Assembly (NCBI RefSeq): GCF_015711605.1
Contig: NZ_JABTEZ010000005.1
Coordinates: 682,001 to 746,000, forward strand
From: Planomonospora sp. ID67723
GTDB lineage: Bacteria; Actinomycetota; Actinomycetes; Streptosporangiales; Streptosporangiaceae
Length of the DNA stretch: 64,000 nucleotides
Direction of reading: 5' to 3'
In this document: in pieces, positions 1 through 64,000 of the stretch
How positions within the stretch are numbered: position 1 is the stretch's first letter
Layout: each line of letters begins with the position of its first letter
Program-made: the position numbers and the translations under genes
Notes under the pieces: model-generated
What the model was told of the DNA's origin: nothing
Databases searched by the model: none
What the model saw: the letters and a program-made list of their open reading frames with translations, nothing else

Positions 1-1
1 G

Positions 2-457
2 GCCTCGGCGGTGTCGAAGCTGCGGGACCTCCGCGGGTTCGCGGGATCGGTGCCGGCGCTGGTCCCGGTCAGGCCCGGCCTCGCCCGCCCGCTGGCGGTG
101 GGCGTCGTCGCCGCGGAGACGGCGGTACCGGTCCTGCTGGCGATACCGCCGACGGCCCGGTACGGCTTCGCGCTCGCCTGCGTCCTTCTCGCCGCGTTCA
201 CCGCCGCCGTCGCCGCCGCCCTGCGGGGCGGGCGCCGGGCGCCGTGCCGGTGCTTCGGAGCCTCCGGCGTGCCCGTCGGCCGCCGCCACCTCATCCGCAA
301 CGGCGCGTTGCTGGTCACCGCCGTACTCGGCGCTCTGGCGCCCCAGGGCTTCCCGCCACCGGCCGGCCTGGCGGTGGCGGGCGCGGCGGGCCTCGCCGGA
401 GCGGTCCTGGTCATTTCCCTCGACGACATCGTCGACCTGTTCGCGAGGAGTCACTGA
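2..457 (+). CDS. MauE/DoxX-like redox-associated membrane protein (5' partial)
   Basis: The reading frame is open to the left edge, so the N-terminus is missing. A GTG at position 11 is in frame but need not be the start. The visible protein is almost entirely hydrophobic, with about four transmembrane segments and a short Cys-x-Cys-Phe-Gly motif (APCRCFG) near the middle. That layout is typical of the MauE branch of the DoxX superfamily, membrane proteins that work with thioredoxin-like partners in disulfide chemistry outside the membrane. The stop overlaps the ATG of the next gene (ATGA-type overlap at 455-459), so the two are translationally coupled. The membrane location and the partnership with the downstream CxxC protein are well supported. 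The exact substrate is unknown and is probably encoded to the left of the window. Confidence 0.75.
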   Translation, partial: ASAVSKLRDLRGFAGSVPALVPVRPGLARPLAVGVVAAETAVPVLLAIPPTARYGFALACVLLAAFTAAVAAALRGGRRAPCRCFGASGVPVGRRHLIRNGALLVTAVLGALAPQGFPPPAGLAVAGAAGLAGAVLVISLDDIVDLFARSH

Positions 458-990
458 TGCCCTACCTTGTCGCCGCCGTGGTGCTGCTCGGCGCGCTGTG
501 CCTGCTGAACCTGCTGCTCACGATCGGAATCCTGCGCCGGATGAGGGCACAGGCCGACCGGTTCGCCGGGCCGCCGCCCGCGTTGGGACCGGGTTCCTCC
601 GTCGGGGAGTTCACCGCCGTGACGACCGGCGGCGAGCTGGTGTCCCACGACACCCTGACCGGGGTGGTCGGGTTCTTCTCCGCCGACTGCGAAGCCTGCC
701 ACGAGCTGCTGCCGCGCTTCGTCGAGCAGGCACGGGAGCTGAGCCGCGAGGACGTGCTGGTGGTGTTCGGCGGCGAGGACGAGGCGGCGGTGCGGGCCCT
801 CGCCGCGGTGGCCCGCGTCGTCGTCGCCGGCCGTGACGGCGGACTGGTGGCGCGCGCGTTCCAGAACACCTGGACCCCCATGCTGTACCTGATCGGTGAC
901 GACCGGAAAGTCGCCGCCGTGGGCGCCCGGATGGAGGAACTGCCGCTCCGGGACCGGCGTGAGCGCACTGCAGGCAAGGGGCCGCGGTGA
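457..990 (+). CDS. Membrane-anchored thioredoxin-like protein (TlpA/MauD type)
   Basis: This 177-residue protein has one N-terminal transmembrane segment (about residues 3-25) followed by an extracytoplasmic thioredoxin-like domain. The redox-active pair is Cys78-Glu-Ala-Cys81, in the usual place after the second strand (VVGFFSADCEACHEL), and a cis-Pro-like TWTP motif lies near residue 140. Such proteins reduce or form disulfides on exported substrates, and MauD/TlpA types are routinely paired with MauE-like membrane proteins, as here. The gene overlaps the genes on both sides by a few bases: ATG at 457 on the upstream stop, and its stop overlaps the GTG of the ABC exporter. The ATG at 457 was chosen over the longer frame beginning at 244 because the extra residues lie inside the upstream gene and have shadow-frame composition. 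Confidence 0.82.
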   Translation: MPYLVAAVVLLGALCLLNLLLTIGILRRMRAQADRFAGPPPALGPGSSVGEFTAVTTGGELVSHDTLTGVVGFFSADCEACHELLPRFVEQARELSREDVLVVFGGEDEAAVRALAAVARVVVAGRDGGLVARAFQNTWTPMLYLIGDDRKVAAVGARMEELPLRDRRERTAGKGPR

Positions 991-2822
991 GCGGTGACCG
1001 GCAGGGGGGGCCGCGCGTCGGCGCGCGGGAACTGCGCGCCGCCGCCTCGGAGGCCGTCTCGCTCATCTGCCGGTCGGCTACGGCGGACGTGACGCGGTTG
1101 CTGCTGATGACCCTGGTCTCGGCCGCGGCGCCGGTCGCGACCGCATGGCTGACCAAGCTCGTGCTCGACCGGCTGGCGTCCCCGCACGGGGCGGTCGGCG
1201 GCCTGGCACTCGGGCTGATCGTCACCGGCCTGGGCGCCGCCGCCCTGCCGGTGACGATCCGCTACCTGCGGGCCCAGATCGGCCGGTCCGCCGGTCTGGT
1301 CGCGACCGAACGGCTGTTCACTGCGGGCGAGCGCCAGGTCGGCCTGCGCAACTACGAGGACCCGGCCTTCCAGGACCGGCTCCGGCTGGCGCAGGAAGGC
1401 ACCGGCCGCGTCGCCGAGCTGGTGGACGGCGCCGGCAACGCCCTCGGCGGCGTGCTGTCCCTCGTCGGTTTCGTGGCCTCCATGCTGGTGCTCAGTCCCG
1501 TGATGACCGTCGTGGTGCTCCTGGCCGCCCTTCCCGCGCTCGTCGCCGAGCTCCACCTCGCTCGGCGCCGGTCGAGCATGGAGTGGAGCATCGAACGGTT
1601 CTACCGGCGGGAGTTCTTCTACAGTCAGTTGCTCACGGGAGTCGCCGCGGCCACGGAGATCCGCCTTTTCGCCGTCGGGGCGTTCCTGCGCGCCCGGATG
1701 ATGGACGAGCGGCGGTCGGCGAACGCCGCCATGCGGCGGATGGACCTCCGGGAGCTCCGCGCCCAGGGAGGCCTGACGGTGCTGAGCGCGGCGGTGGCCG
1801 GAGCAGGCCTGTGGTGGGCGCTCGCGGCGGCGCGGCGTGGCGAGTTGAGCATCGGAGACGTCTCCATGTTCCTCGCGGCCGTCATCGGTGTGCAGTCCGC
1901 TCTGGCGTCCCTGACGTCGGCCGTCTCCGGCGGGCAGGCACGGCTGCTGGCCTTCGCCCACTACGTCGCCGTCGTCACGGCCGAACCGGACCTCCCGCGA
2001 GCCGAGCGGGGGCATGCGCCACGGCTGCGGCACGGCATCGAGCTGCGGGATGTGTGGTTCCGCTACAGCGACGATCATCCCTGGGTTCTGCGCGGGGTCG
2101 ACCTGACGATCCCCCGCGGATGCGCCGTCGCGCTCGTCGGGCTGAACGGCGCCGGGAAGAGCACGCTCGTCAAGCTGCTGTGCCGGATGTACGACCCGAC
2201 CCGGGGGCAGATCCTCTGGGACGGGGCGGATCTGCGCGACATCCCCCCGGCCATGCTGCGGGAGCGTATCAGCGCCGTGTTCCAGGACCACATGAACTAC
2301 GACATGACGGCCGTCGACAACATCGGCCTGGGCGACCTGACCGCGCTGGGGGAGCGCGGGCGGATCGAGGAGGCGGCCGCGCTCGCGGGGCTGCACGACA
2401 AGCTCGCCGGGCTTCCCCGGGGATACGACACGCCGCTCACCCGTATGTTCGTGATCGGGAAGGACAAGGAGGACGACCCGGTGACCGGCGTCGTCCTCTC
2501 CGGCGGGCAGTGGCAGCGTCTCGCGCTGGCCCGGGCCTTCGTGCGCGAGGGCAGCGATCTGATGATCCTCGACGAGCCCAGCGCCGGTCTGGACCCCGAA
2601 GCCGAGCACGAGATCCACACCCGTATGCGGGAGCACCGCACGGGCCGTACCAGTCTGCTGATCTCCCATCGGCTCAGCGCCGTCCGCGACGCGGACCGCA
2701 TCGCCGTCCTGGACGACGGGCGCATCGTCGAGCACGGGCCGCACGAGGCCCTGCTCGCCGCAGGCGGCGGCTACGCCCGGCTGTTCCGCCTCCAGGCGGC
2801 CGGATACCAGGAGGCTCTGTGA
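987..2822 (+). CDS. ABC exporter, fused membrane and ATPase domains
   Basis: This 611-residue half-transporter has the normal exporter layout: about six transmembrane helices in residues 30-330, then an ATP-binding domain. The Walker A motif (GLNGAGKST, near residue 384), ABC signature (LSGGQWQR, near 504), Walker B (LMILDEPSAG, near 525) and H-loop histidine (ISHRLS, near 560) are all intact, so it should be active as a dimer. No N-terminal C39 peptidase domain is present. If it exports a leader peptide, cleavage must come from another enzyme, and the S26 peptidase overlapping its stop codon is the obvious candidate. The GTG start at 987 overlaps the previous stop. It could export a peptide, lipid or small molecule; the redox and protease neighbours favour a peptide. 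Confidence 0.85.
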   Translation: MSGDRQGGPRVGARELRAAASEAVSLICRSATADVTRLLLMTLVSAAAPVATAWLTKLVLDRLASPHGAVGGLALGLIVTGLGAAALPVTIRYLRAQIGRSAGLVATERLFTAGERQVGLRNYEDPAFQDRLRLAQEGTGRVAELVDGAGNALGGVLSLVGFVASMLVLSPVMTVVVLLAALPALVAELHLARRRSSMEWSIERFYRREFFYSQLLTGVAAATEIRLFAVGAFLRARMMDERRSANAAMRRMDLRELRAQGGLTVLSAAVAGAGLWWALAAARRGELSIGDVSMFLAAVIGVQSALASLTSAVSGGQARLLAFAHYVAVVTAEPDLPRAERGHAPRLRHGIELRDVWFRYSDDHPWVLRGVDLTIPRGCAVALVGLNGAGKSTLVKLLCRMYDPTRGQILWDGADLRDIPPAMLRERISAVFQDHMNYDMTAVDNIGLGDLTALGERGRIEEAAALAGLHDKLAGLPRGYDTPLTRMFVIGKDKEDDPVTGVVLSGGQWQRLALARAFVREGSDLMILDEPSAGLDPEAEHEIHTRMREHRTGRTSLLISHRLSAVRDADRIAVLDDGRIVEHGPHEALLAAGGGYARLFRLQAAGYQEAL

Positions 2823-3292
2823 ACCCCCTTTTCCCCGCCGCCGGGACGCTGCTGAGCGCGGGCCTGCTGGTGCTCTGGGCCCGCCGCGCTCTCCTGGCCG
2901 CCACGGTCGACGGCACGAGCATGGAACCGGCGCTGCGGCCCGGGGACCGCCTGCTGGTCCGCAGGACGAAGCGGGTCCGCGCCGGACAGGTCGTCGTCTT
3001 CGTGTGCCCCGACCCGCCGCACATCGAAGAGCCCGTACCCGAGGAGGACCGTCCGCTCCTCGTCAAGCGGGCCGTGGCCGTACCGGGCGACCTCGTGCCC
3101 GCCGGATGGGCGGACCCGGACACCCATGAGATAGCCGGGACGGTGGTGCCGGAAGGCTCCCTCGTCGTGCTGGGCGACAACCGGGTGGAGAGCTGGGACT
3201 CCCGGCACTACGGTTTCGTGCGCCGTGACCGCTTCGTCGGCGTCGTGATCCGTCGCCTGCACCGGGTGGCGGTGAACGGCGGCACCCCGTAG
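2819..3292 (+). CDS. Small S26 family signal peptidase
   Basis: A 157-residue type I signal peptidase-like protein with a single N-terminal membrane segment. The catalytic Ser34 lies in GTSMEPALRPGD (box B) and the general-base Lys83 in LLVKRAVAVPGD (box D). The family's terminal GDN...SWDSR box E is at about residues 118-130. It is shorter than housekeeping LepB, as is common for accessory S26 enzymes encoded beside secretion or peptide-maturation genes. The GTG at 2819 overlaps the ABC exporter's TGA (GTGA), showing translational coupling. Its probable role is to cleave the leader of the substrate exported by this cassette. It is the last gene of the operon: the next gene is convergent and only 43 bases separate the stops. 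Confidence 0.85.
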   Translation: MNPLFPAAGTLLSAGLLVLWARRALLAATVDGTSMEPALRPGDRLLVRRTKRVRAGQVVVFVCPDPPHIEEPVPEEDRPLLVKRAVAVPGDLVPAGWADPDTHEIAGTVVPEGSLVVLGDNRVESWDSRHYGFVRRDRFVGVVIRRLHRVAVNGGTP

Positions 3293-3335
3293 CCGGCGAA
3301 CGGGTCCGGTTCACCCGGCCGGAGCCGGAGGACGG

Positions 3336-4247
3336 TCAGTCCTCCGGTGCTGCGCCGGCCCGCACTATCTCGCGGACGGCGTCGCCGTAGAGGCGGAACA
3401 GCCGGGGGGCCGAGGCGAGGTCGGCCCGCCGGAGCAGTTCCTCCCAGCACCGGGCGACCAGGGCCCGCGCCCGCACGCCCGGCCAGGGCCGGGGGAGCAG
3501 TTCAGGCGGGAGCAGCGGATCGGGTTCGGCGGCGCGGGTGAACTCGGCGGCGAGCTCGATCGAGATGGTGAGAACCTCCTCCCGCGCCAGGGGTGTCGCG
3601 CCGCGCAGCCGGGCCAGGCGGGACTCGGCGATGTCGCCGAGCCGCTCGTGCGCCCGGGCGACGCGCTCCAGCGGCCAGAGCCGGCGGGCCAGTGAGCGCG
3701 GGTCGTCCTCTCCTCCGACGCGCAGGTCACGGCTGGTGAGGAGGGTGACGAACCCGGTGACGCCGAGCCTGCCGGCCTCGGCCTCGACGAGGTCCTCCCA
3801 CGCGTTCGCCGAGACGTACAGGCCGCCGTGCACGGGTGCGCCGCCGAGCCCGACGATGGCCTCGCGCAGCGCGTCACGGGAGGATCTGGCCGCCTCCGGC
3901 ACCGCGAAGGCCACCAGGTGCCAGACCCCGTCCCAGGGGGCCTGCCCGTGATCCTGGCGGTACATGTACCGCATGAACTCGGCGTTGGGGGCCATCGACC
4001 GGCGGATGTCGTCGGCCGCCCGCAGCACCGCCCTGCGGCCCCGCCCCTCCTGGGTGAGCTGTCCCTCCGCGATGAGGCGCTTGAGACAGAGCCGCACCTG
4101 CTGGTCGGTCATGCCGAGCGCGGCGGCGACGGCGTAGAGCTCGCCGGCGTCGACCGTCCCGTCCTCGCGGATCATCCCCTCCACCAGGGTTCTGGTGGGG
4201 ACCTCCACGGCGTCGCCGCCCGGCCCCGCCGCATTCCTGCCGGCCAT
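3336..4247 (-). CDS. PaaX-family transcriptional regulator
   Basis: A 303-residue PaaX-like repressor. An N-terminal winged-helix segment (residues about 15-75) is followed by the family's central domain with the hallmark WDGVWHLVAFAVPEAARSSRD (residues about 105-125) and a long helical C-terminus. PaaX proteins usually repress catabolic genes and are released by an acyl-CoA or aryl-CoA ligand. It is divergent from the alpha/beta hydrolase at 4329, and the 80-base gap contains an inverted repeat (4283-4297), so it probably controls both itself and that hydrolase. The ATG at 4247 was preferred over an in-frame ATG at 4271 because a purine-rich GGCGGAGAG precedes the former; the longer start would add eight residues. 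Confidence 0.8.
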   Translation of the reverse strand: MAGRNAAGPGGDAVEVPTRTLVEGMIREDGTVDAGELYAVAAALGMTDQQVRLCLKRLIAEGQLTQEGRGRRAVLRAADDIRRSMAPNAEFMRYMYRQDHGQAPWDGVWHLVAFAVPEAARSSRDALREAIVGLGGAPVHGGLYVSANAWEDLVEAEAGRLGVTGFVTLLTSRDLRVGGEDDPRSLARRLWPLERVARAHERLGDIAESRLARLRGATPLAREEVLTISIELAAEFTRAAEPDPLLPPELLPRPWPGVRARALVARCWEELLRRADLASAPRLFRLYGDAVREIVRAGAAPED

Positions 4248-4282
4248 CTCTCCGCCTCTCGCATCTATCATTCATGCTACGG

Positions 4283-4297
4283 TCGTTCAACGAACGA
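4283..4297. promoter_or_regulatory. Probable operator between PaaX-like regulator and hydrolase
   Basis: A perfect inverted repeat, TCGTTC-AAC-GAACGA, sits in the short intergenic region between the two divergent genes, in the only AT-richer stretch nearby. This is the expected position of a shared operator for the divergent PaaX-like regulator. Binding is inferred, not shown. Confidence 0.5.
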
Positions 4298-4328
4298 TAG
4301 TTTAGCCTGTGTGAACATGGAGGCCGCA

Positions 4329-5402
4329 GTGAACCCCGCACCATCCTCATCCACCTCCGCCCGCCCGAGGCGCAAGCGTTCCGGATGGCGCCGGCTGCTG
4401 CTGTGCGCGGCGGCCCTCGTGACCCTGCTGCTGGCGGGCGGAGGGTGGGTGGCCTACCAGCACACTTACGACCTCCGGGAGGAGCCGGTGACCATCACCG
4501 GCGGCGCGCAGCCGCTGAAGGGCGTGCTCGCCCTGCCGCCGGAGGGCCGCGGGCCTTTCGGTCTGGTGGTGTTCGTCCACGGTGACGGTCCGATCGACGC
4601 CACGCACGAGACCTTCTACCGCCCGGCGTGGGAGTCGCTCGCCCGCGCGGGCTACGCCTCCCTGTCGTGGAACAAGCCGGGCCTGAACGGCGCCCCGGGC
4701 AACTGGCTGCACCAGAGCATGGAGGACCGGGCCGAGGAGACGGCGGATGCCATCGCCTGGGCGAAGACCCGCAAGGACATCGACCCGGACCGCATCGGGC
4801 TGTGGGGCGCCAGCCAGGCCGGCTGGGTGCTGCCCAAGGTCGCCGCGCGCATGCCCGAACTGAGATTCGTCATCGCCGTCTCCCCGGCGATCAACTGGCT
4901 GCGGCAGGGCCGCTACAACCTGCTGGCCGAGCTGCGGGCGGAGAACGCCTCACAGCAGGAGATCGACGCCGCGGTGGCCCGCAGCGACAGGACACGGGAA
5001 CTGCTGCGGAAGGGCGCGACCTTCGAGCAGTACCGGGCCGCGGTCGGCGACGTGAACGGCATGACTCCCGACCGGTGGCGGTTCATCCTGGCCAACCACA
5101 CCTCCGACGCCTCCGAGGACCTGGCGAAGATGCGGGCTCCGGTCCTGCTGATGCTGGGCGGCCACGACCTCAACGTCGACGTCGCCGACACCGAGAAGAC
5201 CTACCGCAAGCTGCTGCGCCGCCCCGGCCAGCTGCGGGTGCGGCACTATCCGGACGCCACCCACTCCCTGGTGCCCAAGGACGTCGAGGACTCGGAACTC
5301 AAGGCGTTCGCCCTGGCCGTGGCGGCTCCCCGCTCGCTGTCCGCCGAGGGGTACCTGGAGGACCTGCGGCGCTACGTGACGGAGATCGATTCCCGGAGGT
5401 GA
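4329..5402 (+). CDS. Membrane-anchored alpha/beta hydrolase
   Basis: A 357-residue protein with a basic N-terminus and one transmembrane segment (about residues 25-45), followed by an alpha/beta-hydrolase domain. The oxyanion strand reads VVFVHGDGP, the nucleophile elbow GLWGASQAG (Gly-x-Ser-x-Gly with Ser as nucleophile), the acid is probably in GGHDLNVDV, and the catalytic His in YPDATHSLV. The organisation resembles the dienelactone-hydrolase/acyl-peptidase type. The GTG at 4329 was chosen because GGAGG at 4319-4323 stands five bases upstream; an ATG at 4317 overlaps that ribosome-binding site and is unlikely to be used. It is divergent from the PaaX-like regulator and probably regulated by it. 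Substrate unknown. Its 3' end overlaps the convergent hydrolase gene. Confidence 0.78.
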   Translation: MNPAPSSSTSARPRRKRSGWRRLLLCAAALVTLLLAGGGWVAYQHTYDLREEPVTITGGAQPLKGVLALPPEGRGPFGLVVFVHGDGPIDATHETFYRPAWESLARAGYASLSWNKPGLNGAPGNWLHQSMEDRAEETADAIAWAKTRKDIDPDRIGLWGASQAGWVLPKVAARMPELRFVIAVSPAINWLRQGRYNLLAELRAENASQQEIDAAVARSDRTRELLRKGATFEQYRAAVGDVNGMTPDRWRFILANHTSDASEDLAKMRAPVLLMLGGHDLNVDVADTEKTYRKLLRRPGQLRVRHYPDATHSLVPKDVEDSELKAFALAVAAPRSLSAEGYLEDLRRYVTEIDSRR

Positions 5403-6342
5403 TCCCGGTGCCGTGCCCGCCCGACGGCGCCGCACCGGGTGGCCGGCCGGGGTGAGGGCCCGCATCCCGTACGGCACCGGCGACCGCCGAGCTTCCCCGG
5501 GCACCGAGCGTGATCGTGTAGTGGTTGACGCCGTCCACGGTCGACTCGGCGGCCCCGGGCAGCCACTCCGCGGCCCTTCCGGGGGAGTACAGCGGCGCGT
5601 GCGGTTCGTCCAGCATGCCCCGGGCCGCGCGGAGGAAGACGGCGGGCACGGGGAGGGAGCGGGGACGGACGCCGGGCAGTGCGTACACCTCGGGTGCGTC
5701 GGCGAGCGCGGCCTCGAGACGGCACGCCGCCGCGAACCCGCCCGCCGCCTCCACCAGGTCGTAGTCCGCGTAGGCGGCGCACGCCTCGGTCCAGTCGGCG
5801 AACGCCGGATGCGCGCGCCACAGGTCGTGATACTCCGCCCGGGTCCCGAAGGTCCGCCTCAGCCGGGCCAGCACCGGTCCCACCGTGCGTTCGATCGCCT
5901 GCGGCACGTCGTGCGCGCCGACCGGCAGGGGCAGCGGCGCGCCGCCGTCCGCCAGGACCACCCGGTCGACCAGGCGCGGGTGGCGCCGGGCGGTCTCGGC
6001 CACGACGAACCCGCCCATCGAGTGCCCGGCCAGGACGGCGGGCCCGCCTCCGTAGCGGCGGATCACCGCCGCGAGGTCGTCGGCGTGCACCGCCATGCCG
6101 TACGGCGCGGGCAGGTCCCGGCTGCCTCCCCGGCCGCGCAGGTCCACCGCGACGAACCGGTGGTCGCGCCCCAGCTCCGGGCCGACCAGCGTCCACGCCA
6201 TGTGCGAGGAGGTGATGCCGTGGGCGGCCACGACCAGAGGTCCCCGGTCCCCCCACACGCCGACCCGGAGGTCACCGCCCCGGACGGGGACGTCCTCGCG
6301 CCGGTAGCCCGGCGCCCGGCGGCGGTCCGGCACCGCGGTCAC
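5299..6342 (-). CDS. Alpha/beta hydrolase with an unusual C-terminal tail
   Basis: A 347-residue alpha/beta hydrolase. The HG oxyanion motif (VAAHGITSSHMAW) is followed by the nucleophile elbow AGHSMGG and a late catalytic His in GVNHYTITL near residue 276. The fold is complete by about residue 290. The remaining 55 or so residues are Pro/Gly/Arg/Ser-rich, have no domain character, and are encoded antisense to the last 104 bases of the convergent hydrolase gene. The natural stop may therefore have been lost, or a frameshift may have extended the frame. An N-terminal Arg-rich stretch precedes the first strand. It belongs to the epoxide-hydrolase/haloperoxidase-like branch; substrate unknown. 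The next gene (to 6392) is on the same strand 49 bases upstream, so the two hydrolases may form an operon. Confidence 0.72.
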   Translation of the reverse strand: MTAVPDRRRAPGYRREDVPVRGGDLRVGVWGDRGPLVVAAHGITSSHMAWTLVGPELGRDHRFVAVDLRGRGGSRDLPAPYGMAVHADDLAAVIRRYGGGPAVLAGHSMGGFVVAETARRHPRLVDRVVLADGGAPLPLPVGAHDVPQAIERTVGPVLARLRRTFGTRAEYHDLWRAHPAFADWTEACAAYADYDLVEAAGGFAAACRLEAALADAPEVYALPGVRPRSLPVPAVFLRAARGMLDEPHAPLYSPGRAAEWLPGAAESTVDGVNHYTITLGARGSSAVAGAVRDAGPHPGRPPGAAPSGGHGTGITSGNRSPSRSAAGPPGTPRRTASGEPPRPGRTP

Positions 6343-6391
6343 CGCTCCGCGGAAGCGCGCGCCGGGCCGCCCGAGCCGTCCGCCGGGCGGT

Positions 6392-7456
6392 TCACCGCGC
6401 CGCTCCGCTCGTCACGCCCTCCACCACGCCGCGCAGCAGCCCGGCGAAGTCGGCGGCGCGCTCGATGTGCGGGCTGTGGCCCACCCCGGCGTAGACGACC
6501 TCCTCGTAGGCGCCGCCCGCCGCGGCGTACCGTTCGAGCACGGCCCTGGTCTGGGCGATCATCGCCTGCGGCGGGCACAGCTCCTCGCCCGGCCAGCCGG
6601 GCACCAGGCCGAGCCTGCCGAGATTGGCGAGGTCGAACAGCGACGTGTCGGAGACGATCTGGTCGGCGTCACCGCGCACCCAGGTCACCTTCGGCTTGCC
6701 GGGGACCGCCACCAGGTCGTCGGCGATGCCGAACCAGCGCGGGGACATGGCGTTGAGCACGCCGTACCGCCCGGCGGCGACACCGGGCCACTCCTCGGCG
6801 GCGGCCGGGTCACCCGGGTAGTTGCCCTCGGCGACCGCGGTGGACAGCACGGTGTCGAGCAGCAGCTCCTCGTCCGCGCCGAGGCTGGCGGGGTCGGCGA
6901 CGTAGTACGTCCGCAGGATCATCCGGGGACTGGCGGGAGAGTCGGCGGTGCGGTCGCCGGCGGCCAGGCGCTCCACGAAGTCGGGATTGGCCGCGCCCGC
7001 CCCGCCCAGCCCGAAGCCGTACGGCGACAGCGGCGCCTCCAGCACCAGCCCGGCGACCCGCTCCGGGGCGTCGACCAGCAGCTGCATCGCCACGCCGCCG
7101 CCCATCGAGTGCCCCACCACCACCGGGCGCGCGCCCGCCGGGAAGACCTCCTCCGCCTCCAGCAGGGCGGCCAGGTCGTCGGCGAAGTCCCGCAGCCCGC
7201 GGGTGGCGTCGACGGGGACCGTGTCGGTCCCGCCGTAACCCCGGAGGTCCGGGGCGACGACGCGCCAGTGCGCGGGCAGATGCCGTACCAGCGGCTCCCA
7301 GAACGCCCCCGAGGAGCAGTTGCCGTGGACGAGCAGCACGGGCGGGCCGTCGATCGGTCCCCGAAGCAGCAGGTTGTGCCGGAGACCGCGCGCGGTGAGT
7401 TCCATGTACGGCATCCTGGCAGGCGTGTTCCGGCGGGCAATGTGGCCGGACGCCAT
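6392..7456 (-). CDS. Alpha/beta hydrolase
   Basis: A 354-residue alpha/beta hydrolase with clear family landmarks: VLLVHGNCSSGAFW (oxyanion hole), APDLRGYGGTD, the nucleophile elbow VGHSMGGGVAM, the acid in WVRGDADQIVSD and the catalytic His in AGVGHSPHIE near the C-terminus. The cap domain is large (about residues 155-265). The start is uncertain. ATG 7456 has a GGGGAAGAG sequence just upstream; ATG 7414 would give a protein beginning at the first conserved strand but lacks a well-placed ribosome-binding site; the frame itself runs to 7519. Substrate is not predictable from sequence. It sits upstream of the other hydrolase and downstream of the SWIM gene on the same strand, separated from the latter by 180 bases in which I see no other gene. 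Confidence 0.75.
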   Translation of the reverse strand: MASGHIARRNTPARMPYMELTARGLRHNLLLRGPIDGPPVLLVHGNCSSGAFWEPLVRHLPAHWRVVAPDLRGYGGTDTVPVDATRGLRDFADDLAALLEAEEVFPAGARPVVVGHSMGGGVAMQLLVDAPERVAGLVLEAPLSPYGFGLGGAGAANPDFVERLAAGDRTADSPASPRMILRTYYVADPASLGADEELLLDTVLSTAVAEGNYPGDPAAAEEWPGVAAGRYGVLNAMSPRWFGIADDLVAVPGKPKVTWVRGDADQIVSDTSLFDLANLGRLGLVPGWPGEELCPPQAMIAQTRAVLERYAAAGGAYEEVVYAGVGHSPHIERAADFAGLLRGVVEGVTSGAAR

Positions 7457-7636
7457 ACTCTTCCCCGTTCCGGTGTCGTCTCCGCCCGGGGCGTCTCCCA
7501 CCGGCATCCACACGCGCATGCCGGCCGGACCGCGGTTTGCCCCACCGGCGGTACGGCGGCAGCCGCGACACCGGGGCTCAGGCGCCGGCGTGGGCCCGGT
7601 CCGGCGGCAGCTCGAAGTCGTCGCTCTGCCAGGCGG

Positions 7637-8971
7637 TCACGGGGTCGTCTCGGCGGCACGGGCGGTGATCCTGGCGGCCAGCACGTGCTTGCACGGTCCG
7701 CGCGAGCCGCGGTGGTCCCACCACCACGGGCAGGTGCACGACCCCTCGGCCAGGTCGACCTCGCGCACCCCGCCGTCGGTGCGCACGCGCGCGGAGCCGC
7801 CGGCGAGCTGGACGGCGCCGGCCTCGACCAGCGCCCTCGCCGCGGACAGGCGGGGATTGAGGGTCTGCACGTGATCCCTGTCGTAGGGCAGTTCGCGGTG
7901 GAAGTGCGCGGCTTCGGCCAGGTCGTAGCCGACGCGGCCGGCCGTGCCGAGCTGGGTGAGGGCGGCGCGGACCCGGGGGACGGACAGGCCGGCGCGGTCG
8001 GCCAGGAGGCCGATCTCCACCTCGGGCTCGAAGTTGAGCAGCATGCCCACCAGGTCGGCGTCGGCCTCGGCCTCGTCGGTCGAGAGATCGGCCAGCACCG
8101 CGCCCTCCCCGGAGAAGCCGCGCCAGCGCCGCGGCGACAGGGCCAGCGTGTAGCGCATCCCCGGCAGTTCGAGCTCCCAGGCGCTCGACGCCGCGTCGCC
8201 GGGCTCGGCCGGGCCGTACACCTTGAGGCTCTTGGCGAAGCGGAGCAGGGGCAGGAGCGTCGCCAGGCGTCCCACTCCGGACAGGCACACCGCTCCCGGT
8301 CCGGGCCGGTCGCCGACCCGCAGGTCGCGGCCCGCGGGAGTGACCCAGAGGTCGGCCGCCGCCCGCCTGGGCAGGGACCGCAGGAACCGCACGGCGCTCA
8401 TGCCCGGCAGCTCGGCCCTCAGGTCCATGCCCGCCGCGATCACCTGCACCTCGGCGAAGCCCCGCAGCCACCGCTCCGGCAGCGGCACCTTCTTCTCCAC
8501 GACCGCGCCGCCGAGGGTCGTCACCGTCAGCTCGTCGGCGCCGACACCGAGGTGGAGCGGGTCGCGCGCCCCCACCCTGGCGAGCGCCTCCCGCAGCGGC
8601 CCGTTGACGTCGACGTTGGTCGTCCCCCTGTCGAACACCTCGCCGTCCAGCGCGTCGCCGAGCAGATCGAGCCGGGCGTAGACACCGCCGCAGGCGGAGA
8701 ACGACTCGAACCGCAGCCGGTCGCCGCCGCACGTCACGACCGGGTCGCGCGTCCATCCCGGACGCGGCTGGTGGTAGCGGGTGAGGGCCACGTCCGCCAC
8801 GCCCAGCAGGGCCGCGGCCGCGGGCGCCGCCTGCGTCACCAGCCCGCTGAAGAACCGGGGCGCGAGAGCGGGCCCGCCGAGGGCCCTGCCGCCGGATGTC
8901 GACAACCCCAGATGCCCGTTCACGAGGGAGGAAGGCGAGGCGTAGCTGTAGGTCTGCGTCGCACTTGTCAT
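7637..8971 (-). CDS. SWIM zinc-finger domain protein
   Basis: A 444-residue protein ending in a SWIM zinc finger: Cys412-x-Cys414 ... Cys427-x-His429 (CTCPWWW...PCKH), the full CxCx(n)CxH ligand set. The first 400 residues match no enzyme I can name; they contain a winged-helix-like stretch (LLADRAGLSVPRVRAALTQLG, about residues 335-355). SWIM proteins bind DNA or protein partners, and bacterial ones often sit in small operons with ATPases or von Willebrand proteins; no such partner is here. No Shine-Dalgarno precedes the ATG. A -10-like TAATCT (minus strand, 8978-8983) ends six bases before it, suggesting a leaderless mRNA. A Zur-box-like sequence lies where the -35 would be (8998-9012). The CxCxnCxH assignment is secure; function is unknown. 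Confidence 0.8.
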   Translation of the reverse strand: MTSATQTYSYASPSSLVNGHLGLSTSGGRALGGPALAPRFFSGLVTQAAPAAAALLGVADVALTRYHQPRPGWTRDPVVTCGGDRLRFESFSACGGVYARLDLLGDALDGEVFDRGTTNVDVNGPLREALARVGARDPLHLGVGADELTVTTLGGAVVEKKVPLPERWLRGFAEVQVIAAGMDLRAELPGMSAVRFLRSLPRRAAADLWVTPAGRDLRVGDRPGPGAVCLSGVGRLATLLPLLRFAKSLKVYGPAEPGDAASSAWELELPGMRYTLALSPRRWRGFSGEGAVLADLSTDEAEADADLVGMLLNFEPEVEIGLLADRAGLSVPRVRAALTQLGTAGRVGYDLAEAAHFHRELPYDRDHVQTLNPRLSAARALVEAGAVQLAGGSARVRTDGGVREVDLAEGSCTCPWWWDHRGSRGPCKHVLAARITARAAETTP

Positions 8972-8997
8972 GCGCGGAGATTAGGGAGCATCACCGA

Positions 8998-9012
8998 CAA
9001 AAGCGGTTTTCA
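8998..9012 (-). promoter_or_regulatory. Candidate Zur box upstream of the SWIM zinc-finger gene
   Basis: Read on the minus strand the site is TGAAAACCGCTTTTG. It matches 13 of 15 positions of the Zur box at 44576-44590, and its first half (TGAAAACCG) is identical to that box. The second half is a poorer palindrome. It begins 14 bases upstream of a -10-like TAATCT and would cover the -35 region of the SWIM gene, a good position for repression. The call rests on similarity and position only. Confidence 0.42.
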
Positions 9013-9022
9013 TGTCAGGGTC

Positions 9023-9478
9023 TCAGGAGTAGTGGCGGTAGACGGCCTGGGCGACGCAGGCCGGCTTGTCGCCGCCGTCGATCTCCACGGTGAAGGTCAG
9101 ACGCATCTGCACGCCTCCCTTGACCTCCTCGACGGCGTCCACGACACCGGCCAGCCGGATCTTCGCGCCGACCCGGACGGGGCTGGGGAAGCGGACCTTG
9201 TCCAGGCCGTAGTTGACGCTCATGGAGATGCCGCTGATCTGCAGGAGCCGGTTGAACAGGGGGATGACCAGGGACAGGGTGAGGTAGCCGTGGGCGATCG
9301 GCGCGCCGAACGGGCCGTTCTCGGCCCTTTCGGGGTCGGTGTGGATCCACTGGTGGTCGTCGGTGGCGTCGGCGAAGGTGTTCACCCGGTCCTGGGTGAT
9401 CTCCAGCCATTCGGTGCGGCCGAGGTCGGCTCCGGCCAGGGCCTTCAGCTCGTCGAGTCCGTGTGCGGTGGCGGGCAT
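9023..9478 (-). CDS. MaoC-family enoyl-CoA hydratase (R-specific hydratase type)
   Basis: A 151-residue hot-dog fold protein with the hydratase-2 motif: Asp and His in FADATDDHQWIHTDPERA, then the conserved AHGYLTLSL helix. It should hydrate trans-2-enoyl-CoA to the 3-hydroxyacyl-CoA. Length and motif spacing are normal for single-domain MaoC proteins. It is the last gene of a leftward operon (ligase, amidohydrolase and SDR upstream with gaps of 10-29 bases), which fits CoA-thioester catabolism: ligase activates the acid, the hydratase and dehydrogenase process the acyl-CoA. Start ATG 9478 follows a GAAAGGAT-like ribosome-binding site on the minus strand. Confidence 0.85.
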   Translation of the reverse strand: MPATAHGLDELKALAGADLGRTEWLEITQDRVNTFADATDDHQWIHTDPERAENGPFGAPIAHGYLTLSLVIPLFNRLLQISGISMSVNYGLDKVRFPSPVRVGAKIRLAGVVDAVEEVKGGVQMRLTFTVEIDGGDKPACVAQAVYRHYS

Positions 9479-9507
9479 GGATGTGATCCTTTCGGGGGAA
9501 TCGGGGT

Positions 9508-11001
9508 TCAGGCGCTGGGGGCCTGGTCGATGAAGGAGGCACGCACCGCGGGCTTGATGATCTTTCCCGAGGAGGTGCGGGGGAGCGTCCGGGCCCAGAC
9601 GACGGACTTGGGGATCTTGTACCTGGCGAGCCGCCCCTGCAGGAAGTCCAGGATGCCGTCGGCGTCGGCGTCGGAACCCGGTTTGAGCACGACGACGGCC
9701 CGGCCGACCTCGCCCCAGGTGGCGTCGGCGACGCCGACGACGGCGCACTCGGCGACGGCGGGGTGGTTCAGGATCGCCGCCTCGACTTCCGCCGGGTAGA
9801 CGTTCTCCCCGCCGGAGACGAACATGTCCTTGACCCGGTCGACGATGTAGGCGTAGCCGTCCTCGTCGGTCCGGGCGACGTCTCCGGTGCGCAGCCATTC
9901 GCCGCGGGCGAGGGGCTGCGCGCCCCAGTAACCGGTCATGACGTTGGGGCCCTGGACGACGATCTCGCCTTCCTCGCCCGGCGCGGCGTCGCGGCCGTCG
10001 GAGCGCACCACGCGCACGTCGGTGAAGAAGTGCGGCACTCCGGCCGAACCCGCCTTGGCCACGGCCTGCTCCGGCGGCAGGTACAGGACGCCGGGGGAGG
10101 CCTCGGTCATGCCGTACCCCTGGCTGAAGTCCAGACCGCGGGCCAGGTAGGCCTCGATGGTGCGCATCGGGACCGGCGCGCCGCCGCAGTTGAGCGTGCG
10201 CAGGCTCGACAGGTCGGTTCCCGCCCAGCGGGGGTGGGCGGCCATGGCGTCGAACATGGTGGGCACGCCGAACATGTGCGTGACCCGTTCGGCCTCGATC
10301 AGCTCCAGCACGCGGCCGGGGTCGAACGCGCCGAGCAGCACCGTCCGGCCGCCCTTGAGCAGCGTGGGCAGGCAGGTCATGTTCAGGCCCGCGGTGTGGA
10401 ACAGCGGGGCGACCACCAGCGTCACCTCGTCGGCGGCCAGGTCGGCGTCGATGAGGACGTTGACGCTGTTCCAGGTGATGTTGGCGTGCGACAGCACGGC
10501 CCCCTTGGGGCGCCCCGTCGTCCCCGAGGTGTACATGATCATGCAGGGGTCGTCGGGGGACACCGGCTCGTCGAGCGGGCCGTGATCGGCAGGGTGACCG
10601 GCTCTGTCGATCAGCCGCTCGTAGTCGTCCAGCGAGATGCGGTGGGGGACCTCCAGCGCCTCGGCCGTCTCGGACGGGGCGTGGACGAGAACCGCGCTGC
10701 CGGAGTCGGACAGGTTGAAGGCCAGTTCCGGTACGGCCAGCCGGGTGTTGAGCGGGACGAACACCGCCCCGAGCGCTCCGGCCGCGAACAGGGTCTCCAC
10801 GAACGCGGGGTGGTTGGCTCCCAGGTAGGCGACCCGGTCACCGCGGCCCACCCCCAGGCCGCGCAGGGCGTGCGCCAGGCGCAGCACCCGCTGGTGCAGT
10901 TCCCCGTAGGTCTGCCGGCGTCCCTCGTGGACGATCGCGATCCGCTCCGGGGTCTTGCGGGCCCGGCGCGCGGGCCAGGAGCCGATGCCTTGGTTGCGCA
11001 C
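9508..11001 (-). CDS. AMP-dependent acyl-CoA synthetase/ligase
   Basis: A 497-residue member of the ANL superfamily. The P-loop-like A3 motif MIMYTSGTTGRPKGA, the A5 motif QGYGMTEASPG, the A7 hinge WLRTGDVARTD, the A8 motif VDRVKDMFVSGGENVYPAEVE and the terminal catalytic Lys in SSGKIIKPAV are all present, so it should be active. It converts a carboxylic acid, ATP and CoA to an acyl-CoA. The family (FadD3/FadD13-like) covers fatty, cyclic and aromatic acids, so the substrate cannot be set from sequence. The GTG start at 11001 is ten bases downstream of the amidohydrolase stop, with an AGGGG ribosome-binding sequence. The divergent PaaX-type regulator at 12933 suggests that an acyl-CoA made here is the inducer of the operon. 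Confidence 0.87.
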   Translation of the reverse strand: MRNQGIGSWPARRARKTPERIAIVHEGRRQTYGELHQRVLRLAHALRGLGVGRGDRVAYLGANHPAFVETLFAAGALGAVFVPLNTRLAVPELAFNLSDSGSAVLVHAPSETAEALEVPHRISLDDYERLIDRAGHPADHGPLDEPVSPDDPCMIMYTSGTTGRPKGAVLSHANITWNSVNVLIDADLAADEVTLVVAPLFHTAGLNMTCLPTLLKGGRTVLLGAFDPGRVLELIEAERVTHMFGVPTMFDAMAAHPRWAGTDLSSLRTLNCGGAPVPMRTIEAYLARGLDFSQGYGMTEASPGVLYLPPEQAVAKAGSAGVPHFFTDVRVVRSDGRDAAPGEEGEIVVQGPNVMTGYWGAQPLARGEWLRTGDVARTDEDGYAYIVDRVKDMFVSGGENVYPAEVEAAILNHPAVAECAVVGVADATWGEVGRAVVVLKPGSDADADGILDFLQGRLARYKIPKSVVWARTLPRTSSGKIIKPAVRASFIDQAPSA

Positions 11002-11011
11002 GGTGGACCCC

Positions 11012-11896
11012 TCAGCCTTTGTCCAGGCCCAGCAGGCGGGCCGCGTTGTCCTTCAGGATCAGAGGCCGGACCTCGGGCTTGATGTCGAGATCGGCGAAGT
11101 CGGCCAGCCAGCGGTCGGGGGAGATGACCGGGTAGTCCGAGCCGAACAGCACCTTGTCCTTCAGCAGCGTGTTGGCGTAGCGCACGAGCTGCGGCGGGAA
11201 GTACTTCGGCGACCAGCCGGACAGGTCGATGTAGACGTAGGGCTTGTGCGTGGCGACCGCGAGCGCCTCGTCCTGCCAGGGGAAGGACGGGTGCGCCAGG
11301 ATGATGCGCAGTTCGGGGAAGTCCACCGCCACGTCGTCGACCAGCATGGGGTTGGAGTACTTCAGCCGGATGCCGCCGCCACCGGGGACCCCCGCGCCGA
11401 TGCCGGTCTGCCCGGTGTGGAACAGCGCGGGAACGCCGAGCTCCTCGATGGCCTCGTACAGCGGGTAGGCGATCGGGTCGTTGGGGGCGAACCCCTGGAT
11501 GCTGGGGTGGAACTTGAAGCCGCGCACCCCGTGCTCCTCCACCAGCCGCCGGGCCTGCCGGGCGCCGGCCCGGCCGCGCCAGGGGTCGATGCTGGCGAAG
11601 GGGATCAGCGCGTCGGCGTGCTCGGCGCAGGCGGCCGCGACCTCCTCGTTGGCGATCGGCGGGTGCCCGGTCGCGGACTCGGCGTCCACGGTGAAGACCA
11701 CCGCGGCCATGTGGCGTTCGCGGTAGTAGGCCGCCATCTCGTCGATGGTGGGCTCGCGGCTGCCGTGCACCTTGAAGTAGTGGGCGGAGGCGGCCGAGAG
11801 CTCCGGGCTCAGCGACGGGTGCCCGTCGGCGGAGATCTCCGCGTGGGTGTGCACGTCGATGGCGACGAGGTCGTCCAGGTTGAGCGACGTCATCAT
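11012..11896 (-). CDS. TIM-barrel amidohydrolase, decarboxylase-like (amidohydrolase 2)
   Basis: A 294-residue metal-dependent hydrolase of the ACMSD/gamma-resorcylate-decarboxylase branch. The metal-binding HxH motif is IDVHTHAEI near the N-terminus, further ligands are in GFKFHPSIQ and LAHPSFPW, and the terminal Asp is in LFGSDYPVI. Members decarboxylate or hydrolyse ring or carboxylate compounds, often with Zn or Mn. Its place between an acyl-CoA ligase and an SDR in one operon suggests it prepares or opens the compound that the ligase then activates. The start may be 11896 or 11893 (Met-Met). The AMP ligase follows after ten bases. I would not name the substrate. Confidence 0.82.
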   Translation of the reverse strand: MMTSLNLDDLVAIDVHTHAEISADGHPSLSPELSAASAHYFKVHGSREPTIDEMAAYYRERHMAAVVFTVDAESATGHPPIANEEVAAACAEHADALIPFASIDPWRGRAGARQARRLVEEHGVRGFKFHPSIQGFAPNDPIAYPLYEAIEELGVPALFHTGQTGIGAGVPGGGGIRLKYSNPMLVDDVAVDFPELRIILAHPSFPWQDEALAVATHKPYVYIDLSGWSPKYFPPQLVRYANTLLKDKVLFGSDYPVISPDRWLADFADLDIKPEVRPLILKDNAARLLGLDKG

Positions 11897-11916
11897 CGGC
11901 TCCTTTCGCGATTCGG

Positions 11917-12828
11917 TCAGGCGCCGGGGGCCTGCGGGGCGGGGATGCCGTAGCTCTGCGGCTCACGCCCGACCGACACCGGCCAGGCCGCGGCGATCGC
12001 GTCCGCGTTCCAGCCGCCGTCGGCGTAGGCGGTGGCGATCTCCTGCGGGTGCGACCACAGGGCGAGCTTGTCCCCGCCGACGCCGACGCACTGGCCGTTG
12101 ACGGCCGCGGCGGCGTCGGAGGCGAGGAAGACGACCAGCCCGGCGACGTCCTCGGGGGTGCCGAAGCCCTCGGCCTTGCGCAGCCAGTCCGGCAGCGGCT
12201 CGCCGTTGTTCTCCAGCGCCTCGACGTGGGGGGCGAAGGCGGGGATGGTGCGGGTCATCTCGGTCGCCGCGATGGGGACCACCGAGTTGACCGTGATGTT
12301 CGCCCGGGCCAGCTCCAGCGCCCAGGTGCGGGTCATCGCCGCGATGCCGGCCTTGGCGGCGGCGTAGTTGGTCTGACCGAAGTTGCCCCGCTGACCGGCC
12401 GGGGAGCAGGCGGTGATGATGCGGCCGCCCTCGCCCTGCTCGCGCATCCGCACCGCGGCGGCCCGGACGCAGGTGAACGTGCCGCGCAGGTGCACGCGGA
12501 TCACGTCGTCGAAGTCCTCGTCCGACATCTTCCACAGCACCCGGTCGCGCAGGATGCCCGCGTTGGTGACCATGACGTCGAGCCGGCCGAAGGCGTCCAC
12601 CGCGCGGTCCACCAGCGCCTGCGCGGTCTCGCCGGTCCCGACCGGCGCCACCTCGGCGACGGCCCGCCCGCCGGCGGCGGTGATCTCCTCGACGGCGCGC
12701 TCGGCGGCTCCGGCGTCCACGTCGTTGACCACGACCGCCGCACCGGCCTTCGCCAGGGCGGATGCGTAGGCGAACCCCAGGCCGCGTCCGCTCCCGGTGA
12801 TGATCGCGACTTTTCCTGTCAGATCCAT
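11917..12828 (-). CDS. SDR-family 3-hydroxyacyl-CoA dehydrogenase-like oxidoreductase
   Basis: A 303-residue short-chain dehydrogenase. The cofactor motif TGSGRGLGFAYA (residues about 11-22), the NAG motif VTNAGILRD and the catalytic Tyr-x3-Lys (GQTNYAAAKAGI) with an upstream Ser (ITACSPAGQ) are intact. The Asp in VVVNDVDAG after the second strand favours NAD over NADP. The size, with a longer C-terminus than the minimal 250 residues, is typical of acyl-CoA SDRs linked to MaoC and ligase genes. It is the first gene of the leftward acyl-CoA operon and is divergent from the PaaX-like regulator across 104 bases. A GAGGAGTCGC-type ribosome-binding site precedes the ATG at 12828. Confidence 0.87.
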   Translation of the reverse strand: MDLTGKVAIITGSGRGLGFAYASALAKAGAAVVVNDVDAGAAERAVEEITAAGGRAVAEVAPVGTGETAQALVDRAVDAFGRLDVMVTNAGILRDRVLWKMSDEDFDDVIRVHLRGTFTCVRAAAVRMREQGEGGRIITACSPAGQRGNFGQTNYAAAKAGIAAMTRTWALELARANITVNSVVPIAATEMTRTIPAFAPHVEALENNGEPLPDWLRKAEGFGTPEDVAGLVVFLASDAAAAVNGQCVGVGGDKLALWSHPQEIATAYADGGWNADAIAAAWPVSVGREPQSYGIPAPQAPGA

Positions 12829-12932
12829 TTGCGACTCCTCAGCTAACCTGTTCGCGCACCCAGACGTTAGACATATTTTCGTCGGCAGTCAATAAAGTGC
12901 CGAGCTTCCTTCGGTGGTCCTACACTTGCCGT

Positions 12933-13814
12933 GTGACGACGACGGACACCGCGATCAGGGGCGCCGCGCCCGTGGGCGACGAGACCGCAGGAGACGAGCA
13001 GGCGGGATCGCTGCGGCCGCAGTCCCTGCTGCTGAGTTTTCTGGGCCTGCACGTCCTGGACCGGGACGTCGCGGTCTACTCGGGCAGCGTCATCGACGTG
13101 CTGGCCCGGGTGGGCGTCTCGGAGGAGGCCGTCCGCGCCACCCTGGCCCGCATGGTGCGACGGGATCTGCTGACCCGCCACCGTCGGGGCCGCAAGATGT
13201 ACTTCGGGCTCACCGGCCGGTCCGAGGCCGTCCTGCGCGACGGCCACGACCGCGTCTGGAGCGCCGGGGCGGTCAACCGGGAGTGGGACGGCACCTGGAC
13301 GCTGGTCGGCTTCTCCCTGCCGGAGGCCTGGCGCCGCCAGCGGCACGACCTGCGCACCCGTCTGGTGTGGGCGGGCTTCGGGCCCCTGCAGAACGGCCTG
13401 TGGATCGCCCCCGGCCAGGTCGACGTCCCGCAGGTGGTCGCCGGGCTCGAGCTGGACGACTGTCTCAACGTGCTGCGCGCCCACGCCTCGGAGCCGACCG
13501 AGGCCGCCCAGCTCGTCCAGCGCGCGTTCGACACCGCCGGAATCGCCGCCCGGTACCGCGCCTTCCTGGAGCGCTGGGACCGGCCCGATCCCGCACCCGC
13601 CGCCCCCGACGACTTCACCCGCCAGCTTCTGCTGCACAACGACTGGCTCCAGCTGGTGCGCTCCGACCCCCGCCTGCCCGCCGAGCACCTGCCCGCCGAC
13701 TGGCCCGCCATCCGTGCCGAGCACGTCTTCCGCGCCCTGTCCCATCGCTACGACGCCACATCGCGCGAGCAGGTGGAGGCCGTCCTGGACACCATCCCGA
13801 CATCGGACGGATGA
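12933..13814 (+). CDS. PaaX-family transcriptional regulator of the acyl-CoA operon
   Basis: A 293-residue PaaX-like protein with an N-terminal winged helix (about residues 25-85, with LARMVRRDLLTRHRRGRKMYFGLT as wing) and the family's central block REWDGTWTLVGFSLPEAWRRQRHDLR followed by LRTRLVWAGFGPLQNGLWIAP. These proteins repress catabolic operons until an aryl- or acyl-CoA ligand binds, which fits the divergent ligase/MaoC/SDR operon. The GTG at 12933 was chosen although the frame runs back to 12897. No ribosome-binding site is visible, and a -10-like TACACT (12921-12926) ends six bases upstream, so a leaderless mRNA starting at the GTG is likely and the longer frame would contain the promoter. 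The gene ends 28 bases from a convergent gene. Confidence 0.82.
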   Translation: MTTTDTAIRGAAPVGDETAGDEQAGSLRPQSLLLSFLGLHVLDRDVAVYSGSVIDVLARVGVSEEAVRATLARMVRRDLLTRHRRGRKMYFGLTGRSEAVLRDGHDRVWSAGAVNREWDGTWTLVGFSLPEAWRRQRHDLRTRLVWAGFGPLQNGLWIAPGQVDVPQVVAGLELDDCLNVLRAHASEPTEAAQLVQRAFDTAGIAARYRAFLERWDRPDPAPAAPDDFTRQLLLHNDWLQLVRSDPRLPAEHLPADWPAIRAEHVFRALSHRYDATSREQVEAVLDTIPTSDG

Positions 13815-13842
13815 CACCCGGGCCGGGCGCGGCGACGGCCGG

Positions 13843-15489
13843 TCAGGCGTCGGGAGCCGTGTGGACGCGGGTCCCGGCGACATAGGTCAGCGCGACGCGA
13901 GTTTCGGCGATCGCCTCGGCGGGGCCGTCGAAGGGGTCGCGGTCCAGGACGGCGAGGTCGGCCCGGTCGCCGGGACGCAGACTGCCGGTGTCGTCGAGAT
14001 GGTTCACATAGGCGGAGCCCGCCGTGTAGGCGGCCAGCGCGGTGGTGAGGTCGAGGGCCTGCCCGGGCAGGAAGGGCCGGTCGGCGCGGCCGGGCGCGAC
14101 GCGGTTGACGGCGACGTGGACGCCGTGGAGGGGGTCGGGGCTGCTGACGGGCCAGTCGCTGCCGGCGGCCAGAACGGCCCCGGCCCGCAGGAGGTCGCCG
14201 AACGGGTACTGCCAGGCGGCGCGCTCGGGCCCCAGGAAGGGGATGGTGAGCTCGTCCATCTGAGGCTCGTGGGCCGCCCACAGCGGCTGGATGGTGGCGG
14301 TCGCGCCGAGGGCCCGGAACCGGGGAAGGTCGTCGGGGTGGACGACCTGGAGGTGCGCCAGGTGGTGGCGGGTGTCGCGCGGGCCGTTGGCCGCGCGGGC
14401 GGCCTGCACGGCATCCAGCGCCTCGCGGACGGCCCGGTCGCCCAGGGCGTGGAAGTGCACCTGGAAGTCGAGCGCGTCGAGTGCGGTGACGTACTCGTCG
14501 AGTGCTCCGGGGTCGATGAAGCTGATGCCGCTGTTGCCGGTGGCGCAGCCGCAGGCGTCCAGGTAGGGGCTGGTCATCGCGGCGGTGAAGTTCTCCGCGA
14601 CGCCGTCCTGCATGATCTTCACGGTGCTGCAGCGCAGCCGGCCGTGGGTGAGCCGGTCGCGCCGCTCCAGCAGCGCCGGGATCTGCTCGGCCCCCTGCCC
14701 CCGGGCCCACCACAGCGCGCCGACGACGGTCGCGGTGAGCGAGCCGTCGCGGGCGGCGGTCAGGTAGGCGTCGGAGGGGTCGGGGTAGCCGTCGGAACCG
14801 GCCAGCAGGGCGTCCTGCCAGGCGGTGATGCCGAGGCTGTGCAGCAGTTCCTGGGCGCGCAGCAGCCCGGCCAGGCGGTCGGCGGCGGTCAGGGCGGGCA
14901 CCAGGGCGCCGACCAGCGCCATCGCCCCTTCCTGGAGCGTGCCGAGGGGGACGCCGTCAGGACCCCGTTCGATCCGGCCGTCGGCCGGATCCGGAGTGCG
15001 CGCGGTGATCCCGGCCAGTTCCAGGGCCCGGCTGTTGACCCATGCCCCGTGGTGGTCGCAGTTGGTGAGGTAGACGGGCCGATCGGGTACGGCCGCGTCG
15101 AGCAGGCCGCACGTGGGCACGCCGCCCCGGAAGCTCTCCATGGACCAGCCGCTTCCGGTGATCCACTGCTTGCCGGGGTGGGCGTCGGCGTAGGCGCGGA
15201 CGCGGCGCACGTACTCGTCCGGGTCGGTGGTGCCGGTCAGATCGCACTGTCCCAGTTCGACCCCGCCCATCACGGCGTGGACGTGGGCGTCCTGGAAACC
15301 GGGCAGCAGCAGCCGCCCCCGCAGGTCGACGACCTCGGTGCGCGGGCCGGCCAGGTCCTTGACCTCGTCGTGCCCGGCCGCGACGACGCGGCCGTCGCGG
15401 ACGGCCAGGCTGGTGGCCCACGCACGGGCGGAATCCATGGTCATGATGGGACCGCCGGTGAACAGCAGGTCGGCGGGCGCGTGGGTCAT
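13843..15489 (-). CDS. YtcJ-like amidohydrolase
   Basis: A 548-residue amidohydrolase of the YtcJ/Nfd type. Metal-binding motifs are in order: HxH in FQDAHVHAVMGG (about residue 65), a probable bridging Lys in VKIMQDGVAEN, His in VHFHALGDRAV and LAHLQVVHPDD, and the metal Asp in LAAGSDWPVSSP. These enzymes hydrolyse N-acyl or amide bonds, with experimentally known cases including N-substituted formamide deformylase. The surrounding genes include two amidases and two TetR regulators, so an amide-catabolic neighbourhood is reasonable. The start ATG 15489 has a GAAGGGG-like element in the complementary upstream sequence. It is convergent with the PaaX-like gene and 119 bases downstream of the amidase on the same strand. 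Confidence 0.83.
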   Translation of the reverse strand: MTHAPADLLFTGGPIMTMDSARAWATSLAVRDGRVVAAGHDEVKDLAGPRTEVVDLRGRLLLPGFQDAHVHAVMGGVELGQCDLTGTTDPDEYVRRVRAYADAHPGKQWITGSGWSMESFRGGVPTCGLLDAAVPDRPVYLTNCDHHGAWVNSRALELAGITARTPDPADGRIERGPDGVPLGTLQEGAMALVGALVPALTAADRLAGLLRAQELLHSLGITAWQDALLAGSDGYPDPSDAYLTAARDGSLTATVVGALWWARGQGAEQIPALLERRDRLTHGRLRCSTVKIMQDGVAENFTAAMTSPYLDACGCATGNSGISFIDPGALDEYVTALDALDFQVHFHALGDRAVREALDAVQAARAANGPRDTRHHLAHLQVVHPDDLPRFRALGATATIQPLWAAHEPQMDELTIPFLGPERAAWQYPFGDLLRAGAVLAAGSDWPVSSPDPLHGVHVAVNRVAPGRADRPFLPGQALDLTTALAAYTAGSAYVNHLDDTGSLRPGDRADLAVLDRDPFDGPAEAIAETRVALTYVAGTRVHTAPDA

Positions 15490-15608
15490 GCGAGCGGTTC
15501 CAATCGTCGAAGGGGACGGCCGGCGGCGTAACCGCACGCCCGCCGTGGAGGATCCTCCGGCGGCGCCTGGCGGCTCGGATACGGGGCGGCCTCAGCCGCG
15601 GGACGCTC

Positions 15609-17027
15609 TCAGAGGAAGGTGACCGGGGTGAGCCGGGGCGCCCGATCCTCGATCGCCTGGGCGGCGTCGAGAATGACGTCCTCCGCGAACCGCCCGCCGA
15701 TGAGCTGGACGCCGATCGGGAGCCCGTCCGCCAGCCCGGTCGGCACGGAGACCCCGGGGAACCCCAGAACCGGCAGGGAGGTCATCGGCCACTGCGCCGG
15801 GATCAGGGCGCGCCCGCGCACCGGATCGTTGATGTCGGCGTCCTGCTCGAAGGGCGGTTCGGCCGAGACCGGCGTCAGCAGGATCCTGTCCCTGCCCAGC
15901 AACTCCTGGAGCCGGGTGATGAGCGTCGCCCGTCGGGCCCAGCCCTGGATGTAGGCGGTGATGTCCGGCTTCTCGCCCCACAGCTCCGCGGCGTACGCGT
16001 AGGCGTAGTCCAGATGGATGCGCAGCGCCTCATCGGCCATCTGCCGCATGCCGGGCAGCCCGGGCCGCATGTCCTCGAACAGCAGCAGGGACCACAGCCG
16101 CGAGGCCTCGGCCAGCAGCGGCAGCTCCAGCTCCTCCACCTCGTAGCCCGCCTCGGTCAGCCACCGCGCCGCGGTGTCGAGCGCGTCGCTGACCGACGGG
16201 TGCGGCGTGACGACGCCCACGTCGCGGACGAGCCCGACGCGGACCGGGCCCGCCTGCGGCGGGGCCTCGGGCAGCGCGGGGACGCCGAACGGGTCGCGCA
16301 GGTCGGCGCCCGCCATCGCCCGCAGGGCCAGGCGCGCATCGGCCACGGTCCTGCCCATCGGGCCCTGCACCGCCCAGGCCTGGAAGGTGAGGGGGCCCTC
16401 GATCTGGCTGTCCTCGGGCGCCGTCCAGTTGGAGATCAGGCCGACCGTCGGGCGGATGCCGACCACGCCGCAGCACGCCGCGGGGAAGCGGATCGACCCG
16501 CCGATGTCGTTGCCCTGCGCCAGCGGCGTCATGCCGGCGGCGAGGGAGCTGGCCGCGCCGCCGCTGGAGCCGCCCGGTGTGTGGCCGGCACTCCACGGGT
16601 TGAGGGTCCTGCCGTGCGCGTCGTTGGTGGAGAACCAGCGCACCGAGAACGCGGGGGTGTTGCTCCGGCCCAGGAAGATCGCGCCCGCGTCGCGCAGGGC
16701 GCTGACGCTCGCGTCGTCCTCGGCGGCCGTCGCGCCGGCCAGGGCCGCCAGCCCGTGGCTCATCAGGCTGCCCCTCTGCGGCGTGTTGATCTTCGTTGAG
16801 ACCGGTACGCCGTGCAGCGGGCCGAGCGTCTCACCTGCGGCCACCGCCGCGTCGGCCCGCCGCGCGTCGGCCAGGGCCTCCTCGGGGCGGACGTCGACAA
16901 GGGCGTTCAGCGTGGGATTGACGTCCTCGATCCTGCCCAGGCAGGACTCCACCACGTCGACCGCGGAGATCTCCCCGGTACGGATTCCTGCCGCGAGCTG
17001 AGTCGCGGACAGCTGCCAGAGTTCCAT
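15609..17027 (-). CDS. Amidase (amidase signature family)
   Basis: A 472-residue amidase signature enzyme. The Ser-cisSer-Lys triad is visible: Lys in VPVSTKINTPQ, the cis-Ser in the Gly/Ser-rich loop [13 protein letters not shown], and the nucleophile Ser in GNDIGGSIRFPAACCG. The C-terminal family block LPIGVQLIGGRFAED is also present. It hydrolyses a carboxamide to acid plus ammonia or amine; the specific substrate is not predictable. A GGAG sequence precedes ATG 17027. It is divergent from the TetR gene at 17184, and the palindrome at 17138-17152 in the shared 156-base gap probably controls both. A second, only distantly similar amidase lies at 17797 on the other side of the TetR gene. Confidence 0.87.
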   Translation of the reverse strand: MELWQLSATQLAAGIRTGEISAVDVVESCLGRIEDVNPTLNALVDVRPEEALADARRADAAVAAGETLGPLHGVPVSTKINTPQRGSLMSHGLAALAGATAAEDDASVSALRDAGAIFLGRSNTPAFSVRWFSTNDAHGRTLNPWSAGHTPGGSSGGAASSLAAGMTPLAQGNDIGGSIRFPAACCGVVGIRPTVGLISNWTAPEDSQIEGPLTFQAWAVQGPMGRTVADARLALRAMAGADLRDPFGVPALPEAPPQAGPVRVGLVRDVGVVTPHPSVSDALDTAARWLTEAGYEVEELELPLLAEASRLWSLLLFEDMRPGLPGMRQMADEALRIHLDYAYAYAAELWGEKPDITAYIQGWARRATLITRLQELLGRDRILLTPVSAEPPFEQDADINDPVRGRALIPAQWPMTSLPVLGFPGVSVPTGLADGLPIGVQLIGGRFAEDVILDAAQAIEDRAPRLTPVTFL

Positions 17028-17137
17028 GCCTGCTCCTAGGCGCTCATGAGGGGGAAGGCTCCTGGACCGGGACGTCAACGGCCGGAGGCGTGCTCACATC
17101 GGCGATGCCCAGGAGAGTACGTCATACAACGCCGATG

Positions 17138-17152
17138 TACAACACTGTTGTA
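17138..17152. promoter_or_regulatory. TetR-type operator palindrome
   Basis: A perfect 15-base palindrome, TACAACACTGTTGTA, lies 31 bases upstream of the TetR start. A further ATACAAC half-site occurs at 17124-17130. It overlaps the AT-rich sequence most likely to be the promoter (TTGTATAT). Autoregulation by the TetR at 17184 and control of the divergent amidase are inferred from position. Confidence 0.6.
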
Positions 17153-17183
17153 TATCCGGCCCTTCTCTCGTTACCCTGCCGTC

Positions 17184-17759
17184 ATGCCTGTGGAGATCGA
17201 TGTCACCCAGCGCCTCGCGACCATCGCCGACGCCACCCTGGAGATCGTGGCGGCCGACGGCATCGACGGGGTGACCATAAGAGCCGTGGCCAGGCGGGTG
17301 GGCGGTTCCACGACGCTCGTCACCAACTACCTGCCCACGCGCGAAGCCCTGCTGCGCAACGCCATCGAGCACGCGATCGCGTCCTGGGGCGCGGAGATAG
17401 GGCAGGTCGTCGAGGGAGCCGCCGACCGCGAGCGGCTGTCCACCGTGGCCCGCTGGGCGTGCTCGACCGGCGGCAACGACCAGGTGCTGCGCCGGCTCTT
17501 CATGGAGATCCTCGGCCGCGGCGGGCCGGAGTCGGAGGCGCTCCAGGTCCTCAGAGACGACTCACGGCAGAGCCGCGACCTGCTGGCCGACGCCGCCCGC
17601 GACGCGGGGGCGGCCGACGCCGCGTTCACCGCCGACATCCTGCATCTCGTGCTTCGCGGGTTCTACCTGTCCAGCCTGGAGGATCCCGAGCGCTGGACCA
17701 GCGAGCGTGCGACCCCGATCGTCGAGCGGCTCGTCCGCCTGCTGACCGCGGCCCCGTAA
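17184..17759 (+). CDS. TetR-family transcriptional regulator
   Basis: A 191-residue TetR regulator. The N-terminal helix-turn-helix (about residues 18-62) includes VTIRAVARRVGGSTTLVTNYLPTREALL, the family's recognition-helix region; the rest is the variable helical ligand domain. ATG 17184 was chosen rather than the open frame back to 17046 because the palindromic operator and promoter sequences lie between them. It is flanked by two amidase genes, one divergent (17027) and one 37 bases downstream (17797), so it most likely controls amide use. The ligand is unknown. Confidence 0.82.
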   Translation: MPVEIDVTQRLATIADATLEIVAADGIDGVTIRAVARRVGGSTTLVTNYLPTREALLRNAIEHAIASWGAEIGQVVEGAADRERLSTVARWACSTGGNDQVLRRLFMEILGRGGPESEALQVLRDDSRQSRDLLADAARDAGAADAAFTADILHLVLRGFYLSSLEDPERWTSERATPIVERLVRLLTAAP

Positions 17760-17796
17760 GCCCTTCCGACCATCACCCCGCAGAGAGGCACCGTGG

Positions 17797-19218
17797 ATGG
17801 ACCTGAACGAGTACGCATCGTGTGACGGCGTGGCCCTGGCCGGCCTCGTCAAGGAGGGCGCGGTCGATCCGGCCGCTCTCGTCCGCCTGGCCGGGCAGGC
17901 CGCCGAACGGGTCAACCCGCGGCTGAACGCCCTGTCGCAACCCCTGTTCGACGAGCCGCTGGACTACGACGGGCGGGGGCCGTTCGCCGGAGTGCCGTTC
18001 CTGCTCAAGGACAGCCACCCCGTCGCGGCGGGCGTGCGGTTCTCGGTCGGCTCACGTTACTTCGCCGACGCCGTCGCCGAGCACGACGCCGAGATCACCG
18101 AGCGGTTCAGGGCGGCGGGCTTCGCCTCGATCGGCGTGACCACCGTGCCGGAGATGGCGATCAGCTTCGCCACCGAGTCGGTGCGCTACGGCCCGACCCG
18201 CAATCCCTGGGACCTGTCCCGCGGCGTCGGCGGCTCCAGCGGAGGGGCGGCCGCGCTCGTGGCCGCGGGCGTGGTGCCGATCGCGCACGGCAACGACGGG
18301 GCCGGGTCGATCCGCATCCCGGCGGCCTGCTGCGGGGTCGTCGGGCTCAAGCCGACCCGCGGCCGGACCCCCGTCGGGCCCGGTGCCTCGGAGGCCCTGT
18401 TCGGGCTCGCGATCGACTTCGTGCTGGCCAGGACCCTGCGGGACGTCGCGCACACGCTGGACGCGGTGCAGGGCGCGGGCCGCCACGACAAGCAGCGCGT
18501 CCCGCCCGGGCCGGTGCCGTACCGGGACCTGCTGCCGCTCGCCGCTCCCCGCCTCCGCGTCGCCGTCACCACCAAGCCGTGGACGGACGCGCCCGTGGAC
18601 GCGGAGGTGGCGGCCGTCACCGGCGAGGTCGCGCGGGTCCTGGGCGAACTGGGCCACGACGTCGGCGCGCCGCCGCCCGCGGTGGACGCCGAGGCGGTTC
18701 TGGAGGCCTACACCGTGCTCACCACCCTGGGTATCGCGGGCGTGTTCGACGAGCACGAGAAAGTCGGCGACGACCGTCTCGAACAGGTGACCCTGGCGAT
18801 CCTGGACGAGGCGCGCCGCCTGAACGCCTACCGGGTCGCCCGCGGCTTCCAGGCGGCCGACGCGGTCACGGCGGGGCTGCGCACCTACTTCGACGGCGTC
18901 GACCTGCTGGTCACACCCACGCTGGCCCGGCTGCCCGCGCCCCACGGCACGCTGGACTACGACCGTCCCGGACACACCGCCCGGTCCTGGTTGCGCTCGA
19001 TCTTCGAGTACGGCCCCTTCACGGAGATGTTCAACCTCGGCGGGCAGCCCGCCATCAGCCTGCCCCTCGGGCAGAGCGCGACGGGTCTGCCGATCGGCGT
19101 GCAGCTCGTGGCGGCCGAGGGGCGGGAGGACCTCCTGCTCCAGGTGGCCTCGGCGCTCGAGGAACGCCTCCCGTGGTCCTCGCGCCGGCCCCCGGTGCAC
19201 GCGGCGGGCGCACCGTGA
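17797..19218 (+). CDS. Amidase (amidase signature family)
   Basis: A 473-residue amidase signature enzyme with the triad in place: Lys in [12 protein letters not shown], cis-Ser in [14 protein letters not shown] and nucleophile Ser in [28 protein letters not shown], the last being a textbook signature. The C-terminal block [15 protein letters not shown] is present. The ATG at 17797 has AGAGAGG upstream. It follows the TetR gene by 37 bases and may be co-transcribed with it. Close relatives include 6-aminohexanoate-cyclic-dimer hydrolases and other linear-amide amidases, but the substrate cannot be read from the sequence. The stop is 17 bases from the convergent TetR gene at 19236. Confidence 0.86.
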
Positions 19219-19235
19219 TGAGCGCTCCCTCCGCC

Positions 19236-19835
19236 TCAGCCGTCCGCGGCCCGCCCGGCTTCGAGCGCCGAGAGCATCTGCAGGGCCATGGCCTTCATTC
19301 CCGCGTGGCGCGATGCGGGAAACGGCAGCGGCGCCAGCGTGGAGTGGCCGAACGCCATGCAGATGAGGGCATAGGCGAGCTGCAGGCTCTCGGCCGACTC
19401 GCAGCCGGGGACCGCCTCGCGGATCGTCTTGGCGATCTCGCGTTCCAGCCGGCTGTAGCTGTCGTAGATCCGGCCGCGGAGCCGGACGTCGTGCATCGCC
19501 CCGCTGATGAGCGCCTCGATGACGAGGTCGTCCTCGTTGCGCGCCATCTGCGGCCCGAAGAGGAAGTCCACGAGCGCGCGCAGCTGCGCGTCCGGCGCGC
19601 GGTCCGTCAGGGCGGCGTGCATCGCGTCGAAGTACGGCGTGATGACGTGGTCCCACAGGGCGTCGATGAGCTCGTCGCGGTTGCCCACGTAGTGCCGGAT
19701 GTGCGAACGGCTCATGCCGGCCGCGGCCGCGATCCGCTCCTGCGTGCTCCCGGCCAGGCCGTACCTGGCCACTGACTGAGCCGCCGCCCTCAGGATCTGC
19801 TTCCGCCGTTGTCCGGCGAGGCTGGGTCTCCCCAC
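19236..19835 (-). CDS. TetR-family transcriptional regulator (BetI-like)
   Basis: A 199-residue TetR protein. The DNA-binding part is residues about 8-55 (RRKQILRAAAQSVARYGLAGSTQERIAAAAGMSRSHIRHYVGNRDELI, given here only as the span, with the recognition helix around SRSHIRHYV). The C-terminus resembles BetI/TetR_C_6-type ligand domains. A strong AAGGAGG ribosome-binding site (plus-strand 19841-19847) precedes the GTG at 19835. The gene is divergent from the Dpp/Opp-type importer operon (start 20289) across 453 bases that include an AT-rich segment at 19850-19885, a likely promoter and operator zone. It probably controls the importer and hydrolase operon, the amidases, or both. Confidence 0.8.
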   Translation of the reverse strand: MGRPSLAGQRRKQILRAAAQSVARYGLAGSTQERIAAAAGMSRSHIRHYVGNRDELIDALWDHVITPYFDAMHAALTDRAPDAQLRALVDFLFGPQMARNEDDLVIEALISGAMHDVRLRGRIYDSYSRLEREIAKTIREAVPGCESAESLQLAYALICMAFGHSTLAPLPFPASRHAGMKAMALQMLSALEAGRAADG

Positions 19836-20288
19836 CCGGCCTCCTTTACCTCAATAGTTTTACACTCATAACAATCAACTTACTTTCCAGCATAGCACCG
19901 TGATCTATTCGGGAGGCGGCGGATCCGGCAGGTCCCGCCGGCGCCGCCACCTGCCCGAACGGGCTGCTCACGAGTGGTTTCCGGGACAGCGGCCTGGTGC
20001 TCCGACATGGGTGTTCGCAGGCCCGGCGGGGCCGGCGCCCCGCCCGCCGAGGCCCGGCGTTCATCGCGCGCTTCCCGGTCGCTTATTTTTGTTTTGCAGT
20101 ATTGACAATTAATTGGCGAGCAACCACGCTAAGTGGCACGACCTGGGTATCGGGTCCGCTCACCTCCACCGCGCAGACGCGGCAGGTTGATCGCCTCGCG
20201 CCTCGCCGCGCCGCAACCGGGGATCAGCCCCCCTCATTCGGCGATGCAGATCGTCTCGGCCCGCACCAGCATCACGAAGGGTCCTCCC
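19836..20288. other. Long intergenic region between TetR gene and importer operon
   Basis: No gene is supported here. The left end (19850-19885) is AT-rich and likely carries the TetR promoter. A hairpin with eight-base arms and a four-base loop, GGCGGGGC-CGGC-GCCCCGCC, lies at 20025-20044. A consensus -35 hexamer TTGACA is at 20102-20107 with a weak -10-like CACGCT 17 bases later, so the importer mRNA may carry a leader of about 150 bases. The leader function, if any, is not apparent. Confidence 0.45.
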
Positions 20289-21911
20289 ATGACACGTCCC
20301 CGTTTTGCCGCACTCGCCGCGGTCCTCGTCGGCGCATGCACACTCGCCGCGTGCGCGAACAGCGGCGGTCCCGCCACCGGGCAGGCGGCTGCCCCGACCG
20401 TCACCACGTCCGTCCCGGCTCCGACCGAAGACGTCGACACCGTCACCTGGAACGTCCCCGCCGGCGAGCCCCCCACGCTGGACCCCGCCCTGTCCGCCAT
20501 CGAATCGGTCAGCACCGTCGTGGCCAACATGTGCGAGGGCCTGTACACCCTCGGCCCGGACTACAAGCCCCAGCCGGCGCTGGCCACCGCCATCGACCAC
20601 CCGGACCCGCTCACCTACGTGATCCGCCTGCGCGAGGGCGCCACGTTCTGGGACGGCAAGCCCGTCACCCCCGAGGACGTCGTCTACAGCGTCCGGCGCA
20701 TCCTCGACCCCAAGCTGGGCTCGTCGTGGATCGGCTGGGCGGCGAATCTGGACGGCATCGAGGTCACCGGCCGCGACGAGATCACCCTCAAGCTGAAGAA
20801 GCCGGACGTCGTCGTGCCGAACTTCTTCGCCATGCCCGCCTTCTTCGTGGTGCAGAAGGCCTTCGCCGAGGCCGCCGGCAAGGACTTCGGGACCGCCGCG
20901 GGCGGCGTGATGTGCACCGGCCCCTACAAGCTCGGCGACTGGACCCAGGGGCAGGACATCACCCTGGCGCGCAACGACGCCTGGTGGAACACCGCGGCCA
21001 AGCCCAAGGTCAAGGATCTGCGCTTCACGTTCATCAGCGACCCGTCCGCGCAGACCGCGGCGCTGAACAGCGGTGACGTGGACGGCCAGTTCGGCGTCCC
21101 GCGCGCCGCGCACGACCAACTGGCGGGCAAGGGCCACATGTTGTTCGGCGAGAGCCTGTCCACCACGTTCATATCGGTGATCAACCAGCAGGGCGCGCTG
21201 TCCGACCCCGCGGCCCGGCAGGCCCTGCAGTACCTGATCGACTACAAGGGCATCATCGCCTCGGTCTACCGGGGTACGGCGCAGCCGCTGCGGGCGCTGG
21301 TCCCGCCGTCGGCGTGGGGCTACGGCACGGACGTCTTCCAGGCCGAGTACGACAAGCTGCCCGAGCCGGTCCAGGACCTCGGGAAGGCCAAGACGCTCGT
21401 CAGCGGGTCCGCGAAGGCCAAGGAGAAGATCGTCCTGGCCTACACGACGGCCATCGAGGAGGACACCAAGATCGCCACCGCGCTCGCCGACGCCGCCACG
21501 CAGGCGGGCATGAACATCGAGCTGAAGCCGCTGACAGCCGAGCAGTTCGGCGCGGTGTTCTCCGCCCCCCAGGCCCGTGCGGGCCTGGATCTCCTCCTGG
21601 CGTCCGGCTATCTCGACTTCCCCGAACCGCTGGCGTACTACCAGTTCTTCACCACCGGGAACTTCTACAACTTCGGCGGTTACAAGAACGCCGACTACGA
21701 CGCCGCCATCGCCACCGCGATGGTCGCCGACGACCCCGCCGCCCGCGCCCGCGAGGTGGCCAAGGCCCAGGCCATCATGGCCAAGGACGTGGTCAACATC
21801 CCGATCGCGACGCAGTACGTCAACGTCTACTACGGACCGGGCCTGACCGGTCTCGTCCCGCGGCAGAGCTACCTCAACACTCCGTGGGCGGCCGCCCTCG
21901 GCGGTAAGTGA
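20289..21911 (+). CDS. ABC importer solute-binding lipoprotein (family 5, Dpp/Opp type)
   Basis: A 540-residue lipoprotein. The N-terminus has a signal peptide ending in the lipobox LAAC (Cys about residue 21), followed by a Ser/Gly/Pro/Ala linker and a family 5 solute-binding domain (EPPTLDPALSAIESVSTVVANMCEGL early, then the characteristic FWDGKPVTPEDVVYSVRRILDP). It captures a peptide or similar substrate outside the membrane for the four importer genes that follow in order: two permeases and two ATPases. A frame running back to 20133 exists, but the signal peptide begins at ATG 20289. The operon ends with a CocE-type hydrolase, suggesting import of an ester, amide or peptide that is then cleaved in the cytoplasm. 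Confidence 0.88.
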   Translation: MTRPRFAALAAVLVGACTLAACANSGGPATGQAAAPTVTTSVPAPTEDVDTVTWNVPAGEPPTLDPALSAIESVSTVVANMCEGLYTLGPDYKPQPALATAIDHPDPLTYVIRLREGATFWDGKPVTPEDVVYSVRRILDPKLGSSWIGWAANLDGIEVTGRDEITLKLKKPDVVVPNFFAMPAFFVVQKAFAEAAGKDFGTAAGGVMCTGPYKLGDWTQGQDITLARNDAWWNTAAKPKVKDLRFTFISDPSAQTAALNSGDVDGQFGVPRAAHDQLAGKGHMLFGESLSTTFISVINQQGALSDPAARQALQYLIDYKGIIASVYRGTAQPLRALVPPSAWGYGTDVFQAEYDKLPEPVQDLGKAKTLVSGSAKAKEKIVLAYTTAIEEDTKIATALADAATQAGMNIELKPLTAEQFGAVFSAPQARAGLDLLLASGYLDFPEPLAYYQFFTTGNFYNFGGYKNADYDAAIATAMVADDPAARAREVAKAQAIMAKDVVNIPIATQYVNVYYGPGLTGLVPRQSYLNTPWAAALGGK

Positions 21912-21913
21912 CG

Positions 21914-22873
21914 ATGGCACGCATGCTCGCGGCCTGGATAGGCAAACGCGCCCTCGGCGCGCTCCTCACCGTGCTGGCCGCGTCGATCCTCATCTACGGC
22001 TCGCTCCGGCTGGTCCCCGGCGACCCGGTGCTGGCGGTGGCCGGTGGCCGGCGCCTCACCCCGGAGCAGGTCGAGGCCCTGCGCCACAGCTACGGCCTCG
22101 ACCGGGGTTTCGCACAGGGATACCTGGCGTGGATCGGCGACGCGCTCCGCCTGGACCTCGGGACGTCGCTGAACTACCAGACCGGCGTCACCTCGCTCAT
22201 CACGGGCCGGCTCGGCGTGTCCGGCCTGCTGATCCTGTATTCGGCGACCCTGGCGATCGTGTTCGGGTCCGCGGTGGCGCTGGTGTCGGCGGTCAAGGGC
22301 GGCCTGGTCAACCGGATCGCGACCATTGCGGTGGCCGTCACCACCGCGACGCCCTCGTTCGTGTCGGCCATCGGGCTCCTGGCGCTCTTCTCGGTCGGCC
22401 TCGGCTGGTTCCCCGCCACCGGCGCGGGCACCGGCCCGGCCGACCGGCTGTGGCACCTGACCCTGCCCGCGACCGCCATGGCGATCGTCGCCTTCGGCGT
22501 CCTGGCCCGGGTCGGCAACGCGGCGTTCGCCGAGGAACTGGGCCGCGAGCACGTGGAGGCGGCGCGCAGCCGCGGGGCGAGCGGCGCCGCCGTGATCCGC
22601 AGGCACGTGGTGCGCAACGCCCTCGCGCCCATGCTCACGATCGTCGGCCTGCTGTTCGCGAGCCTGTTCGTCGGCACCGCCGTCGTCGAGACCGCGTTCG
22701 GCCTGGACGGCGTCGGCTCCCTGCTGGTCAGCTCCGTGTCCCGGCGGGACTTCCCCGTCGTGCAGGGCATCGCCCTCATCGCGGTCCTGCTGTTCGTGGT
22801 CGTCAACACGCTGGTGGACCTGGCGATGCCGTTCATCGACCCGCGCGTGACGGTCGGAGGACTGAGCCGATGA
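21914..22873 (+). CDS. ABC importer permease (DppB type)
   Basis: A 319-residue BPD_transp_1 permease with about six transmembrane segments. The early LVPGDPV motif is typical of DppB/OppB subunits, and the EAA loop (EELGREHVEAARSRGASGAAVIRRHVVRNAL) that contacts the ATPases is intact. A conserved TAVVETAFGLDGVGSLLVSSVSRRDFPVVQG block follows. The ATG at 21914 is two bases after the lipoprotein stop; a GTG at 21908 overlapping that stop is an alternative and would add two residues. It forms the membrane pore with the next gene. Confidence 0.88.
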   Translation: MARMLAAWIGKRALGALLTVLAASILIYGSLRLVPGDPVLAVAGGRRLTPEQVEALRHSYGLDRGFAQGYLAWIGDALRLDLGTSLNYQTGVTSLITGRLGVSGLLILYSATLAIVFGSAVALVSAVKGGLVNRIATIAVAVTTATPSFVSAIGLLALFSVGLGWFPATGAGTGPADRLWHLTLPATAMAIVAFGVLARVGNAAFAEELGREHVEAARSRGASGAAVIRRHVVRNALAPMLTIVGLLFASLFVGTAVVETAFGLDGVGSLLVSSVSRRDFPVVQGIALIAVLLFVVVNTLVDLAMPFIDPRVTVGGLSR

Positions 22874-23739
22874 CACTGACGATCCCCGCGCTGCGGGCAC
22901 GGAGCGCCAGGAGGCGCCGGCGGCGGCCGCTCATCGTCTCGCTCGCGGTCGCGTTCCTGGTCCTCATCGCCGTCACGGGGCTGCTGGCCCCCGTGCTCGC
23001 GCCGCACTCCCCGGACGCCACGAGCCTGCTGAACTCCTTGCTGCCCCCGGGCACGGAGGGGTACTGGCTGGGCACCGACTCCACCGGCCGGGACGTGCTG
23101 TCCAGGATCATGTACGGTGCCCGGCTCTCGCTGCTCGCGCCCCTCGGCGTGGTGCTGCTGTCGGGGGTGCTCGGGATCACGATCGGCCTGCTCGCCGCCC
23201 GTGCGGGAGGCTGGGCCGACGCCGTGATCTCGCGTGGCATGGACATCGTCTTCGCCTTCCCCAGCCTGCTGCTGGCGATGCTCGTCGTGGCGGTGTTCGG
23301 GCCGGGGCTCACCGCTCCCATCTGCGCCCTGGCCGTCAGCTACACGCCCTTCGTGGGCCGCGTCGTGCGCAGCGTGGCCCTGCAGGAGGGGGCGCGGCCG
23401 TACATGGAGAGCTACCGCGTCATGGGCTTCGGCGAGCTGTGGGTGACGCTGCGCCACCTGCTGCCCAACGTGATGCCGGTCCTCATCGCGCAGAGCGCGC
23501 TGGCCTTCGGCTACGCGCTGGTGGACCTGGCGTCCCTGTCCTACCTGGGGCTCGGCGTACGGCCGCCGGACGCGGACTGGGGCTCGATGATCAGCCAGGC
23601 GCGCAGCGCCATCCTCCAGGGGGAGCCGTGGAGCGGACTGCTGCCCGGCCTCGTGGTCCTCCTGACCGTCGTGAGCGTCAACGTGCTGGGCGAGCACCTC
23701 GGCGGGTCCATCGGCAGGAAGCAGAGCGAGGGAGTGTGA
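22870..23739 (+). CDS. ABC importer permease (DppC type)
   Basis: A 289-residue permease with the DppC/OppC layout: a basic N-terminal tail, a first transmembrane helix, the periplasmic HWLGTDSTGRDVLSRIMYGAR-type motif (YWLGTDSTGRDVLSRIMYG here), and the EAA loop (ARPYMESYRVMGFGELWVTLRHLLPNVM). The ATG at 22870 overlaps the DppB-type stop (ATGA), so the two permeases are coupled. The GLGVRPPDADWGSMISQARS block near the C-terminus is diagnostic of this subunit. Pairing with the adjacent DppB-type protein and the two ATPases gives a complete importer. Confidence 0.88.
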   Translation: MTLTIPALRARSARRRRRRPLIVSLAVAFLVLIAVTGLLAPVLAPHSPDATSLLNSLLPPGTEGYWLGTDSTGRDVLSRIMYGARLSLLAPLGVVLLSGVLGITIGLLAARAGGWADAVISRGMDIVFAFPSLLLAMLVVAVFGPGLTAPICALAVSYTPFVGRVVRSVALQEGARPYMESYRVMGFGELWVTLRHLLPNVMPVLIAQSALAFGYALVDLASLSYLGLGVRPPDADWGSMISQARSAILQGEPWSGLLPGLVVLLTVVSVNVLGEHLGGSIGRKQSEGV

Positions 23740-24764
23740 AGGTGCTCGCGAAGAAGACGCTCGCGCGCAAGGAGGCCCCGGACGGGGGAGCCGAGGACCG
23801 GCGGGACGCCCTCGGCGTCTCGCGGCTGAGCCTCGCCGTCGGCGCGGGCGAGAGGGCGATCCCCCTGCTCGCCGACGTCACCGTCCGGGTGGGACGGGGG
23901 GAGACCGTCGGCCTGGTCGGCGAGTCCGGCTCGGGCAAGTCGCTGACGGCCCGGACCGCCCTGGGCATGCTGCCCCGCGGTGCGCGCGCCACCGGAAGCG
24001 TCACGGTCTCGGACGTCGACGTGCTCTCCGCCGGCCGCAAGACGCTCCGCGACCTGCGGCGCACCCGGGCGTCGATGATCTTCCAGGATCCACGGGCGTC
24101 GATCAACCCGGTGCGCCGCATCGGCGACTACCTCACCGAGGGGCTGCGGGCCCGCGGCGTGCCCGCACGCGCCGCCGCCGAACGGGCGCTGGACCTGCTC
24201 GACCAGGTCGGCATCCGCGACCCCGGGAGCGCGGTCCGGCGCTTCCCGCACGAGTTCTCCGGAGGCATGCTGCAGCGCGTCGTGATCGCCGGCGCGCTGT
24301 CCACGGAACCGGAGCTGCTCCTGGCCGACGAGCCCACCACCGCCCTCGACGTGACCACCCAGGCCGAGGTGATCGCCCTGCTGAAGAACATGCAGCAGGT
24401 CCACGGCACCGGCATGCTCTTCGTGACGCACGACCTCGACCTGGCCGCCGCCATCTGCGACCGCATCTACGTCATGTACGCCGGTCGCATCGTGGAGGAG
24501 TCCGTCAGCGCTGCGCTCTTCACCGCACCCGCGCACCCGTACACCCGGGCGCTGCTGGAGGCGAGCCCGTCGGTGCACGGCGACAAGGTCGCGATCAAGG
24601 CGATCAAGGGACGCCCGAGGGCATTGGCCGAATCGCCGTCGGGCTGCTCGTTCCGCGACCGCTGCCCGCTGGCCGGCGACGACTGCGCCGCGAGCGTGCC
24701 CGCCCACCGCCCGCACGGGACGTCGCTCGTCGCGTGCCTCCACCCGGAGCAGGTGACCCCGTGA
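23736..24764 (+). CDS. ABC importer ATPase (DppD/OppD type)
   Basis: A 342-residue ATP-binding subunit. Walker A is GESGSGKSLT (about residue 65), the Q-loop IFQDPRASINPVRRIGDYL, the signature FSGGMLQRVVIAGAL, Walker B LLLADEPTTALD and the switch His in VTHDLDL. The oligopeptide-specific C-terminal extension carries a Cys cluster (CSFRDRCPLAGDDCAAS...ACLHP), the usual iron-sulfur-like motif of OppD/DppD proteins. GTG 23736 overlaps the permease stop. The N-terminal 30 residues are Lys-rich and atypical, but a GAGGGAG ribosome-binding sequence supports this start. Confidence 0.88.
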   Translation: MKVLAKKTLARKEAPDGGAEDRRDALGVSRLSLAVGAGERAIPLLADVTVRVGRGETVGLVGESGSGKSLTARTALGMLPRGARATGSVTVSDVDVLSAGRKTLRDLRRTRASMIFQDPRASINPVRRIGDYLTEGLRARGVPARAAAERALDLLDQVGIRDPGSAVRRFPHEFSGGMLQRVVIAGALSTEPELLLADEPTTALDVTTQAEVIALLKNMQQVHGTGMLFVTHDLDLAAAICDRIYVMYAGRIVEESVSAALFTAPAHPYTRALLEASPSVHGDKVAIKAIKGRPRALAESPSGCSFRDRCPLAGDDCAASVPAHRPHGTSLVACLHPEQVTP

Positions 24765-25567
24765 ACGCGCCCGTGCTGAGTGTGACGTCGCTGGTGAAGA
24801 AGTTCGGGCACTTCACCGCGGTCGACGACGTGAGCTTCGAGCTGATGCCCGGCGCCTCGCTCGGGATCGTCGGCGAGTCGGGGTCGGGCAAGACGACCAC
24901 GGCCCGCATCCTCGCCGGGCTCGAGCAGCCGACCTCCGGAACCGTCACCCTCGACGGCCGTGCCGTCGAGGGGCATTCGCGCCGCACCCGGCTCTGGCAG
25001 GCACGCCGGCTTCAGATGATCTTCCAGGATCCGTACGGCTCCTTCGACCCCCGTCAGACCATCGCCCAGTCCATCGCCGAACCCATGAGGCTCCACGTGC
25101 CGGGCTCCGCGAAGGAACACCGGGCCCGCGTCGGCGAACTCCTGGACCAGGTCGGGCTCAGCAGCCGCGCGGGGGAGTCGCTGCCGCGCGACCTGTCCGG
25201 CGGCCAGCGGCAGCGGGCCGCGATCGCCCGCGCGCTCGGCATCGCGCCTCGCGTCCTGGTGCTGGACGAGGCGGTCGCCGCGCTCGACGTCTCGATCCAG
25301 GCCCAGATCCTCACCCTGCTCGACGAGCTGCGCGGGGACACCGGCATCTCCTACGTCTTCGTCAGCCACGACCTGGCGGTCGTCCGCTACATCACCGACA
25401 CGGCCATCGTGATGCGGCACGGCCGCATCGTCGAGCGCGGCGAGACCGAGCAGATCCTGCGCAGTCCCCAGCACCCCTACACCCGCCTGCTGCTCGACTC
25501 GATCCCCTCGCCGGACTGGGACCTCGACCGGGTGGCTCAGGACCGTCGCGCGCTCGACCTGCCCTGA
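24761..25567 (+). CDS. ABC importer ATPase (DppF/OppF type)
   Basis: A 268-residue ATP-binding subunit. Walker A is GESGSGKTTT (about residue 40), Q-loop IFQDPYGSFDPRQT, signature LSGGQRQRAAIARAL, Walker B VLVLDEAVAALDVSIQ and switch His in VSHDLAVVRY. It lacks the C-terminal Cys cluster of its partner and is a little shorter than typical DppF. In Walker B the usual DEPTSALD reads DEAVAALD, with the catalytic Glu retained. The GTG at 24761 overlaps the previous stop (GTGA). With the preceding four genes it completes the importer. Confidence 0.87.
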   Translation: MNAPVLSVTSLVKKFGHFTAVDDVSFELMPGASLGIVGESGSGKTTTARILAGLEQPTSGTVTLDGRAVEGHSRRTRLWQARRLQMIFQDPYGSFDPRQTIAQSIAEPMRLHVPGSAKEHRARVGELLDQVGLSSRAGESLPRDLSGGQRQRAAIARALGIAPRVLVLDEAVAALDVSIQAQILTLLDELRGDTGISYVFVSHDLAVVRYITDTAIVMRHGRIVERGETEQILRSPQHPYTRLLLDSIPSPDWDLDRVAQDRRALDLP

Positions 25568-25603
25568 GCCGCTCCCACCGCTTTCGAACCACGGAGACAT
25601 CAC

Positions 25604-27274
25604 GTGCTGACCATCAAGAAGATAGGCCCGGCCGCCGTGCCCCACGACGCCGAGCAGGTCATGATCCCCATGCGGGACGGAGTCCGGCTGGCGGCCGACG
25701 TCTACCTCGCAGACGCGGCGGACCCGGACGGGGCGCGACCGAACGCCGTCGTGCTGGTCCGCCTGCCGTACGACAAGAACGGCGTCTACTGCTTCATGCC
25801 CGTCGTCAGCCGCTACTTCCTGGCCCGGGGGTACCACGTCGTCGTCCAGGACGTCCGGGGCAAGTACCGGTCGGAGGGAGCGGCCGAGTTCGGCCTCCAC
25901 GAGACCGACGACGGCCACGACACGATCCAGTGGATCACCGAGCAGCCCTGGTGCGACGGCGACGTCGTCATGTGGGGGGACTCCTACTACGGCTACACGA
26001 CCATCGCCGCGGCGATCAGCGGCCATCCCGCGCTGAAGGCGATCTCCCCGCGCGTCACGGGGTCCCAGCTCTCGATGGTGCTGGAACACGGCGACGGCAC
26101 GCGGGACGTCGAGCAGACGGCCCGCAAGTTCTACTTCGCCTCCCACTACGTGGACGCCGACCGGTACGAATGGGAACCCGACTGGAGCCGCCGCCCGCTG
26201 CGGGCGACGTTCGAGCAGTTCTTCACCCAGCTCGGCAAGCGCTCACCCAACTTCGACGGCGAGTTCACCGGTGAGTCCCGGTTCGTCCCGCCCCCGCTGA
26301 AGGCGTTGCTCGAAAGCCCTCCCGTCCCGGCCCTGTACACGATCGGGTGGTTCGACAACTGCGCGGTCTGGTCCTGGCACGACGTCCGCGCCCTGTCGCA
26401 GAACCCGGCGTGGGCCGACCGCCTCTATCTCCGCCTCGAAGCCATCGACCACGAGAACTACTGGCTGGGCGAGGCCCCCGTCGCGCCGCACGACGACCAC
26501 AGCGGCGACCCCGCCGCCCTGGAGCGCATGCTGCCCAGATACCTCGACCCCGCGGTCGAGTTCTTCGACGCCGTCCTCGGCCGCTCCGGGGAGCTGGCGG
26601 CGCTGCCGCGCGTACGCTACGAGGTCTGCCACGGCGAGTGGCAGGAGAGCGACACCTGGCCGCCCCGCCAGGCGTCCGACCTCGAATACCACCTGTCCCC
26701 GGACCTCCGCCTCACGGGGGAGCCGCCGGAGGGGGGCCTGCTGCAGTGGACCCACAACCCCTCCGACCTGGTCCCCCCGGTCGGGGCGAACCCCTTCGCC
26801 ACCCTGTACGACCGGTCGGACCTGTCCTCCGCCGGGCAGCGCGAGGACGTGCTCCGCTTCACCGGCCCCGCCACAGGTGAGGACGTCGACCTGGCCGGCA
26901 CCGCGACCCTGCTGCTGCGGCTCACGGCCCCCGCCGGCGCGCACGTCCACGCGCGCCTGCTGGACATGGCACCCGACGGCGGCGCCTTCCTCGTCGCCAA
27001 GGGCCAGCTCCGTCTCGACGTGCCGCTGACCGGGGAGGAGGCCGTCGTGGACCTGCAGAGCATCGCGTACCGGCTGCGCGCCGGACATCGCCTCGCGCTC
27101 GACGTCATGAGCAGCGACTTCCCCGACTACGTCGCCGAATGCCCCGACGGAGCCGACCCGTGGAGCAGCCTGCCCGGCGAGCCGGTCACCCGATGGATCA
27201 CGCTGGGCGGATCCCGCCCCTCCTGCCTCCGCATCGGCAGGTGGCAGCCCGAACAGCTCCGGCGGACGCGCTAG
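25604..27274 (+). CDS. CocE/NonD-family hydrolase (X-Pro dipeptidyl-peptidase-like, S15)
   Basis: A 556-residue alpha/beta hydrolase of the CocE/NonD family. The N-terminal core has the oxyanion Tyr region VLVRLPYDKNGV, a PVVSRYFLARGYHVVVQDVRGKYRSEG block, and the nucleophile Ser in MWGDSYYGYT (Gly-x-Ser-x-x-Gly). The C-terminal jelly-roll domain (about residues 330-550) includes a typical DLAGTATLLLRLTAPAGAHVHARLLDM segment. Relatives cleave esters (cocaine esterase), beta-lactam amide side chains or X-Pro peptides. The gene follows the ABC importer by 36 bases with an ACGGAG ribosome-binding site and a GTG start, so the imported compound is its likely substrate. A very strong hairpin 47 bases beyond its stop probably ends the operon. 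Confidence 0.85.
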   Translation: MLTIKKIGPAAVPHDAEQVMIPMRDGVRLAADVYLADAADPDGARPNAVVLVRLPYDKNGVYCFMPVVSRYFLARGYHVVVQDVRGKYRSEGAAEFGLHETDDGHDTIQWITEQPWCDGDVVMWGDSYYGYTTIAAAISGHPALKAISPRVTGSQLSMVLEHGDGTRDVEQTARKFYFASHYVDADRYEWEPDWSRRPLRATFEQFFTQLGKRSPNFDGEFTGESRFVPPPLKALLESPPVPALYTIGWFDNCAVWSWHDVRALSQNPAWADRLYLRLEAIDHENYWLGEAPVAPHDDHSGDPAALERMLPRYLDPAVEFFDAVLGRSGELAALPRVRYEVCHGEWQESDTWPPRQASDLEYHLSPDLRLTGEPPEGGLLQWTHNPSDLVPPVGANPFATLYDRSDLSSAGQREDVLRFTGPATGEDVDLAGTATLLLRLTAPAGAHVHARLLDMAPDGGAFLVAKGQLRLDVPLTGEEAVVDLQSIAYRLRAGHRLALDVMSSDFPDYVAECPDGADPWSSLPGEPVTRWITLGGSRPSCLRIGRWQPEQLRRTR

Positions 27275-27320
27275 CGGCGATCCGTGACCGCAGCCGCAGT
27301 CGTCTCCGACGCGGTGCGGA

Positions 27321-27354
27321 CCGGTGAAGCCGGGCCGCGGCCCGGCTTCACCGG
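27321..27354. terminator. Strong hairpin terminator after the importer operon
   Basis: A perfect inverted repeat with 16-base arms (CCGGTGAAGCCGGGCC at 27321-27336 and its exact complement at 27339-27354) and a two-base spacer. It lies 47 bases after the CocE-type stop and about 80 bases before the DUF3237 gene. No T-tract follows, as is usual in actinobacteria. Confidence 0.75.
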
Positions 27355-27435
27355 ACGAGGACGCCGTCGGCTCCGGCCGCCCCGGAGATCCCCGACCCTG
27401 AAATCCCCGACCCAGACATTTCCGAGGAGCAAAGC

Positions 27436-27912
27436 ATGTCCGACGTTCCCGCCCCCTTCGCCCCCGCCCTGACCTTCGCGTTCGAGATCCGCGCCCGCCT
27501 CGCCCCCACCCTGCACGTCGGGCACGGAGACGGCGAGAAGACCGAGTTCACCCCGATCGTCGGCGGTACGGTCGACGGCCCGATGCTGCGCGGGATCGTC
27601 CTGCCCGGCGGCGGCGACTGGTCGAACACGCGCGGCCGTGTCTGCGAACTGGACGCCCGGTACCTCCTCCGGGCGGACGACGGCGCGGTCATCGACGTCG
27701 TCAACCGGGGGTACTACCACGAAGGCGCGGACGGCTCCGACCAGTACGACGGCGACCTCCAGGTGACCACGGCCGGCGTGTACTACCGCACCTCGCCCGC
27801 GTTCCGCACCGACGCGCCGGCGCACCGCTGGCTCGCCGAAACCGTCTTCGTCGGCCTCGCCCGGGAGGCGGCGGAGGACGTCGTCGCCATCCGGATGTAC
27901 GCCCTGGCCTGA
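27436..27912 (+). CDS. DUF3237 family protein
   Basis: A 158-residue protein with the DUF3237 pattern: an N-terminal FAFEIRARLAP strand, a GGTVDGPMLRGIVLPGGGDWSNT block, the LDARYLLRADDGAVIDVVNRGYY strand pair, a VYYRTSPAFRT motif, and a terminal WLAETVFVGLARE segment. The family folds as a beta-barrel and is often found with catabolic genes; its biochemical role is not settled. A GAGGAG ribosome-binding site precedes the ATG at 27436. The upstream hairpin (27321-27354) separates it from the importer operon unless read-through occurs. Confidence 0.75.
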   Translation: MSDVPAPFAPALTFAFEIRARLAPTLHVGHGDGEKTEFTPIVGGTVDGPMLRGIVLPGGGDWSNTRGRVCELDARYLLRADDGAVIDVVNRGYYHEGADGSDQYDGDLQVTTAGVYYRTSPAFRTDAPAHRWLAETVFVGLAREAAEDVVAIRMYALA

Positions 27913-28106
27913 GAGCCGCAGCGGACCCGGCTCCCGCGCGATCCGCGGAGGCCCCGCACGCCATGACACCGGCTGACGGATCCGGTCGGCCGGCGGCATG
28001 ATGGCAGCCGGCGTGGGCACATCTGCTCCTGTCGTATCTCGCGAGCGCCGCCGACGCCGGCACCGTGCGGCTCGCTGTTGTCTTCGAACGTCTCCGAGGC
28101 TGATCG

Positions 28107-28724
28107 ATGCCCTGCACGCCTGCCAGACGGCTGCCCCTGGTACTGGCCTCCGTGGTGCTCGTCGCCCTGGCCGTCTCCGGCCTGCGGCCCCATGACCGGT
28201 TCACCTGGTTTCTGGAGACCTTCTGGGTGATCGGCGGGCTGCCGCTGCTGGCGGTGCTCTGGCGGCGCTTCCCGCTCACCCCGCTGCTGTGCTGCCTGCT
28301 CGCCGTCCACGCGCTGGTCCTGATCGTCGGCGGCCACTACACCTACGCCCGGGTCCCGTTCGGGCACTGGCTGCAGGACGCCCTGGAGCTGTCGCGTAAT
28401 CCCTATGACCGCATCGGTCACCTGATGCAGGGCTTCGTGCCCGCCATCGTGGTCCGCGAACTGCTGGTGCGGACCTCACCGTTGCGCGGCAGCGCGTGGC
28501 TGGCGCCGCTGACCGTCTGCGCCTGCCTGGCCTTCAGCGCCTTCTTCGAGATGCTGGAATGGTGGGCGGCGCTGGCCGCCGGAGAGGCCGCCGACGCCTT
28601 CCTGGCCGTCCAGGGCGATCAGTGGGACACCCAGTGGGACATGGCCTGCGCGCTCATCGGCGCGATCGCCTCGCTGCTGCTGCTCAGCCGCCCGCATGAC
28701 CGGCAACTCGCCCGCCTCGCCTGA
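28107..28724 (+). CDS. DUF2238/YjdF-like integral membrane protein
   Basis: A 205-residue membrane protein with about six transmembrane segments. It shows the DUF2238 landmarks: HYTYARVPFGHWLQDAL, NPYDRIGHLMQGFVPAI, FFEMLEWWAAL and QGDQWDTQWDMACALIGAI, a set of conserved His, Asp, Glu and Trp residues within or next to helices. The function of this family is not established; the buried polar residues suggest ion or metal handling, but that is only a guess. It stands alone, 194 bases after the DUF3237 gene (I see nothing in that gap). It lies just upstream of the Zur-controlled block on the same strand, but no Zur box precedes it. Confidence 0.75.
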   Translation: MPCTPARRLPLVLASVVLVALAVSGLRPHDRFTWFLETFWVIGGLPLLAVLWRRFPLTPLLCCLLAVHALVLIVGGHYTYARVPFGHWLQDALELSRNPYDRIGHLMQGFVPAIVVRELLVRTSPLRGSAWLAPLTVCACLAFSAFFEMLEWWAALAAGEAADAFLAVQGDQWDTQWDMACALIGAIASLLLLSRPHDRQLARLA

Positions 28725-28904
28725 CCTCTCGGACGGAGCGGCCGTCCCAGGACGGTCGAGGTGTGGACCAGGCCGTCTCGCTCCCCCCGGTATCGCACCC
28801 TGTGCCCCCGAGCGGGGACCAGCCGGCATCCGGCGATCGTGAAGGCCGTACCGGCCGCGTCCGCACCCCACGGCATCCGCTCCGGGCACAAGTCTGTGCC
28901 ATAA

Positions 28905-28925
28905 TAATGAAAACGGTTTTCATTA
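28905..28925. promoter_or_regulatory. Zur box (zinc-uptake-regulator operator) for the COG0523-S18 operon
   Basis: The core TGAAAACGGTTTTCA at 28908-28922 is a perfect palindrome that extends to 21 bases (28905-28925). It matches the actinobacterial Zur consensus closely. A -10-like CATAAT (28900-28905) abuts it, so bound Zur would block the promoter. The GTG of the COG0523 gene lies 17 bases downstream with a GGAGG ribosome-binding site between. Confidence 0.88.
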
Positions 28926-28941
28926 CGTAACCGGAGGTCCC

Positions 28942-30084
28942 GTGTCCACTCCCGTTGCCCTCGTGGCGGGCCTGCACTGTTCGGCCCGTACGGCCGTGGT
29001 CGACCGGTTGCTGGCGCAGCATCCCGAAGCGGTCGCGATCCACCACGACCTGCGCGCCGTCGCCGACGGACGCGTCGAGCGGGTGATCCGCGACCGGTCG
29101 GGCGTGCTGGAGAGGTCGCAGGTGCACCTCGCGCACGGCTGTGTGACCTGCACCGTCCGCGAGGATCTGCTCCCCGGGCTCGTCCGGCTCGCGGGCACCG
29201 CCTCGCTGCTCGTGGCGGACCTGTGGGACTCGGTGGAGCCGCGTTCGGTGGCCGAGGCGATCGACTGCGACGAGGCTCGCGGCACCCTGCGGCTCACCGC
29301 CGTGCTCACCGCCCTCGACGCCGGGCGGCTGCCCGACGACCTGACCCGCGGCGAGCGCCTGGCGGAGGTCGGCAAGCCCGCCGCCGCAGGCGATCAGCGC
29401 TACCTGGCCGAGGTCCTGGCACGGCAGATCGAATACCCCACCGGCCTGGTGCTGCACGGCGGCGACGAGCAGGACGCGGAACTCTCCCGCGACGTGCTCA
29501 CCCACCTCGCCCCCTTCACCCCCGTCCACCGGATCACCGGATTGCCCGGCGTCCTGGGCGCCGCGGTGTGCACCGCCGAGCTGGCCGAACGGGTGGACCC
29601 GGCCACCGCCCAGCTGCCCTGCGACGCCCGGACGGGGGAGATCACCACACTGGTCTGGCGCAGACGGCGCCCGCTGCACCCGGCGCGCCTGTTCGACGCC
29701 GTGGACGAACTGGTCACCGAGTCGGTCCGATCACGCGGCCGGTTCTGGCTGGCCACGCGACACGAGCACCTGCTGGCCTGGGACGCCGTGGCCGGCATCG
29801 TCTCGGTGGAGGACGCCGGACCCTGGCTGGCCGCCCTTCCCGAAGCCGCCTGGGAGATGGTCTCCCCGGCCCGCCGCATGGCGGCCACCCTGGACTGGGA
29901 GGCCGAAGTCGGCGACCGCGTCCAGCACCTGGTCTTCACCGGCCCCGACCTCGACGGCGAACGCATCACCGCGCTGCTCGACTCCTGCCTGCTCACCCGG
30001 GAGGAGCAGCAGGCGGGGCCCGGCGCCTGGGCCGGCTACGACGACCCGTTCGGCCCCATCCTCACTCTCCAGGAGATCGCATGA
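28942..30084 (+). CDS. COG0523 (CobW/ZagA-like) protein with degenerate P-loop, Zur-regulated
   Basis: A 380-residue protein of the COG0523 type: an N-terminal GTPase-like domain, then the C-terminal CobW_C domain ([17 protein letters not shown] at about residues 235-250). The usual metal motif CxCC appears as Cys67-Val-Thr-Cys70 ([14 protein letters not shown]), and the CTVRED context is retained. The Walker A loop is not intact: GxxGxGK[ST] is replaced by [11 protein letters not shown], with no P-loop Lys, so GTP hydrolysis may be weak or absent. Zur-controlled COG0523 proteins are thought to deliver zinc to client enzymes in starvation. Regulation by the palindrome just upstream is strongly supported. 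Its TGA overlaps the ATG of S18, so the two are coupled. The GTG at 28942 has GGAGG seven bases before it. Confidence 0.85.
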
Positions 30085-30308
30085 AGCCCCGCCGCACCCC
30101 CCGCAAGAAGACCAACCCGCTGCACGGGGCGGTTTCCGTCGACTACAAGGACACCGACCTGCTGCGGAAGTTCATCTCCGACCGGGGCAAGATCCGTAGC
30201 CGCCGGGTCACCGGGGTCACCGTCCAGCAGCAACGGCAGCTCGCCCGGGCGATCAAGAACGCCCGGGAGATGGCGCTGCTTCCTCACGCCTCCCGGCCCC
30301 GCGCGTGA
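30081..30308 (+). CDS. rpsR: Ribosomal protein S18, zinc-free paralogue
   Basis: A 75-residue S18 with the family core [49 protein letters not shown] (span residues about 20-68). It contains no cysteine, whereas the actinobacterial housekeeping S18 carries a zinc-binding Cys pair near the N-terminus. This is the C-minus form that replaces the zinc-containing protein during zinc limitation. The ATG at 30081 overlaps the stop of the COG0523 gene (ATGA), placing it under the same Zur box. Confidence 0.92.
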
Positions 30309-30381
30309 GCGGACCGCCGGTCGCCGCCCCGTCCGGAGGTCCGGAGCGGGCGAGGCGGCGCTGCCCCACCGCATCTTGAAT

Positions 30382-30396
30382 TGAAAACCGTTTCCA
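30382..30396. promoter_or_regulatory. Zur box for the L33-L31-L28-S14-L32 operon
   Basis: TGAAAACCGTTTCCA differs at one position from a perfect palindrome and matches the boxes at 28908 and 44576. It lies 37 bases upstream of the L33 ATG and 73 bases after the S18 stop, in the only AT-rich stretch of that gap. It marks a second Zur-controlled promoter within the ribosomal block. Confidence 0.85.
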
Positions 30397-30433
30397 TTAT
30401 CATGGCGAAGTCCGCCAGCAGAGAGGACCGGCG

Positions 30434-30598
30434 ATGGCCAGGAACGAGCTCCGCCCTGTGATCAAACTCAGATCCGGCGCGGGCACCGGCTACACCTACG
30501 TGACCCGCAAGAACCGGCGCAACGACCCCGACCGGCTCACCCTGCGCAAGTACGACCCGATCATCCGCCAGCACGTGCTGTTCCGAGAGGAGCGATGA
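30434..30598 (+). CDS. rpmG: Ribosomal protein L33, zinc-free paralogue
   Basis: A 54-residue L33: [21 protein letters not shown]...[12 protein letters not shown]. Both Cys-x-x-Cys pairs of the zinc-binding form are missing; Ser-Gly-Ala-Gly and Asp-Pro-Ile-Ile stand in their places. It is the first gene after the second Zur box and starts with ATG 30434 behind an AGAGAGGA ribosome-binding site. Zinc-free L33 lets ribosomes be built when zinc is scarce. The next gene begins five bases beyond its stop. Confidence 0.94.
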
Positions 30599-30602
30599 CC
30601 CC

Positions 30603-30848
30603 GTGAAGAAGGGCATCCACCCCGACTACCGTCCCGTCGTGTTCCGCGACCCGAGTGCGGGCTTCGCGTTCCTGACCCGCTCCACCATCGCCAGCACGAA
30701 GACGATCGAGTGGGAGGACGGCAACACCTACCCCCTGGTCGACGTCGACGTCTCCTCGGCCAGCCATCCCTTCTACAGCGGCCGCAGCCGCGTGCTCGAC
30801 ACCGCCGGCCGGGTCGAGCGCTTCAACCAGCGCTACGGGAGGGCCTGA
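30603..30848 (+). CDS. rpmE2: Ribosomal protein L31 type B, zinc-free
   Basis: An 81-residue type B L31: [16 protein letters not shown] at the start, [26 protein letters not shown] at the end. No cysteine is present, unlike zinc-binding type A L31. GTG start at 30603, four bases after the L33 stop; its TGA overlaps the L28 ATG. Type B L31 is a standard member of Zur regulons and can displace L31A from ribosomes, releasing zinc. Confidence 0.95.
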
Positions 30849-31084
30849 TGTCGGCCCGCTGCCAGCTCACCGGCGTTGCGCCGGTCTTCGGCAACAACGT
30901 CTCCCACTCCCACCGGCGCACCCGGCGCCGGTGGAACCCCAACATCCAGCACCGCCGCTACTGGTTGCCGGCAGAGAACCGCTTCGTACGGCTCACGCTC
31001 AGCGCCCGGGCGGTCAAGACCGTCGACAAGATCGGCATCGAGGCGGCCGTGGCCCGCATCCGCGCGCGGGGAGAGAGGATCTGA
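30848..31084 (+). CDS. rpmB: Ribosomal protein L28, zinc-free paralogue
   Basis: A 78-residue L28 with the family motif [20 protein letters not shown] near the N-terminus. A single Cys remains (residue 5, SARCQLTG); the second member of the N-terminal pair and the C-terminal Cys pair found in the zinc-binding actinobacterial form are gone. ATG 30848 overlaps the L31 stop and its own stop overlaps the S14 ATG, so translation is coupled across the operon. The longer open frame starting at 30710 lies inside L31 and is a shadow. Confidence 0.92.
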
Positions 31085-31383
31085 TGGCCAAGAAGAGCAA
31101 GGTCGCCGCCAACGAACGCCGCAAGGCGGTCGTCGCCCGGCACGCCGAGCGCCGGGCCGAGCTGAAAGAGATCATCCGCACCGGCACGCCCGAACAGCGG
31201 GCGGCGGCCGTACGCGCGTTGGCCCGTCAGCCGCGCGACGCCAGCGCCACCCGGGTGCGCAACCGTGACTCCGTCGACGGCCGCCCCCGCGGTCACCTGG
31301 CCAGGTTCGGGCTGTCGCGCATCCGCTTCCGGGAGATGGCGCACCGCGGCGAACTGCCCGGCGTCACGAAGGCGAGCTGGTGA
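31084..31383 (+). CDS. rpsN: Ribosomal protein S14, long zinc-free form
   Basis: A 99-residue S14 of the long type, with the C-terminal family signature [36 protein letters not shown] (span residues about 59-93). No cysteine is present. The zinc-binding housekeeping form is about 61 residues with two CxxC motifs. ATG 31084 overlaps the L28 stop (ATGA-type). The stop is three bases before the L32 GTG. Confidence 0.94.
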
Positions 31384-31386
31384 GAC

Positions 31387-31554
31387 GTGGCCGTCCCCAA
31401 GCGCAAGACGTCGCGCAGCAACACCCGTCACCGCCGCTCGCAGTGGAAGGCCACCGCCCCGGACCTGGTGCCGATCACCGCAGGCGGCCGGGAACTGCTG
31501 GTACCCCGCCGCCTCGTCCGCGCCTACCGGCGCGGCCTGATCACTCCCCGCTGA
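31387..31554 (+). CDS. rpmF: Ribosomal protein L32, zinc-free paralogue
   Basis: A 55-residue L32. The conserved N-terminus [20 protein letters not shown] is followed by [10 protein letters not shown], where the zinc form would carry its first CxxC. No cysteine occurs anywhere; the segment ends [18 protein letters not shown] start at 31387, three bases after the S14 stop, so it is the last gene of the Zur-controlled ribosomal operon. Zinc-free L32 is reported less often than zinc-free L31, L33, S14 or S18. Confidence 0.9.
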
Positions 31555-31590
31555 CACCGGCGCGGACCGGCACGTGGCGGAGCGGCCGGG

Positions 31591-31634
31591 CGTGCGGACA
31601 CGGCACGAATGGGAGCGTGCGGACACGGCACGAA
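31591..31634. repeat. Two direct 19-base repeats upstream of the methyltransferase gene
   Basis: CGTGCGGACACGGCACGAA occurs at 31591-31609 and again, exactly, at 31616-31634, a 25-base period. It fills most of the gap between the L32 stop and the methyltransferase start and ends five bases before that gene's GGAGG. It may be a slipped duplication or a pair of regulator sites. Confidence 0.7.
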
Positions 31635-31649
31635 CACTGGAGGCATCAC

Positions 31650-32447
31650 ATGGCATCGGACACGGCGTCGCTGGACCCGGATCTGGCCAAGGTGTGGCTG
31701 GATCGGTGGGACGCCCAGCAGGAGCGGTACGTCGCCGACCGGGAGAGGCGGTTCGCCGTGATCGGTGAGGTGCTCGCCCACGCCCTGTCGGGGTGCGCCC
31801 GGCCGCTCGTGCTGGACGTGGGCTGCGGGCCGGGCTCCCTGGCCGGGCGGACGGCCCGGCGGCTGCCGTCGGCGCAGATCGTCGGGGTGGACAACGATCC
31901 CCTCCTCCTGGCGCTGGCCCGCAGCGCGTATCCGACACTCGCACGGTTCGTCGAGGCCGACCTTCGCCTGCCGGGCTGGTCGGACCGGCTCGGCCTCGAC
32001 CGCGACCTGGACGCGGCCGTGTCGTCGACCGCGCTGCACTACCTGCCGGTCGAGACCCTCGCGGAGACGTACCGCGAGCTGGCCCGCCGGATGCGGCCCG
32101 GCGGGATCCTCGTCAACGCCGACAACCTCTACGACGAGCAACCGGCGATCGCCGGTGTCGCCGCGGCGCTGCGCCGTACCCGGCTCGGGGACGGTGAGGA
32201 CTGGACTTCCTGGTGGCGTGCCGTCGCGGCCGAACCCGCACTGGCCGAGCTGGTGGCCCGGCGGCGGGAGCGGGCCACCGGCGGAGGCGACCACCGGGTG
32301 TCGGTCTCCGTCCATGACGCGCTGCTGCGCCGTGCCGGGTTCGGTCAGGTCGGCCCGGTCTGGCAGAACGGGGACGACGTGGTCCTCGTGGCCGTGCGCT
32401 CAGAGGAGTGCGCTGAAGGCCGCGAGCCGAAACCGATCCAGACCTGA
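31650..32447 (+). CDS. Class I SAM-dependent methyltransferase
   Basis: A 265-residue methyltransferase. The SAM-binding motif I VLDVGCGPGSLAGR (about residue 53), motif II acidic residue in VGVDNDPLLL, and a post-II VEADLRLPGW give the usual Rossmann arrangement. The rest (LADTYRELARRMRPGG near 145, RRAGFGQVGPVWQ near 240) fits the Methyltransf_25/11 group of small-molecule methylases. The substrate is not identifiable. A GGAGG ribosome-binding site precedes ATG 31650. It follows the L32 gene by 95 bases containing the direct repeats, so whether it shares the Zur-controlled transcript is unclear. Confidence 0.82.
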   Translation: MASDTASLDPDLAKVWLDRWDAQQERYVADRERRFAVIGEVLAHALSGCARPLVLDVGCGPGSLAGRTARRLPSAQIVGVDNDPLLLALARSAYPTLARFVEADLRLPGWSDRLGLDRDLDAAVSSTALHYLPVETLAETYRELARRMRPGGILVNADNLYDEQPAIAGVAAALRRTRLGDGEDWTSWWRAVAAEPALAELVARRRERATGGGDHRVSVSVHDALLRRAGFGQVGPVWQNGDDVVLVAVRSEECAEGREPKPIQT

Positions 32448-32561
32448 CGCTCCGGGGTGCCCCGCGTTCCGAGGAGCCGGCGGTGCGCCCCGGGCCGACT
32501 CATGGCCGTGGCGGCGCAGAGCATGGTCGGCGGTCGGCGTGGCAGTGCCAGGCGATCTCGC

Positions 32562-33599
32562 TCAGCTGCCGGCCGCGGCGGACAGGGACACCGGAGCCGT
32601 ACTGCTGCGCACGACGAGTTCGGGGCGGTGGAGCAGCTCGGTGCGAGGACCCCGGATGCCGCTGATCTCGTCCAGGAGGGTGCCCACCGCGGCGAGGCTC
32701 ATCTCGCGCACGGGCTGCCGGATCGTGGTGAGGGGCGGGTCGAGATACGGAGTGAACAACGAGTCGTCGAAACCCACCACGGAGATGTCCTGGGGGACGC
32801 GGAGCCCGTGCTGGCGAACGGCCCGGATCACGCCGATCGCCATGATGTCGCTGCCGCAGCAGATCGCGGTGCATCCCTGCTCCAGCAGCGGCTGGGCCGC
32901 CGCCTGACCGCCCTCGACCGTGAACAGCGTGTTGGCGACCAGCCCGTCGGGCGGGTCGCCGCCGAAGTGGCGGGAGACGCCGCGGCGGAATCCTTCGGTC
33001 TTCCGGATCGAGGGCACGAAACGATCCTGGCCGACGGCGAGGCCGATGCGCCGGTGTCCCATCGCCGCCAGGTGGTCGACGGCCATCTCCATCGCCGCCA
33101 CGTCGTCGTTGGAGATGTGCGGTGCGTCGATGTCCGCGCGGTAACCGTTGATCATGACGATCGGCAGTCCGGTCTCGAGGAGCCGTACGTAACGCGTGTG
33201 ATCGGCCGTGGAGTCGGCGTGCAGACCGCTCACGAAGATGATGCCGCACACCCCCCGCTCCATCAGCAGCTCGATGTAGTCGTCCTCACGCATGCCTCCG
33301 GGGACCTGGGTGCACAGCACGGCGGCGTAACCGCGCATCGCCAGCACACCCTCGATGATCCCGGTGAACGCCGGGAAGATGGGGTTGGACAGCTCGGGCA
33401 CGATCAGACCGACGAGCCCGGCCCGCTGCTGGCGAAGCCGGGCGGGGCGCTCGTAGCCGAGGACGTCGAGGGCGCTGAGGACGGCCTGACGGGTGGCCGG
33501 TGAGACGCCGGGTTTGCCGTTCAGCACACGGCTCACGGTTGCCTCGCTGACCCCGGAGTGGGCCGCGATATCAGCGATACGCGTCGTCATGGCCGTCAA
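32562..33599 (-). CDS. LacI-family transcriptional regulator
   Basis: A 345-residue LacI regulator. The N-terminal headpiece is complete: TTRIADIAAHSGVSEATVSRVLNGKPGVSPATRQAV (residues about 4-40), with a hinge helix at ALDVLGYERPARL, followed by a periplasmic-binding-protein-like ligand domain (LVGLIVPELSNPIFPAFTGIIEG...VVGFDDSLFTPYLDPPLTTIRQP). These normally respond to sugars or related small molecules. No transport or catabolic gene adjoins it, so the target operon is probably elsewhere. The start may be ATG 33599 or ATG 33590; the second begins right at the conserved TTRIADIA. A 113-base gap separates it from the convergent methyltransferase gene. Confidence 0.86.
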   Translation of the reverse strand: MTAMTTRIADIAAHSGVSEATVSRVLNGKPGVSPATRQAVLSALDVLGYERPARLRQQRAGLVGLIVPELSNPIFPAFTGIIEGVLAMRGYAAVLCTQVPGGMREDDYIELLMERGVCGIIFVSGLHADSTADHTRYVRLLETGLPIVMINGYRADIDAPHISNDDVAAMEMAVDHLAAMGHRRIGLAVGQDRFVPSIRKTEGFRRGVSRHFGGDPPDGLVANTLFTVEGGQAAAQPLLEQGCTAICCGSDIMAIGVIRAVRQHGLRVPQDISVVGFDDSLFTPYLDPPLTTIRQPVREMSLAAVGTLLDEISGIRGPRTELLHRPELVVRSSTAPVSLSAAAGS

Positions 33600-33665
33600 C
33601 TTACCGTTCTGTCCTCCCGGAGCGGGGCAAGCCCTCCGCCGAGCGACGCCGGCCTGTGGGCCATA

Positions 33666-36005
33666 TCAGCCGACGTGCGGGCCGGTTGATCGTCCGACGC
33701 CGCGGACCGCCTCGTGGAGGTATCGGCCGGTTGTCGAGGCGGGACAGCCGATGAGCGCGCGAGGGGGGCCTTGGAACACGACGGCGCCGCCGTGCAGACC
33801 GGCGCCCGGGCCGATGTCGATGACGTGGTCCGCCTGGGCGATGACGCGCTGGTCGTGCTCGATGGCGATGATCGTGGCGCCGTCGTCGACGAGGTCGTCG
33901 AAGAGGGCGAGGAGACGATCGACGTCGGTTCCGTGCAGGCCCGCGGTGGGCTCGTCGAGGACGATCCTCCGGTCGTGGGCGTCGTCGATGTCTCCGAGAT
34001 GCCGTGCGAGCTGGAGGCGTTGCCGTTCTCCCCCGGAGAGGGTGTCGAGGCTCTGGCCGATCGCCAGGTATCCGAGTCCGACGCGATCCAGCCAGTCCAG
34101 GCGACGGGCGGCGTCGGCCCGGTCCGCGAAGAGCGCCGCGGCCTCGGCGGGGTTCATGGCGAGGGCGTCGGCGATGGTGTGACCGTGCAGGGTCGCGGCC
34201 AGCGCCGTGGCGTTGAACCGGGTGCCGCCGCAGGCGTCGCAGCTCGTCTCCACGTCGTCGAGGAAGGCGAGGTCGGTGGTGATGGCGCCTTTGCCCCTGC
34301 AGACCGGGCACGCGCCGCGGGCGTTGGAGCTGAACCACGACGGGTGCAGGCCGGCGGCCCGGCTGAAGGCGTCGCGGATCGTGTCGGCGACGCCGAGCAC
34401 GGTGGCCGGCGTGGACCTGACGCCCCCGTGCAGGGGGGCTTGCCCGACGACGGTGAAGTCCGGGTGCTGCCGTGGCAGCACGTGCGCGAACAGGGTGCTC
34501 TTGCCCGACCCCGCGACGCCGGTCACGGCGGTGAACACGCCGAGGGGAACCTCGACGGTGACGTCGCGGAGGTTGTGCGCCTTCGCGTGAGCGATCGTCA
34601 CCGACCCGCGCGGGGTCCGGGAGTGCCGGCGGAGCCGGATCGGGTCGCGGAGCATCCGGCCCGTCTCGGTGTCGGTGTCCCGCAGGCCGGCGGGGACGCC
34701 TTCGAACTGGACGACGCCGCCGCCGGCCCCGGCCGCGGGCCCGAGGTCGATGACGTGGTCGGCGGCGGCGATGACGGCCGGGTGATGCTCGACGACGAGG
34801 ATGGTGTTGGTCGCGTCGCGGAGCCGGGTGAGCAGCTCGAGCAGGCGATGCACGTCGTGCGGGTGAAGACCCGTACTGGGTTCGTCGAAGACGTAGCAGA
34901 CGTCGCTGAGCGCGCTGCCGAGGTGCCGGACGATCTTCACGCGCTGGGCCTCGCCACCGGAGAGGGTGCCGGAGCCGCGGTCGAGGCTGAGATATCCGAG
35001 GCCGACCGCGTCAAGGGCGTCGAGGCGGTCGCAGATGGCCGCGGTGATCGGGGCGACGGCGGGGTCGGTCACCGCTCCGGCGACGTGCCGCAGTTCGCTG
35101 ACCGGCAGGGCGTACCAGTCGGCGATCGACCTGTCGTCGATCAGGCTCGCGCGGGCCCGGTCGTTGAGCCGGGTCCCGGCGCAGCCGGGGCAGGCGCGTC
35201 GCGTCACGACCCTGGCGAGGGCCTCCCGCTCGTCTTCGGTGAGCCGTGAGGGGGTGCGGCGGAGATAGGTCTGCCGCAGGCGGGGGATGACGCCGTCGAA
35301 GACGCCGGACGCCGGGTACTCGGGATCGGGGTTCGCCAGCCGCAGCCCTTCGGCGTGGAGCACGGTGTCCAGCGCGGACGGGGGGAGTTCCGACAGGGGG
35401 AGGTCCGGGTCGGCGACCCGGGCGTGGACGAGCCGCTTCCACCGGTAGGTTCCCGGCGCGAAGGCGGGGAACCGGATCGCGCCCTCGCGCAGGCTGCGCG
35501 ACCGGTCGAGGAGAAGGCCGACGTCGATGTCGTCCACCACGCCGAGCCCCTCGCACCGCGGGCACATGCCTGCCGGGTCGTTGAACGAGTACGCCGGTGT
35601 GAACCCCGCTGACGGCCTGCCTGCACGGGAGAACACCAGCCGCAGCAGCGGGGCGATGTCGCTGGCCGTCCCGACGGTCGACCGCGCGTTCCCCGTGAAC
35701 CGTCGCTGGTCCACGACCGTGGTGAACATCAGCCCGTCGAGCCGGTCAACGTCCGCCTGCGGATGCTGCGGGAGCCGGTTGCGGACGAACGTCGGGTAGG
35801 TGTCGCCGACCAGCCGCTGCGCCTCGGCGGCGATCGTGTCGAACGCCAGCGACGACTTGCCCGAGCCCGACACTCCGGTGAACACGGTGAGCCGGCGCTT
35901 CGGCACCCGAACCGAGACGCCACGGAGATTGTGGGTCCGGGCGCCCTCGACCGTGATCCACGCTTCCCGCTCCCGGGTCGTGGCAGACAGTTCAGTGATC
36001 GTCAT
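33666..36005 (-). CDS. UvrA-like ATPase (UvrA paralogue, drug-resistance type)
   Basis: A 779-residue UvrA paralogue, shorter than the roughly 950 residues of repair UvrA. It has two ABC modules: Walker A in TGVSGSGKSSLA (about residue 47) and TGVAGSGKST (about 505), signatures in LSGGEAQRVKIVRHL and LSGGERQRLQLARHL, and Walker B in CYVFDEPSTGLHPHD and RIVLDEPTAGLHGTD. Zinc-module Cys pairs are also present (CPRCEGLG, CPGCAGTR, CPVCRGKG, CDACGG). This family includes DrrC-like self-resistance proteins and UvrA2. Whether it confers resistance or handles DNA damage is not decidable here. It is divergent from a WYL regulator with an inverted-repeat operator between them. The frame ending at the left edge (33666) leaves 66 bases before the LacI gene. 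Confidence 0.84.
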   Translation of the reverse strand: MTITELSATTREREAWITVEGARTHNLRGVSVRVPKRRLTVFTGVSGSGKSSLAFDTIAAEAQRLVGDTYPTFVRNRLPQHPQADVDRLDGLMFTTVVDQRRFTGNARSTVGTASDIAPLLRLVFSRAGRPSAGFTPAYSFNDPAGMCPRCEGLGVVDDIDVGLLLDRSRSLREGAIRFPAFAPGTYRWKRLVHARVADPDLPLSELPPSALDTVLHAEGLRLANPDPEYPASGVFDGVIPRLRQTYLRRTPSRLTEDEREALARVVTRRACPGCAGTRLNDRARASLIDDRSIADWYALPVSELRHVAGAVTDPAVAPITAAICDRLDALDAVGLGYLSLDRGSGTLSGGEAQRVKIVRHLGSALSDVCYVFDEPSTGLHPHDVHRLLELLTRLRDATNTILVVEHHPAVIAAADHVIDLGPAAGAGGGVVQFEGVPAGLRDTDTETGRMLRDPIRLRRHSRTPRGSVTIAHAKAHNLRDVTVEVPLGVFTAVTGVAGSGKSTLFAHVLPRQHPDFTVVGQAPLHGGVRSTPATVLGVADTIRDAFSRAAGLHPSWFSSNARGACPVCRGKGAITTDLAFLDDVETSCDACGGTRFNATALAATLHGHTIADALAMNPAEAAALFADRADAARRLDWLDRVGLGYLAIGQSLDTLSGGERQRLQLARHLGDIDDAHDRRIVLDEPTAGLHGTDVDRLLALFDDLVDDGATIIAIEHDQRVIAQADHVIDIGPGAGLHGGAVVFQGPPRALIGCPASTTGRYLHEAVRGVGRSTGPHVG

Positions 36006-36025
36006 GATTCGACGTTACGATGAGA

Positions 36026-36046
36026 TGTGGACAGATAACGTCCACA
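36026..36046. promoter_or_regulatory. Operator between UvrA-like gene and WYL regulator
   Basis: A perfect inverted repeat, TGTGGAC-N7-GTCCACA, occupies the middle of the 88-base gap between the two divergent genes. Its seven-base half-sites and location make it the likely binding site of the WYL regulator, controlling itself and the UvrA-like gene. Confidence 0.6.
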
Positions 36047-36093
36047 ATTCCAGTGCTCGCAATCGGGGTGAACGACCGGAGAAGAGGTGCGCC

Positions 36094-37071
36094 ATGCCGG
36101 CGCCGAGGGAGCGGATGCTGCGGCTGCTGTCTTTGCTGCAGACCGGCCGCCGGTGGTCCGCGGACGAGCTCGCCTCCGCTGCGGACGCGACCCCGCGCAC
36201 GCTGCGCCGGGACATCGAGCATCTGCGCGCCCTGGGCTACCCGGTGGAGAGCGCACGTGGACCCGGTGGCCACTACCGTCTCGTCGCCGGTGCCGCACTG
36301 CCGCCGCTCATGCTCGAAGACGACGAGGCGGTCGCCGCCGTCCTCGGCCTCAAGCTCGCTGCCGCCGGCGGCGCCGGCCTGGACTTCGCGACCGAGGCCG
36401 CCGAGCGCGCCGCCACCAAGCTGCGCCGCATCCTGCCCGCACCGCTGCGCCGCCGGACCGACGAGATCCTCACCGCCGTCGAGATCGGCGCCACCGGGCA
36501 CCCCCAGCCGAGCCCCGCGACCCTCAGCGAGCTCGCTGCCGCCATCGCCGTGCACCACCGCGTCGTGTTCGACCACACGGGCCGGCGGGAGCCGTCACAG
36601 CGGACGGTCGAACCACACCGGCTCGTGCGCCTGCGGCAACGCTGGTACTTGTTCGCCTGGGACCTCGACCGGCACGACTGGCGCGCCTTCCGGCTCGATC
36701 GGATCGACGGCCTGCGCACGACCGGCGAGGTCTTCCGGCCGCGCACCCTGCCGGCGGACGACCTGGTGGCCCACCTCCGGGAACGCTTCCGCGGCCCGAT
36801 CACACACCAGGTCGTGCTCACCCTGCGCACCGGCGCACGCGACGCCGCGGCACGCCTGCATCGCGTCGACGGAACACTCCACCCCCTGGACGACCACACG
36901 TGCCGGTACGTCGCCGACGTCGACTCCTACGAATGGCTCGCCACCGTTCTCGTCCTCGCCGACATCGAGTTCACCGTCGACCGGCCCGATGCCTTCGGCG
37001 CGTATCTCGCCCGCACCGCACGCCGCCTCCTGCGCGCGACCGGCCACGACCCCGCAGCCGGCACACCGTAG
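36094..37071 (+). CDS. HTH and WYL-domain transcriptional regulator (YafY type)
   Basis: A 325-residue regulator. An N-terminal HTH_11-type winged helix (PRERMLRLLSLLQTGRRWSADELASAADATPRTLRRDIEHLRALG, span residues about 4-50) is followed by a WYL domain (about residues 130-240; VEPHRLVRLRQRWYLFAWDLDRHDWRAFRLDRID) and the WCX extension. WYL domains sense nucleic-acid or small ligands, and such proteins often control DNA-damage or defence genes. The ATG at 36094 was chosen because it begins the HTH; the frame runs back to 35800, but those residues are antisense to the UvrA-like gene. It is divergent from that gene across the inverted repeat at 36026-36046. Confidence 0.84.
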   Translation: MPAPRERMLRLLSLLQTGRRWSADELASAADATPRTLRRDIEHLRALGYPVESARGPGGHYRLVAGAALPPLMLEDDEAVAAVLGLKLAAAGGAGLDFATEAAERAATKLRRILPAPLRRRTDEILTAVEIGATGHPQPSPATLSELAAAIAVHHRVVFDHTGRREPSQRTVEPHRLVRLRQRWYLFAWDLDRHDWRAFRLDRIDGLRTTGEVFRPRTLPADDLVAHLRERFRGPITHQVVLTLRTGARDAAARLHRVDGTLHPLDDHTCRYVADVDSYEWLATVLVLADIEFTVDRPDAFGAYLARTARRLLRATGHDPAAGTP

Positions 37072-37203
37072 AGAAGGACAGGCGCGTTCTCCCGGTCCTC
37101 GATCCGGCAGAAGTGCTCCACCGCGTCGACGGTGCGGGACCTCAGGGCGAGACGGGTGTCCGCCGAGAACGCACGGTGATCTCGTCGGTGACGCCGGGCC
37201 GCT

Positions 37204-38076
37204 TCAGCGCCGATCGCCACCGGCCCGGTCGTGACGGCCGCCTTCGCCGTCCGGGTCCGCATAGCGGAAGCGCCCGGGCAGGCTGAGGTCGCCGGAGGCG
37301 ACGTCGAAGACGTTCTCCACCCGTAGCAGCGGATCGTGCAGGTCGGCGTTGACGCGCAGTGCCGCCGTCACCCCGTCGAAGCGGAACGTCGCAGGGAAAC
37401 CGAGGTCGGCCAGGGGCACCCGCACGCGGACGGTTCGCCCGCCCGTGGTGGTGCGGTATCCCGGGCTGTCCAGGAACAACGGCACCTTCGGCCACGTGCC
37501 GGGCAGCCGGGGGTGCTCCCCGTCGGCGATGTCGCGGATCTTCAGCGCCCCGTCGGGCCGCGTGGTGTCGGGTACGAGCACCACCCAGTGAGCGTGCCAG
37601 AGGCCGCCGTCGTCATCGGTCCGGCCGTCACCGTCCTCGTCGTGCAGCGGCGTGTCGTCGAAGTCCGGGTGGCTCGTGGCGGCCAGGGCCAGCACGCCGC
37701 TGCCGTGTTCGAAACCCACCGCCGAGGGATCGAGGGACACGGGCCAGACGTAGGACAGCACCTCGCTGCCGGCGAAAGCGCCATGGGGGTCGGGCGTCCT
37801 CGACCCCGCACGTCCCCTCACCCGCTCGCTGAACACCAGGTGGCGGCCGTGCCGCCGTACCTGCGTGGTGACGAGGTCGAAAGCGGCCGGCCGTTCGAGG
37901 TCACGGGATGAGCGGATCGTCCCGCCCTCCGGGTGGCTCGCGGATGAGACGGCCGTCCCGGCCGCGGGCGCCGCCTGGCGGGCGACGGCGCCCGCCGGGA
38001 CGGTTCCGAATCCGGGGAGCGTGAGCGCGGTGGCGGCGACGGCGATCATTGCGGTGCGGTGCCTGAACGTGAGCAC
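37204..38076 (-). CDS. Secreted protein of unknown function
   Basis: A 290-residue protein with a clear Sec signal peptide: basic RHRT, a hydrophobic MIAVAATALTLPGF stretch and an Ala-x-Ala site near residue 30 (PAGAVARQAA). The mature part has an acidic Asp-rich loop, HDEDGDGRTDDDG, resembling a calcium-binding DxDxDG loop, and several beta-strand-like segments. I recognise no family. It is divergent from the MarR gene and is presumably controlled through the palindromic operator at 38111-38142. The 132 bases to its right (37072-37203) hold nothing I can support. Confidence 0.65.
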   Translation of the reverse strand: MLTFRHRTAMIAVAATALTLPGFGTVPAGAVARQAAPAAGTAVSSASHPEGGTIRSSRDLERPAAFDLVTTQVRRHGRHLVFSERVRGRAGSRTPDPHGAFAGSEVLSYVWPVSLDPSAVGFEHGSGVLALAATSHPDFDDTPLHDEDGDGRTDDDGGLWHAHWVVLVPDTTRPDGALKIRDIADGEHPRLPGTWPKVPLFLDSPGYRTTTGGRTVRVRVPLADLGFPATFRFDGVTAALRVNADLHDPLLRVENVFDVASGDLSLPGRFRYADPDGEGGRHDRAGGDRR

Positions 38077-38110
38077 GTCGGATCCTTCGTGTGGTTGTTC
38101 GCAGAATTAG

Positions 38111-38142
38111 TTGGCACTGCCAAAATTATTTGGCAGTGCCTA
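38111..38142. promoter_or_regulatory. Double MarR-type operator
   Basis: Two TTGGCA-N-TGCCAA-type palindromes, TTGGCACTGCCAA at 38111-38123 (perfect) and TTGGCAGTGCCTA at 38130-38142 (one mismatch), have centres 19 bases apart. Together they form a larger perfect inverted repeat with 12-base arms (38113-38124 and 38129-38140) and a four-base spacer. The site lies between the divergent secreted-protein and MarR genes. Confidence 0.75.
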
Positions 38143-38196
38143 GAATGCACCATGCGGGCAGGATGCGCCACCCCGGCGTCCGGCGGAGGAGATCAG

Positions 38197-38811
38197 ATGA
38201 GTGCGGTACCCGGACTGTCTCCCAGCGAGCAGCTGTTGACCGGCCTGACCCGTCTCGGGCAGGCGGTACGGCTCACCGCGTGGCACAACGCGGGCCCCGC
38301 CAACCTCACCCCGTTGCAGGCCGACATCGTGCTGTTCCTGGCCGGAGACCGCCGGCCGCGCCGACAGACGGAGATCGTCACCGCGCTGGCGTCGACGCCG
38401 CCGACGGTCAGCGACGCGGTGCGCGCACTCGTGGGCAAAGGCCTGGCCGAGCGGTCCCGCGACCCCGCCGACAGCCGGGCGGTGGCGCTGACCCTGACGG
38501 ACGCAGGCCAGGCCGAGGCCGATCGCCTCGCCGTCGTCCCGGCGCCGTTGCGGGCCGCACTGGACGCTCTCGACGGAGAGGGCGTGGCGGCCATGCTGCG
38601 GGGCGTCGCGACGATGATCGAAGTGCTGCAGCGGCACCAGGCGATCCCGGTCTCGCGCACCTGCGTGACCTGCCGCTTCTACCGTCCGAACGCCCATCCC
38701 GACGACCTGGACAGGCCGCACCACTGCATGTTCGTCGACGCCGCCTTCGGCGACGGCGAGCTGCGGATCGACTGTCCCGACCATCAGGCGGCCACGCCGG
38801 CCGCCGGGTGA
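38197..38811 (+). CDS. MarR-family regulator with a C-terminal Cys/His cluster
   Basis: A 204-residue MarR protein. Residues about 10-145 are the winged-helix core (RQTEIVTALASTPPTVSDAVRALVGKGLAERSRDPADSRAVALTLTDAG, given as span about 56-105). A further 50-residue tail carries Cys156-x2-Cys159, His175-His176-Cys177, Cys193 and His196, a pattern able to bind a metal. Most MarR proteins lack such a tail. ATG 38197 was preferred over an ATG at 38152 because a GGAGGA ribosome-binding site lies seven bases before it and the extra residues would be non-conserved. The divergent secreted-protein gene and the strong double palindrome suggest both are its targets. Confidence 0.8.
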   Translation: MSAVPGLSPSEQLLTGLTRLGQAVRLTAWHNAGPANLTPLQADIVLFLAGDRRPRRQTEIVTALASTPPTVSDAVRALVGKGLAERSRDPADSRAVALTLTDAGQAEADRLAVVPAPLRAALDALDGEGVAAMLRGVATMIEVLQRHQAIPVSRTCVTCRFYRPNAHPDDLDRPHHCMFVDAAFGDGELRIDCPDHQAATPAAG

Positions 38812-38962
38812 GCCTGCCCGGTGCCGGAACGGGTGCGGGACGGCCGCCCTGAGAAGCCGGAGCGGTTCGGTTCAGGCGCGAGCCAGCACGATTGAAGATG
38901 GGAAACCGCCGGGACCGAGTCATCCTGGAACAGGAATTCCGCCCACTTCCCTCGGAGATGCC

Positions 38963-40273
38963 ATGAGGCACGCCGTCGTCATCGGGGCCAGTATGTCCGG
39001 GCTGCTGGCCGCCGCCGCGCTCAGCAGGATCGCCGAGCGGGTCACCGTACTGGACCGGGACGAGCTGCCTGAGGAGGACGTCCACCGCCGCGGCACGGCG
39101 CAGAGCAAGCATGCCCACGGCCTCCTGGCCCGGGGCCTGGAGGTCATGGAGCTGCTGCTGCCCGGCCTCACCGCCGAACTGACGGCCCGCGGGGCGTTCG
39201 GCGGGGACCTGCAGGCCGACTGCCGGTGGATCAACGAGGGGCGCCGCCTGGCCCCGGCGCCGGGCGACATGCCCGGGCTCCTGGTCAGCCGCCTCCTCCT
39301 GGAAGGCCAGATCCGGCGACGGGTGGCCGGGCTCCCCGGAGTGACCGTGATCGGCGGGAGCCAGGTCTCCGGGCTGGTTCACAGCGGTGACCGGGTCACC
39401 GGAGTCCGGCTCGTCTCCGACGAAACGATCACCGCTGACCTGGTCGTCGACGCGTCGGGCCGGGGGTCGCGCACTCCTGCCTGGCTGGGCGAGCTCGGCT
39501 TCCCCGCGCCCGCGGAGGAACGGGTCGACATCGACCTGACCTACACCACCCGGGTGTTTCGCAGGCGTGCCGACGATCTGGCCGGGGATCCGGTGGTCAT
39601 CATGGCCGCGACCCGGGAGATCCCCCGTGCCGGGGTGGCGCTGGCGATGGAGGGCGACCGGTGGATCGTCACCGTCGGAGGGTACGGTGACGACCCGCCG
39701 TCCGACTACGAGGGCTTCGTCGCCTATACGAAGTCTCTGCCCGCACCCGACATCCACGAACTGGTCGCCTCTGCCGAGCCGATCGAAGAGGGGCGCCATC
39801 ACCGCACGCCGGCCAGCGTGCGGCGGCGCTATGAGCGGCTGTCCCGTTTCCCCCGCGGCCTGGCGGTCGTGGGCGACGCGGTGTGCGCCTTCAACCCGAT
39901 CTACGGCCAAGGTATGAGCGTGGCCGCGGTGGAGGCGTTGAGGCTGGGCGAGTGGGCCCGTCGGGGGAGACCGGCGAGAGAGTTGTTCCGGTCGATCGCG
40001 AGGGTCGTCGACGGGCCCTGGGACATCGTGGTCAGCGGCGACCTGAGGCTGCCGGGAGTGCGCGGGCGGAGAACACTCAAGATCAGAGTGATCAACGCCT
40101 ACCTGGAGCGCTTCCACCGGGCCGCGGAGCACGACGCCGAACTCGGCCGCCGCTTCCTGCGCGTGGCCAACCTCCTCGATCCTCCCTCCGCCCTCCTGCG
40201 ACCGGCCTGCCTGCTCCGCGTGTTCCGCGGCTCCGGAGGCGGCGCCGCCGGGGCTCCCGCCGTGAACGTGTAG
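38963..40273 (+). CDS. FAD-dependent monooxygenase/oxidoreductase
   Basis: A 436-residue flavoprotein of the geranylgeranyl-reductase/PHBH-like group. The N-terminal dinucleotide motif is VVIGASMSGLLAAAAL with an acidic residue (VLDRDEL) closing the second strand. The FAD-binding GD motif reads GLAVVGDAVCAFNPIYGQGMSVA (about residue 300), nearly the consensus. SKHAHGLLARGLEVMELLLPGL near the N-terminus is typical of this subfamily. The C-terminal 130 residues are less conserved. Substrate unknown; relatives hydroxylate aromatic or polyketide compounds or reduce isoprenoids. It converges with the metallophore reductase gene (stops 34 bases apart) but belongs to no visible operon. The 151 bases upstream of it contain nothing else. 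Confidence 0.82.
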   Translation: MRHAVVIGASMSGLLAAAALSRIAERVTVLDRDELPEEDVHRRGTAQSKHAHGLLARGLEVMELLLPGLTAELTARGAFGGDLQADCRWINEGRRLAPAPGDMPGLLVSRLLLEGQIRRRVAGLPGVTVIGGSQVSGLVHSGDRVTGVRLVSDETITADLVVDASGRGSRTPAWLGELGFPAPAEERVDIDLTYTTRVFRRRADDLAGDPVVIMAATREIPRAGVALAMEGDRWIVTVGGYGDDPPSDYEGFVAYTKSLPAPDIHELVASAEPIEEGRHHRTPASVRRRYERLSRFPRGLAVVGDAVCAFNPIYGQGMSVAAVEALRLGEWARRGRPARELFRSIARVVDGPWDIVVSGDLRLPGVRGRRTLKIRVINAYLERFHRAAEHDAELGRRFLRVANLLDPPSALLRPACLLRVFRGSGGGAAGAPAVNV

Positions 40274-40306
40274 CGCGGGAGGGCCGGCTCGCGGGTACGG
40301 CGACGG

Positions 40307-41383
40307 TCAGTCCACGGAGAGCTGCGTGACCAGCGGATCGTCCCTGAGCGCGGTCACGGTCGCATCCGGGTCGAGCACCTCCGCGGCGAGGTGGGCTCCG
40401 GGAGGAACACGACCGGCGAGCACGGTCCGTGCGGTCAACGCCATCACCACGCCGCTCAGAGCATAGGAGTCCACAGCGGTCAGCAGTACTCGGGTGGGGC
40501 CCGCAGGCGCGCCGCGGTGGGGACGGGCGGTGAACAGCATCACGTAGAACGCCCCGAAGCCGGCGTTGTCCAGAACGGAGGCGCGCACCACCTCCGCGGC
40601 GTACGGCCGGAGCGTCTCGATCGGGGCGGCGTGGACGTCGGGTACGGCCGCCCACGCCGCGGAGAGCGCGTGGGGGATCCGGTCGGAGACGAACACGTTG
40701 TAGGAACGCACCTCGTCCGCGCCGCACTCCGCGGCCAGGGTCTGCGCCTCGGTGGTGAGGTACGGCCAGGCGTGCACGGGCTCGGGGAAGCCCGGCAACC
40801 GCACCCCGTGGAGCGGCGCCAGCGGCGTGACGGCTCCCTCCCGCCAGGCGGCCATCGGCACGCCGAACCTCGGCCCGCGGGTGAGAAGCGCATCCACCGC
40901 GGAGAGCGGGGTGAACACCGCCGCGCCCCCGACGTACACATCCAGCCTGCGCGGTGGGCGTCCCTTGGCGAGCAACCGGGGCAGCAGGCCGGACAGTCCC
41001 GGCATGACCCCGGCGGAGAACACCGCGGTCCGCTCCCGAGGTACGGCTCCGCCCGAGAGCGCGTCCTTGGCGGCGAGCTCACCGCCGATGTCGACGTAGT
41101 CGGCACCGGCCGCGAACGCGGCCCGGGCCACGGTGTCCAGCACCCGGTAGGTGGGGCCCGCGCAGTTCACCACGATCCTGCAGCCCGCACAGAACCGGGC
41201 GAGCTCATCCGGGTCGGTCAGGTCCACCCGTACGACCTCGGCGGGTGCGGGCAACGTCTCCGCGACTTCCGCGGCTCGCGCCGCGTCGCGTCCGCCGAGC
41301 CGCAGCCCGCCCGCTCCGAGGGCGGCGAGCCGCCCGGCGGCCGTGCGGCCCACGGCCCCGGTCGCCCCCAGCACTCCGATCAT
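40307..41383 (-). CDS. Saccharopine-dehydrogenase-like NAD(P)-binding reductase of the metallophore cluster
   Basis: A 358-residue oxidoreductase with an N-terminal Rossmann motif (GVLGATGAVGRTAAGRLAALG, residues about 3-23) and the saccharopine-dehydrogenase NADP-domain features VNCAGP and GADYVDIGGE. It occupies the place of the thiazoline reductases of yersiniabactin- and pyochelin-type clusters, although those belong to a different oxidoreductase family, so a reduction of a thiazoline or imine, or an opine-like step, is an inference. ATG 41383 overlaps the stop of the PCP-Cy-PCP gene, so it is the last gene of the leftward Zur-controlled operon. The frame runs back to 42322, but those residues lie in the shadow of the NRPS gene. 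Confidence 0.75.
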   Translation of the reverse strand: MIGVLGATGAVGRTAAGRLAALGAGGLRLGGRDAARAAEVAETLPAPAEVVRVDLTDPDELARFCAGCRIVVNCAGPTYRVLDTVARAAFAAGADYVDIGGELAAKDALSGGAVPRERTAVFSAGVMPGLSGLLPRLLAKGRPPRRLDVYVGGAAVFTPLSAVDALLTRGPRFGVPMAAWREGAVTPLAPLHGVRLPGFPEPVHAWPYLTTEAQTLAAECGADEVRSYNVFVSDRIPHALSAAWAAVPDVHAAPIETLRPYAAEVVRASVLDNAGFGAFYVMLFTARPHRGAPAGPTRVLLTAVDSYALSGVVMALTARTVLAGRVPPGAHLAAEVLDPDATVTALRDDPLVTQLSVD

Positions 41384-43344
41384 CGCGAGCCGTCCGTTCT
41401 GGAGCGGACGGCGTGGGCCACTCCGGCCACCGTCGGGTCGGACAGGAACTCGCGCACGGGAACGGCCGCGCCGATCTCCTTGGCCAGCCGGACCACTGCC
41501 CGCACCGCGAGCAGGGAGTCGCCGCCGAGCGCGAAGAAGTCCGCGCCGCGGTCCAGCACGGGTATCTCCAGCAGCTCTTCGAACACCTCCGCGACGGTCT
41601 GCTCCACATCGTCCGCCAGCGGGCCGCTGTACTGCCCGGACGGGGCCTCGGGCAGCCGGTCCAGCCGCAACCCGCCCTCCCCCGCGGGGAGATCGGCGGC
41701 GTGCGGCAGCTGCGGCGCCAGGTCCCAGCCCGAGCCGTCGGCGAGGCTGTCCACCAGGGCGACGAACTCGGTGAACGCCGCGGTCACGGCCGCCTCCTCG
41801 AACAGCTCGTCGACGAGCGAGAACACGGCGACCGCCTCGTCGCCGATCTCGAAGCAGCGCACTTCCAGCGCCACCTGCGGCGTGCGCAGCTGGTGGAAGT
41901 AGTCGGATGCGATGATCCGGCCGAGCGGCCCCGCCTCCTCCGGCGGACGGCCGCCCATGGCCGCGTCCACCCCCAGCACACTCTGGAAGACCACCGGGCC
42001 CACCGGCCGCCACGTGCCGCGGCGCCGGGCCAGTTCGCGGCCCACCTCGACGCCGGTGATCAGGTTGTGCGCGGCGTGTTCGCCCGAGGTCCGCTGAGCG
42101 GTGGCGGCCAGCTCGGCGAAGGTGGCGCCGGGGGCGAGTTCGACCGGGAGCAGCATCGTCGAGGCGAAGGCGCCGACCACCCGGTGGAGGTCGGGGTGCA
42201 GGGGGAGCCGGTTGAGCTGGAGGGAGTTGAGCAGCATCCGGCGGTGCCCCGACCAGCGGGCGAGCACGATCGCGAAGGCGGTGAGCATGGCCGTCGAGGG
42301 AGTCACCTCCCGGCGTGCGCACTCCTGGCGCAGCGCGGCCCAGCGTTCGGCGGTCCAGCGGTGCTCGCGATTGCCCATGGTGACCGGACGCACGTCCTTC
42401 GGATCGGCCACGAGCGGCAGGGCGGGCGGGAGCGGAAGGTCATCCAGCCGGGAGAACCACCAGTCGCGGTCGGCCTGCCACGCCTCGGTCTTCGGCAGCT
42501 CCTCCAGGGCCGTGACGTAGTCGCCGAAGTGCACCTCGAGAGGCGGCAGCACGGCGTTCCAGTCCGCCGCGTAGGTGAGCAGGTCCCTGCTCAGCACGCC
42601 CGACGACCAGCCGTCGAAGGTCAGCAGGCTGAACCCGAGGTGGAGCCGTCCCTCACCCCCGGGCAGCAGGGTCAGCCGGACGTCGAGGCCGGGCCCGCCG
42701 GTGGGGTCGGGACCGCGGGTGCTCATCTCCTGCCGGACCTCGGCCAGCGCGTCCGCCGCCTCTTCGGCAGTCGATCCGCGCAGGTCGTAGACCTTCAGCC
42801 GGGGAGCCCCGCCGGCCAGCACCCGTTGCCGGCCCTCGGGGGTGACCCTGGCCCGCAGGGTCGGCTGGTGGACGGCGAGCCGCTCGATCGCGTCCGAGAG
42901 CGCGTCGGCGGCCTCGTCGCCGTCCACGCCGCTGAGCGCGTAGTCCAGGTAGTAGTGGGCCGAATCGTAGGACAGCTCCCAGCCGTCCTGCTGGCCGACG
43001 AAGTAGCCCTGCTGCAGGGGGAGCAGGGGGAACTCGGCGTGCGGGTCGGGGCGCCTGGCCACCTGCAGGGGCAGCGTGCGGGCCATGGGCTCGCCGGAGG
43101 CGCGTCGCCCTACCAGGTCGGCCAGCTGGTTCAGGGTGATCTCCACCCGCACGTCCGACAACGCGAGCACCACATTGAGCCTTCGGCGCACCAGCGCCGA
43201 CATCCGCACCGTCAGCACGGAGTCGCCGCCCAGCCGCAGGAAGCTGACGTCGGCGGGTACGTCGCCGGGGGCGAGGTCGAGCAGTTCCGCCCAGATGGAG
43301 GCGAGCTCCTCCACCAGGTTCGCGTTCTGCGGGGCATCGGTCAT
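41380..43344 (-). CDS. NRPS protein PCP-Cy-PCP without adenylation domain
   Basis: A 654-residue protein with three domains: a carrier domain (phosphopantetheine Ser42 in RLGGDSVLTVRM), a heterocyclisation domain (about residues 85-545) and a second carrier (Ser in FFALGGDSLLAVRA, about residue 608). No adenylation domain is present, so its amino acids must be loaded in trans, most simply by the cysteine A domain of the synthetase at 44611. In the Cy domain the DxxxxDxxS catalytic stretch reads GFSLLTFDGWS: the first Asp is Ser. Domain order equals the PCP1-Cy2-PCP2 part of yersiniabactin HMWP2. ATG 43344 overlaps the methyltransferase stop; the longer frame to 43464 adds residues antisense to non-conserved sequence. 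Confidence 0.85.
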   Translation of the reverse strand: MTDAPQNANLVEELASIWAELLDLAPGDVPADVSFLRLGGDSVLTVRMSALVRRRLNVVLALSDVRVEITLNQLADLVGRRASGEPMARTLPLQVARRPDPHAEFPLLPLQQGYFVGQQDGWELSYDSAHYYLDYALSGVDGDEAADALSDAIERLAVHQPTLRARVTPEGRQRVLAGGAPRLKVYDLRGSTAEEAADALAEVRQEMSTRGPDPTGGPGLDVRLTLLPGGEGRLHLGFSLLTFDGWSSGVLSRDLLTYAADWNAVLPPLEVHFGDYVTALEELPKTEAWQADRDWWFSRLDDLPLPPALPLVADPKDVRPVTMGNREHRWTAERWAALRQECARREVTPSTAMLTAFAIVLARWSGHRRMLLNSLQLNRLPLHPDLHRVVGAFASTMLLPVELAPGATFAELAATAQRTSGEHAAHNLITGVEVGRELARRRGTWRPVGPVVFQSVLGVDAAMGGRPPEEAGPLGRIIASDYFHQLRTPQVALEVRCFEIGDEAVAVFSLVDELFEEAAVTAAFTEFVALVDSLADGSGWDLAPQLPHAADLPAGEGGLRLDRLPEAPSGQYSGPLADDVEQTVAEVFEELLEIPVLDRGADFFALGGDSLLAVRAVVRLAKEIGAAVPVREFLSDPTVAGVAHAVRSRTDGSR

Positions 43345-44483
43345 GAGGACTCCATCGGTGCGGTGGCGACGAACAGACGCTGCGAGAGGGCGGTGAGCGG
43401 GTGGCCGTCGGGAGGCAGGTCCACCTCGACGCGCAGGCCGGCGTGCGCGAGCCGGCTCCGCCATTCCTCGCGGGTCAGGTAGGTGCGGGTGGTGCCGGCC
43501 CGCTCGTCCTGCCGCGGCGGCGGGCCGGTGCCGTCGCGTGGGGACAGGGCGGGCGGCATCGTGGTGAGGGACTGCGCGTGCTCCTTGACGGTTTCGATGA
43601 GCAGCACCCGTCCGCCCGGCGCGAGCAGCCCGGCCACCTGGTCGAGCAGGCGGCCGACGTGGGGTGCGTTGTGCGCCATGGTCGCGGCCACCACCAGGTC
43701 CAGCCCGCCCGGCGGCCCCGGCAGCTCTTCGGTGACGTCCAGCAGCTCGTAGCGGAGGAAGGGGGCGTCGAACCGGCGCCGGGCGACGTCGATGAAGAAC
43801 GGTGACAGGTCGGTGAAGACGTAGGACTCGACCGGCCGTCCGGCGAGCGCGGGCAGCAGGTCCGCCGTGGTCGCGCCGATCCCGGCGCCCAGTTCCAGTA
43901 TCCGCAGCGGTCGCGGTGGATGTCCGGCCAGATCGCGGACCACCTCGGCGGCGGCGAGGTTGAGGTAGCGGCTGATCACGTTGTCCCGGTAGACGGCCTC
44001 GGCCGTGGCCGGTTCCCCGTCGGGGTAGAGCAGGGCCTGCACCCCCACCTCGTCGCGCAGGAGCTGGGGTATCAGGCGCAGCGAGCGGAGCATCAGGTCG
44101 GCCAGTTCGCGGGGATAGCCGAGAGCGGTCCCGGCGCCCTCCATGCGGGCACGGGCGGCGGCCAGTTCGGCTCTGGAAGGGCGGTGCAGGCTGTGGTAGC
44201 GGCCTTCCCCGTCCCGGCGGGCCAGTCCCGCTCCGTGCAGTGCGGCGAGCCAGTGGGCGACGATCCAGCGGTGTCGCGCCGCGGCCCCCAGGTCATCGGC
44301 GACCAGGTCGGGGGAGTGCGTGCCGGGCGCGCCCAGCCGGGTGGTGCGGTGGAGCTCGGCCGCGATCCCGAGCAGGACGAGCCGATCGAGGTCCTCCACC
44401 GCCGCGGCGGCGGAGGAGACGTCGAATCCGGCGATCGCGGCCATGCCTGCTCCGTGGGCGCGGGCGGACAGGTCTGCTGGCAT
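43341..44483 (-). CDS. Stand-alone methyltransferase of the metallophore cluster
   Basis: A 380-residue SAM methyltransferase. Residues about 20-185 form the helical lid common to assembly-line methyltransferases (WLAALHGAGLARRDGEGRYHS...DEVGVQALLYPDG). The SAM motif is ILELGAGIGATTADLL (about residue 193), followed by SYVFTDLSPFFID and a terminal SRLAHAGLRVEVDLP block. It is clearly paralogous to the second domain of the methyltransferase at 59849, which has the same lid and FTDxSxFF sequence. In yersiniabactin-type systems equivalent domains lie inside the modules and C-methylate the polyketide or thiazoline carbon; here the domain is free. AAGGG precedes ATG 44483, and a Zur box (44528-44542) lies 45 bases upstream. 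It opens the leftward operon. Confidence 0.83.
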   Translation of the reverse strand: MPADLSARAHGAGMAAIAGFDVSSAAAAVEDLDRLVLLGIAAELHRTTRLGAPGTHSPDLVADDLGAAARHRWIVAHWLAALHGAGLARRDGEGRYHSLHRPSRAELAAARARMEGAGTALGYPRELADLMLRSLRLIPQLLRDEVGVQALLYPDGEPATAEAVYRDNVISRYLNLAAAEVVRDLAGHPPRPLRILELGAGIGATTADLLPALAGRPVESYVFTDLSPFFIDVARRRFDAPFLRYELLDVTEELPGPPGGLDLVVAATMAHNAPHVGRLLDQVAGLLAPGGRVLLIETVKEHAQSLTTMPPALSPRDGTGPPPRQDERAGTTRTYLTREEWRSRLAHAGLRVEVDLPPDGHPLTALSQRLFVATAPMESS

Positions 44484-44527
44484 GAGGACCCTTCTGGGGA
44501 CGGCGGTCGGGCACACGCTAGACAAAA

Positions 44528-44542
44528 CGGTAATCATTTTCA
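44528..44542 (-). promoter_or_regulatory. Zur box for the leftward metallophore operon
   Basis: On the minus strand the site reads TGAAAATGATTACCG; its first eleven bases equal the classical Zur consensus TGAAAATGATT. It lies 45 bases upstream of the methyltransferase start and about 33 bases from the second box, which serves the rightward operon. A weaker second half suggests tighter or looser control than the other boxes; the strength cannot be judged from sequence. Confidence 0.72.
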
Positions 44543-44575
44543 ACATCTGGACATGTCCGTAAACTGATGTAAGTA

Positions 44576-44590
44576 TGAAAACCGTTTTCG
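44576..44590 (+). promoter_or_regulatory. Zur box for the rightward NRPS-PKS-importer operon
   Basis: TGAAAACCGTTTTCG is a palindrome with one mismatch and matches the boxes at 28908 and 30382. A -35-like TGGACA (44548-44553) and -10-like AAGTAT (44571-44576) precede it with a 17-base spacer, so Zur would cover the transcription start. The box contains an ATG (44575) that is part of the operator and probably not the NRPS start. Confidence 0.88.
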
Positions 44591-44595
44591 TTATC

Positions 44596-44603
44596 GGGAA
44601 GGA
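44596..44603 (+). promoter_or_regulatory. Ribosome-binding site that decides the NRPS start
   Basis: GGGAAGGA ends seven bases before the TTG at 44611, an ideal spacing. The ATG at 44575 has no ribosome-binding site and lies inside the Zur box near the predicted transcription start. TTG 44611 is therefore the better start. Confidence 0.65.
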
Positions 44604-44610
44604 CTCCGCG

Positions 44611-47600
44611 TTGGGTGAAAGCCAGCTCGCATCTGTCGACGACGTGCTCGCCTGCCTGGCTGACGTGCTGGAACGCAGGGCAGAGGAGATCGATCCGGAC
44701 ACCGGCCTCACAGAGCTCGGCCTGGAGTCCTTCACCGCCGTACGGCTGCGCCGCCGCCTGCGCGAGGACGTCGGCCTGGACCTCCCGCTGACCGCGTTCC
44801 TCGGCTCGGCCACCGCGCGCACCGTCGCAGCCGGAACGGTGCCGGACGCCGACGCGTTCCCCCTCACCCCCATCCAGGCCGCCTACCTGGTGGGCCGCGA
44901 CCCCGCCTTCCCGCTCGGCGGCGTCGCCACCTTCTACTACCAGGAGTTCGACCGCACCCCTGAGGGCGACCCCGAGGCCGACCTGGCCGGGCTCGCCGCC
45001 GCCTGGAACCGGTTGGTGCGCCGGCACCCGATGCTCCGCATGGTCGTCGGGCCCGACGCCCGGCAGTCCGTGCTCGAGGAGGTGCCCGACTACGCCATCG
45101 CCACCACCGACCTGCGGCTCGCCGCCCCGGACGCGGTGGACGAGGCACTGCGCGCACTGCGGGCCGAATGTTCGCACCAGTTGCGGCCCACCGACCGGTG
45201 GCCGCTGTTCGACCTGCGGGCCGCGCTGCTGCCCGACGGGCGCACCCGGCTGTTCATCGGTGTCGACGTGCTCGCGTTGGACCTGATGAGCTGGATGCGG
45301 CTGATGCGCGAGTGGGGCGCCTTCGTGGCCGATCCCGGCCTGGAACCGCCCGCCCCGCCGCTGACCTTCGCCGATCTCGTCCGGCGCCGCCTCGACGACC
45401 CGGCCGAGCGGCGGCGTCGTGAGGCGGCCGCCGCGTACTGGGAGCGCCGCGCCCCCGCGCTGCCCGACGGGCCCACGCTGCCCTGGACCCGCGGACCGGC
45501 CGAGCTGGGCGTGCCGCACTTCACCAGGCACGGAGCCGAACTCGACGCCGAGCAGTGGGCCCAGCTGCGCAAGCAGGCCGCCTCGCACGGCCTGAGCCCC
45601 ACCGGCCTGCTGCTGGCCGCGTTCAGCCTGGTGCTCCAGCGATGGGGCGGACACGACTCCTTCTGCCTGAACACCACGCTCTTCGACCGCGACGACTTCG
45701 CGATCGGCGACGAGACCCCGGGTCTCGACACGGTCATCGGTGACTTCACCAGCACCGTGCTGGTGGAGATCCCGGCCGCCGACCCCGGCGGCTGGTACGG
45801 CTTCGCGGGCTATGCCGCCGCGGTCAACCGCCGGTTCTGGGAGGACATGGATCACCGCGCCGTCTCCGGAATGGAGGCGCTGCGCGCGGCCACGGAGTCG
45901 GGGCAGCGCGCACGGACCACCGACCCCGCCACCGGCCTGCCCGTCCCCGTCCACCCCGTCGTCTTCACCAGCGGGATCGGGCTCGCGGGCGAAGGCGAGG
46001 CTCCCGCGGCCTGGCTCGGCACGGAGGTGTTCGGCGTCTCCCAGACCCCGCAGGTCCTGCTCGACCACATCGTCCACGACGAGGACGGCAGGCTGCGGAT
46101 CGCCTGGGACGCCGTGGACGGGGCGCTCCCGCACGGCTTCGTGGACGGGATGCTCGCCGCCCATGTCCGCCTGCTGCGACTGCTCGCCGCCGACCCCGCC
46201 GCGTGGAGCGATCCCACCCTGGGCTGGGACCCGTCCTTCCACCGGGACGAGAGCCTGCCGGGCGGCGCGTTCGGCGGGGCGGGCCCGCTGCTGGACGACC
46301 CGCTGCGGGAGGCCGCCGTACGGGAACCGTCCGCTCCCGCGCTGCTCGACGCGACGGCCCGGGTGGACGCGGGCTCGCTCGCCGAGCGCGCCGCACGCAC
46401 GGGACGCGCGCTCGCCGGAGCCGGTCTCGGCCCCGGCGACCTGGTGGCCGTGCTGGCGGACAAGGGGATCGCGCAGGTCACCGCACTTCTCGGCGTGCTC
46501 GCCGGCGGCGCCGGATACGTGCCCGTGGAGCCGTCCTGGCCGCGGGCGCGCGTCACCGCCCTGTGCGAGCAGGCGGGAGTACGGCACGCGCTCGCCGCTC
46601 CCGGCACCGACGTCTCCGTCTGGCCGGAGGAGGTGACCGTGCACCGGCTGGACGCCGACGGAACCCTTGCGCTCCCCGAGGAGGCGGAGCCGCGCCGCCC
46701 CGCGCCGGACGACCTCGCCTATGTGATCTTCACATCGGGATCCACCGGGAGGCCCAAAGGCGTCGCGATCGAGCATCGGGCCGCCCGCACCACCCTCGAC
46801 GACCTCGCCCGGCGCTTCCCGCTGCACTCCGGCGACCGGGTGCTGGCGCTGTCGGCCTTCAGTTTCGACCTGTCGGTGTACGACATCTTCTCGCTGCTCG
46901 GCGAGGGCGGTGCCGTCGTCCTGCCCGACGTCCGCCGCCAGCGCGACCCCGGGCACTGGCTGGAGCTGATGGCCCGGCACGGGGTCACGGTGTGGAACAC
47001 CGCGCCGGCGCTGCTGGAGATGCTGGTCGAATACGCCGAACTGGAGCCGGAGACGGTCCGGCGCGCGCTGTCGAGCCTGCGCCTGGTCTTCCTGTCCGCC
47101 GACTGGATCCCGGTCACCCTGCCCGACCGTCTGCGCGTCCTGGCTCCCCAGGCCCAGGTGGTGAGCCTCGGCGGCGCGACAGAGGCGTCCATCTGGTCGA
47201 TCTGCCACCCCGTCGGCGAGGTGGACCCGTCCTGGCCGAGCATCCCGTACGGCCGGGCGCTGCGCGGCCAGTCCTTCCAGATCCTCGACCCGCAGGGACG
47301 GCCGTGCCCGGTCGGCGTCCCCGGCGAGCTGCACATCGGCGGTGACGGCCTGGCCCGCGGGTATGTGGGAGACCCCGCGCAGACCGCGGAGCGGTTCATC
47401 ACGCACCCCGTGCTCGGGCGCAGGCTCTACCGGACCGGAGACCTCGGCCGGTGGCGGTACGACGGGACGATCGAGTTCCTCGGCCGGCTGGACCGCCAGG
47501 TCAAGATCCGCGGCCACCGCATCGAGCTCGGCGAGATCGAATCCACGCTGGACCGGCTGCCGTCCGTACGCCAGGCCGTGGCCCGCGCGGTGCCCGGTCC

Positions 47601-48708
47601 CGACGATCGGCCCCGGCTGGTGTGCTACTACGTGCCCGCCGATCCGGGGGCGCCGCCGGCGGACGACGCGTTGATCGAGGCGCTGAGGGCGGACCTGCCG
47701 TCGTTCATGGTGCCGAACCGGTTCCTGGTGATGGACGCGTTCCCGATCACCGCCAACGGCAAGATCGACTATGCGGCGCTGCCCAACCCCTACCAGCGTG
47801 GGGCGCAGACCGCTCCGGAGCCCGCGCAGGTGCCGGGAACCGTGCAGGCCCCGGCTCCCGCGCCGGTGCTTCCGCACGGCGCTTCGGTGCTCCCGCACGG
47901 CGCTTCGGCGCATCCGCACACCGCCCCGGCGTCCCCCGCCGCGGACGCCGGACTCACCGGACTGCTCCTGGCCGGCGGGCTGGACGTCCGGCTGGCCGTG
48001 TCCGGCGGGACGCTGTCCCCCAGCGACTCGCTGGCGGCGGCGGGAGACTGGGCGCGCCGGGTCAAGGAAACGCTGGCCGCGCACGGCCTCACCGCGATCG
48101 AGCGCCTGCCCGCCGACGGCCTGATCGAGTTCACCGTCGCGGCCGGAAGGGGCGAGGGCCTCGCCGGGGACACCGCCCCCACCGGGAGCACCGTGCCCGC
48201 CCCCGGCGCCATGCCCGCCTCCGGCACCGCCGTACCCGGTGGCGCCCTCGCGGCGGGAGCGACCACCGCCCCCACCGCCCCCACCGCCGTCTTTCCCGCC
48301 GCTGCCGTGCCCGTACCCGCGCCAGGGCCGGACCCGCAGGTGGAACGGGCAGTGGCCCGGGTGTTCAGCGAACTGCTCAACGCACCGGTGGACGTGACGA
48401 CCCCCTTCTTCCGGCTCGGCGCCTCATCCCTCACCGTCGTGCTCGCCCACCGCAGGCTCCGCGCCGAACTGGACGACGGCCTGACCGTGGTCGACCTCTT
48501 CGCCCGCCCCACCGTCCGCGAGCTCGCCGCGTTCATCACGGCTCGCCGGGAGGGCGGGGTCCAAGAGCCACCCGCCGCTCTGGACGCGGCTCCTGCATCC
48601 GGCCCGGTCCCGGCGCCCGATACGGCCCCCGCACCGGCGGAGGAATCCCCCGGCCGGGCCGAATCCCGCAGGGCGGCCCGCGCCCGAGCCGCGGAGCTCG
48701 CCCGATGA
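44611..48708 (+). CDS. NRPS: carrier-Cy-A(cysteine)-PCP synthetase
   Basis: About 1365 residues from the TTG start. Order of domains (positions counted from that start): an N-terminal aryl/acyl carrier (Ser in LGLESFTAVRL, near 39) for an unidentified starter; a heterocyclisation domain (about 75-530) with an intact DxxxxDxxS motif (DVLALDLMS, near 218); an adenylation domain with A3 FTSGSTGRPKG, A7 YRTGDLGRW and A10 NGKIDYAAL (about 545-1055); a low-complexity linker holding an unassigned segment of about 65 residues; a C-terminal PCP (Ser in LGASSLTVV, near 1272). By-eye A-domain pocket residues D-L-Y-N-(F/L)-S-L-I-W match the cysteine code of HMWP2 and PchE. It should load cysteine and cyclise it to a thiazoline on the starter. 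First gene of the rightward Zur-controlled operon; the stop overlaps the PKS start. Confidence 0.87.
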   Translation: MGESQLASVDDVLACLADVLERRAEEIDPDTGLTELGLESFTAVRLRRRLREDVGLDLPLTAFLGSATARTVAAGTVPDADAFPLTPIQAAYLVGRDPAFPLGGVATFYYQEFDRTPEGDPEADLAGLAAAWNRLVRRHPMLRMVVGPDARQSVLEEVPDYAIATTDLRLAAPDAVDEALRALRAECSHQLRPTDRWPLFDLRAALLPDGRTRLFIGVDVLALDLMSWMRLMREWGAFVADPGLEPPAPPLTFADLVRRRLDDPAERRRREAAAAYWERRAPALPDGPTLPWTRGPAELGVPHFTRHGAELDAEQWAQLRKQAASHGLSPTGLLLAAFSLVLQRWGGHDSFCLNTTLFDRDDFAIGDETPGLDTVIGDFTSTVLVEIPAADPGGWYGFAGYAAAVNRRFWEDMDHRAVSGMEALRAATESGQRARTTDPATGLPVPVHPVVFTSGIGLAGEGEAPAAWLGTEVFGVSQTPQVLLDHIVHDEDGRLRIAWDAVDGALPHGFVDGMLAAHVRLLRLLAADPAAWSDPTLGWDPSFHRDESLPGGAFGGAGPLLDDPLREAAVREPSAPALLDATARVDAGSLAERAARTGRALAGAGLGPGDLVAVLADKGIAQVTALLGVLAGGAGYVPVEPSWPRARVTALCEQAGVRHALAAPGTDVSVWPEEVTVHRLDADGTLALPEEAEPRRPAPDDLAYVIFTSGSTGRPKGVAIEHRAARTTLDDLARRFPLHSGDRVLALSAFSFDLSVYDIFSLLGEGGAVVLPDVRRQRDPGHWLELMARHGVTVWNTAPALLEMLVEYAELEPETVRRALSSLRLVFLSADWIPVTLPDRLRVLAPQAQVVSLGGATEASIWSICHPVGEVDPSWPSIPYGRALRGQSFQILDPQGRPCPVGVPGELHIGGDGLARGYVGDPAQTAERFITHPVLGRRLYRTGDLGRWRYDGTIEFLGRLDRQVKIRGHRIELGEIESTLDRLPSVRQAVARAVPGPDDRPRLVCYYVPADPGAPPADDALIEALRADLPSFMVPNRFLVMDAFPITANGKIDYAALPNPYQRGAQTAPEPAQVPGTVQAPAPAPVLPHGASVLPHGASAHPHTAPASPAADAGLTGLLLAGGLDVRLAVSGGTLSPSDSLAAAGDWARRVKETLAAHGLTAIERLPADGLIEFTVAAGRGEGLAGDTAPTGSTVPAPGAMPASGTAVPGGALAAGATTAPTAPTAVFPAAAVPVPAPGPDPQVERAVARVFSELLNAPVDVTTPFFRLGASSLTVVLAHRRLRAELDDGLTVVDLFARPTVRELAAFITARREGGVQEPPAALDAAPASGPVPAPDTAPAPAEESPGRAESRRAARARAAELAR
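47865..47920 (+). repeat. Short tandem repeat inside the NRPS linker
   Basis: A 21-base unit (GGTGCTTCCGCACGGCGCTT plus one base) is present 2.6 times, at 47865-47885, 47886-47906 and a partial copy after. It encodes repeated Leu-Pro-His-Gly-Ala-Ser. It lies in the Ala/Pro-rich linker between the adenylation domain and the terminal carrier and probably varies in copy number between strains. Confidence 0.7.
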
Positions 48709-51700
48709 GCCCGCGCAATCCGATGATCCCGCCGGAGCCGACGGGCCCGGGCCGGGGCAGCGCGGCTGCGGAACCGATCGCCGTCGTCGGCCTGGCCTGC
48801 CGCTTCCCCGGCGCGGCCGACGCCGGCGCCTACTGGGAACTGCTGCGTGACGGCCGCGAAGGTCTGACCAGGTTCACCGGCGAGGAGCTGATCGGCCGCG
48901 GCGTGCCCTCCCGGCTGCGCGGCCACCCCCACTTCGTCCCCGTCGGCGGCCTGATCGACCACCAGGCCGACTTCGATCCGGCGCCCTTCGGATTCACCGA
49001 CGCCGAGGCCGCCTTGCTCGACCCGCAACACCGGCTGTTCCTGGAATGCGCCTGGCACGCCCTGGAGCACGCCGGGCACGGAGGCGGCCGCGGCGCCGGC
49101 GCGGTCGGCGTGTTCGCCGGAGCGGCCCAGAGCGCCTACCTCGCCGGCAATCTCACCGGCCGCTGGGACCCGACCGGCGGCGGCGCCGACCCGCTCGGCA
49201 GCTTCGCGACCGCGATGGCGACCCAGGCCGACTACCTGCCGCTCCAGACCGCCTACCGGCTCGACCTCACCGGGCCCGCGGTCGCGGTGGGCTCGACCTG
49301 CTCGACCTCGCTCGTGGCCGTGCACCTGGCCGCCCAGTCGCTGCTCACCGGAGAGTGCGACACGGCCCTGGCCGGCGGCGTCTCGCTGATCGTGCCGCAA
49401 GGCCGCGGCTACCTGCACGTGCCCGACGGCATGTTCTCCGCCGACGGCGCGGTCCGCCCGTTCAGCGAGCAGGGCACCGGAATCGTCTACACGCAGGGCG
49501 TCGGCGTGGTCGTGCTGCGCCGCCTGTCGGACGCCCTGGCCGACCGCGACCCCGTCCTGGCCCTCCTCCACGGCTCGGCGGTGAACAACGACGGCGCCGA
49601 CAAGGCCGGGTTCACCGCCCCCTCGGTCGGCGGCCAGGTCAGAGCCATCGCCGAGGCGCTGACCGTCGCCGGTGTCACCGCACGAGAGATCGGCCTGGTC
49701 GAGGCGCACGGCACGGCGACCAGACTCGGAGACCCCATCGAGGTGACCGCGTTGCGCCGGGTGTTCGGCCAGGCCGGTCCGGCCTGGTGCGGCCTGGGCT
49801 CGGTGAAGGGCAACATCGGGCACGCCAACACCGCCGCGGGCATCGCCTCCTTCATCAAGGCGGTCCTGGCCGTGCACCACCGGACGCTGCCCGCCTCCCT
49901 GCACGCCCGTCCGGTCAATCCCTACCTCGGGCTGGCGGACTCGCCGTTCGAGGTGGTCGAGGAGACCAGGGAGTGGGACACGCCGCCCTACGCCGGCGTC
50001 AGCTCCTTCGGCATCGGCGGCACCAACTGCCACGCCGTGGTCGGCCCCGCGCCGGACCGTCCCGCGCCCCACGCCGACGACGCGCGCCCCCACCTGCTGG
50101 TCGTCTCGGCCGCCACCCGGGAGGCCGCGGCCGCCGGGGCCACGGCCGTCGCCGGCGCCGGAAGCTCGGGTGAGGCCGCCGATCTCGCGTACACCCTGGC
50201 CGTCGGGCGGGCCGAGCTGCCCTACCGCGTGGCCGCCGTGGGGGCGCGGCGGCTGGCCTCCGCCGCGCCGGTGCGGGCGCTCACGCCCGCACCGCGGGTC
50301 GTGCTGGCCTTCCCCGGGGCGGGCAGCCCCTACCCGGGGATGGGCAGCGGCCTCCACCGCGACGAGCCGGTGTTCGCCGCGGCCTTCGACGAATGCGCCG
50401 ACCTGCTGCGACCCCTGCTCGGCGCCGATGTGCGCGACGTCCTCGACCCGGCGCTGGCACCGGAGCGGGTACGTGATGTGGCCTTCGGGCTGCCCGCGCT
50501 GTTCGCCGTCTCCTTCGCCCTGTCCCGGCTGCTCGCCTCCTGGGGCGTGCGGCCGGACGCACTGCTCGGGCACAGCCTCGGCGAGTGCACCGCCGCCGCG
50601 GTGAGCGGGGCGCTGCCCCTTCCGGAGGCCGCACGCCTGGTCGCGATGCGCTGCGGAGCCGCCGCCCGCGCCGCCGGCGGCGGGGCCATGCTCGCCGTTC
50701 CCCTCGGCGAGGAGGCGGTGCTGGACCTGCTGCGCCGCCACCCCGACGTCGATCTCGCGGCGGTGAACGCCCCCGGAGCCTGCGTGGTGTCGGGACCCGC
50801 CGCGGCCGTCCGGTCGTTCGCGGACGATCTGCCCGGCGGCGGCGTGCCGCTGCAGGTGGCGGCGGCGATGCACTCCCGGCTGATGGAGCCCGAGCTCCCC
50901 GGTCTGCGCGCCGCCTTGCGGGGCATGACCGGCGCGGCGCCGCAGGTTCCCGTCTTCAGCACGGTCACCGGCGGACCCGCCGGCGCCGAGCTGGCCGACC
51001 CCGAGCACTGGGTGCGGCAGTTGCGCAGCCCGGTGCGGTACTCCGACGCGCTGCGCGCCGCGCTCGGTGAGGAACCCGCGCTGCTCGTCGAGGTGGGGCC
51101 GGGAACGACGCTGTCCACGCTGGCCCGCAGGCACGCTCTGCCGGAGCTGCGGGCCACGCCGGCCACGCTCGCCGCCGACCAGGCCGAATCGGTCACGGTA
51201 CGGCAGGCGCTCGGCGTGTTGTGGGCGCACGGCGTGCCGGTGGATCTGGAGGCGCTCTCCGGCTCCGGGCGGCGACGCGTGGCGGCACCCGGCTACGCCT
51301 TCCAGCGGAGACGGTTGTGGATCGAGCCGCCGGAACCGGCCGAGCCGGGCGCGGGCGCCGGAGCCGACGCCGACCAGCCGCTGCAACTGCCCGTCTGGCG
51401 GCAGGTGCCCCCCGCCGAGCCCGCTCGGACGCCCGCAGGCCACTGGCTCGTGGCGGGAAGAGGCGAGCTGTCGGACGCGATCCGCGCGATGCTGGTCACC
51501 GGCGACCGGCAGGAGGCACCGCTCGCCGGACTGGTGATCGTCGCGGCCGAGCCGGACGCCGCGGACCCTCCCCACGACGCCCATCCCGTCGACGCGGTCG
51601 TCGGCGGGCTGCTGGAGTTCGGCGCCCACACCGCCGCGCTGACCGGGAGCCCGTCCGGCGGCGAGGCGCCCGCCGTGCTGCTGGTGACCCGCCAGGGCGA

Positions 51701-54700
51701 ACGCGTGGGCGGCGACCCCGCCCCCGACCCGCGGCAGGCCGCGGTACGGGTCCTGCCGCGGGTGCTCGGCCAGGAACGCCCCGGCCTGCGCTGGGCCACC
51801 GTCGACCTCGGGACGCCCACCACCCCGGCAGCCGAGGCGTCCGCGGTGCTGCGCGAACTCGCCGCGCTGGTCGCCGGGGACGGCGCGGGCGCGGAATCCG
51901 TCCTGCGCGGCGGGACGCGGTGGCAGCGCCGGCTGGTCTCCTGGCGGCCCCCGCAGGCCGGTGACGGAGCCCGGACCGGCACCGCACTGGTCATCGGCGG
52001 GCTCGGCGCGGTCGGGCGGGTGCTCGCCCGGCACCTCGCCGAGCGCGGGTACCGGGTCGTCGTCACCTCCCGCACCGGCGACCGAGCCGACGCCACACTC
52101 ACGGATGCGGGCGTGGAGGTCCGCCGCTGCGACGCCACGGACCCCCGCGCCACCGCCGGGCTGATGAAGACGCTGTCCGAGGACGGGCCGGTGGAGCTCG
52201 TCGTGCATGCGGCCGGCGTGGTGGCGGGCGCCGAACTGGACCCCGTGCGAGCGCTCGATCCCGAGCGGACCGCCGATCAGGTGCGGGCCAAGCTGGGCGG
52301 CGCGCTGGCACTCCGTACGGCGATCGAGTCGCTGCCCGGGGAACGCCGGCCGCGCACGGTGGTGCTGATGTCGTCGGTGACCACCCTGGTGGGCGGCGTC
52401 GGAATGGGCGCGTACGCCGCCGCCAACGCCGCCATGGACGCCTTCGGCGCCTCGGCGGACCCGGGCACCTGGTGCAGCGCGGTCTGGGACGGCTGGCGCG
52501 TCGGCGAGGAGACCGTGGTGCTCGCCGAAGCCCTGGACGCCGTCACCGGTACCCGCGCGCTGGACCGGCTGCTGGAGGCGGGCGCCCACGGCGTCCTGCC
52601 GTCCGCCGTGGCCATCGCGACGACCGACCTGGACCCGAGGATCACCGGAAGCGGGCGGCCGAGGAAACCTGTCACCGGGGGAGGCGCCGGACCTGCGGGG
52701 GCGGTGGAGCAGGCCGTCGCCGGCCTCTGGTCGGACCTGTTCGGCACCGAGGTGAGCAACCCCGACGCCGACTTCTTCGCCCTCGGCGGGCACTCGCTGC
52801 TGGCGGTGCGCATGCTCAACGCGCTGCGCGACGGCCACGGCGTGGAACTGGGACTGCGGGATCTGCTGCAAGCCCCGACCGTCGCGGGCCTGGCCAAGCT
52901 CGTGGAGGCGAGGAGCGGGCTCGCCGCGGCGGCGGGGAGCGGACTCGCGGCAGGCGCCGGCCCGGGAGCCCGCGAGCCGTACCTGCCGGTCGCCGAGCCC
53001 GACGGCACCTTCGCCATGACCCGCGTGCAGCACGCCTACTGGGTCGGCCGGGGCGGCGGCTACCGGTGGGGAGAGCTGCCCTGCCACTTCTACCTGGAGT
53101 ACGACTGCGCCGGGCTCGACCTGGCCCGCTACGAGGACGCCTGGAACACGGTGATCGCCCGGCATCCGATGCTCCGCGCGGTCACCACGCCCGAAGGCCG
53201 CTTCCGGGTCCTCGACGAGCTTCCCCGCTACCGGATCAGGGTGCACGACCTGGTGAAGGCCCCCGAAGAGCACCGGGCCGCCAAGCTGGCCGCACTGCGC
53301 GAGCGCATCTCCACCCGGCCCGGGCCGCCGGATCGCTGGCCGCTGGTGCAGATCCAGGCCGCCCGGCTACCGGACGGCCGGGTACGGCTGTTCATCGGCG
53401 TGGACGTGCTCGTCTGCGACGCGGCGAGCTGGTGGATCGTCGAGGCCGAACTGCGCACCCTCTACCGGGACCCCGGCGCGGAGCTGCCCCCGATCGACGC
53501 GCACCCGGCCGAATGCGTCCGCGCGATGGAGAGCCGGGAGGCCGGACCCGCGGCGGACTACTGGCGCGCCCGGCTGGACACCCTCCCCGGGCCGCCCGCC
53601 CTGCCGATCGGCGAGCAGCCCGAAGGACGACCGCGGTTCGTCCGCCGCTCGGCGCGGCTGAGCCGACGGGAATGGGCGGGCCTGCGGGACCTGGCGGCCC
53701 GGCACCGGGTCACACCGACAGCGGTGCTGCTGACCGTCTACGCCGATGCGCTGACCCGATGGTCGGGCTCGGCCGGGTTCAGCCTGACCCTCACCCTCTT
53801 CGACCGGCCGCCCGTTCACCCCCACGTCAACCGGGTGGTCGGGGACTTCACCTCGCTGGTGCTCCACGAGGTCCCGCCGACTCCCGCCGTGAGTTTCGCC
53901 GAACGGGCCTCGGCCACACAGGCGCGGTTGTTCGAGGAACTGGACCACAGGGAGTTCTCCGCACTGGACGTGCTCGCCGAGCAGGCCGTCCGCACCGGTG
54001 AGGTGCGATCGGTGCCGGTGGTGTTCACCAGCGCGCTGGGCATGGAGGACCTGCTGGAGGAGCCCGGTGCGCTGGAATGGGCCGGAGAGCAGGTGCACGC
54101 GCTTTCCCAGACCCCGCAGACCTGGCTCGACCACCAGGTGCTGGAGCACGACGGCGAGCTGCGGCTGCAGTGGGACGCGCTGGACGGCGTGCTCCCCGGC
54201 GACGAGCTCGAAACGGTGATCGCAGAGCACGTGGCCCGGGTGCGGGAGCTGGCCGAAGACCCCCGGGCCTGGACCGGTGAGCACGCGGCGGCGGTTCAGG
54301 ACATCCTCCTCCCGCTGCGAACCGACCCGGGACCCGCCGCCCGGCCCACCCTCTTCCTGGCCCACCCCTCGGGGGGTGACGTGTTGTGCTACGCGGAGCT
54401 GTCCCGGCTCATCGACCCCCGGGTGGACGTCGTGGCGCTGGCCGACCCCGAGCTGTCCGGCGACGGGCCGGCGGGCCCGGAGTCGATCGCCGGCATCGCC
54501 GGGCGCTACGTCCGGGCCATCAGGACCGCGGGCCGCGGGCCCTGGCTGCTGGGCGGCTGGTCCATGGGCGGCTCGGTGGCCCAGGAGATGGCCAGGCAGC
54601 TGCACCGGGACGGTGAGCGGGTCGCCCTCCTGGCGATGCTCGACTCCAACGACCCCGCCCTCATCAGGGACGTGCCCGGACGGGACGCGCGCGAGGTCGA

Positions 54701-55169
54701 ACTGGCCGTGGCGCTGCGGCACGTGCACGCGCTGGAGGCCTTCCTCGGCATCGACCTGGACGCCGGTGAGGCGCTCACCGCGCTGCCGGAGGACCGGCGG
54801 CTGGCCGCCATCGAGGACCGGCTGCGCGCGCACCGGTTGCTGGGGCGGGGCGAGAGGCTGAACGCACGCCTTCGCGTGTTCGCCAGGCACCTGCGCGCGC
54901 TGGCCGCGCACACCCCGGGCCGGGCGGCCGACCCGGCGATGCGCACCCTGCTCGTCCGCGCGGACAGGCCCTCCCCGCGCAATTCGGGGATCGGGATGGG
55001 CGTCGACGACACCCCGCCCGGCCAGGCGGACCTCGGCTGGGGCCGGTACCTCGCCGGGCCCGTCCAGGTCTTCGGCGTCGACGCGCACCACTACGGCCTG
55101 CTGCATCCGCCCGTGCTGCGGCAGGTCGCCCAAATGATCAACGACGAGCTCGATCGAGCGCTCTCCTGA
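48705..55169 (+). CDS. Hybrid PKS-NRPS synthase KS-AT-KR-ACP-Cy-TE
   Basis: A 2154-residue synthase. Domains in order: KS (about 20-440; Cys near 198 in TCSTSLVAVH, His in EAHGTATRLGDPIE and NIGHANTAAG); AT (about 530-830; FPGAGS, LLGHSLGECT; MHSRLMEP, nearer the malonyl-type HAFH than the methylmalonyl-type YASH); KR (about 1088-1320; GGLGAVG, Tyr and Asn in GAYAAANAAMDAF); ACP (Ser near 1363 in LGGHSLLAVR); Cy (about 1425-1860; DVLVCDAAS); TE (about 1890-2154; GGWSMGGS, DAHHYGLLHPP). It equals yersiniabactin HMWP1 without its methyltransferases and without the PCP that should follow Cy, so this Cy must draw cysteine from a carrier in trans. The real start is ATG 48705, overlapping the NRPS stop; the frame running back to 47451 is a shadow. 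Confidence 0.9.
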   Translation: MSPRNPMIPPEPTGPGRGSAAAEPIAVVGLACRFPGAADAGAYWELLRDGREGLTRFTGEELIGRGVPSRLRGHPHFVPVGGLIDHQADFDPAPFGFTDAEAALLDPQHRLFLECAWHALEHAGHGGGRGAGAVGVFAGAAQSAYLAGNLTGRWDPTGGGADPLGSFATAMATQADYLPLQTAYRLDLTGPAVAVGSTCSTSLVAVHLAAQSLLTGECDTALAGGVSLIVPQGRGYLHVPDGMFSADGAVRPFSEQGTGIVYTQGVGVVVLRRLSDALADRDPVLALLHGSAVNNDGADKAGFTAPSVGGQVRAIAEALTVAGVTAREIGLVEAHGTATRLGDPIEVTALRRVFGQAGPAWCGLGSVKGNIGHANTAAGIASFIKAVLAVHHRTLPASLHARPVNPYLGLADSPFEVVEETREWDTPPYAGVSSFGIGGTNCHAVVGPAPDRPAPHADDARPHLLVVSAATREAAAAGATAVAGAGSSGEAADLAYTLAVGRAELPYRVAAVGARRLASAAPVRALTPAPRVVLAFPGAGSPYPGMGSGLHRDEPVFAAAFDECADLLRPLLGADVRDVLDPALAPERVRDVAFGLPALFAVSFALSRLLASWGVRPDALLGHSLGECTAAAVSGALPLPEAARLVAMRCGAAARAAGGGAMLAVPLGEEAVLDLLRRHPDVDLAAVNAPGACVVSGPAAAVRSFADDLPGGGVPLQVAAAMHSRLMEPELPGLRAALRGMTGAAPQVPVFSTVTGGPAGAELADPEHWVRQLRSPVRYSDALRAALGEEPALLVEVGPGTTLSTLARRHALPELRATPATLAADQAESVTVRQALGVLWAHGVPVDLEALSGSGRRRVAAPGYAFQRRRLWIEPPEPAEPGAGAGADADQPLQLPVWRQVPPAEPARTPAGHWLVAGRGELSDAIRAMLVTGDRQEAPLAGLVIVAAEPDAADPPHDAHPVDAVVGGLLEFGAHTAALTGSPSGGEAPAVLLVTRQGERVGGDPAPDPRQAAVRVLPRVLGQERPGLRWATVDLGTPTTPAAEASAVLRELAALVAGDGAGAESVLRGGTRWQRRLVSWRPPQAGDGARTGTALVIGGLGAVGRVLARHLAERGYRVVVTSRTGDRADATLTDAGVEVRRCDATDPRATAGLMKTLSEDGPVELVVHAAGVVAGAELDPVRALDPERTADQVRAKLGGALALRTAIESLPGERRPRTVVLMSSVTTLVGGVGMGAYAAANAAMDAFGASADPGTWCSAVWDGWRVGEETVVLAEALDAVTGTRALDRLLEAGAHGVLPSAVAIATTDLDPRITGSGRPRKPVTGGGAGPAGAVEQAVAGLWSDLFGTEVSNPDADFFALGGHSLLAVRMLNALRDGHGVELGLRDLLQAPTVAGLAKLVEARSGLAAAAGSGLAAGAGPGAREPYLPVAEPDGTFAMTRVQHAYWVGRGGGYRWGELPCHFYLEYDCAGLDLARYEDAWNTVIARHPMLRAVTTPEGRFRVLDELPRYRIRVHDLVKAPEEHRAAKLAALRERISTRPGPPDRWPLVQIQAARLPDGRVRLFIGVDVLVCDAASWWIVEAELRTLYRDPGAELPPIDAHPAECVRAMESREAGPAADYWRARLDTLPGPPALPIGEQPEGRPRFVRRSARLSRREWAGLRDLAARHRVTPTAVLLTVYADALTRWSGSAGFSLTLTLFDRPPVHPHVNRVVGDFTSLVLHEVPPTPAVSFAERASATQARLFEELDHREFSALDVLAEQAVRTGEVRSVPVVFTSALGMEDLLEEPGALEWAGEQVHALSQTPQTWLDHQVLEHDGELRLQWDALDGVLPGDELETVIAEHVARVRELAEDPRAWTGEHAAAVQDILLPLRTDPGPAARPTLFLAHPSGGDVLCYAELSRLIDPRVDVVALADPELSGDGPAGPESIAGIAGRYVRAIRTAGRGPWLLGGWSMGGSVAQEMARQLHRDGERVALLAMLDSNDPALIRDVPGRDAREVELAVALRHVHALEAFLGIDLDAGEALTALPEDRRLAAIEDRLRAHRLLGRGERLNARLRVFARHLRALAAHTPGRAADPAMRTLLVRADRPSPRNSGIGMGVDDTPPGQADLGWGRYLAGPVQVFGVDAHHYGLLHPPVLRQVAQMINDELDRALS

Positions 55170-55180
55170 GAAAGGCCATC

Positions 55181-56722
55181 ATGTTCTCCCCACTATCGCG
55201 CCGGATCGCCGTGGCGGTCACGGCGGCGGCGACGCTCGTCGGCTGCTCCTCCGGCGGCGGCACCGACCCCGGCGCGGCATCGCCGGCCGCGTCCTCCGGC
55301 TCGGCGGACACGGTCCGCTACGCCGCCCCCGGCTCCCCGTCCAACGCCGCAAGCGACCCGCACGGCCTGCTGCCGGGAGAGAGCGACCTGGTGCGGATGG
55401 CCCTCACCTACGACGTGCTGACCCTTCCCGGGCCCGGCGGCGAGACGCTGCCCAGACTCGCGACCTCCTGGGAGCCCGACGAGACCCTCACCCGCTGGAA
55501 GATCACGATCCGCGGTGGCGTGAAGTTCTCCGACGGCAGGGCCGTCAAGGCGGCGGACGCGCTGTTCTCCCTTCGCAGGATGGGCGAGAAGGCCGCGGAG
55601 AACTTCGGCCGGATGGAGATGTTCGACCTGGCCGCGTCCAAGGTGCTCGACGACACCGCCTTCGAGCTGGTCACCAGGAAGCCCTACGCCGAGGTCGGCA
55701 AGGCGCTGGAGGGCGCGACCTTCGTCGTGCCCGAGGGCAGCACCGATTTCACCGGGCCCGTCCCCGGCTCCGGCCCGTTCCGTCCTGCCGGCGGCGACGC
55801 CCAGGCTGCGAAGTTCGAACGCAACGACGGCTGGTGGGGGCCGAAGCCGCCGAGCCGGTACATCGAGGTCCGTGCGATCCCCGACCCCCAGACGCGAGGC
55901 GAGGCGCTGCTCTCCGGCCAGGTGGACCTGGCCGCGGCGGTGCCCGCCGCGCTGGTGAAGCAGCACGCGGACGACCCCGCGGTGAAGGTGGTGCGCAGGA
56001 CGGGCGCGACCCTCTACCCGCTGGTCATGCGGACCGACACCAAGCCCTTCGACGACCGCCGGGTCCGCGAGGCGGTACGGCTGACGCTCGATCGCGAGCA
56101 ACTGCTGCAGGTCGCCTTCCTCGGGTTCGGCGAAGTGGGCAACGACCTTCTCACGCCCAAGGACCCCGCCAGCCCCACCGGGCTGCCGCAACGCACCCGC
56201 GACGTCGAGCGGGCCAGGAAGCTGATGGCCGAGGCGGGATACGCCGGCGGCGTCGACCTCACGCTCCACAGCACCACCGCGTACCCGGGCATGGACTCCG
56301 CGGCGACGCTGATCGCCCAGCAACTGGGCGAGATCGGTATCCGGGCGAAGGTCGAGCTCGCTCCCGCGGACACCTACTTCTCGACGGTGTGGGGCAAGGA
56401 ACCGTTCTACCTCGGCTACCTGGGCGGCATCCCCTTCCTGGACGTGGTGCGGGTCGCGCTGAAGCCCGGTTCCCCGACCAACGAAACAGCCTGGGAGGAC
56501 AAGGCGTGGAACGCCGACCTGGAGAAGGCCCTGGCCGAGCCGGACGAGGCCGAGCGCCGTACCCGGCTCGGTGAGCTGCAGACCCGGCTGCGCGACGAGG
56601 GCGGCTACGCCGTGTGGGCGCTCAGCGACCGGCTCGACCTGGCCGGACCCGGCCTGACGGGACTGCCCGAGGGGATCGGTTTCTCGGCGGGCTTCATCGA
56701 TCAGGTGGCCCTTGGCCGCTGA
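55181..56722 (+). CDS. Metallophore-importer solute-binding lipoprotein (Nik/Dpp/Cnt type)
   Basis: A 513-residue lipoprotein: signal peptide with lipobox LVGC (Cys about residue 24), a Gly/Ala/Ser-rich linker, then a family 5 solute-binding domain (RWKITIRGGVKFSDGRAVKAADALFSLRRMG, given as about residues 106-135). It starts 11 bases after the PKS stop, with AGAAAGG upstream, in the same Zur-controlled operon. Family 5 binding proteins import nickel, dipeptides and, in the staphylopine system CntABCDF, metal-opine complexes. The location argues that it binds the zinc-loaded product of this cluster. It is not a siderophore-type (FhuD/TroA) binder. Confidence 0.86.
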   Translation: MFSPLSRRIAVAVTAAATLVGCSSGGGTDPGAASPAASSGSADTVRYAAPGSPSNAASDPHGLLPGESDLVRMALTYDVLTLPGPGGETLPRLATSWEPDETLTRWKITIRGGVKFSDGRAVKAADALFSLRRMGEKAAENFGRMEMFDLAASKVLDDTAFELVTRKPYAEVGKALEGATFVVPEGSTDFTGPVPGSGPFRPAGGDAQAAKFERNDGWWGPKPPSRYIEVRAIPDPQTRGEALLSGQVDLAAAVPAALVKQHADDPAVKVVRRTGATLYPLVMRTDTKPFDDRRVREAVRLTLDREQLLQVAFLGFGEVGNDLLTPKDPASPTGLPQRTRDVERARKLMAEAGYAGGVDLTLHSTTAYPGMDSAATLIAQQLGEIGIRAKVELAPADTYFSTVWGKEPFYLGYLGGIPFLDVVRVALKPGSPTNETAWEDKAWNADLEKALAEPDEAERRTRLGELQTRLRDEGGYAVWALSDRLDLAGPGLTGLPEGIGFSAGFIDQVALGR

Positions 56723-57674
56723 CGGGGCGAGGTTCGGCGGCGTCCCCCGGGTGATCGTGCGCGCGGGGGCGCTGCTGTCCTGCGCCTCCACAGTGATCTT
56801 CCTGATCACCGAAGCGCTGCCGGGAGACGCCGCGGTCGTGCGGAGCGGCGGGCGGGCCACGGCCGAGCAACTGGACCGGCTGCGCGCCGAGGCCGGGCTG
56901 GACCGGCCGCTCGCCGAACGCTACGTGAGCTGGCTCGCCGGGACGCTGTCCGGAGATCCGGGGCATTCGCTCCTCACGGGACGGCCGGTCGCCGAGCTGA
57001 TCGGCCAGCGGATGCCGGTGACCCTCACGCTGGCCGCGGCCGCGCTGGCACTGGCCGTACCGCTCATGGCGATCCTCGCCTGGGCGGCGGTGGGAGGGCC
57101 GCGACCGCTGCGACCGGTGATCACCGGGCTCGTCGTGGGCGGGGCGGCGCTTCCCCAGGTCGCCCTGGCGGCGTTGCTGGTGGCGCTGTTGTCCGCGGCG
57201 TGGAAACTCGTGCCGCCCGTCTCGCTGCTTCCCGCCGGCGAGCCGCCCTGGAGCCGTCCCGCGTTGCTGGTGCTGCCGGTGCTGACCCTCGCCCTGCCCG
57301 CCGCCGCGTACGGCGCCGCCCTGCTGCGCGGTGCGGTGGCCGACGCCGTCTCCCGGCCCTTCGTGCGTGACGCCGGGCTTCGCGGGGTGTCCGCGGCGGC
57401 CGTCGCGCTGCGTTACGTGTTCCCCGTCGTCGCACCCGCCGCCGTCCGGCTGCTCGCCGTGGTCGCGGGCGGCCTGGTCGCCGGGACGACGGTGGTGGAG
57501 ACGCTCTTCGGCCTGGCGGGGTTGGGCGAGCTGCTGGTCTCCTCGGTCGGGGGCCGGGACCTCCCCGTGGTGCAGGCCGTCACGCTGCTCGCGGCGGCCG
57601 TGGTCGCGGCCGGCCTGATCACCGCCGACGCCGTCGCCCTGGCCGTGGACCCCCGGGGCGGAGCGGCCCGGTGA
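56712..57674 (+). CDS. Metallophore-importer permease (DppB/NikB type)
   Basis: A 320-residue permease with six predicted transmembrane segments. The early ITEALPGDAAV motif matches the DppB/NikB family and the TTVVETLFGLAGLGELLVSSVGGRDLPVVQA block near the C-terminus is diagnostic. The EAA-like loop reads RPFVRDAGLRGVSAAAVALRYVFPVV. TTG 56712 lies within the upstream stop region (stop 56720-56722), with AGGTGG just before it, so translation is coupled; a later start would cut into the first helix. It pairs with the next permease. Confidence 0.82.
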   Translation: MAADGARFGGVPRVIVRAGALLSCASTVIFLITEALPGDAAVVRSGGRATAEQLDRLRAEAGLDRPLAERYVSWLAGTLSGDPGHSLLTGRPVAELIGQRMPVTLTLAAAALALAVPLMAILAWAAVGGPRPLRPVITGLVVGGAALPQVALAALLVALLSAAWKLVPPVSLLPAGEPPWSRPALLVLPVLTLALPAAAYGAALLRGAVADAVSRPFVRDAGLRGVSAAAVALRYVFPVVAPAAVRLLAVVAGGLVAGTTVVETLFGLAGLGELLVSSVGGRDLPVVQAVTLLAAAVVAAGLITADAVALAVDPRGGAAR

Positions 57675-58453
57675 GAGTCTCCCGCGTGCTCCTCGTCGCG
57701 GTCGCCGCCGGCGGCGTGCTGGCGCTCGCCCTGGGCGGGGAGGCGCTGGCCGGGCGGGAACCGACCCGCACCGTGGCCGCACCGTGGGCGGTCGCGGGAC
57801 CGGGCCTGCCGCTGGGCGCCGACGTCCTCGGACGCGACGTCCTGGCCAGGGTGCTGGCCGGCGGCCGCGACCTGACCCTGGGCGCGCTGGCCGCGGCCGG
57901 TGCGGCCTCCTCCTTGGGGGTGGCGGGCGGGTTGTGGGCGGGCTGGAGCCGGGGCCGTGCCGCCCGTGCGGCCAGGGCCCTGTCGGATCTGCTGCTGGTG
58001 CTCCCCCTGCTCCTGGTGGCGATGCTGGCGGTGGTGACGGTGCCCGGACCGGCGGCGGTCATCGCCGGAACGGTGTTCGGCGGCGCTCCGCTGACGCTGC
58101 GAGTGATGGCGGACGCCACGGCCCAGGCCAGGCACACCGGTTACGTCGAGGCCGCACTGTCCAGGGGCGAGCGCGGCCTGTCCGTCCTGTTCAGGGAGGT
58201 GCTCCCCGCGCACGCCGGACTGGTCGGCGCCGACCTCGGCCAGCGAATGGTGCTCGCCGTGCAGCTGTCGGCCGCGCTGAACGTCCTCGGCTTCGGTCCT
58301 CCTCCGCCGGAGGCGGACTGGGCGGCGATGCTCCGGGAGAATCTGCCGGGGATCGGACTCAACCCGGCCGCGGTGCTCGCCCCCGCCGCGGCATTGGCGC
58401 TGCTGGCCGGGAGCGTGGCGGGGCTCTCCCACATCCTGGCCGGGCGCTCATGA
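57671..58453 (+). CDS. Metallophore-importer permease (DppC/NikC type)
   Basis: A 260-residue permease, slightly short for the family (about 280-300). It keeps LGADVLGRDVLARVLAGGRDL (the DppC-type periplasmic motif, near residue 50), the EAA loop HTGYVEAALSRGERGLSVLFREVLPAHAG, and FGPPPPEADWAAMLREN. The missing residues are from the N-terminal cytoplasmic tail. GTG 57671 overlaps the preceding stop (GTGA). With its partner it forms the membrane channel of the importer. Confidence 0.82.
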   Translation: MRVSRVLLVAVAAGGVLALALGGEALAGREPTRTVAAPWAVAGPGLPLGADVLGRDVLARVLAGGRDLTLGALAAAGAASSLGVAGGLWAGWSRGRAARAARALSDLLLVLPLLLVAMLAVVTVPGPAAVIAGTVFGGAPLTLRVMADATAQARHTGYVEAALSRGERGLSVLFREVLPAHAGLVGADLGQRMVLAVQLSAALNVLGFGPPPPEADWAAMLRENLPGIGLNPAAVLAPAAALALLAGSVAGLSHILAGRS

Positions 58454-59841
58454 GCGGGCTGGCCGTGAGCGGGCTGACCGTCGTCGGCCCGGCGGGAGCC
58501 GCCGTGGTCCGGGATCTGGACCTGAGCACCGCGCGCGGCGAGGTGCTCGCCCTGGTGGGCCCCTCCGGCACGGGCAAGACGACGGTCCTGCGCGCCGTCC
58601 TGGACGTCCTCCCGCCCGGCCTGACCCGGATCGCGGGCCGCGTCGAGTGGGACGGCGCGGAACTGCGCGCCACGCGGCGCTGGCGTCGCCGGCACGTCGG
58701 CTACCTCGGGCAGGACCCCTCCTCCGCGCTGCATCCGCTGCTGACCGCGCGGGCCGCGGTGCTCGAACCCCTGCGGGTGCTCGGCCGGTCGCGCGCCGTA
58801 CGGCGGGCACGTGCCGAACAGGCGCTCGCCGACGTCGGGCTGGACCCGGAGGAACTGGGTGAGCGCCTGCCGCACCAGCTCTCCGGCGGGCAGGCGCAGC
58901 GGGTCGCGCTGGCCAGGGCCCTGGCCGCGGACCCCGATCTGCTCGTCCTCGACGAACCCACCAGTGCGCTCGACCCGGAGGCGCTGGAGACCGCCGTCGC
59001 CCTGATCCGCCGCCGCCGGGCGGAAGGCCGCTCGGCGACGCTGATCGTGTCGCATGACGGCTCCGTGGTGGCCGGGCTGGCTGACCGGGTCGTGCGGCTG
59101 GGCATGCCCCCGGCGGCGGCGCCCCCGGCCGCCCCTCGTGCCGCGACGCGCGCGCGTACGGCCGGCCCGGTGCTCGCGGTAGGCGGTCTCGGCCTCGACC
59201 GGCCGGACGGCGCGCCGCTGCTCGACGACGCCGGGCTCGCGATCGCCCCCGGCGAGTTCGTCGCCGTGCTCGGCCCATCCGGATGCGGCAAGAGCACGCT
59301 CCTCAGAGCTCTCGCGGGACTGCACCCGGTGCGGGCGGGTACCGCCACGCTGCTGGGCGAGCCGTTGCGCTGGCCGGTGCGGGGCAGAAGCGTTCCCGCC
59401 CTGCGCGCGCTGTCCCTGGTCGGACAGGACCCGCTGGCCGCGCTCAACCCGGCGCGCCCGGTCTCGGCCGCGCTGCGGCGCCCCCTGCGCCTCCTGCGGG
59501 GGCTCAGCCGGAGGGAGGCCGCCGCCGAGGCCGATCGCCTGCTCGCCGCCGTTGGGCTGCCCGCCGACACGGCACGCCGTTACCCCTCGGCCCTGTCGGG
59601 AGGGCAGCGGCAGCGGGTCGCACTGGCCAGAGCGCTGGCGGCCGGGCCGGCGCTGCTGCTGGCCGACGAGATCACCGCCGCGCTCGACGCCGGGACCGCC
59701 GAGCGGGTGCTCGACCTGCTCGACCTGCTGCGCCAGAAGGAGGAACTGGCCGTCCTGGCGGTCACCCACGACAAGACGGTGGCCGCCCGAGCCGACCGCG
59801 TCCTGCGGATCGGCCGCTCCATGACCGATGACCGGAGGTAG
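58450..59841 (+). CDS. Metallophore-importer ATPase, two fused ABC domains
   Basis: A 463-residue protein holding two ABC domains in one chain, replacing the usual separate DppD and DppF. Domain 1: Walker A GPSGTGKTTV (about residue 37), signature LSGGQAQRVALARAL, Walker B LLVLDEPTSALD, switch His VSHDGS. Domain 2: Walker A GPSGCGKSTL (about 275), signature LSGGQRQRVALARAL, Walker B LLLADEITAALD, switch His VTHDKT. All catalytic motifs are intact, with Ile in place of Pro after the Walker B Glu in domain 2. An Ala/Pro/Arg-rich linker (about residues 222-238) joins them. ATG 58450 overlaps the permease stop. It completes a five-component importer in four genes. Confidence 0.85.
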   Translation: MSGLAVSGLTVVGPAGAAVVRDLDLSTARGEVLALVGPSGTGKTTVLRAVLDVLPPGLTRIAGRVEWDGAELRATRRWRRRHVGYLGQDPSSALHPLLTARAAVLEPLRVLGRSRAVRRARAEQALADVGLDPEELGERLPHQLSGGQAQRVALARALAADPDLLVLDEPTSALDPEALETAVALIRRRRAEGRSATLIVSHDGSVVAGLADRVVRLGMPPAAAPPAAPRAATRARTAGPVLAVGGLGLDRPDGAPLLDDAGLAIAPGEFVAVLGPSGCGKSTLLRALAGLHPVRAGTATLLGEPLRWPVRGRSVPALRALSLVGQDPLAALNPARPVSAALRRPLRLLRGLSRREAAAEADRLLAAVGLPADTARRYPSALSGGQRQRVALARALAAGPALLLADEITAALDAGTAERVLDLLDLLRQKEELAVLAVTHDKTVAARADRVLRIGRSMTDDRR

Positions 59842-59848
59842 ACCGCCG

Positions 59849-62314
59849 ATGTCCAGGCGACAGATCGAACAGACGCTGCTCACTCACCCGTGGATCGCCC
59901 GCGCGGACCGCGACGGTGCCGTCGTCACGGCCTCTCCGGAGGCGCTGGCCGTCCGGCGCCGGTCCGCGGGGCCGCCCGTCCTGGGTGAGCTCGTGACCGA
60001 GCACCTGGAGCACTGGGGCGAGGTCTACGACTGGACCTACCGCTCCGGTCGCGACGCGCAGGATCCCTCGCTCGACCTGTCCGGCTGGCGGGCGACGGGC
60101 ACCGGCGAGCCGCTGCCCGTCGAGCACATGGCCGAGTGGGCGGACCGCACGGTGGAACTCGTCATGCGCACCCGCCCGCGCAACCTGCTGGAGCTCGGCT
60201 GCGGCACCGGCATGCTGCTGCACCGCCTGCACCCCCACCTCGACAGCTACGTCGGCACGGACATCGCCGAGCACGTGGTCGAGCGGTTGTCCGGGCTCGG
60301 CCTGCCGAAGGTGCGCGTGGTGCGCGCCGCCGCCCATGAGACGAGCGGTGCCGCGGTGCGCGCGGAGCTCGGCGAGCGGCCGGACTGCGTGCTGCTCAAC
60401 TCGGTGACCCAGTGCTTCCCGAGCGTGGCGTACCTGGCCGCCGTACTGCACGACGCGATCCGGCTCGTCACGCCGGGAGGGACGGTGATCGTCGGGGACA
60501 TCCGCCACTCGGGGCTGCTGGAGGCCCACTGCCGATGGCTGGAACGGACGGCGGACCCCGGCGTCACCGAGCCGGAGCTGACCGCGCGTGCGCAGCGGCG
60601 CGCGGCGTCCGACACCGAGCTGCTGCTCGACCCGTCCACCCTGGCCGCCGTCGCCGCGAGCTCGGGCAGGCGGGTCAGGATGAGCCTGCTCGCCAAGACC
60701 CTGACCGCCGACAGCGAGCTGACCCGCTACCGCTTCGACGCCGTGCTGCACGTCGAGCCTCCGGACGAGCCCGAGCCCGCCGTGCACGAGTGGGACGCGC
60801 TCGGCGCCGACCCGCAGGCCGGACTCGCCCGGCTCGCGGGCTCCCGGACCGGGCCTGTCCGCGTGCGCGGCATCCCGAACCGGCTGCTCGCCCCCGACGC
60901 CCGGCGCGCGACCACCGGGGCGGAACTGCGCGCCGCGCTCGCCGGTCACGACGCCGTGGTCCTGGTCGACCCGGACGATCCGGCCCTGCTCCAGGTCGCC
61001 GCGCCCGCCACGGCGGCCTCGACCCCGCTCGACGTCCTGGCCGGGCCGGGCCGCCCGCACGAGCCGATCGGTGCGTTCGCCAGGACCCGGCTGGTGGAGG
61101 TGGCCCGTCGTACCCTGCGCAAGGCGGGGCTACCGGTGCCCGCCGAGATGACCGCACTGCTGCCGAGCGGGCCCGGCCACGACGCCGTCACCCTCGCCCG
61201 GGACTGCGCGGCCGCCCACCGGGCCGGCATGCTCGCCCTCGGCGACACGGGCGCCCTGGACGAGATCCCCACCGCGGTCGCCCGGTTCGACGAGATCGCG
61301 CTGCACGCGCTGGGCCGCCTGATGGCCGGTGCCTTCGACGGCCCGCACACCGCCGAACAGGTCGTGGCGGGGCTGGGTACGGCACCGCGGCACGCGTGGA
61401 TCGTGCGCAGGTGGGTGCACGTCCTGCACGCCGAGGGACGGGCCGAGCGTGATCCGGACGGGCGCTACCGGTTCCCTCCGGTCGCGAAGCGCCCCGAGCT
61501 GGACCCGTCCGGCCCGCTCCTGGCGCAGGCGTGCGCCACACTGGGCTACCCCCCTCAGATGACGGCGTTCTTCCGCGAGGCGCTCACCCTGCTGCCGGAG
61601 CTGCTCGCGGACGAGATCCCGGCCCAGGCGCTGCTCTTCCCCGACGGAGACCTGCTCACGTCACTGAGCAAGGACCAGGACAACGTGAGCAACACCTACC
61701 TGAACGCCGCTTTCGGCTCAGTGATCCGGCAGGCCGCCGGGACCCGTACGGCACCGCTCCGTGTGATCGAGCTGGGCGCGGGGGCCGGAGGCAGCACCGC
61801 CGCGGCCCTGCGAGGGCTGGCCGGAGCGGATGCGGACTACCTGTTCACCGACGTGTCCCGGTTCTTCACCGCGGCCGCGAAGGACCGCTTCGGCGACACG
61901 CTCCGCTACGGACTCCTGGACATCAACGCCGATCTGGTGGACCAGGGCGCACCGCGCGGCGGCGCGGACGTGGTGCTGGCGGCGAACGTCCTGCACTGCG
62001 CCCGGAACGTCGGGCGGTCGCTGCGGTGGATCCGGGACCTGCTGGCCCCCGGCGGGCTGCTGATCGCGACCGAGGCGGTCAGGGAGCACTACCTGGTGCT
62101 GGCCACCATGCAGTTCCTGCTGTCCCCCCGGGAGGGGACGCCGGACCTCGGAAGCGGCGACCGGCGCGGCGGGACCGGCCGGGTGTTCCTCACGGGCAGG
62201 CAACTGCCCGCCGAGCTGGCGGAGGCGGGTCTGCGGGTGCTGCTCGAGCTGCCGGGCGCGGAATCGCCGCTGGCGGCGCCGGCACAGCATCTGTTCGTGG
62301 CCGCCGGCATCTGA
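59849..62314 (+). CDS. Two-domain trans-acting methyltransferase of the metallophore cluster
   Basis: An 821-residue protein with two SAM methyltransferase domains. The first has LLELGCGTGMLLHRL (about residue 114) and SYVGTDIAEHVVE, the pattern of methyltransferases embedded in NRPS adenylation domains. The second, preceded by its own helical lid (about residues 480-620), has VIELGAGAGGSTAA (about 638) and DYLFTDVSRFFTA, the pattern of PKS C-methyltransferases, and is paralogous to the protein at 43341. So the methyl groups normally added inside the modules appear to be added here by free domains. ATG 59849 was chosen because GGAGG lies ten bases before it; an upstream ATG at 59828 overlaps that site. 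Last gene of the rightward operon, ending at a strong convergent terminator. Confidence 0.82.
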   Translation: MSRRQIEQTLLTHPWIARADRDGAVVTASPEALAVRRRSAGPPVLGELVTEHLEHWGEVYDWTYRSGRDAQDPSLDLSGWRATGTGEPLPVEHMAEWADRTVELVMRTRPRNLLELGCGTGMLLHRLHPHLDSYVGTDIAEHVVERLSGLGLPKVRVVRAAAHETSGAAVRAELGERPDCVLLNSVTQCFPSVAYLAAVLHDAIRLVTPGGTVIVGDIRHSGLLEAHCRWLERTADPGVTEPELTARAQRRAASDTELLLDPSTLAAVAASSGRRVRMSLLAKTLTADSELTRYRFDAVLHVEPPDEPEPAVHEWDALGADPQAGLARLAGSRTGPVRVRGIPNRLLAPDARRATTGAELRAALAGHDAVVLVDPDDPALLQVAAPATAASTPLDVLAGPGRPHEPIGAFARTRLVEVARRTLRKAGLPVPAEMTALLPSGPGHDAVTLARDCAAAHRAGMLALGDTGALDEIPTAVARFDEIALHALGRLMAGAFDGPHTAEQVVAGLGTAPRHAWIVRRWVHVLHAEGRAERDPDGRYRFPPVAKRPELDPSGPLLAQACATLGYPPQMTAFFREALTLLPELLADEIPAQALLFPDGDLLTSLSKDQDNVSNTYLNAAFGSVIRQAAGTRTAPLRVIELGAGAGGSTAAALRGLAGADADYLFTDVSRFFTAAAKDRFGDTLRYGLLDINADLVDQGAPRGGADVVLAANVLHCARNVGRSLRWIRDLLAPGGLLIATEAVREHYLVLATMQFLLSPREGTPDLGSGDRRGGTGRVFLTGRQLPAELAEAGLRVLLELPGAESPLAAPAQHLFVAAGI

Positions 62315-62322
62315 GCCTGCCG

Positions 62323-62361
62323 GGTGCGGCGCAGCCGCGATGACCGCGTCTGCGCCGCACC
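62323..62361. terminator. Bidirectional terminator between convergent metallophore operons
   Basis: A perfect hairpin with 12-base arms, GGTGCGGCGCAG (62323-62334) and its complement (62350-62361), and a 15-base loop. It fills the 52-base gap between the converging methyltransferase and flavoenzyme genes and should stop transcription from both sides. Confidence 0.72.
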
Positions 62362-62366
62362 GGAGC

Positions 62367-63296
62367 TCACGTCGCGGCGAGGTCGACCGGAAGGCCGGCC
62401 CGGAACAGCTCCTGCTCCAGCCAGACCGCCGCGCGCACGCCGTCGGCCGCACTCGGGCCCACCAGGGTCACCGGCTCCGGGACGGCCTCGAGGTGGGCGA
62501 GATCGCCGGCGGCGTAGACGCCCGCGACGGTGGTCTGGCCGTACTCGTTCACCTTGACGCACCCGTCGGGCAGCAGCTCGCACCCGAGCTGGACGGCCAG
62601 GTCGTTGTTCGGCCGGGTGGGTGCGCGGTGGTAGAGCGCCTGCCGCCGCAGGGTCGTGCCGTCGGCGAACCGTATCGTCAGCGCGTCCAGCTCGCCCTCG
62701 ATCGCGGTCACCGGGGTCTCGATCACCGGGATGTCCCTGGCCTTGAGCACCGCGGCCACCGGCTCGGGCACGCTGCTCGGCCCGTGGGTGCACAGGACCA
62801 CGTCGGTGCTGTACCGGTCGGCCACGTAGGCGGCGAGCATCGCGTCGAAGCCGTTGCCGATGACCGCCAGGACCTTGCCGTCGGTCTCGTACCCGTGGCA
62901 GAACGGGCAGTGGAAGACGCTTCCGCCCCAGCGCTCGGCCAGCCCCGGGATGTCGAACGGCACGTCCACCTGGCCGCTCGCCAGCAGGAGCCGGGCCGCC
63001 TCCGCGGTCCTGCCGTCCTCTACCGTGACGGTGAAGGCACCGGATCGCCCGCTCGCCGTACCCGCGCGCCCCCGCCAGATCTCCACCGTCGGGTAGGCGG
63101 CCAGCTCGGCACGGCCGTCCTCCAGCAGCCGGGCCGGTGAGCCGCCGTCGCGTCCCAGGTACATGTGCATCTCCGCGGCCGGCGCGTTGCGCGGACTGCC
63201 GGCGTCGACCACCAGGACCCTTCGCCGCTGCCGCCCGAGCACCAGGGCCGCGCTCAGCCCGGCGGGGCCGCCGCCGGCCACGATCACCTCATACAT
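62367..63296 (-). CDS. Thioredoxin-reductase-like FAD disulfide oxidoreductase
   Basis: A 309-residue flavoprotein of the thioredoxin-reductase fold. The FAD motif GGGPAGLSAALVL (residues about 8-20), the redox pair Cys130-Pro-Phe-Cys133 (FHCPFCHGYE), the NADPH-domain motif VIGNGFDAMLAAYVAD, and the terminal GVYAAGDLAH are intact. In the second dinucleotide motif Asn replaces the usual Gly (GNGFDAM). This branch includes enzymes that oxidise dithiols on natural products as well as true reductases. Next to a thiazoline cluster it may oxidise a dithiol or thiazoline, or handle a disulfide-bound intermediate. Its start overlaps the stop of the next methyltransferase by eight bases, so it is in that gene's operon. 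Confidence 0.78.
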   Translation of the reverse strand: MYEVIVAGGGPAGLSAALVLGRQRRRVLVVDAGSPRNAPAAEMHMYLGRDGGSPARLLEDGRAELAAYPTVEIWRGRAGTASGRSGAFTVTVEDGRTAEAARLLLASGQVDVPFDIPGLAERWGGSVFHCPFCHGYETDGKVLAVIGNGFDAMLAAYVADRYSTDVVLCTHGPSSVPEPVAAVLKARDIPVIETPVTAIEGELDALTIRFADGTTLRRQALYHRAPTRPNNDLAVQLGCELLPDGCVKVNEYGQTTVAGVYAAGDLAHLEAVPEPVTLVGPSAADGVRAAVWLEQELFRAGLPVDLAAT

Positions 63297-63999
63297 GCGG
63301 ATCCTCCTCGACGATGTACATTCCGAGCTCCTGCGGGCCGGTCGGCGTCAGTCCGAGGCCGTGCTCGGCGAGCTCCTCGCCGAGCGCCCGCTCGCCGAGC
63401 ACCCGCCAGGCGTAGGCCGTCTCGGTCTCGCGGACGAGCAGCTCCCCCTCGTAGACCCGGTAGGCCATGTGCCAGGTGACGCCGCCGGGGCCCGCGGGCT
63501 CCGCCCTGCCCCATCCCTCGTAGCGGTGCCGGCCCAGCCGTACGTCGGCGAACCGGGTCATCGGCACCTCGACCGGCTCGGCGGGGGGCTGCAGGTTCAG
63601 CACCGCACGGCCGCCGGACGCCAGCAGACGCCATAGCGCGCGTCGCTCTTCGGGGGTGAGGTGACCGATGACGTTCATCGCCACCACGCCGCCCAGCCCG
63701 GCCGGAAGGGTGGCCTGCAGCAGCCCCCCGGGCAGCACGGTCACCCGGTCTCGGAGCCCGGGACGTTCGTACACCCGGGCCGCCAGCACCGACCGGAGCG
63801 CGGGAGAGGGCTCGATGGCCACCACCTCGGCATCCGGCAGCGCTTCGGCGATCACCAGGGTGCCCAGCCCGCCGCCCGCGCCGAGATCGACGACCGGGCC
63901 GGGCCCGAACCCCTGCAGCGCCTCCGCGAGCGGGGGGCCCAAGTCGCCCCAGTGCGGAGCCATCATGACGTCGACGAACTCGGCCGACCGTTCGTACGG
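63289..63999 (-). CDS. Class I SAM-dependent methyltransferase (partial, 5' end off the window)
   Basis: A methyltransferase whose frame stays open to the right edge. The residues just before Met 63966 read PYERSAEFVDVM, a typical methyltransferase N-terminus, so the gene probably starts beyond 64000. The SAM motif is VVDLGAGGGLGTLVIA with VVAIEPSPAL closing the second strand, and NVIGHLTPEERRALWRLLASGGRAVLNLQ follows. It resembles small N- or O-methyltransferases of the Methyltransf_25 group. The overlap with the flavoenzyme gene places both in one leftward operon whose promoter is outside the window; whether it has a Zur box cannot be seen. Confidence 0.75.
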   Translation of the reverse strand, partial: PYERSAEFVDVMMAPHWGDLGPPLAEALQGFGPGPVVDLGAGGGLGTLVIAEALPDAEVVAIEPSPALRSVLAARVYERPGLRDRVTVLPGGLLQATLPAGLGGVVAMNVIGHLTPEERRALWRLLASGGRAVLNLQPPAEPVEVPMTRFADVRLGRHRYEGWGRAEPAGPGGVTWHMAYRVYEGELLVRETETAYAWRVLGERALGEELAEHGLGLTPTGPQELGMYIVEEDPHV

Positions 64000-64000
64000 A

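Follow-up and report, generated by a model that had tools for sequence, protein, structure and literature searches.

The 64,000-nt stretch of DNA analyzed here (the window) contains a split NRPS-PKS gene cluster that probably encodes a Zur-repressed zincophore pathway, in which a cysteine-derived, aryl-free chelator would be made and re-imported when zinc is short. The cluster and the zinc-related genes of the window consist of the following features:

28908..28922, no strand assigned, Zur box TGAAAACGGTTTTCA (two mismatches on +, three on -), preceding the COG0523 gene and an S18 gene
28942..30084, +, COG0523 (CobW-type) GTPase, a zinc-regulon marker (Pfam CobW_C, 4.4e-18)
30382..30396, no strand assigned, Zur box found by motif search, preceding the zinc-free ribosomal protein genes
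30434-31380, zinc-free ribosomal protein genes L33, L31, L28 and S14 (L28 and S14 by Pfam)
40307..41383, -, RED, saccharopine-dehydrogenase-like NAD(P)-binding reductase (Pfam PF03435, 6.4e-11)
41380..43344, -, LCy, PCP-Cy*-PCP (Pfam Condensation and two PP-binding stretches)
43341..44483, -, MT1, methyltransferase (Pfam)
44528..44542, -, leftward-operon Zur box with three mismatches, 44 bp upstream of the start of MT1
44576..44590, +, rightward-operon Zur box with three mismatches on -, overlapping the apparent ATG at 44575
44611..48708, +, R1, CP-Cy-A(Cys)-PCP NRPS (Pfam; A-domain signature DLYNFSLIWK)
48705..55169, +, R2, KS-AT-KR-ACP-Cy-TE (Pfam; TE motif GWSMG)
55181..56722, +, family 5 solute-binding lipoprotein (SBP), Opp/Nik-like (Pfam SBP_bac_5, 2e-67)
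56712..57674, +, ABC importer permease 1 (Pfam BPD_transp_1)
57671..58453, +, ABC importer permease 2 (Pfam BPD_transp_1)
58450..59841, +, fused double ATPase of the importer (Pfam ABC_tran, two stretches)
59828..62314, +, MT2, two methyltransferase domains (Pfam and solved-structure matches)
62367..63296, -, TRX, dithiol-oxidase-like flavoprotein with CPFC (solved-structure matches)
63289..64000 in the window, -, MT4, methyltransferase (Pfam); the ORF ends at 64008, just outside

A search of the window for TGAAAATGATTTTCA with up to three mismatches yielded five matches at the four places listed above, against 0.01 expected. The two divergent cluster boxes that the first-pass annotation had reported were recovered by this search; the boxes at 28908 and 30382 had not been linked to them in that annotation. 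The motif at the cluster promoter is a 15-bp palindrome of the 7-1-7 form, and each of the two cluster boxes has three mismatches to the full consensus. It resembles both the S. coelicolor Zur motif, tGaNNatSatNNtCa, and an older actinobacterial motif, taaTGaNAANNNTTNtCANta, as these are given in an excerpt of PMC5472717. The same motif precedes znuACB-zur in the window genome (G000), and the box at 28908-28922 lies 19 bp 5' of the COG0523 start at 28942. The translations of L33 and L31, which were assigned by eye, contain no Cys. Two other matches of the motif in this genome, that of a host described as a soil-type actinobacterium, adjoin non-zinc genes.

The cluster family comprises 33 named loci, and sites with at most one mismatch to the pattern, anywhere in the fetched locus, are present in 27 of these (36 sites), whereas 40 permuted palindromes gave 0.3 sites on average and at most five; six of the 33 have no site at this threshold. 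Pattern sites were detected in only two of the 21 group B loci, and zinc-regulon genes flank nine of the 33 named loci versus none of the 21. In eight named loci (L098-L103, L123 and L126), the sequence of the leftward box, TGAAAATGATTACCG, is identical, and the rightward box has a near-identical counterpart in the same position. Given that the same motif precedes znuACB-zur, the COG0523 gene and the zinc-free ribosomal protein genes, and that sites are common across the family, the earlier proposal of Zur control is well supported, and the cluster is very likely to be switched on by zinc shortage. The split architecture pointed out in the first-pass annotation is real and recurs across the family loci, and the importer genes recur with the biosynthetic operon. 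No match to RED was found in G058, the only genome of the same genus sampled.

The apparent ATG of R1 lies at a Zur box, and the likelier start is the in-frame TTG at 44611, after GGGAAGGA (44596-44603). The A-domain signature of R1, which we take to be a cysteine code, varies in position 3 across the family (Y in 11 of the 16 readable rows; H, W or F in five). Together with the Cy domains of R1 and R2, both of which have the catalytic Asp and Thr intact, this signature supports the assignment to cysteine-based thiazoline NRPS-PKS systems. The Pfam totals for the cluster are five carrier domains, three Cy domains, one A domain and one KS-AT-KR-ACP module, with no PCP found by Pfam between the Cy and TE domains of R2. 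The yersiniabactin-type content suggested previously is supported for the cysteine A domain and two Cy domains, but not for the aryl cap or for the third Cy domain, which has lost the heterocyclization residues. Pfam bears out the composition of the leftward operon (methyltransferase, PCP-Cy-PCP, reductase), in which RED is a probable thiazoline reductase and the LCy start at 43344 is our choice within the ORF 41380-43464. In the rightward operon, Cy-A-PCP, KS-AT-KR-ACP-Cy-TE, the importer and the methyltransferase are likewise recovered, but the first carrier cannot be designated an ArCP. The last protein of this operon, described before as a single methyltransferase, contains two such stretches: the N-terminal half of MT2 matches an NRPS chain (5wmm) and the C-terminal half matches the CurJ, DisA and AprA methyltransferases and is 42% identical to MT1.

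The importer genes are co-directional with R2 and start 11 bp downstream. The best solved-structure match of the SBP is AgaA (6hlx, 4.9e-27), with NikA at 4.2e-23. As for the Cnt/Nik type assigned to this importer earlier, the nikA model scores higher than CntA (107.4 of 393 bits against 46.2 of 800), but neither cut-off is passed. No exporter was recognized among the listed Pfam matches of the cluster proteins scanned.

The heterocyclization domain of LCy has both the catalytic Asp and the catalytic Thr replaced, by Glu and Gln in the window. Among the 32 covered named loci, the equivalent of BmdB D1226 is Glu in all, that of BmdB T1196 is Gln in 31 and Leu in one, and the condensation Asn (equivalent to PchE N368) is present in 31; three further motif positions are changed. 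In group B, Thr and Asp are present in 39 of 39 Cy domains. Asp and Thr are reported to be crucial for heterocyclization in the part of PMC8807600 from which the roles of D, T and N are taken. Because LCy lacks the heterocyclization residues and has the condensation residue, it most likely makes a plain amide, leaving the cysteine thiol free, and its Cy domain probably has been converted from a ring former to a plain condensation enzyme. Conceivably, LCy makes a cysteinyl-cysteine starter. A possible, if doubtful, alternative is that LCy still forms rings, with Glu acting as the base in place of Asp and the other changes tuning substrate choice: the substitutions are fixed, unlike random decay, with the TPQ motif retaining its Thr in 32 of the 32 covered loci, but two residues reported as crucial are replaced along with three motif positions. 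Also against the amide step, the condensation Asn is not retained in R2's own Cy domain (Thr in the window).

The gene set extends beyond the right edge drawn in the first-pass annotation, to the TRX-MT4 pair, which is convergent with the main rightward operon and is preceded, beyond the window, by a weaker box, TGATAACGGTTTCTA (64030-64044; two mismatches to the degenerate pattern). The best solved matches of TRX are 4ntd (7.4e-51), deposited as a thioredoxin reductase, which we take to be HlmI, 3fbs (7.5e-48), deposited as an oxidoreductase, DepH (4nte, 8.7e-48) and GliT (4ntc, 2.5e-30). The CxxC pair is invariant in 12 of 12 and present in 29 of 29 matched loci, among which named and unnamed ones overlap. 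The altered Cy domain next to a putative disulfide-making enzyme suggests free thiols instead of the usual phenol cap; the product possibly contains a thiol or disulfide. It is rather unlikely that TRX and MT4 are, instead, a neighboring Zur-controlled defense pair directed against foreign zinc-chelating dithiols and lying outside the biosynthesis. There is a precedent in DnoP of P. aeruginosa, a dithiol oxidase that zinc starvation induces and that confers protection from gliotoxin and similar dithiols according to an excerpt of PMC11317636, and the pair has its convergent orientation and its own weak box; such a role for TRX would count against the product-disulfide step. However, TRX is present in 11 of 11 further group A genomes (except G168, where the contig ends at RED) and in 18 of the 33 named loci (the DNA fetched for the other 15 does not include it), and in several loci, e.g. 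L107 and L111, shares the orientation of MT1-LCy-RED.

No salicylate synthase over the cut-off was detected in the window genome (best TIGR03494 match, 115 of 325 bits), and the best TIGR02275 match for a DHB/salicylate-AMP ligase was 194 of 724 bits among the 55 of 113 first-look candidates scored; accordingly, an aryl cap is unsupported. An ArCP assignment of the first carrier of R1 is not supported: its best solved-structure matches are weak and mostly to PKS ACPs, and no family-level aryl-loading enzyme was detected in the window genome among the candidates scored. Another acyl or aryl starter ligase in this genome is possible. An ordinary siderophore resembling yersiniabactin or coelibactin, with an aryl starter made by genes elsewhere, Zur control and a normal thiazoline set, appears unlikely. 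The domain totals do parallel the HMWP2/HMWP1 set, RED shares its Pfam domain with SrbE (according to part of PMC10127202), and an aryl-AMP ligase match above 550 bits occurs in eight of the 13 genomes that carry the cluster, exceeding the cut-off in two; in G109 (L064), the ligase and the cluster's COG0523 gene are ∼5.5 kb apart. Against this stand the scores in the window genome, the absence of aryl-AMP ligase matches above 250 bits in G006, G042, G016 and G097, the lost heterocyclization residues of LCy, and the far lower frequency of sites in group B loci, at least one of which (L093) includes an aryl-AMP ligase scoring 628 bits. Least plausible is a dithiol antibiotic or metal-starving toxin made in zinc shortage in the manner of holomycin or gliotoxin, with TRX for self-protection and an incidental importer: TRX closely resembles enzymes of the DepH and GliT type and is paired with a methyltransferase, and gliotoxin disturbs zinc homeostasis in P. 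aeruginosa (as described in part of PMC11317636), but no acyl-CoA dehydrogenase or decarboxylase family is among the listed Pfam matches of the 14 cluster-region translations, and the recurrent location of importer genes inside the biosynthetic operon fits uptake better than a toxin.

In the preferred zincophore pathway, zinc-bound Zur on the boxes at 44528-44590, and on the third box before MT4-TRX, would keep both operons shut. Upon derepression, the single cysteine A domain, in R1, would charge the PCP of that protein and, acting in trans, those of LCy. LCy would join cysteine by the plain amide, one thiazoline would be formed by each of R1 and R2, and RED would reduce one of these to a thiazolidine. 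Methylation of nitrogen and carbon would fall to MT2 and MT1; R2 would extend the chain by a single ketoreduced malonate unit and release it without a salicylate or dihydroxybenzoate cap. The HlmI/DepH-like flavoenzyme would close the product disulfide or keep the product protected, and the Opp/Nik-type importer would return the metal complex to the cell. The sequence itself shows the boxes, the order and domains of the genes, the residue changes and their conservation, and the lack of family-level aryl genes in this genome among the candidates scored; Zur binding, the order of assembly, the free thiol, the disulfide, zinc as the metal and export are what we infer from the genes. A more general, tentative extension is that there are actinobacterial metallophores without an aryl cap, in which a condensation-only Cy domain frees cysteine thiols, zinc is bound by thiolates in place of the phenolate, and an HlmI-type oxidase under Zur control enables storage or export of the disulfide.

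Among NRPS clusters under Zur control, coelibactin has long been an example, but its product had not been isolated according to a 2012 paper and a 2023 one (excerpt of PMC10127202). The present family would be a second, distinct Zur-linked NRPS lineage, the compact operons of which make zinc-capture chemistry testable; the fixed change in LCy and the adjacent dithiol-oxidase-like protein lead to the prediction that zinc is bound by a redox-switchable thiol ligand. Mining of genomes by chelator genes is not expected to flag this family because, according to part of a 2026 paper (PMC12971057), detection of thiazol(id)ine heterocycles was not possible without many false positives and telling zincophores apart will likely need regulatory elements.

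Like yersiniabactin HMWP2/HMWP1, the cluster combines three Cy-type domains, a ketoreducing PKS module, methyltransferases, a probable thiazoline reductase and a TE, with one cysteine A domain that, as we infer here, serves several carriers. In yersiniabactin-type systems, each of the three Cy domains typically has the catalytic Asp and Thr, and a PCP stands between the final Cy domain and the TE. Here, in contrast, LCy carries Glu and Gln, with Asp and Thr retained only in R1 and R2, R2 ends in ACP-Cy-TE with no PCP found before the TE, the proteins are split with separate methyltransferases, Zur boxes and an Opp/Nik-type importer are present, and the window genome has no family-level salicylate synthase or aryl ligase (for the ligase, among the 55 of 113 candidates scored). 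The yersiniabactin route is outlined in a review, which in part also notes that yersiniabactin serves zinc uptake.

The cluster shares Zur control with coelibactin of S. coelicolor (according to part of PMC5472717), and thiazoline chemistry and a PF03435 reductase with coelibactin and sorangibactin (PF03435 is named for SrbE in an excerpt of PMC10127202). The same excerpt gives the salicylate start as shown for sorangibactin and predicted for coelibactin, and describes a P450 of the CYP105N1/SrbH kind and a TE with an active-site Cys in both clusters; sorangibactin is stated, in the source as excerpted, to respond to iron. The TE here, in contrast, has the Ser-type motif GWSMG, there is a PKS module, and no P450 family is among the listed Pfam matches of the 14 cluster-region translations.

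TRX matches HlmI, DepH and GliT dithiol oxidases best among solved structures and has their CxxC pair; unlike these, it is encoded next to an NRPS-PKS cluster that is zinc-regulated and includes an importer, and no dithiolopyrrolone-type dehydrogenase was recognized among the listed Pfam matches of the proteins scanned. The importer has the family 5 SBP, two permeases and ATPases of the Cnt/Nik opine-type zincophore importers, but the SBP is far under the CntA and NikA cut-offs, and no opine biosynthesis gene was recognized among the listed Pfam matches of the proteins scanned; pseudopaline, too, is under Zur control according to part of a review. Judging by its genes, the cluster departs from yersiniabactin and coelibactin in two points, the unsupported aryl cap and the altered LCy.

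The cluster consists of two divergent operons, and the domain content that the first-pass annotation had read in its genes is borne out by Pfam. The leftward operon encodes a methyltransferase (MT1), a PCP-Cy-PCP protein with an altered Cy domain (LCy) and a PF03435 reductase (RED), and the rightward one R1 (CP-Cy-A-PCP), R2 (KS-AT-KR-ACP-Cy-TE), an importer with a substrate-binding protein (SBP), and a second methyltransferase (MT2), with genes for a dithiol-oxidase-like flavoprotein (TRX) and a further methyltransferase (MT4) following in convergent orientation. Provided that LCy starts at 43344, both leftward junctions overlap by 4 bases (43341-43344 and 41380-41383), and the rightward genes from R1 to MT2 are also closely packed, with an overlap at 48705-48708 and the SBP gene 11 bp after R2. 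The apparent ATG of R1 is overlapped by the Zur box at 44576-44590, so that the matching first codons of the relatives would reflect the operator, and the TTG at 44611 is probably the likelier start. A simple scan of 44400-44700 gave no promoters or terminators.

Among 200 genomes from the family to which the window belongs, 37 have a RED match, at 42 places, and none in the sole same-genus genome sampled, G058 (E <= 1e-20 in both cases). In group A, comprising 13 places including the window, the flanks of the other 12 of which were compared, LCy, MT1, RED, R1, R2, the importer, MT2, TRX and MT4 occur together as far as the contig or stretch reaches. Of the 29 remaining places, 21 stretches (L076-L096) were compared as group B; RED is accompanied there by a methyltransferase and tandem Cy-A modules, and these stretches of 17-20 kb match LCy only by carrier domains and R2 only by Cy or carrier parts. 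Group B loci often include an SBP, resemble coelibactin and sorangibactin in content and are nearly devoid of Zur sites.

When 84,980 species genomes were searched with an alignment of 12 LCy proteins, 33 loci were obtained (hereafter, the named loci), in Planomonospora, Nonomuraea, Actinomadura, Actinocorallia, Thermomonospora, Nocardiopsis, Actinorugispora, Kineosporia, Rhodococcus, Saccharopolyspora, Saccharothrix, Amycolatopsis, Pseudonocardia, Micromonospora and Streptomyces. Eight of the 11 window-family relatives in the alignment appear to be among these loci, so that the distinct clusters number about 37 including the window. LCy was found in one of 396 genomes of a phylum sample, the window's own (E <= 1e-150; three candidates scored per genome among the matches listed), and the cluster is therefore rare in such a sample. 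At >100 bits, the named loci contain MT1 in at least 30 cases, RED in at least 27, MT2 in at least 26, R2 and TRX in at least 18 each, R1 in at least 13, MT4 in at least 12 and the SBP in at least 10, all lower bounds given flanks of at most 10 kb and many early contig ends, with MT1 and MT2 cross-matching each other. Type II thioesterase-like ORFs, recognized by eye from an HGGGG motif, separate TRX from the reductase or from MT4 in L106 (13251-13988), L108 (13716-14486), L111 (13848-14603) and L119 (13819-14589); among the window cluster proteins scanned, there is no separate gene of this type. In L129 of Streptomyces sp. 8K308, pieces of a methyltransferase, LCy and MT4 are found in broken segments (4203-6858), either a decaying cluster or a sequence error.

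The pattern TGAAAATGATTTTCA, with up to three mismatches, has five matches at four places in the window, compared with 0.01 expected from shuffles, and the two divergent boxes of the first-pass annotation, 44528-44542 and 44576-44590, were both recovered among them. Another match, TGAAAACGGTTTTCA, lies 19 bp upstream of a COG0523 gene, after which comes an S18 gene (named by eye); a further box precedes the L33, L31, L28 and S14 genes, of which the L33 and L31 translations lack Cys. Elsewhere in the genome, TGAAAACGGTTGTCA is located upstream of genes for ZnuA, an ABC ATPase, an ABC-3 permease and a FUR-family protein, that is, znuACB-zur. All these gene types are among the listed Zur targets of S. 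coelicolor according to a review (PMC6103462), and the published motif of that organism is tGaNNatSatNNtCa (PMC5472717). Genome-wide (8.34 Mb, nine contigs), there are 41 matches, 18 forward and 23 reverse, compared with three and three for the backwards control; adjacent genes were scanned at the window, znu and two more places. The matches include C4:872298, flanked by genes for a peptidase C26 and a flavohaemoglobin-like protein, and C2:1513116, flanked by those for an ABC ATPase and a LacI-type regulator, both non-zinc as annotated, as well as C3:518407 (stretch L026). Other features on the RED side of the cluster are as follows.

20133-22873: genes for another family-5 SBP and for a permease, with no box nearby at the thresholds used
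28908-31380: two boxes together with COG0523, S18 and the L33-L31-L28-S14 variants, forming a compact zinc-starvation island 9-11 kb away from where the NRPS cluster begins on this side
31380-32447: a methyltransferase gene that immediately follows S14 and may share its Zur operon; its sole match in the named and other group A loci searched is in L129 (51%)
33666-36005: a 779-aa ABC-ATPase protein, weakly matched to UvrA DNA-binding
38963-40273: a FAD-binding_3/halogenase-like flavoprotein, convergent with RED; distant homologs (33-44%, one short piece excepted) precede MT1-LCy-RED in several Actinomadura-type loci

Across the family, TGANAAYSRTTNTCA with at most one mismatch, counted anywhere in a locus and not just in promoters, gives 36 sites in 27 of the 33 named loci (632,515 bases), compared with a mean of 0.3 and a maximum of 5 over all 33 loci for 40 palindromes with permuted half-sites, although the pattern was picked after viewing the boxes of the window and its relatives, so that the test is not blind and, the loci being related, these are not independent trials. 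Group B contains two such sites in two of the 21 stretches (413,563 bases). At up to two mismatches, the numbers are 80 sites in 32 named loci and seven in six group B stretches, the permuted control applying to the one-mismatch level only. The box at 44576 has one mismatch to TGANAAYSRTTNTCA and that at 44528 has two, and both occupy the same places in eight named loci (L098-L103, L123 and L126). Genes of the zinc regulon (COG0523, Zur, ZnuA and zinc-free ribosomal proteins) are present in the flanks of nine named loci and none of the 21 group B stretches; among the nine, L112, L120 and L121 rest on 25-35% matches alone, and L119 on matches of 72% to S18 and of 41% for a Zur-like gene. Taken at the sequence level, Zur control of the cluster is a firm prediction, and zinc is the likely metal.

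The LCy profile aligns with the Cy domains of BmdB, EpoB, PchE and HMWP2. An Asp (PchE D480, BmdB D1226 and EpoB D449 by alignment) and a Thr are reported to be crucial for heterocyclization, and an Asn to position condensation (PMC8807600). T1196 of BmdB, the T of VFTS, was located by counting 30 residues back from D1226 in the profile alignment. In the 32 named loci covered of 33, LCy invariably has Glu at D1226, Leu at PchE S472 and Ala at the D of GDFT, with Gln (31) or Leu (1) at T1196 and Ser (29) or Asn (3) at the first D of DxxxxD, and it keeps the Thr of TPQ throughout, whereas the condensation Asn is kept in 31. The Asp and Thr are kept in the Cy domains of R1 (12 of 12) and R2 (4 of 4) in the named loci covered, and in all 39 group B Cy domains. 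This pattern is one of fixed replacement rather than decay, and we infer that LCy works without ring formation. That LCy still forms a ring is doubtful given these replacements; the retained Asn is by itself not decisive because this position varies in the R2 Cy (Thr in the window). The dithiolopyrrolone Cy-A-PCP enzyme, which acts on two cysteines (PMC10134970), is a precedent in chemistry, the comparison being one apart from homology.

The remaining assignments concern the dithiol oxidase and METHYLTRANSFERASES. The signature of the R1 A domain is DLYNFSLIWK, which we take to be a cysteine code. The best solved match of TRX is 4ntd (7.4e-51), deposited as a thioredoxin reductase and presumably HlmI, followed by 3fbs, DepH and GliT. 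The N-terminal half of MT2 has a sole match among solved structures, the NRPS chain 5wmm, in what we assume to be its embedded N-methyltransferase, and the C-terminal half, 42% identical to MT1, matches CurJ, DisA, AprA and other methyltransferases. RED alone had no match among solved structures, where a thiazolinyl imine reductase was sought, and an alignment of 16 RED proteins gave weak Rossmann-type matches only. MT4 is preceded, 21 bp upstream of its start, by a box with two mismatches. TRX and MT4 could be a defense pair like P. aeruginosa DnoP, which is induced by zinc starvation (PMC11317636), but with TRX recurring in group A this seems rather unlikely.

An aryl-started siderophore is improbable; the first-pass annotation had likened the domain content to that of yersiniabactin-type thiazoline metallophores. 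Aryl genes were sought in 13 genomes, 12 in which the cluster is seen and G168, with RED alone left at a contig end. Salicylate synthase exceeds the TIGR03494 cut-off in two (G067 and G197) and not in the window genome, G000; the dihydroxybenzoate/salicylate-AMP ligase model TIGR02275 has above-cut-off matches in two and matches of >550 bits in eight, whereas matches of >250 bits are absent from five (G000, G006, G042, G016 and G097), the best in G000 scoring 194 bits (55 of 113 first-look candidates scored). In G109, a strong aryl-AMP ligase match lies near the cluster in L064, ~5.5 kb from its COG0523 gene, and the product there may be aryl-capped; in G121, a 628-bit ligase is in a group B stretch (L093), ~7 kb from the RED of that stretch, and the group A cluster (L062/L100) bears the Zur sites. 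The first carrier of R1 has weak matches to PKS ACPs. An aryl-type product is unsupported for the window organism and was set aside for it on the 13-genome search, with neither enzyme seen at the family level among the G000 candidates scored; a salicylate or dihydroxybenzoate starter is unlikely in this organism, barring unfamiliar making and loading enzymes. The acyl-AMP ligase at 9508-11001, a candidate starter ligase, was set aside because amidohydrolase, SDR and alpha/beta hydrolase genes lie close to it and the cluster is 29 kb away. A dithiol toxin, with which the TRX matches would be compatible, is very improbable.

No described cluster of this kind was recognized by titles and abstract openings among the open-licence papers listed. 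That Zur-regulated NRPS clusters are established, as the first-pass annotation held for coelibactin, agrees with a review that names coelibactin, ethylenediamine-disuccinate and pseudopaline as Zur-controlled metallophore clusters, and yersiniabactin serves zinc as well (review, PMC10136090). Sorangibactin SrbE has a PF03435 domain, as does RED, and a related protein belongs to the coelibactin pathway, its function unknown at the time (PMC10127202); the comparison with coelibactin rests on published descriptions. Zur control of metallophore clusters is already known, and the present cluster is a variant with an altered Cy domain and an unsupported aryl cap. The observation of the first-pass annotation is confirmed, and its interpretation is partly supported.
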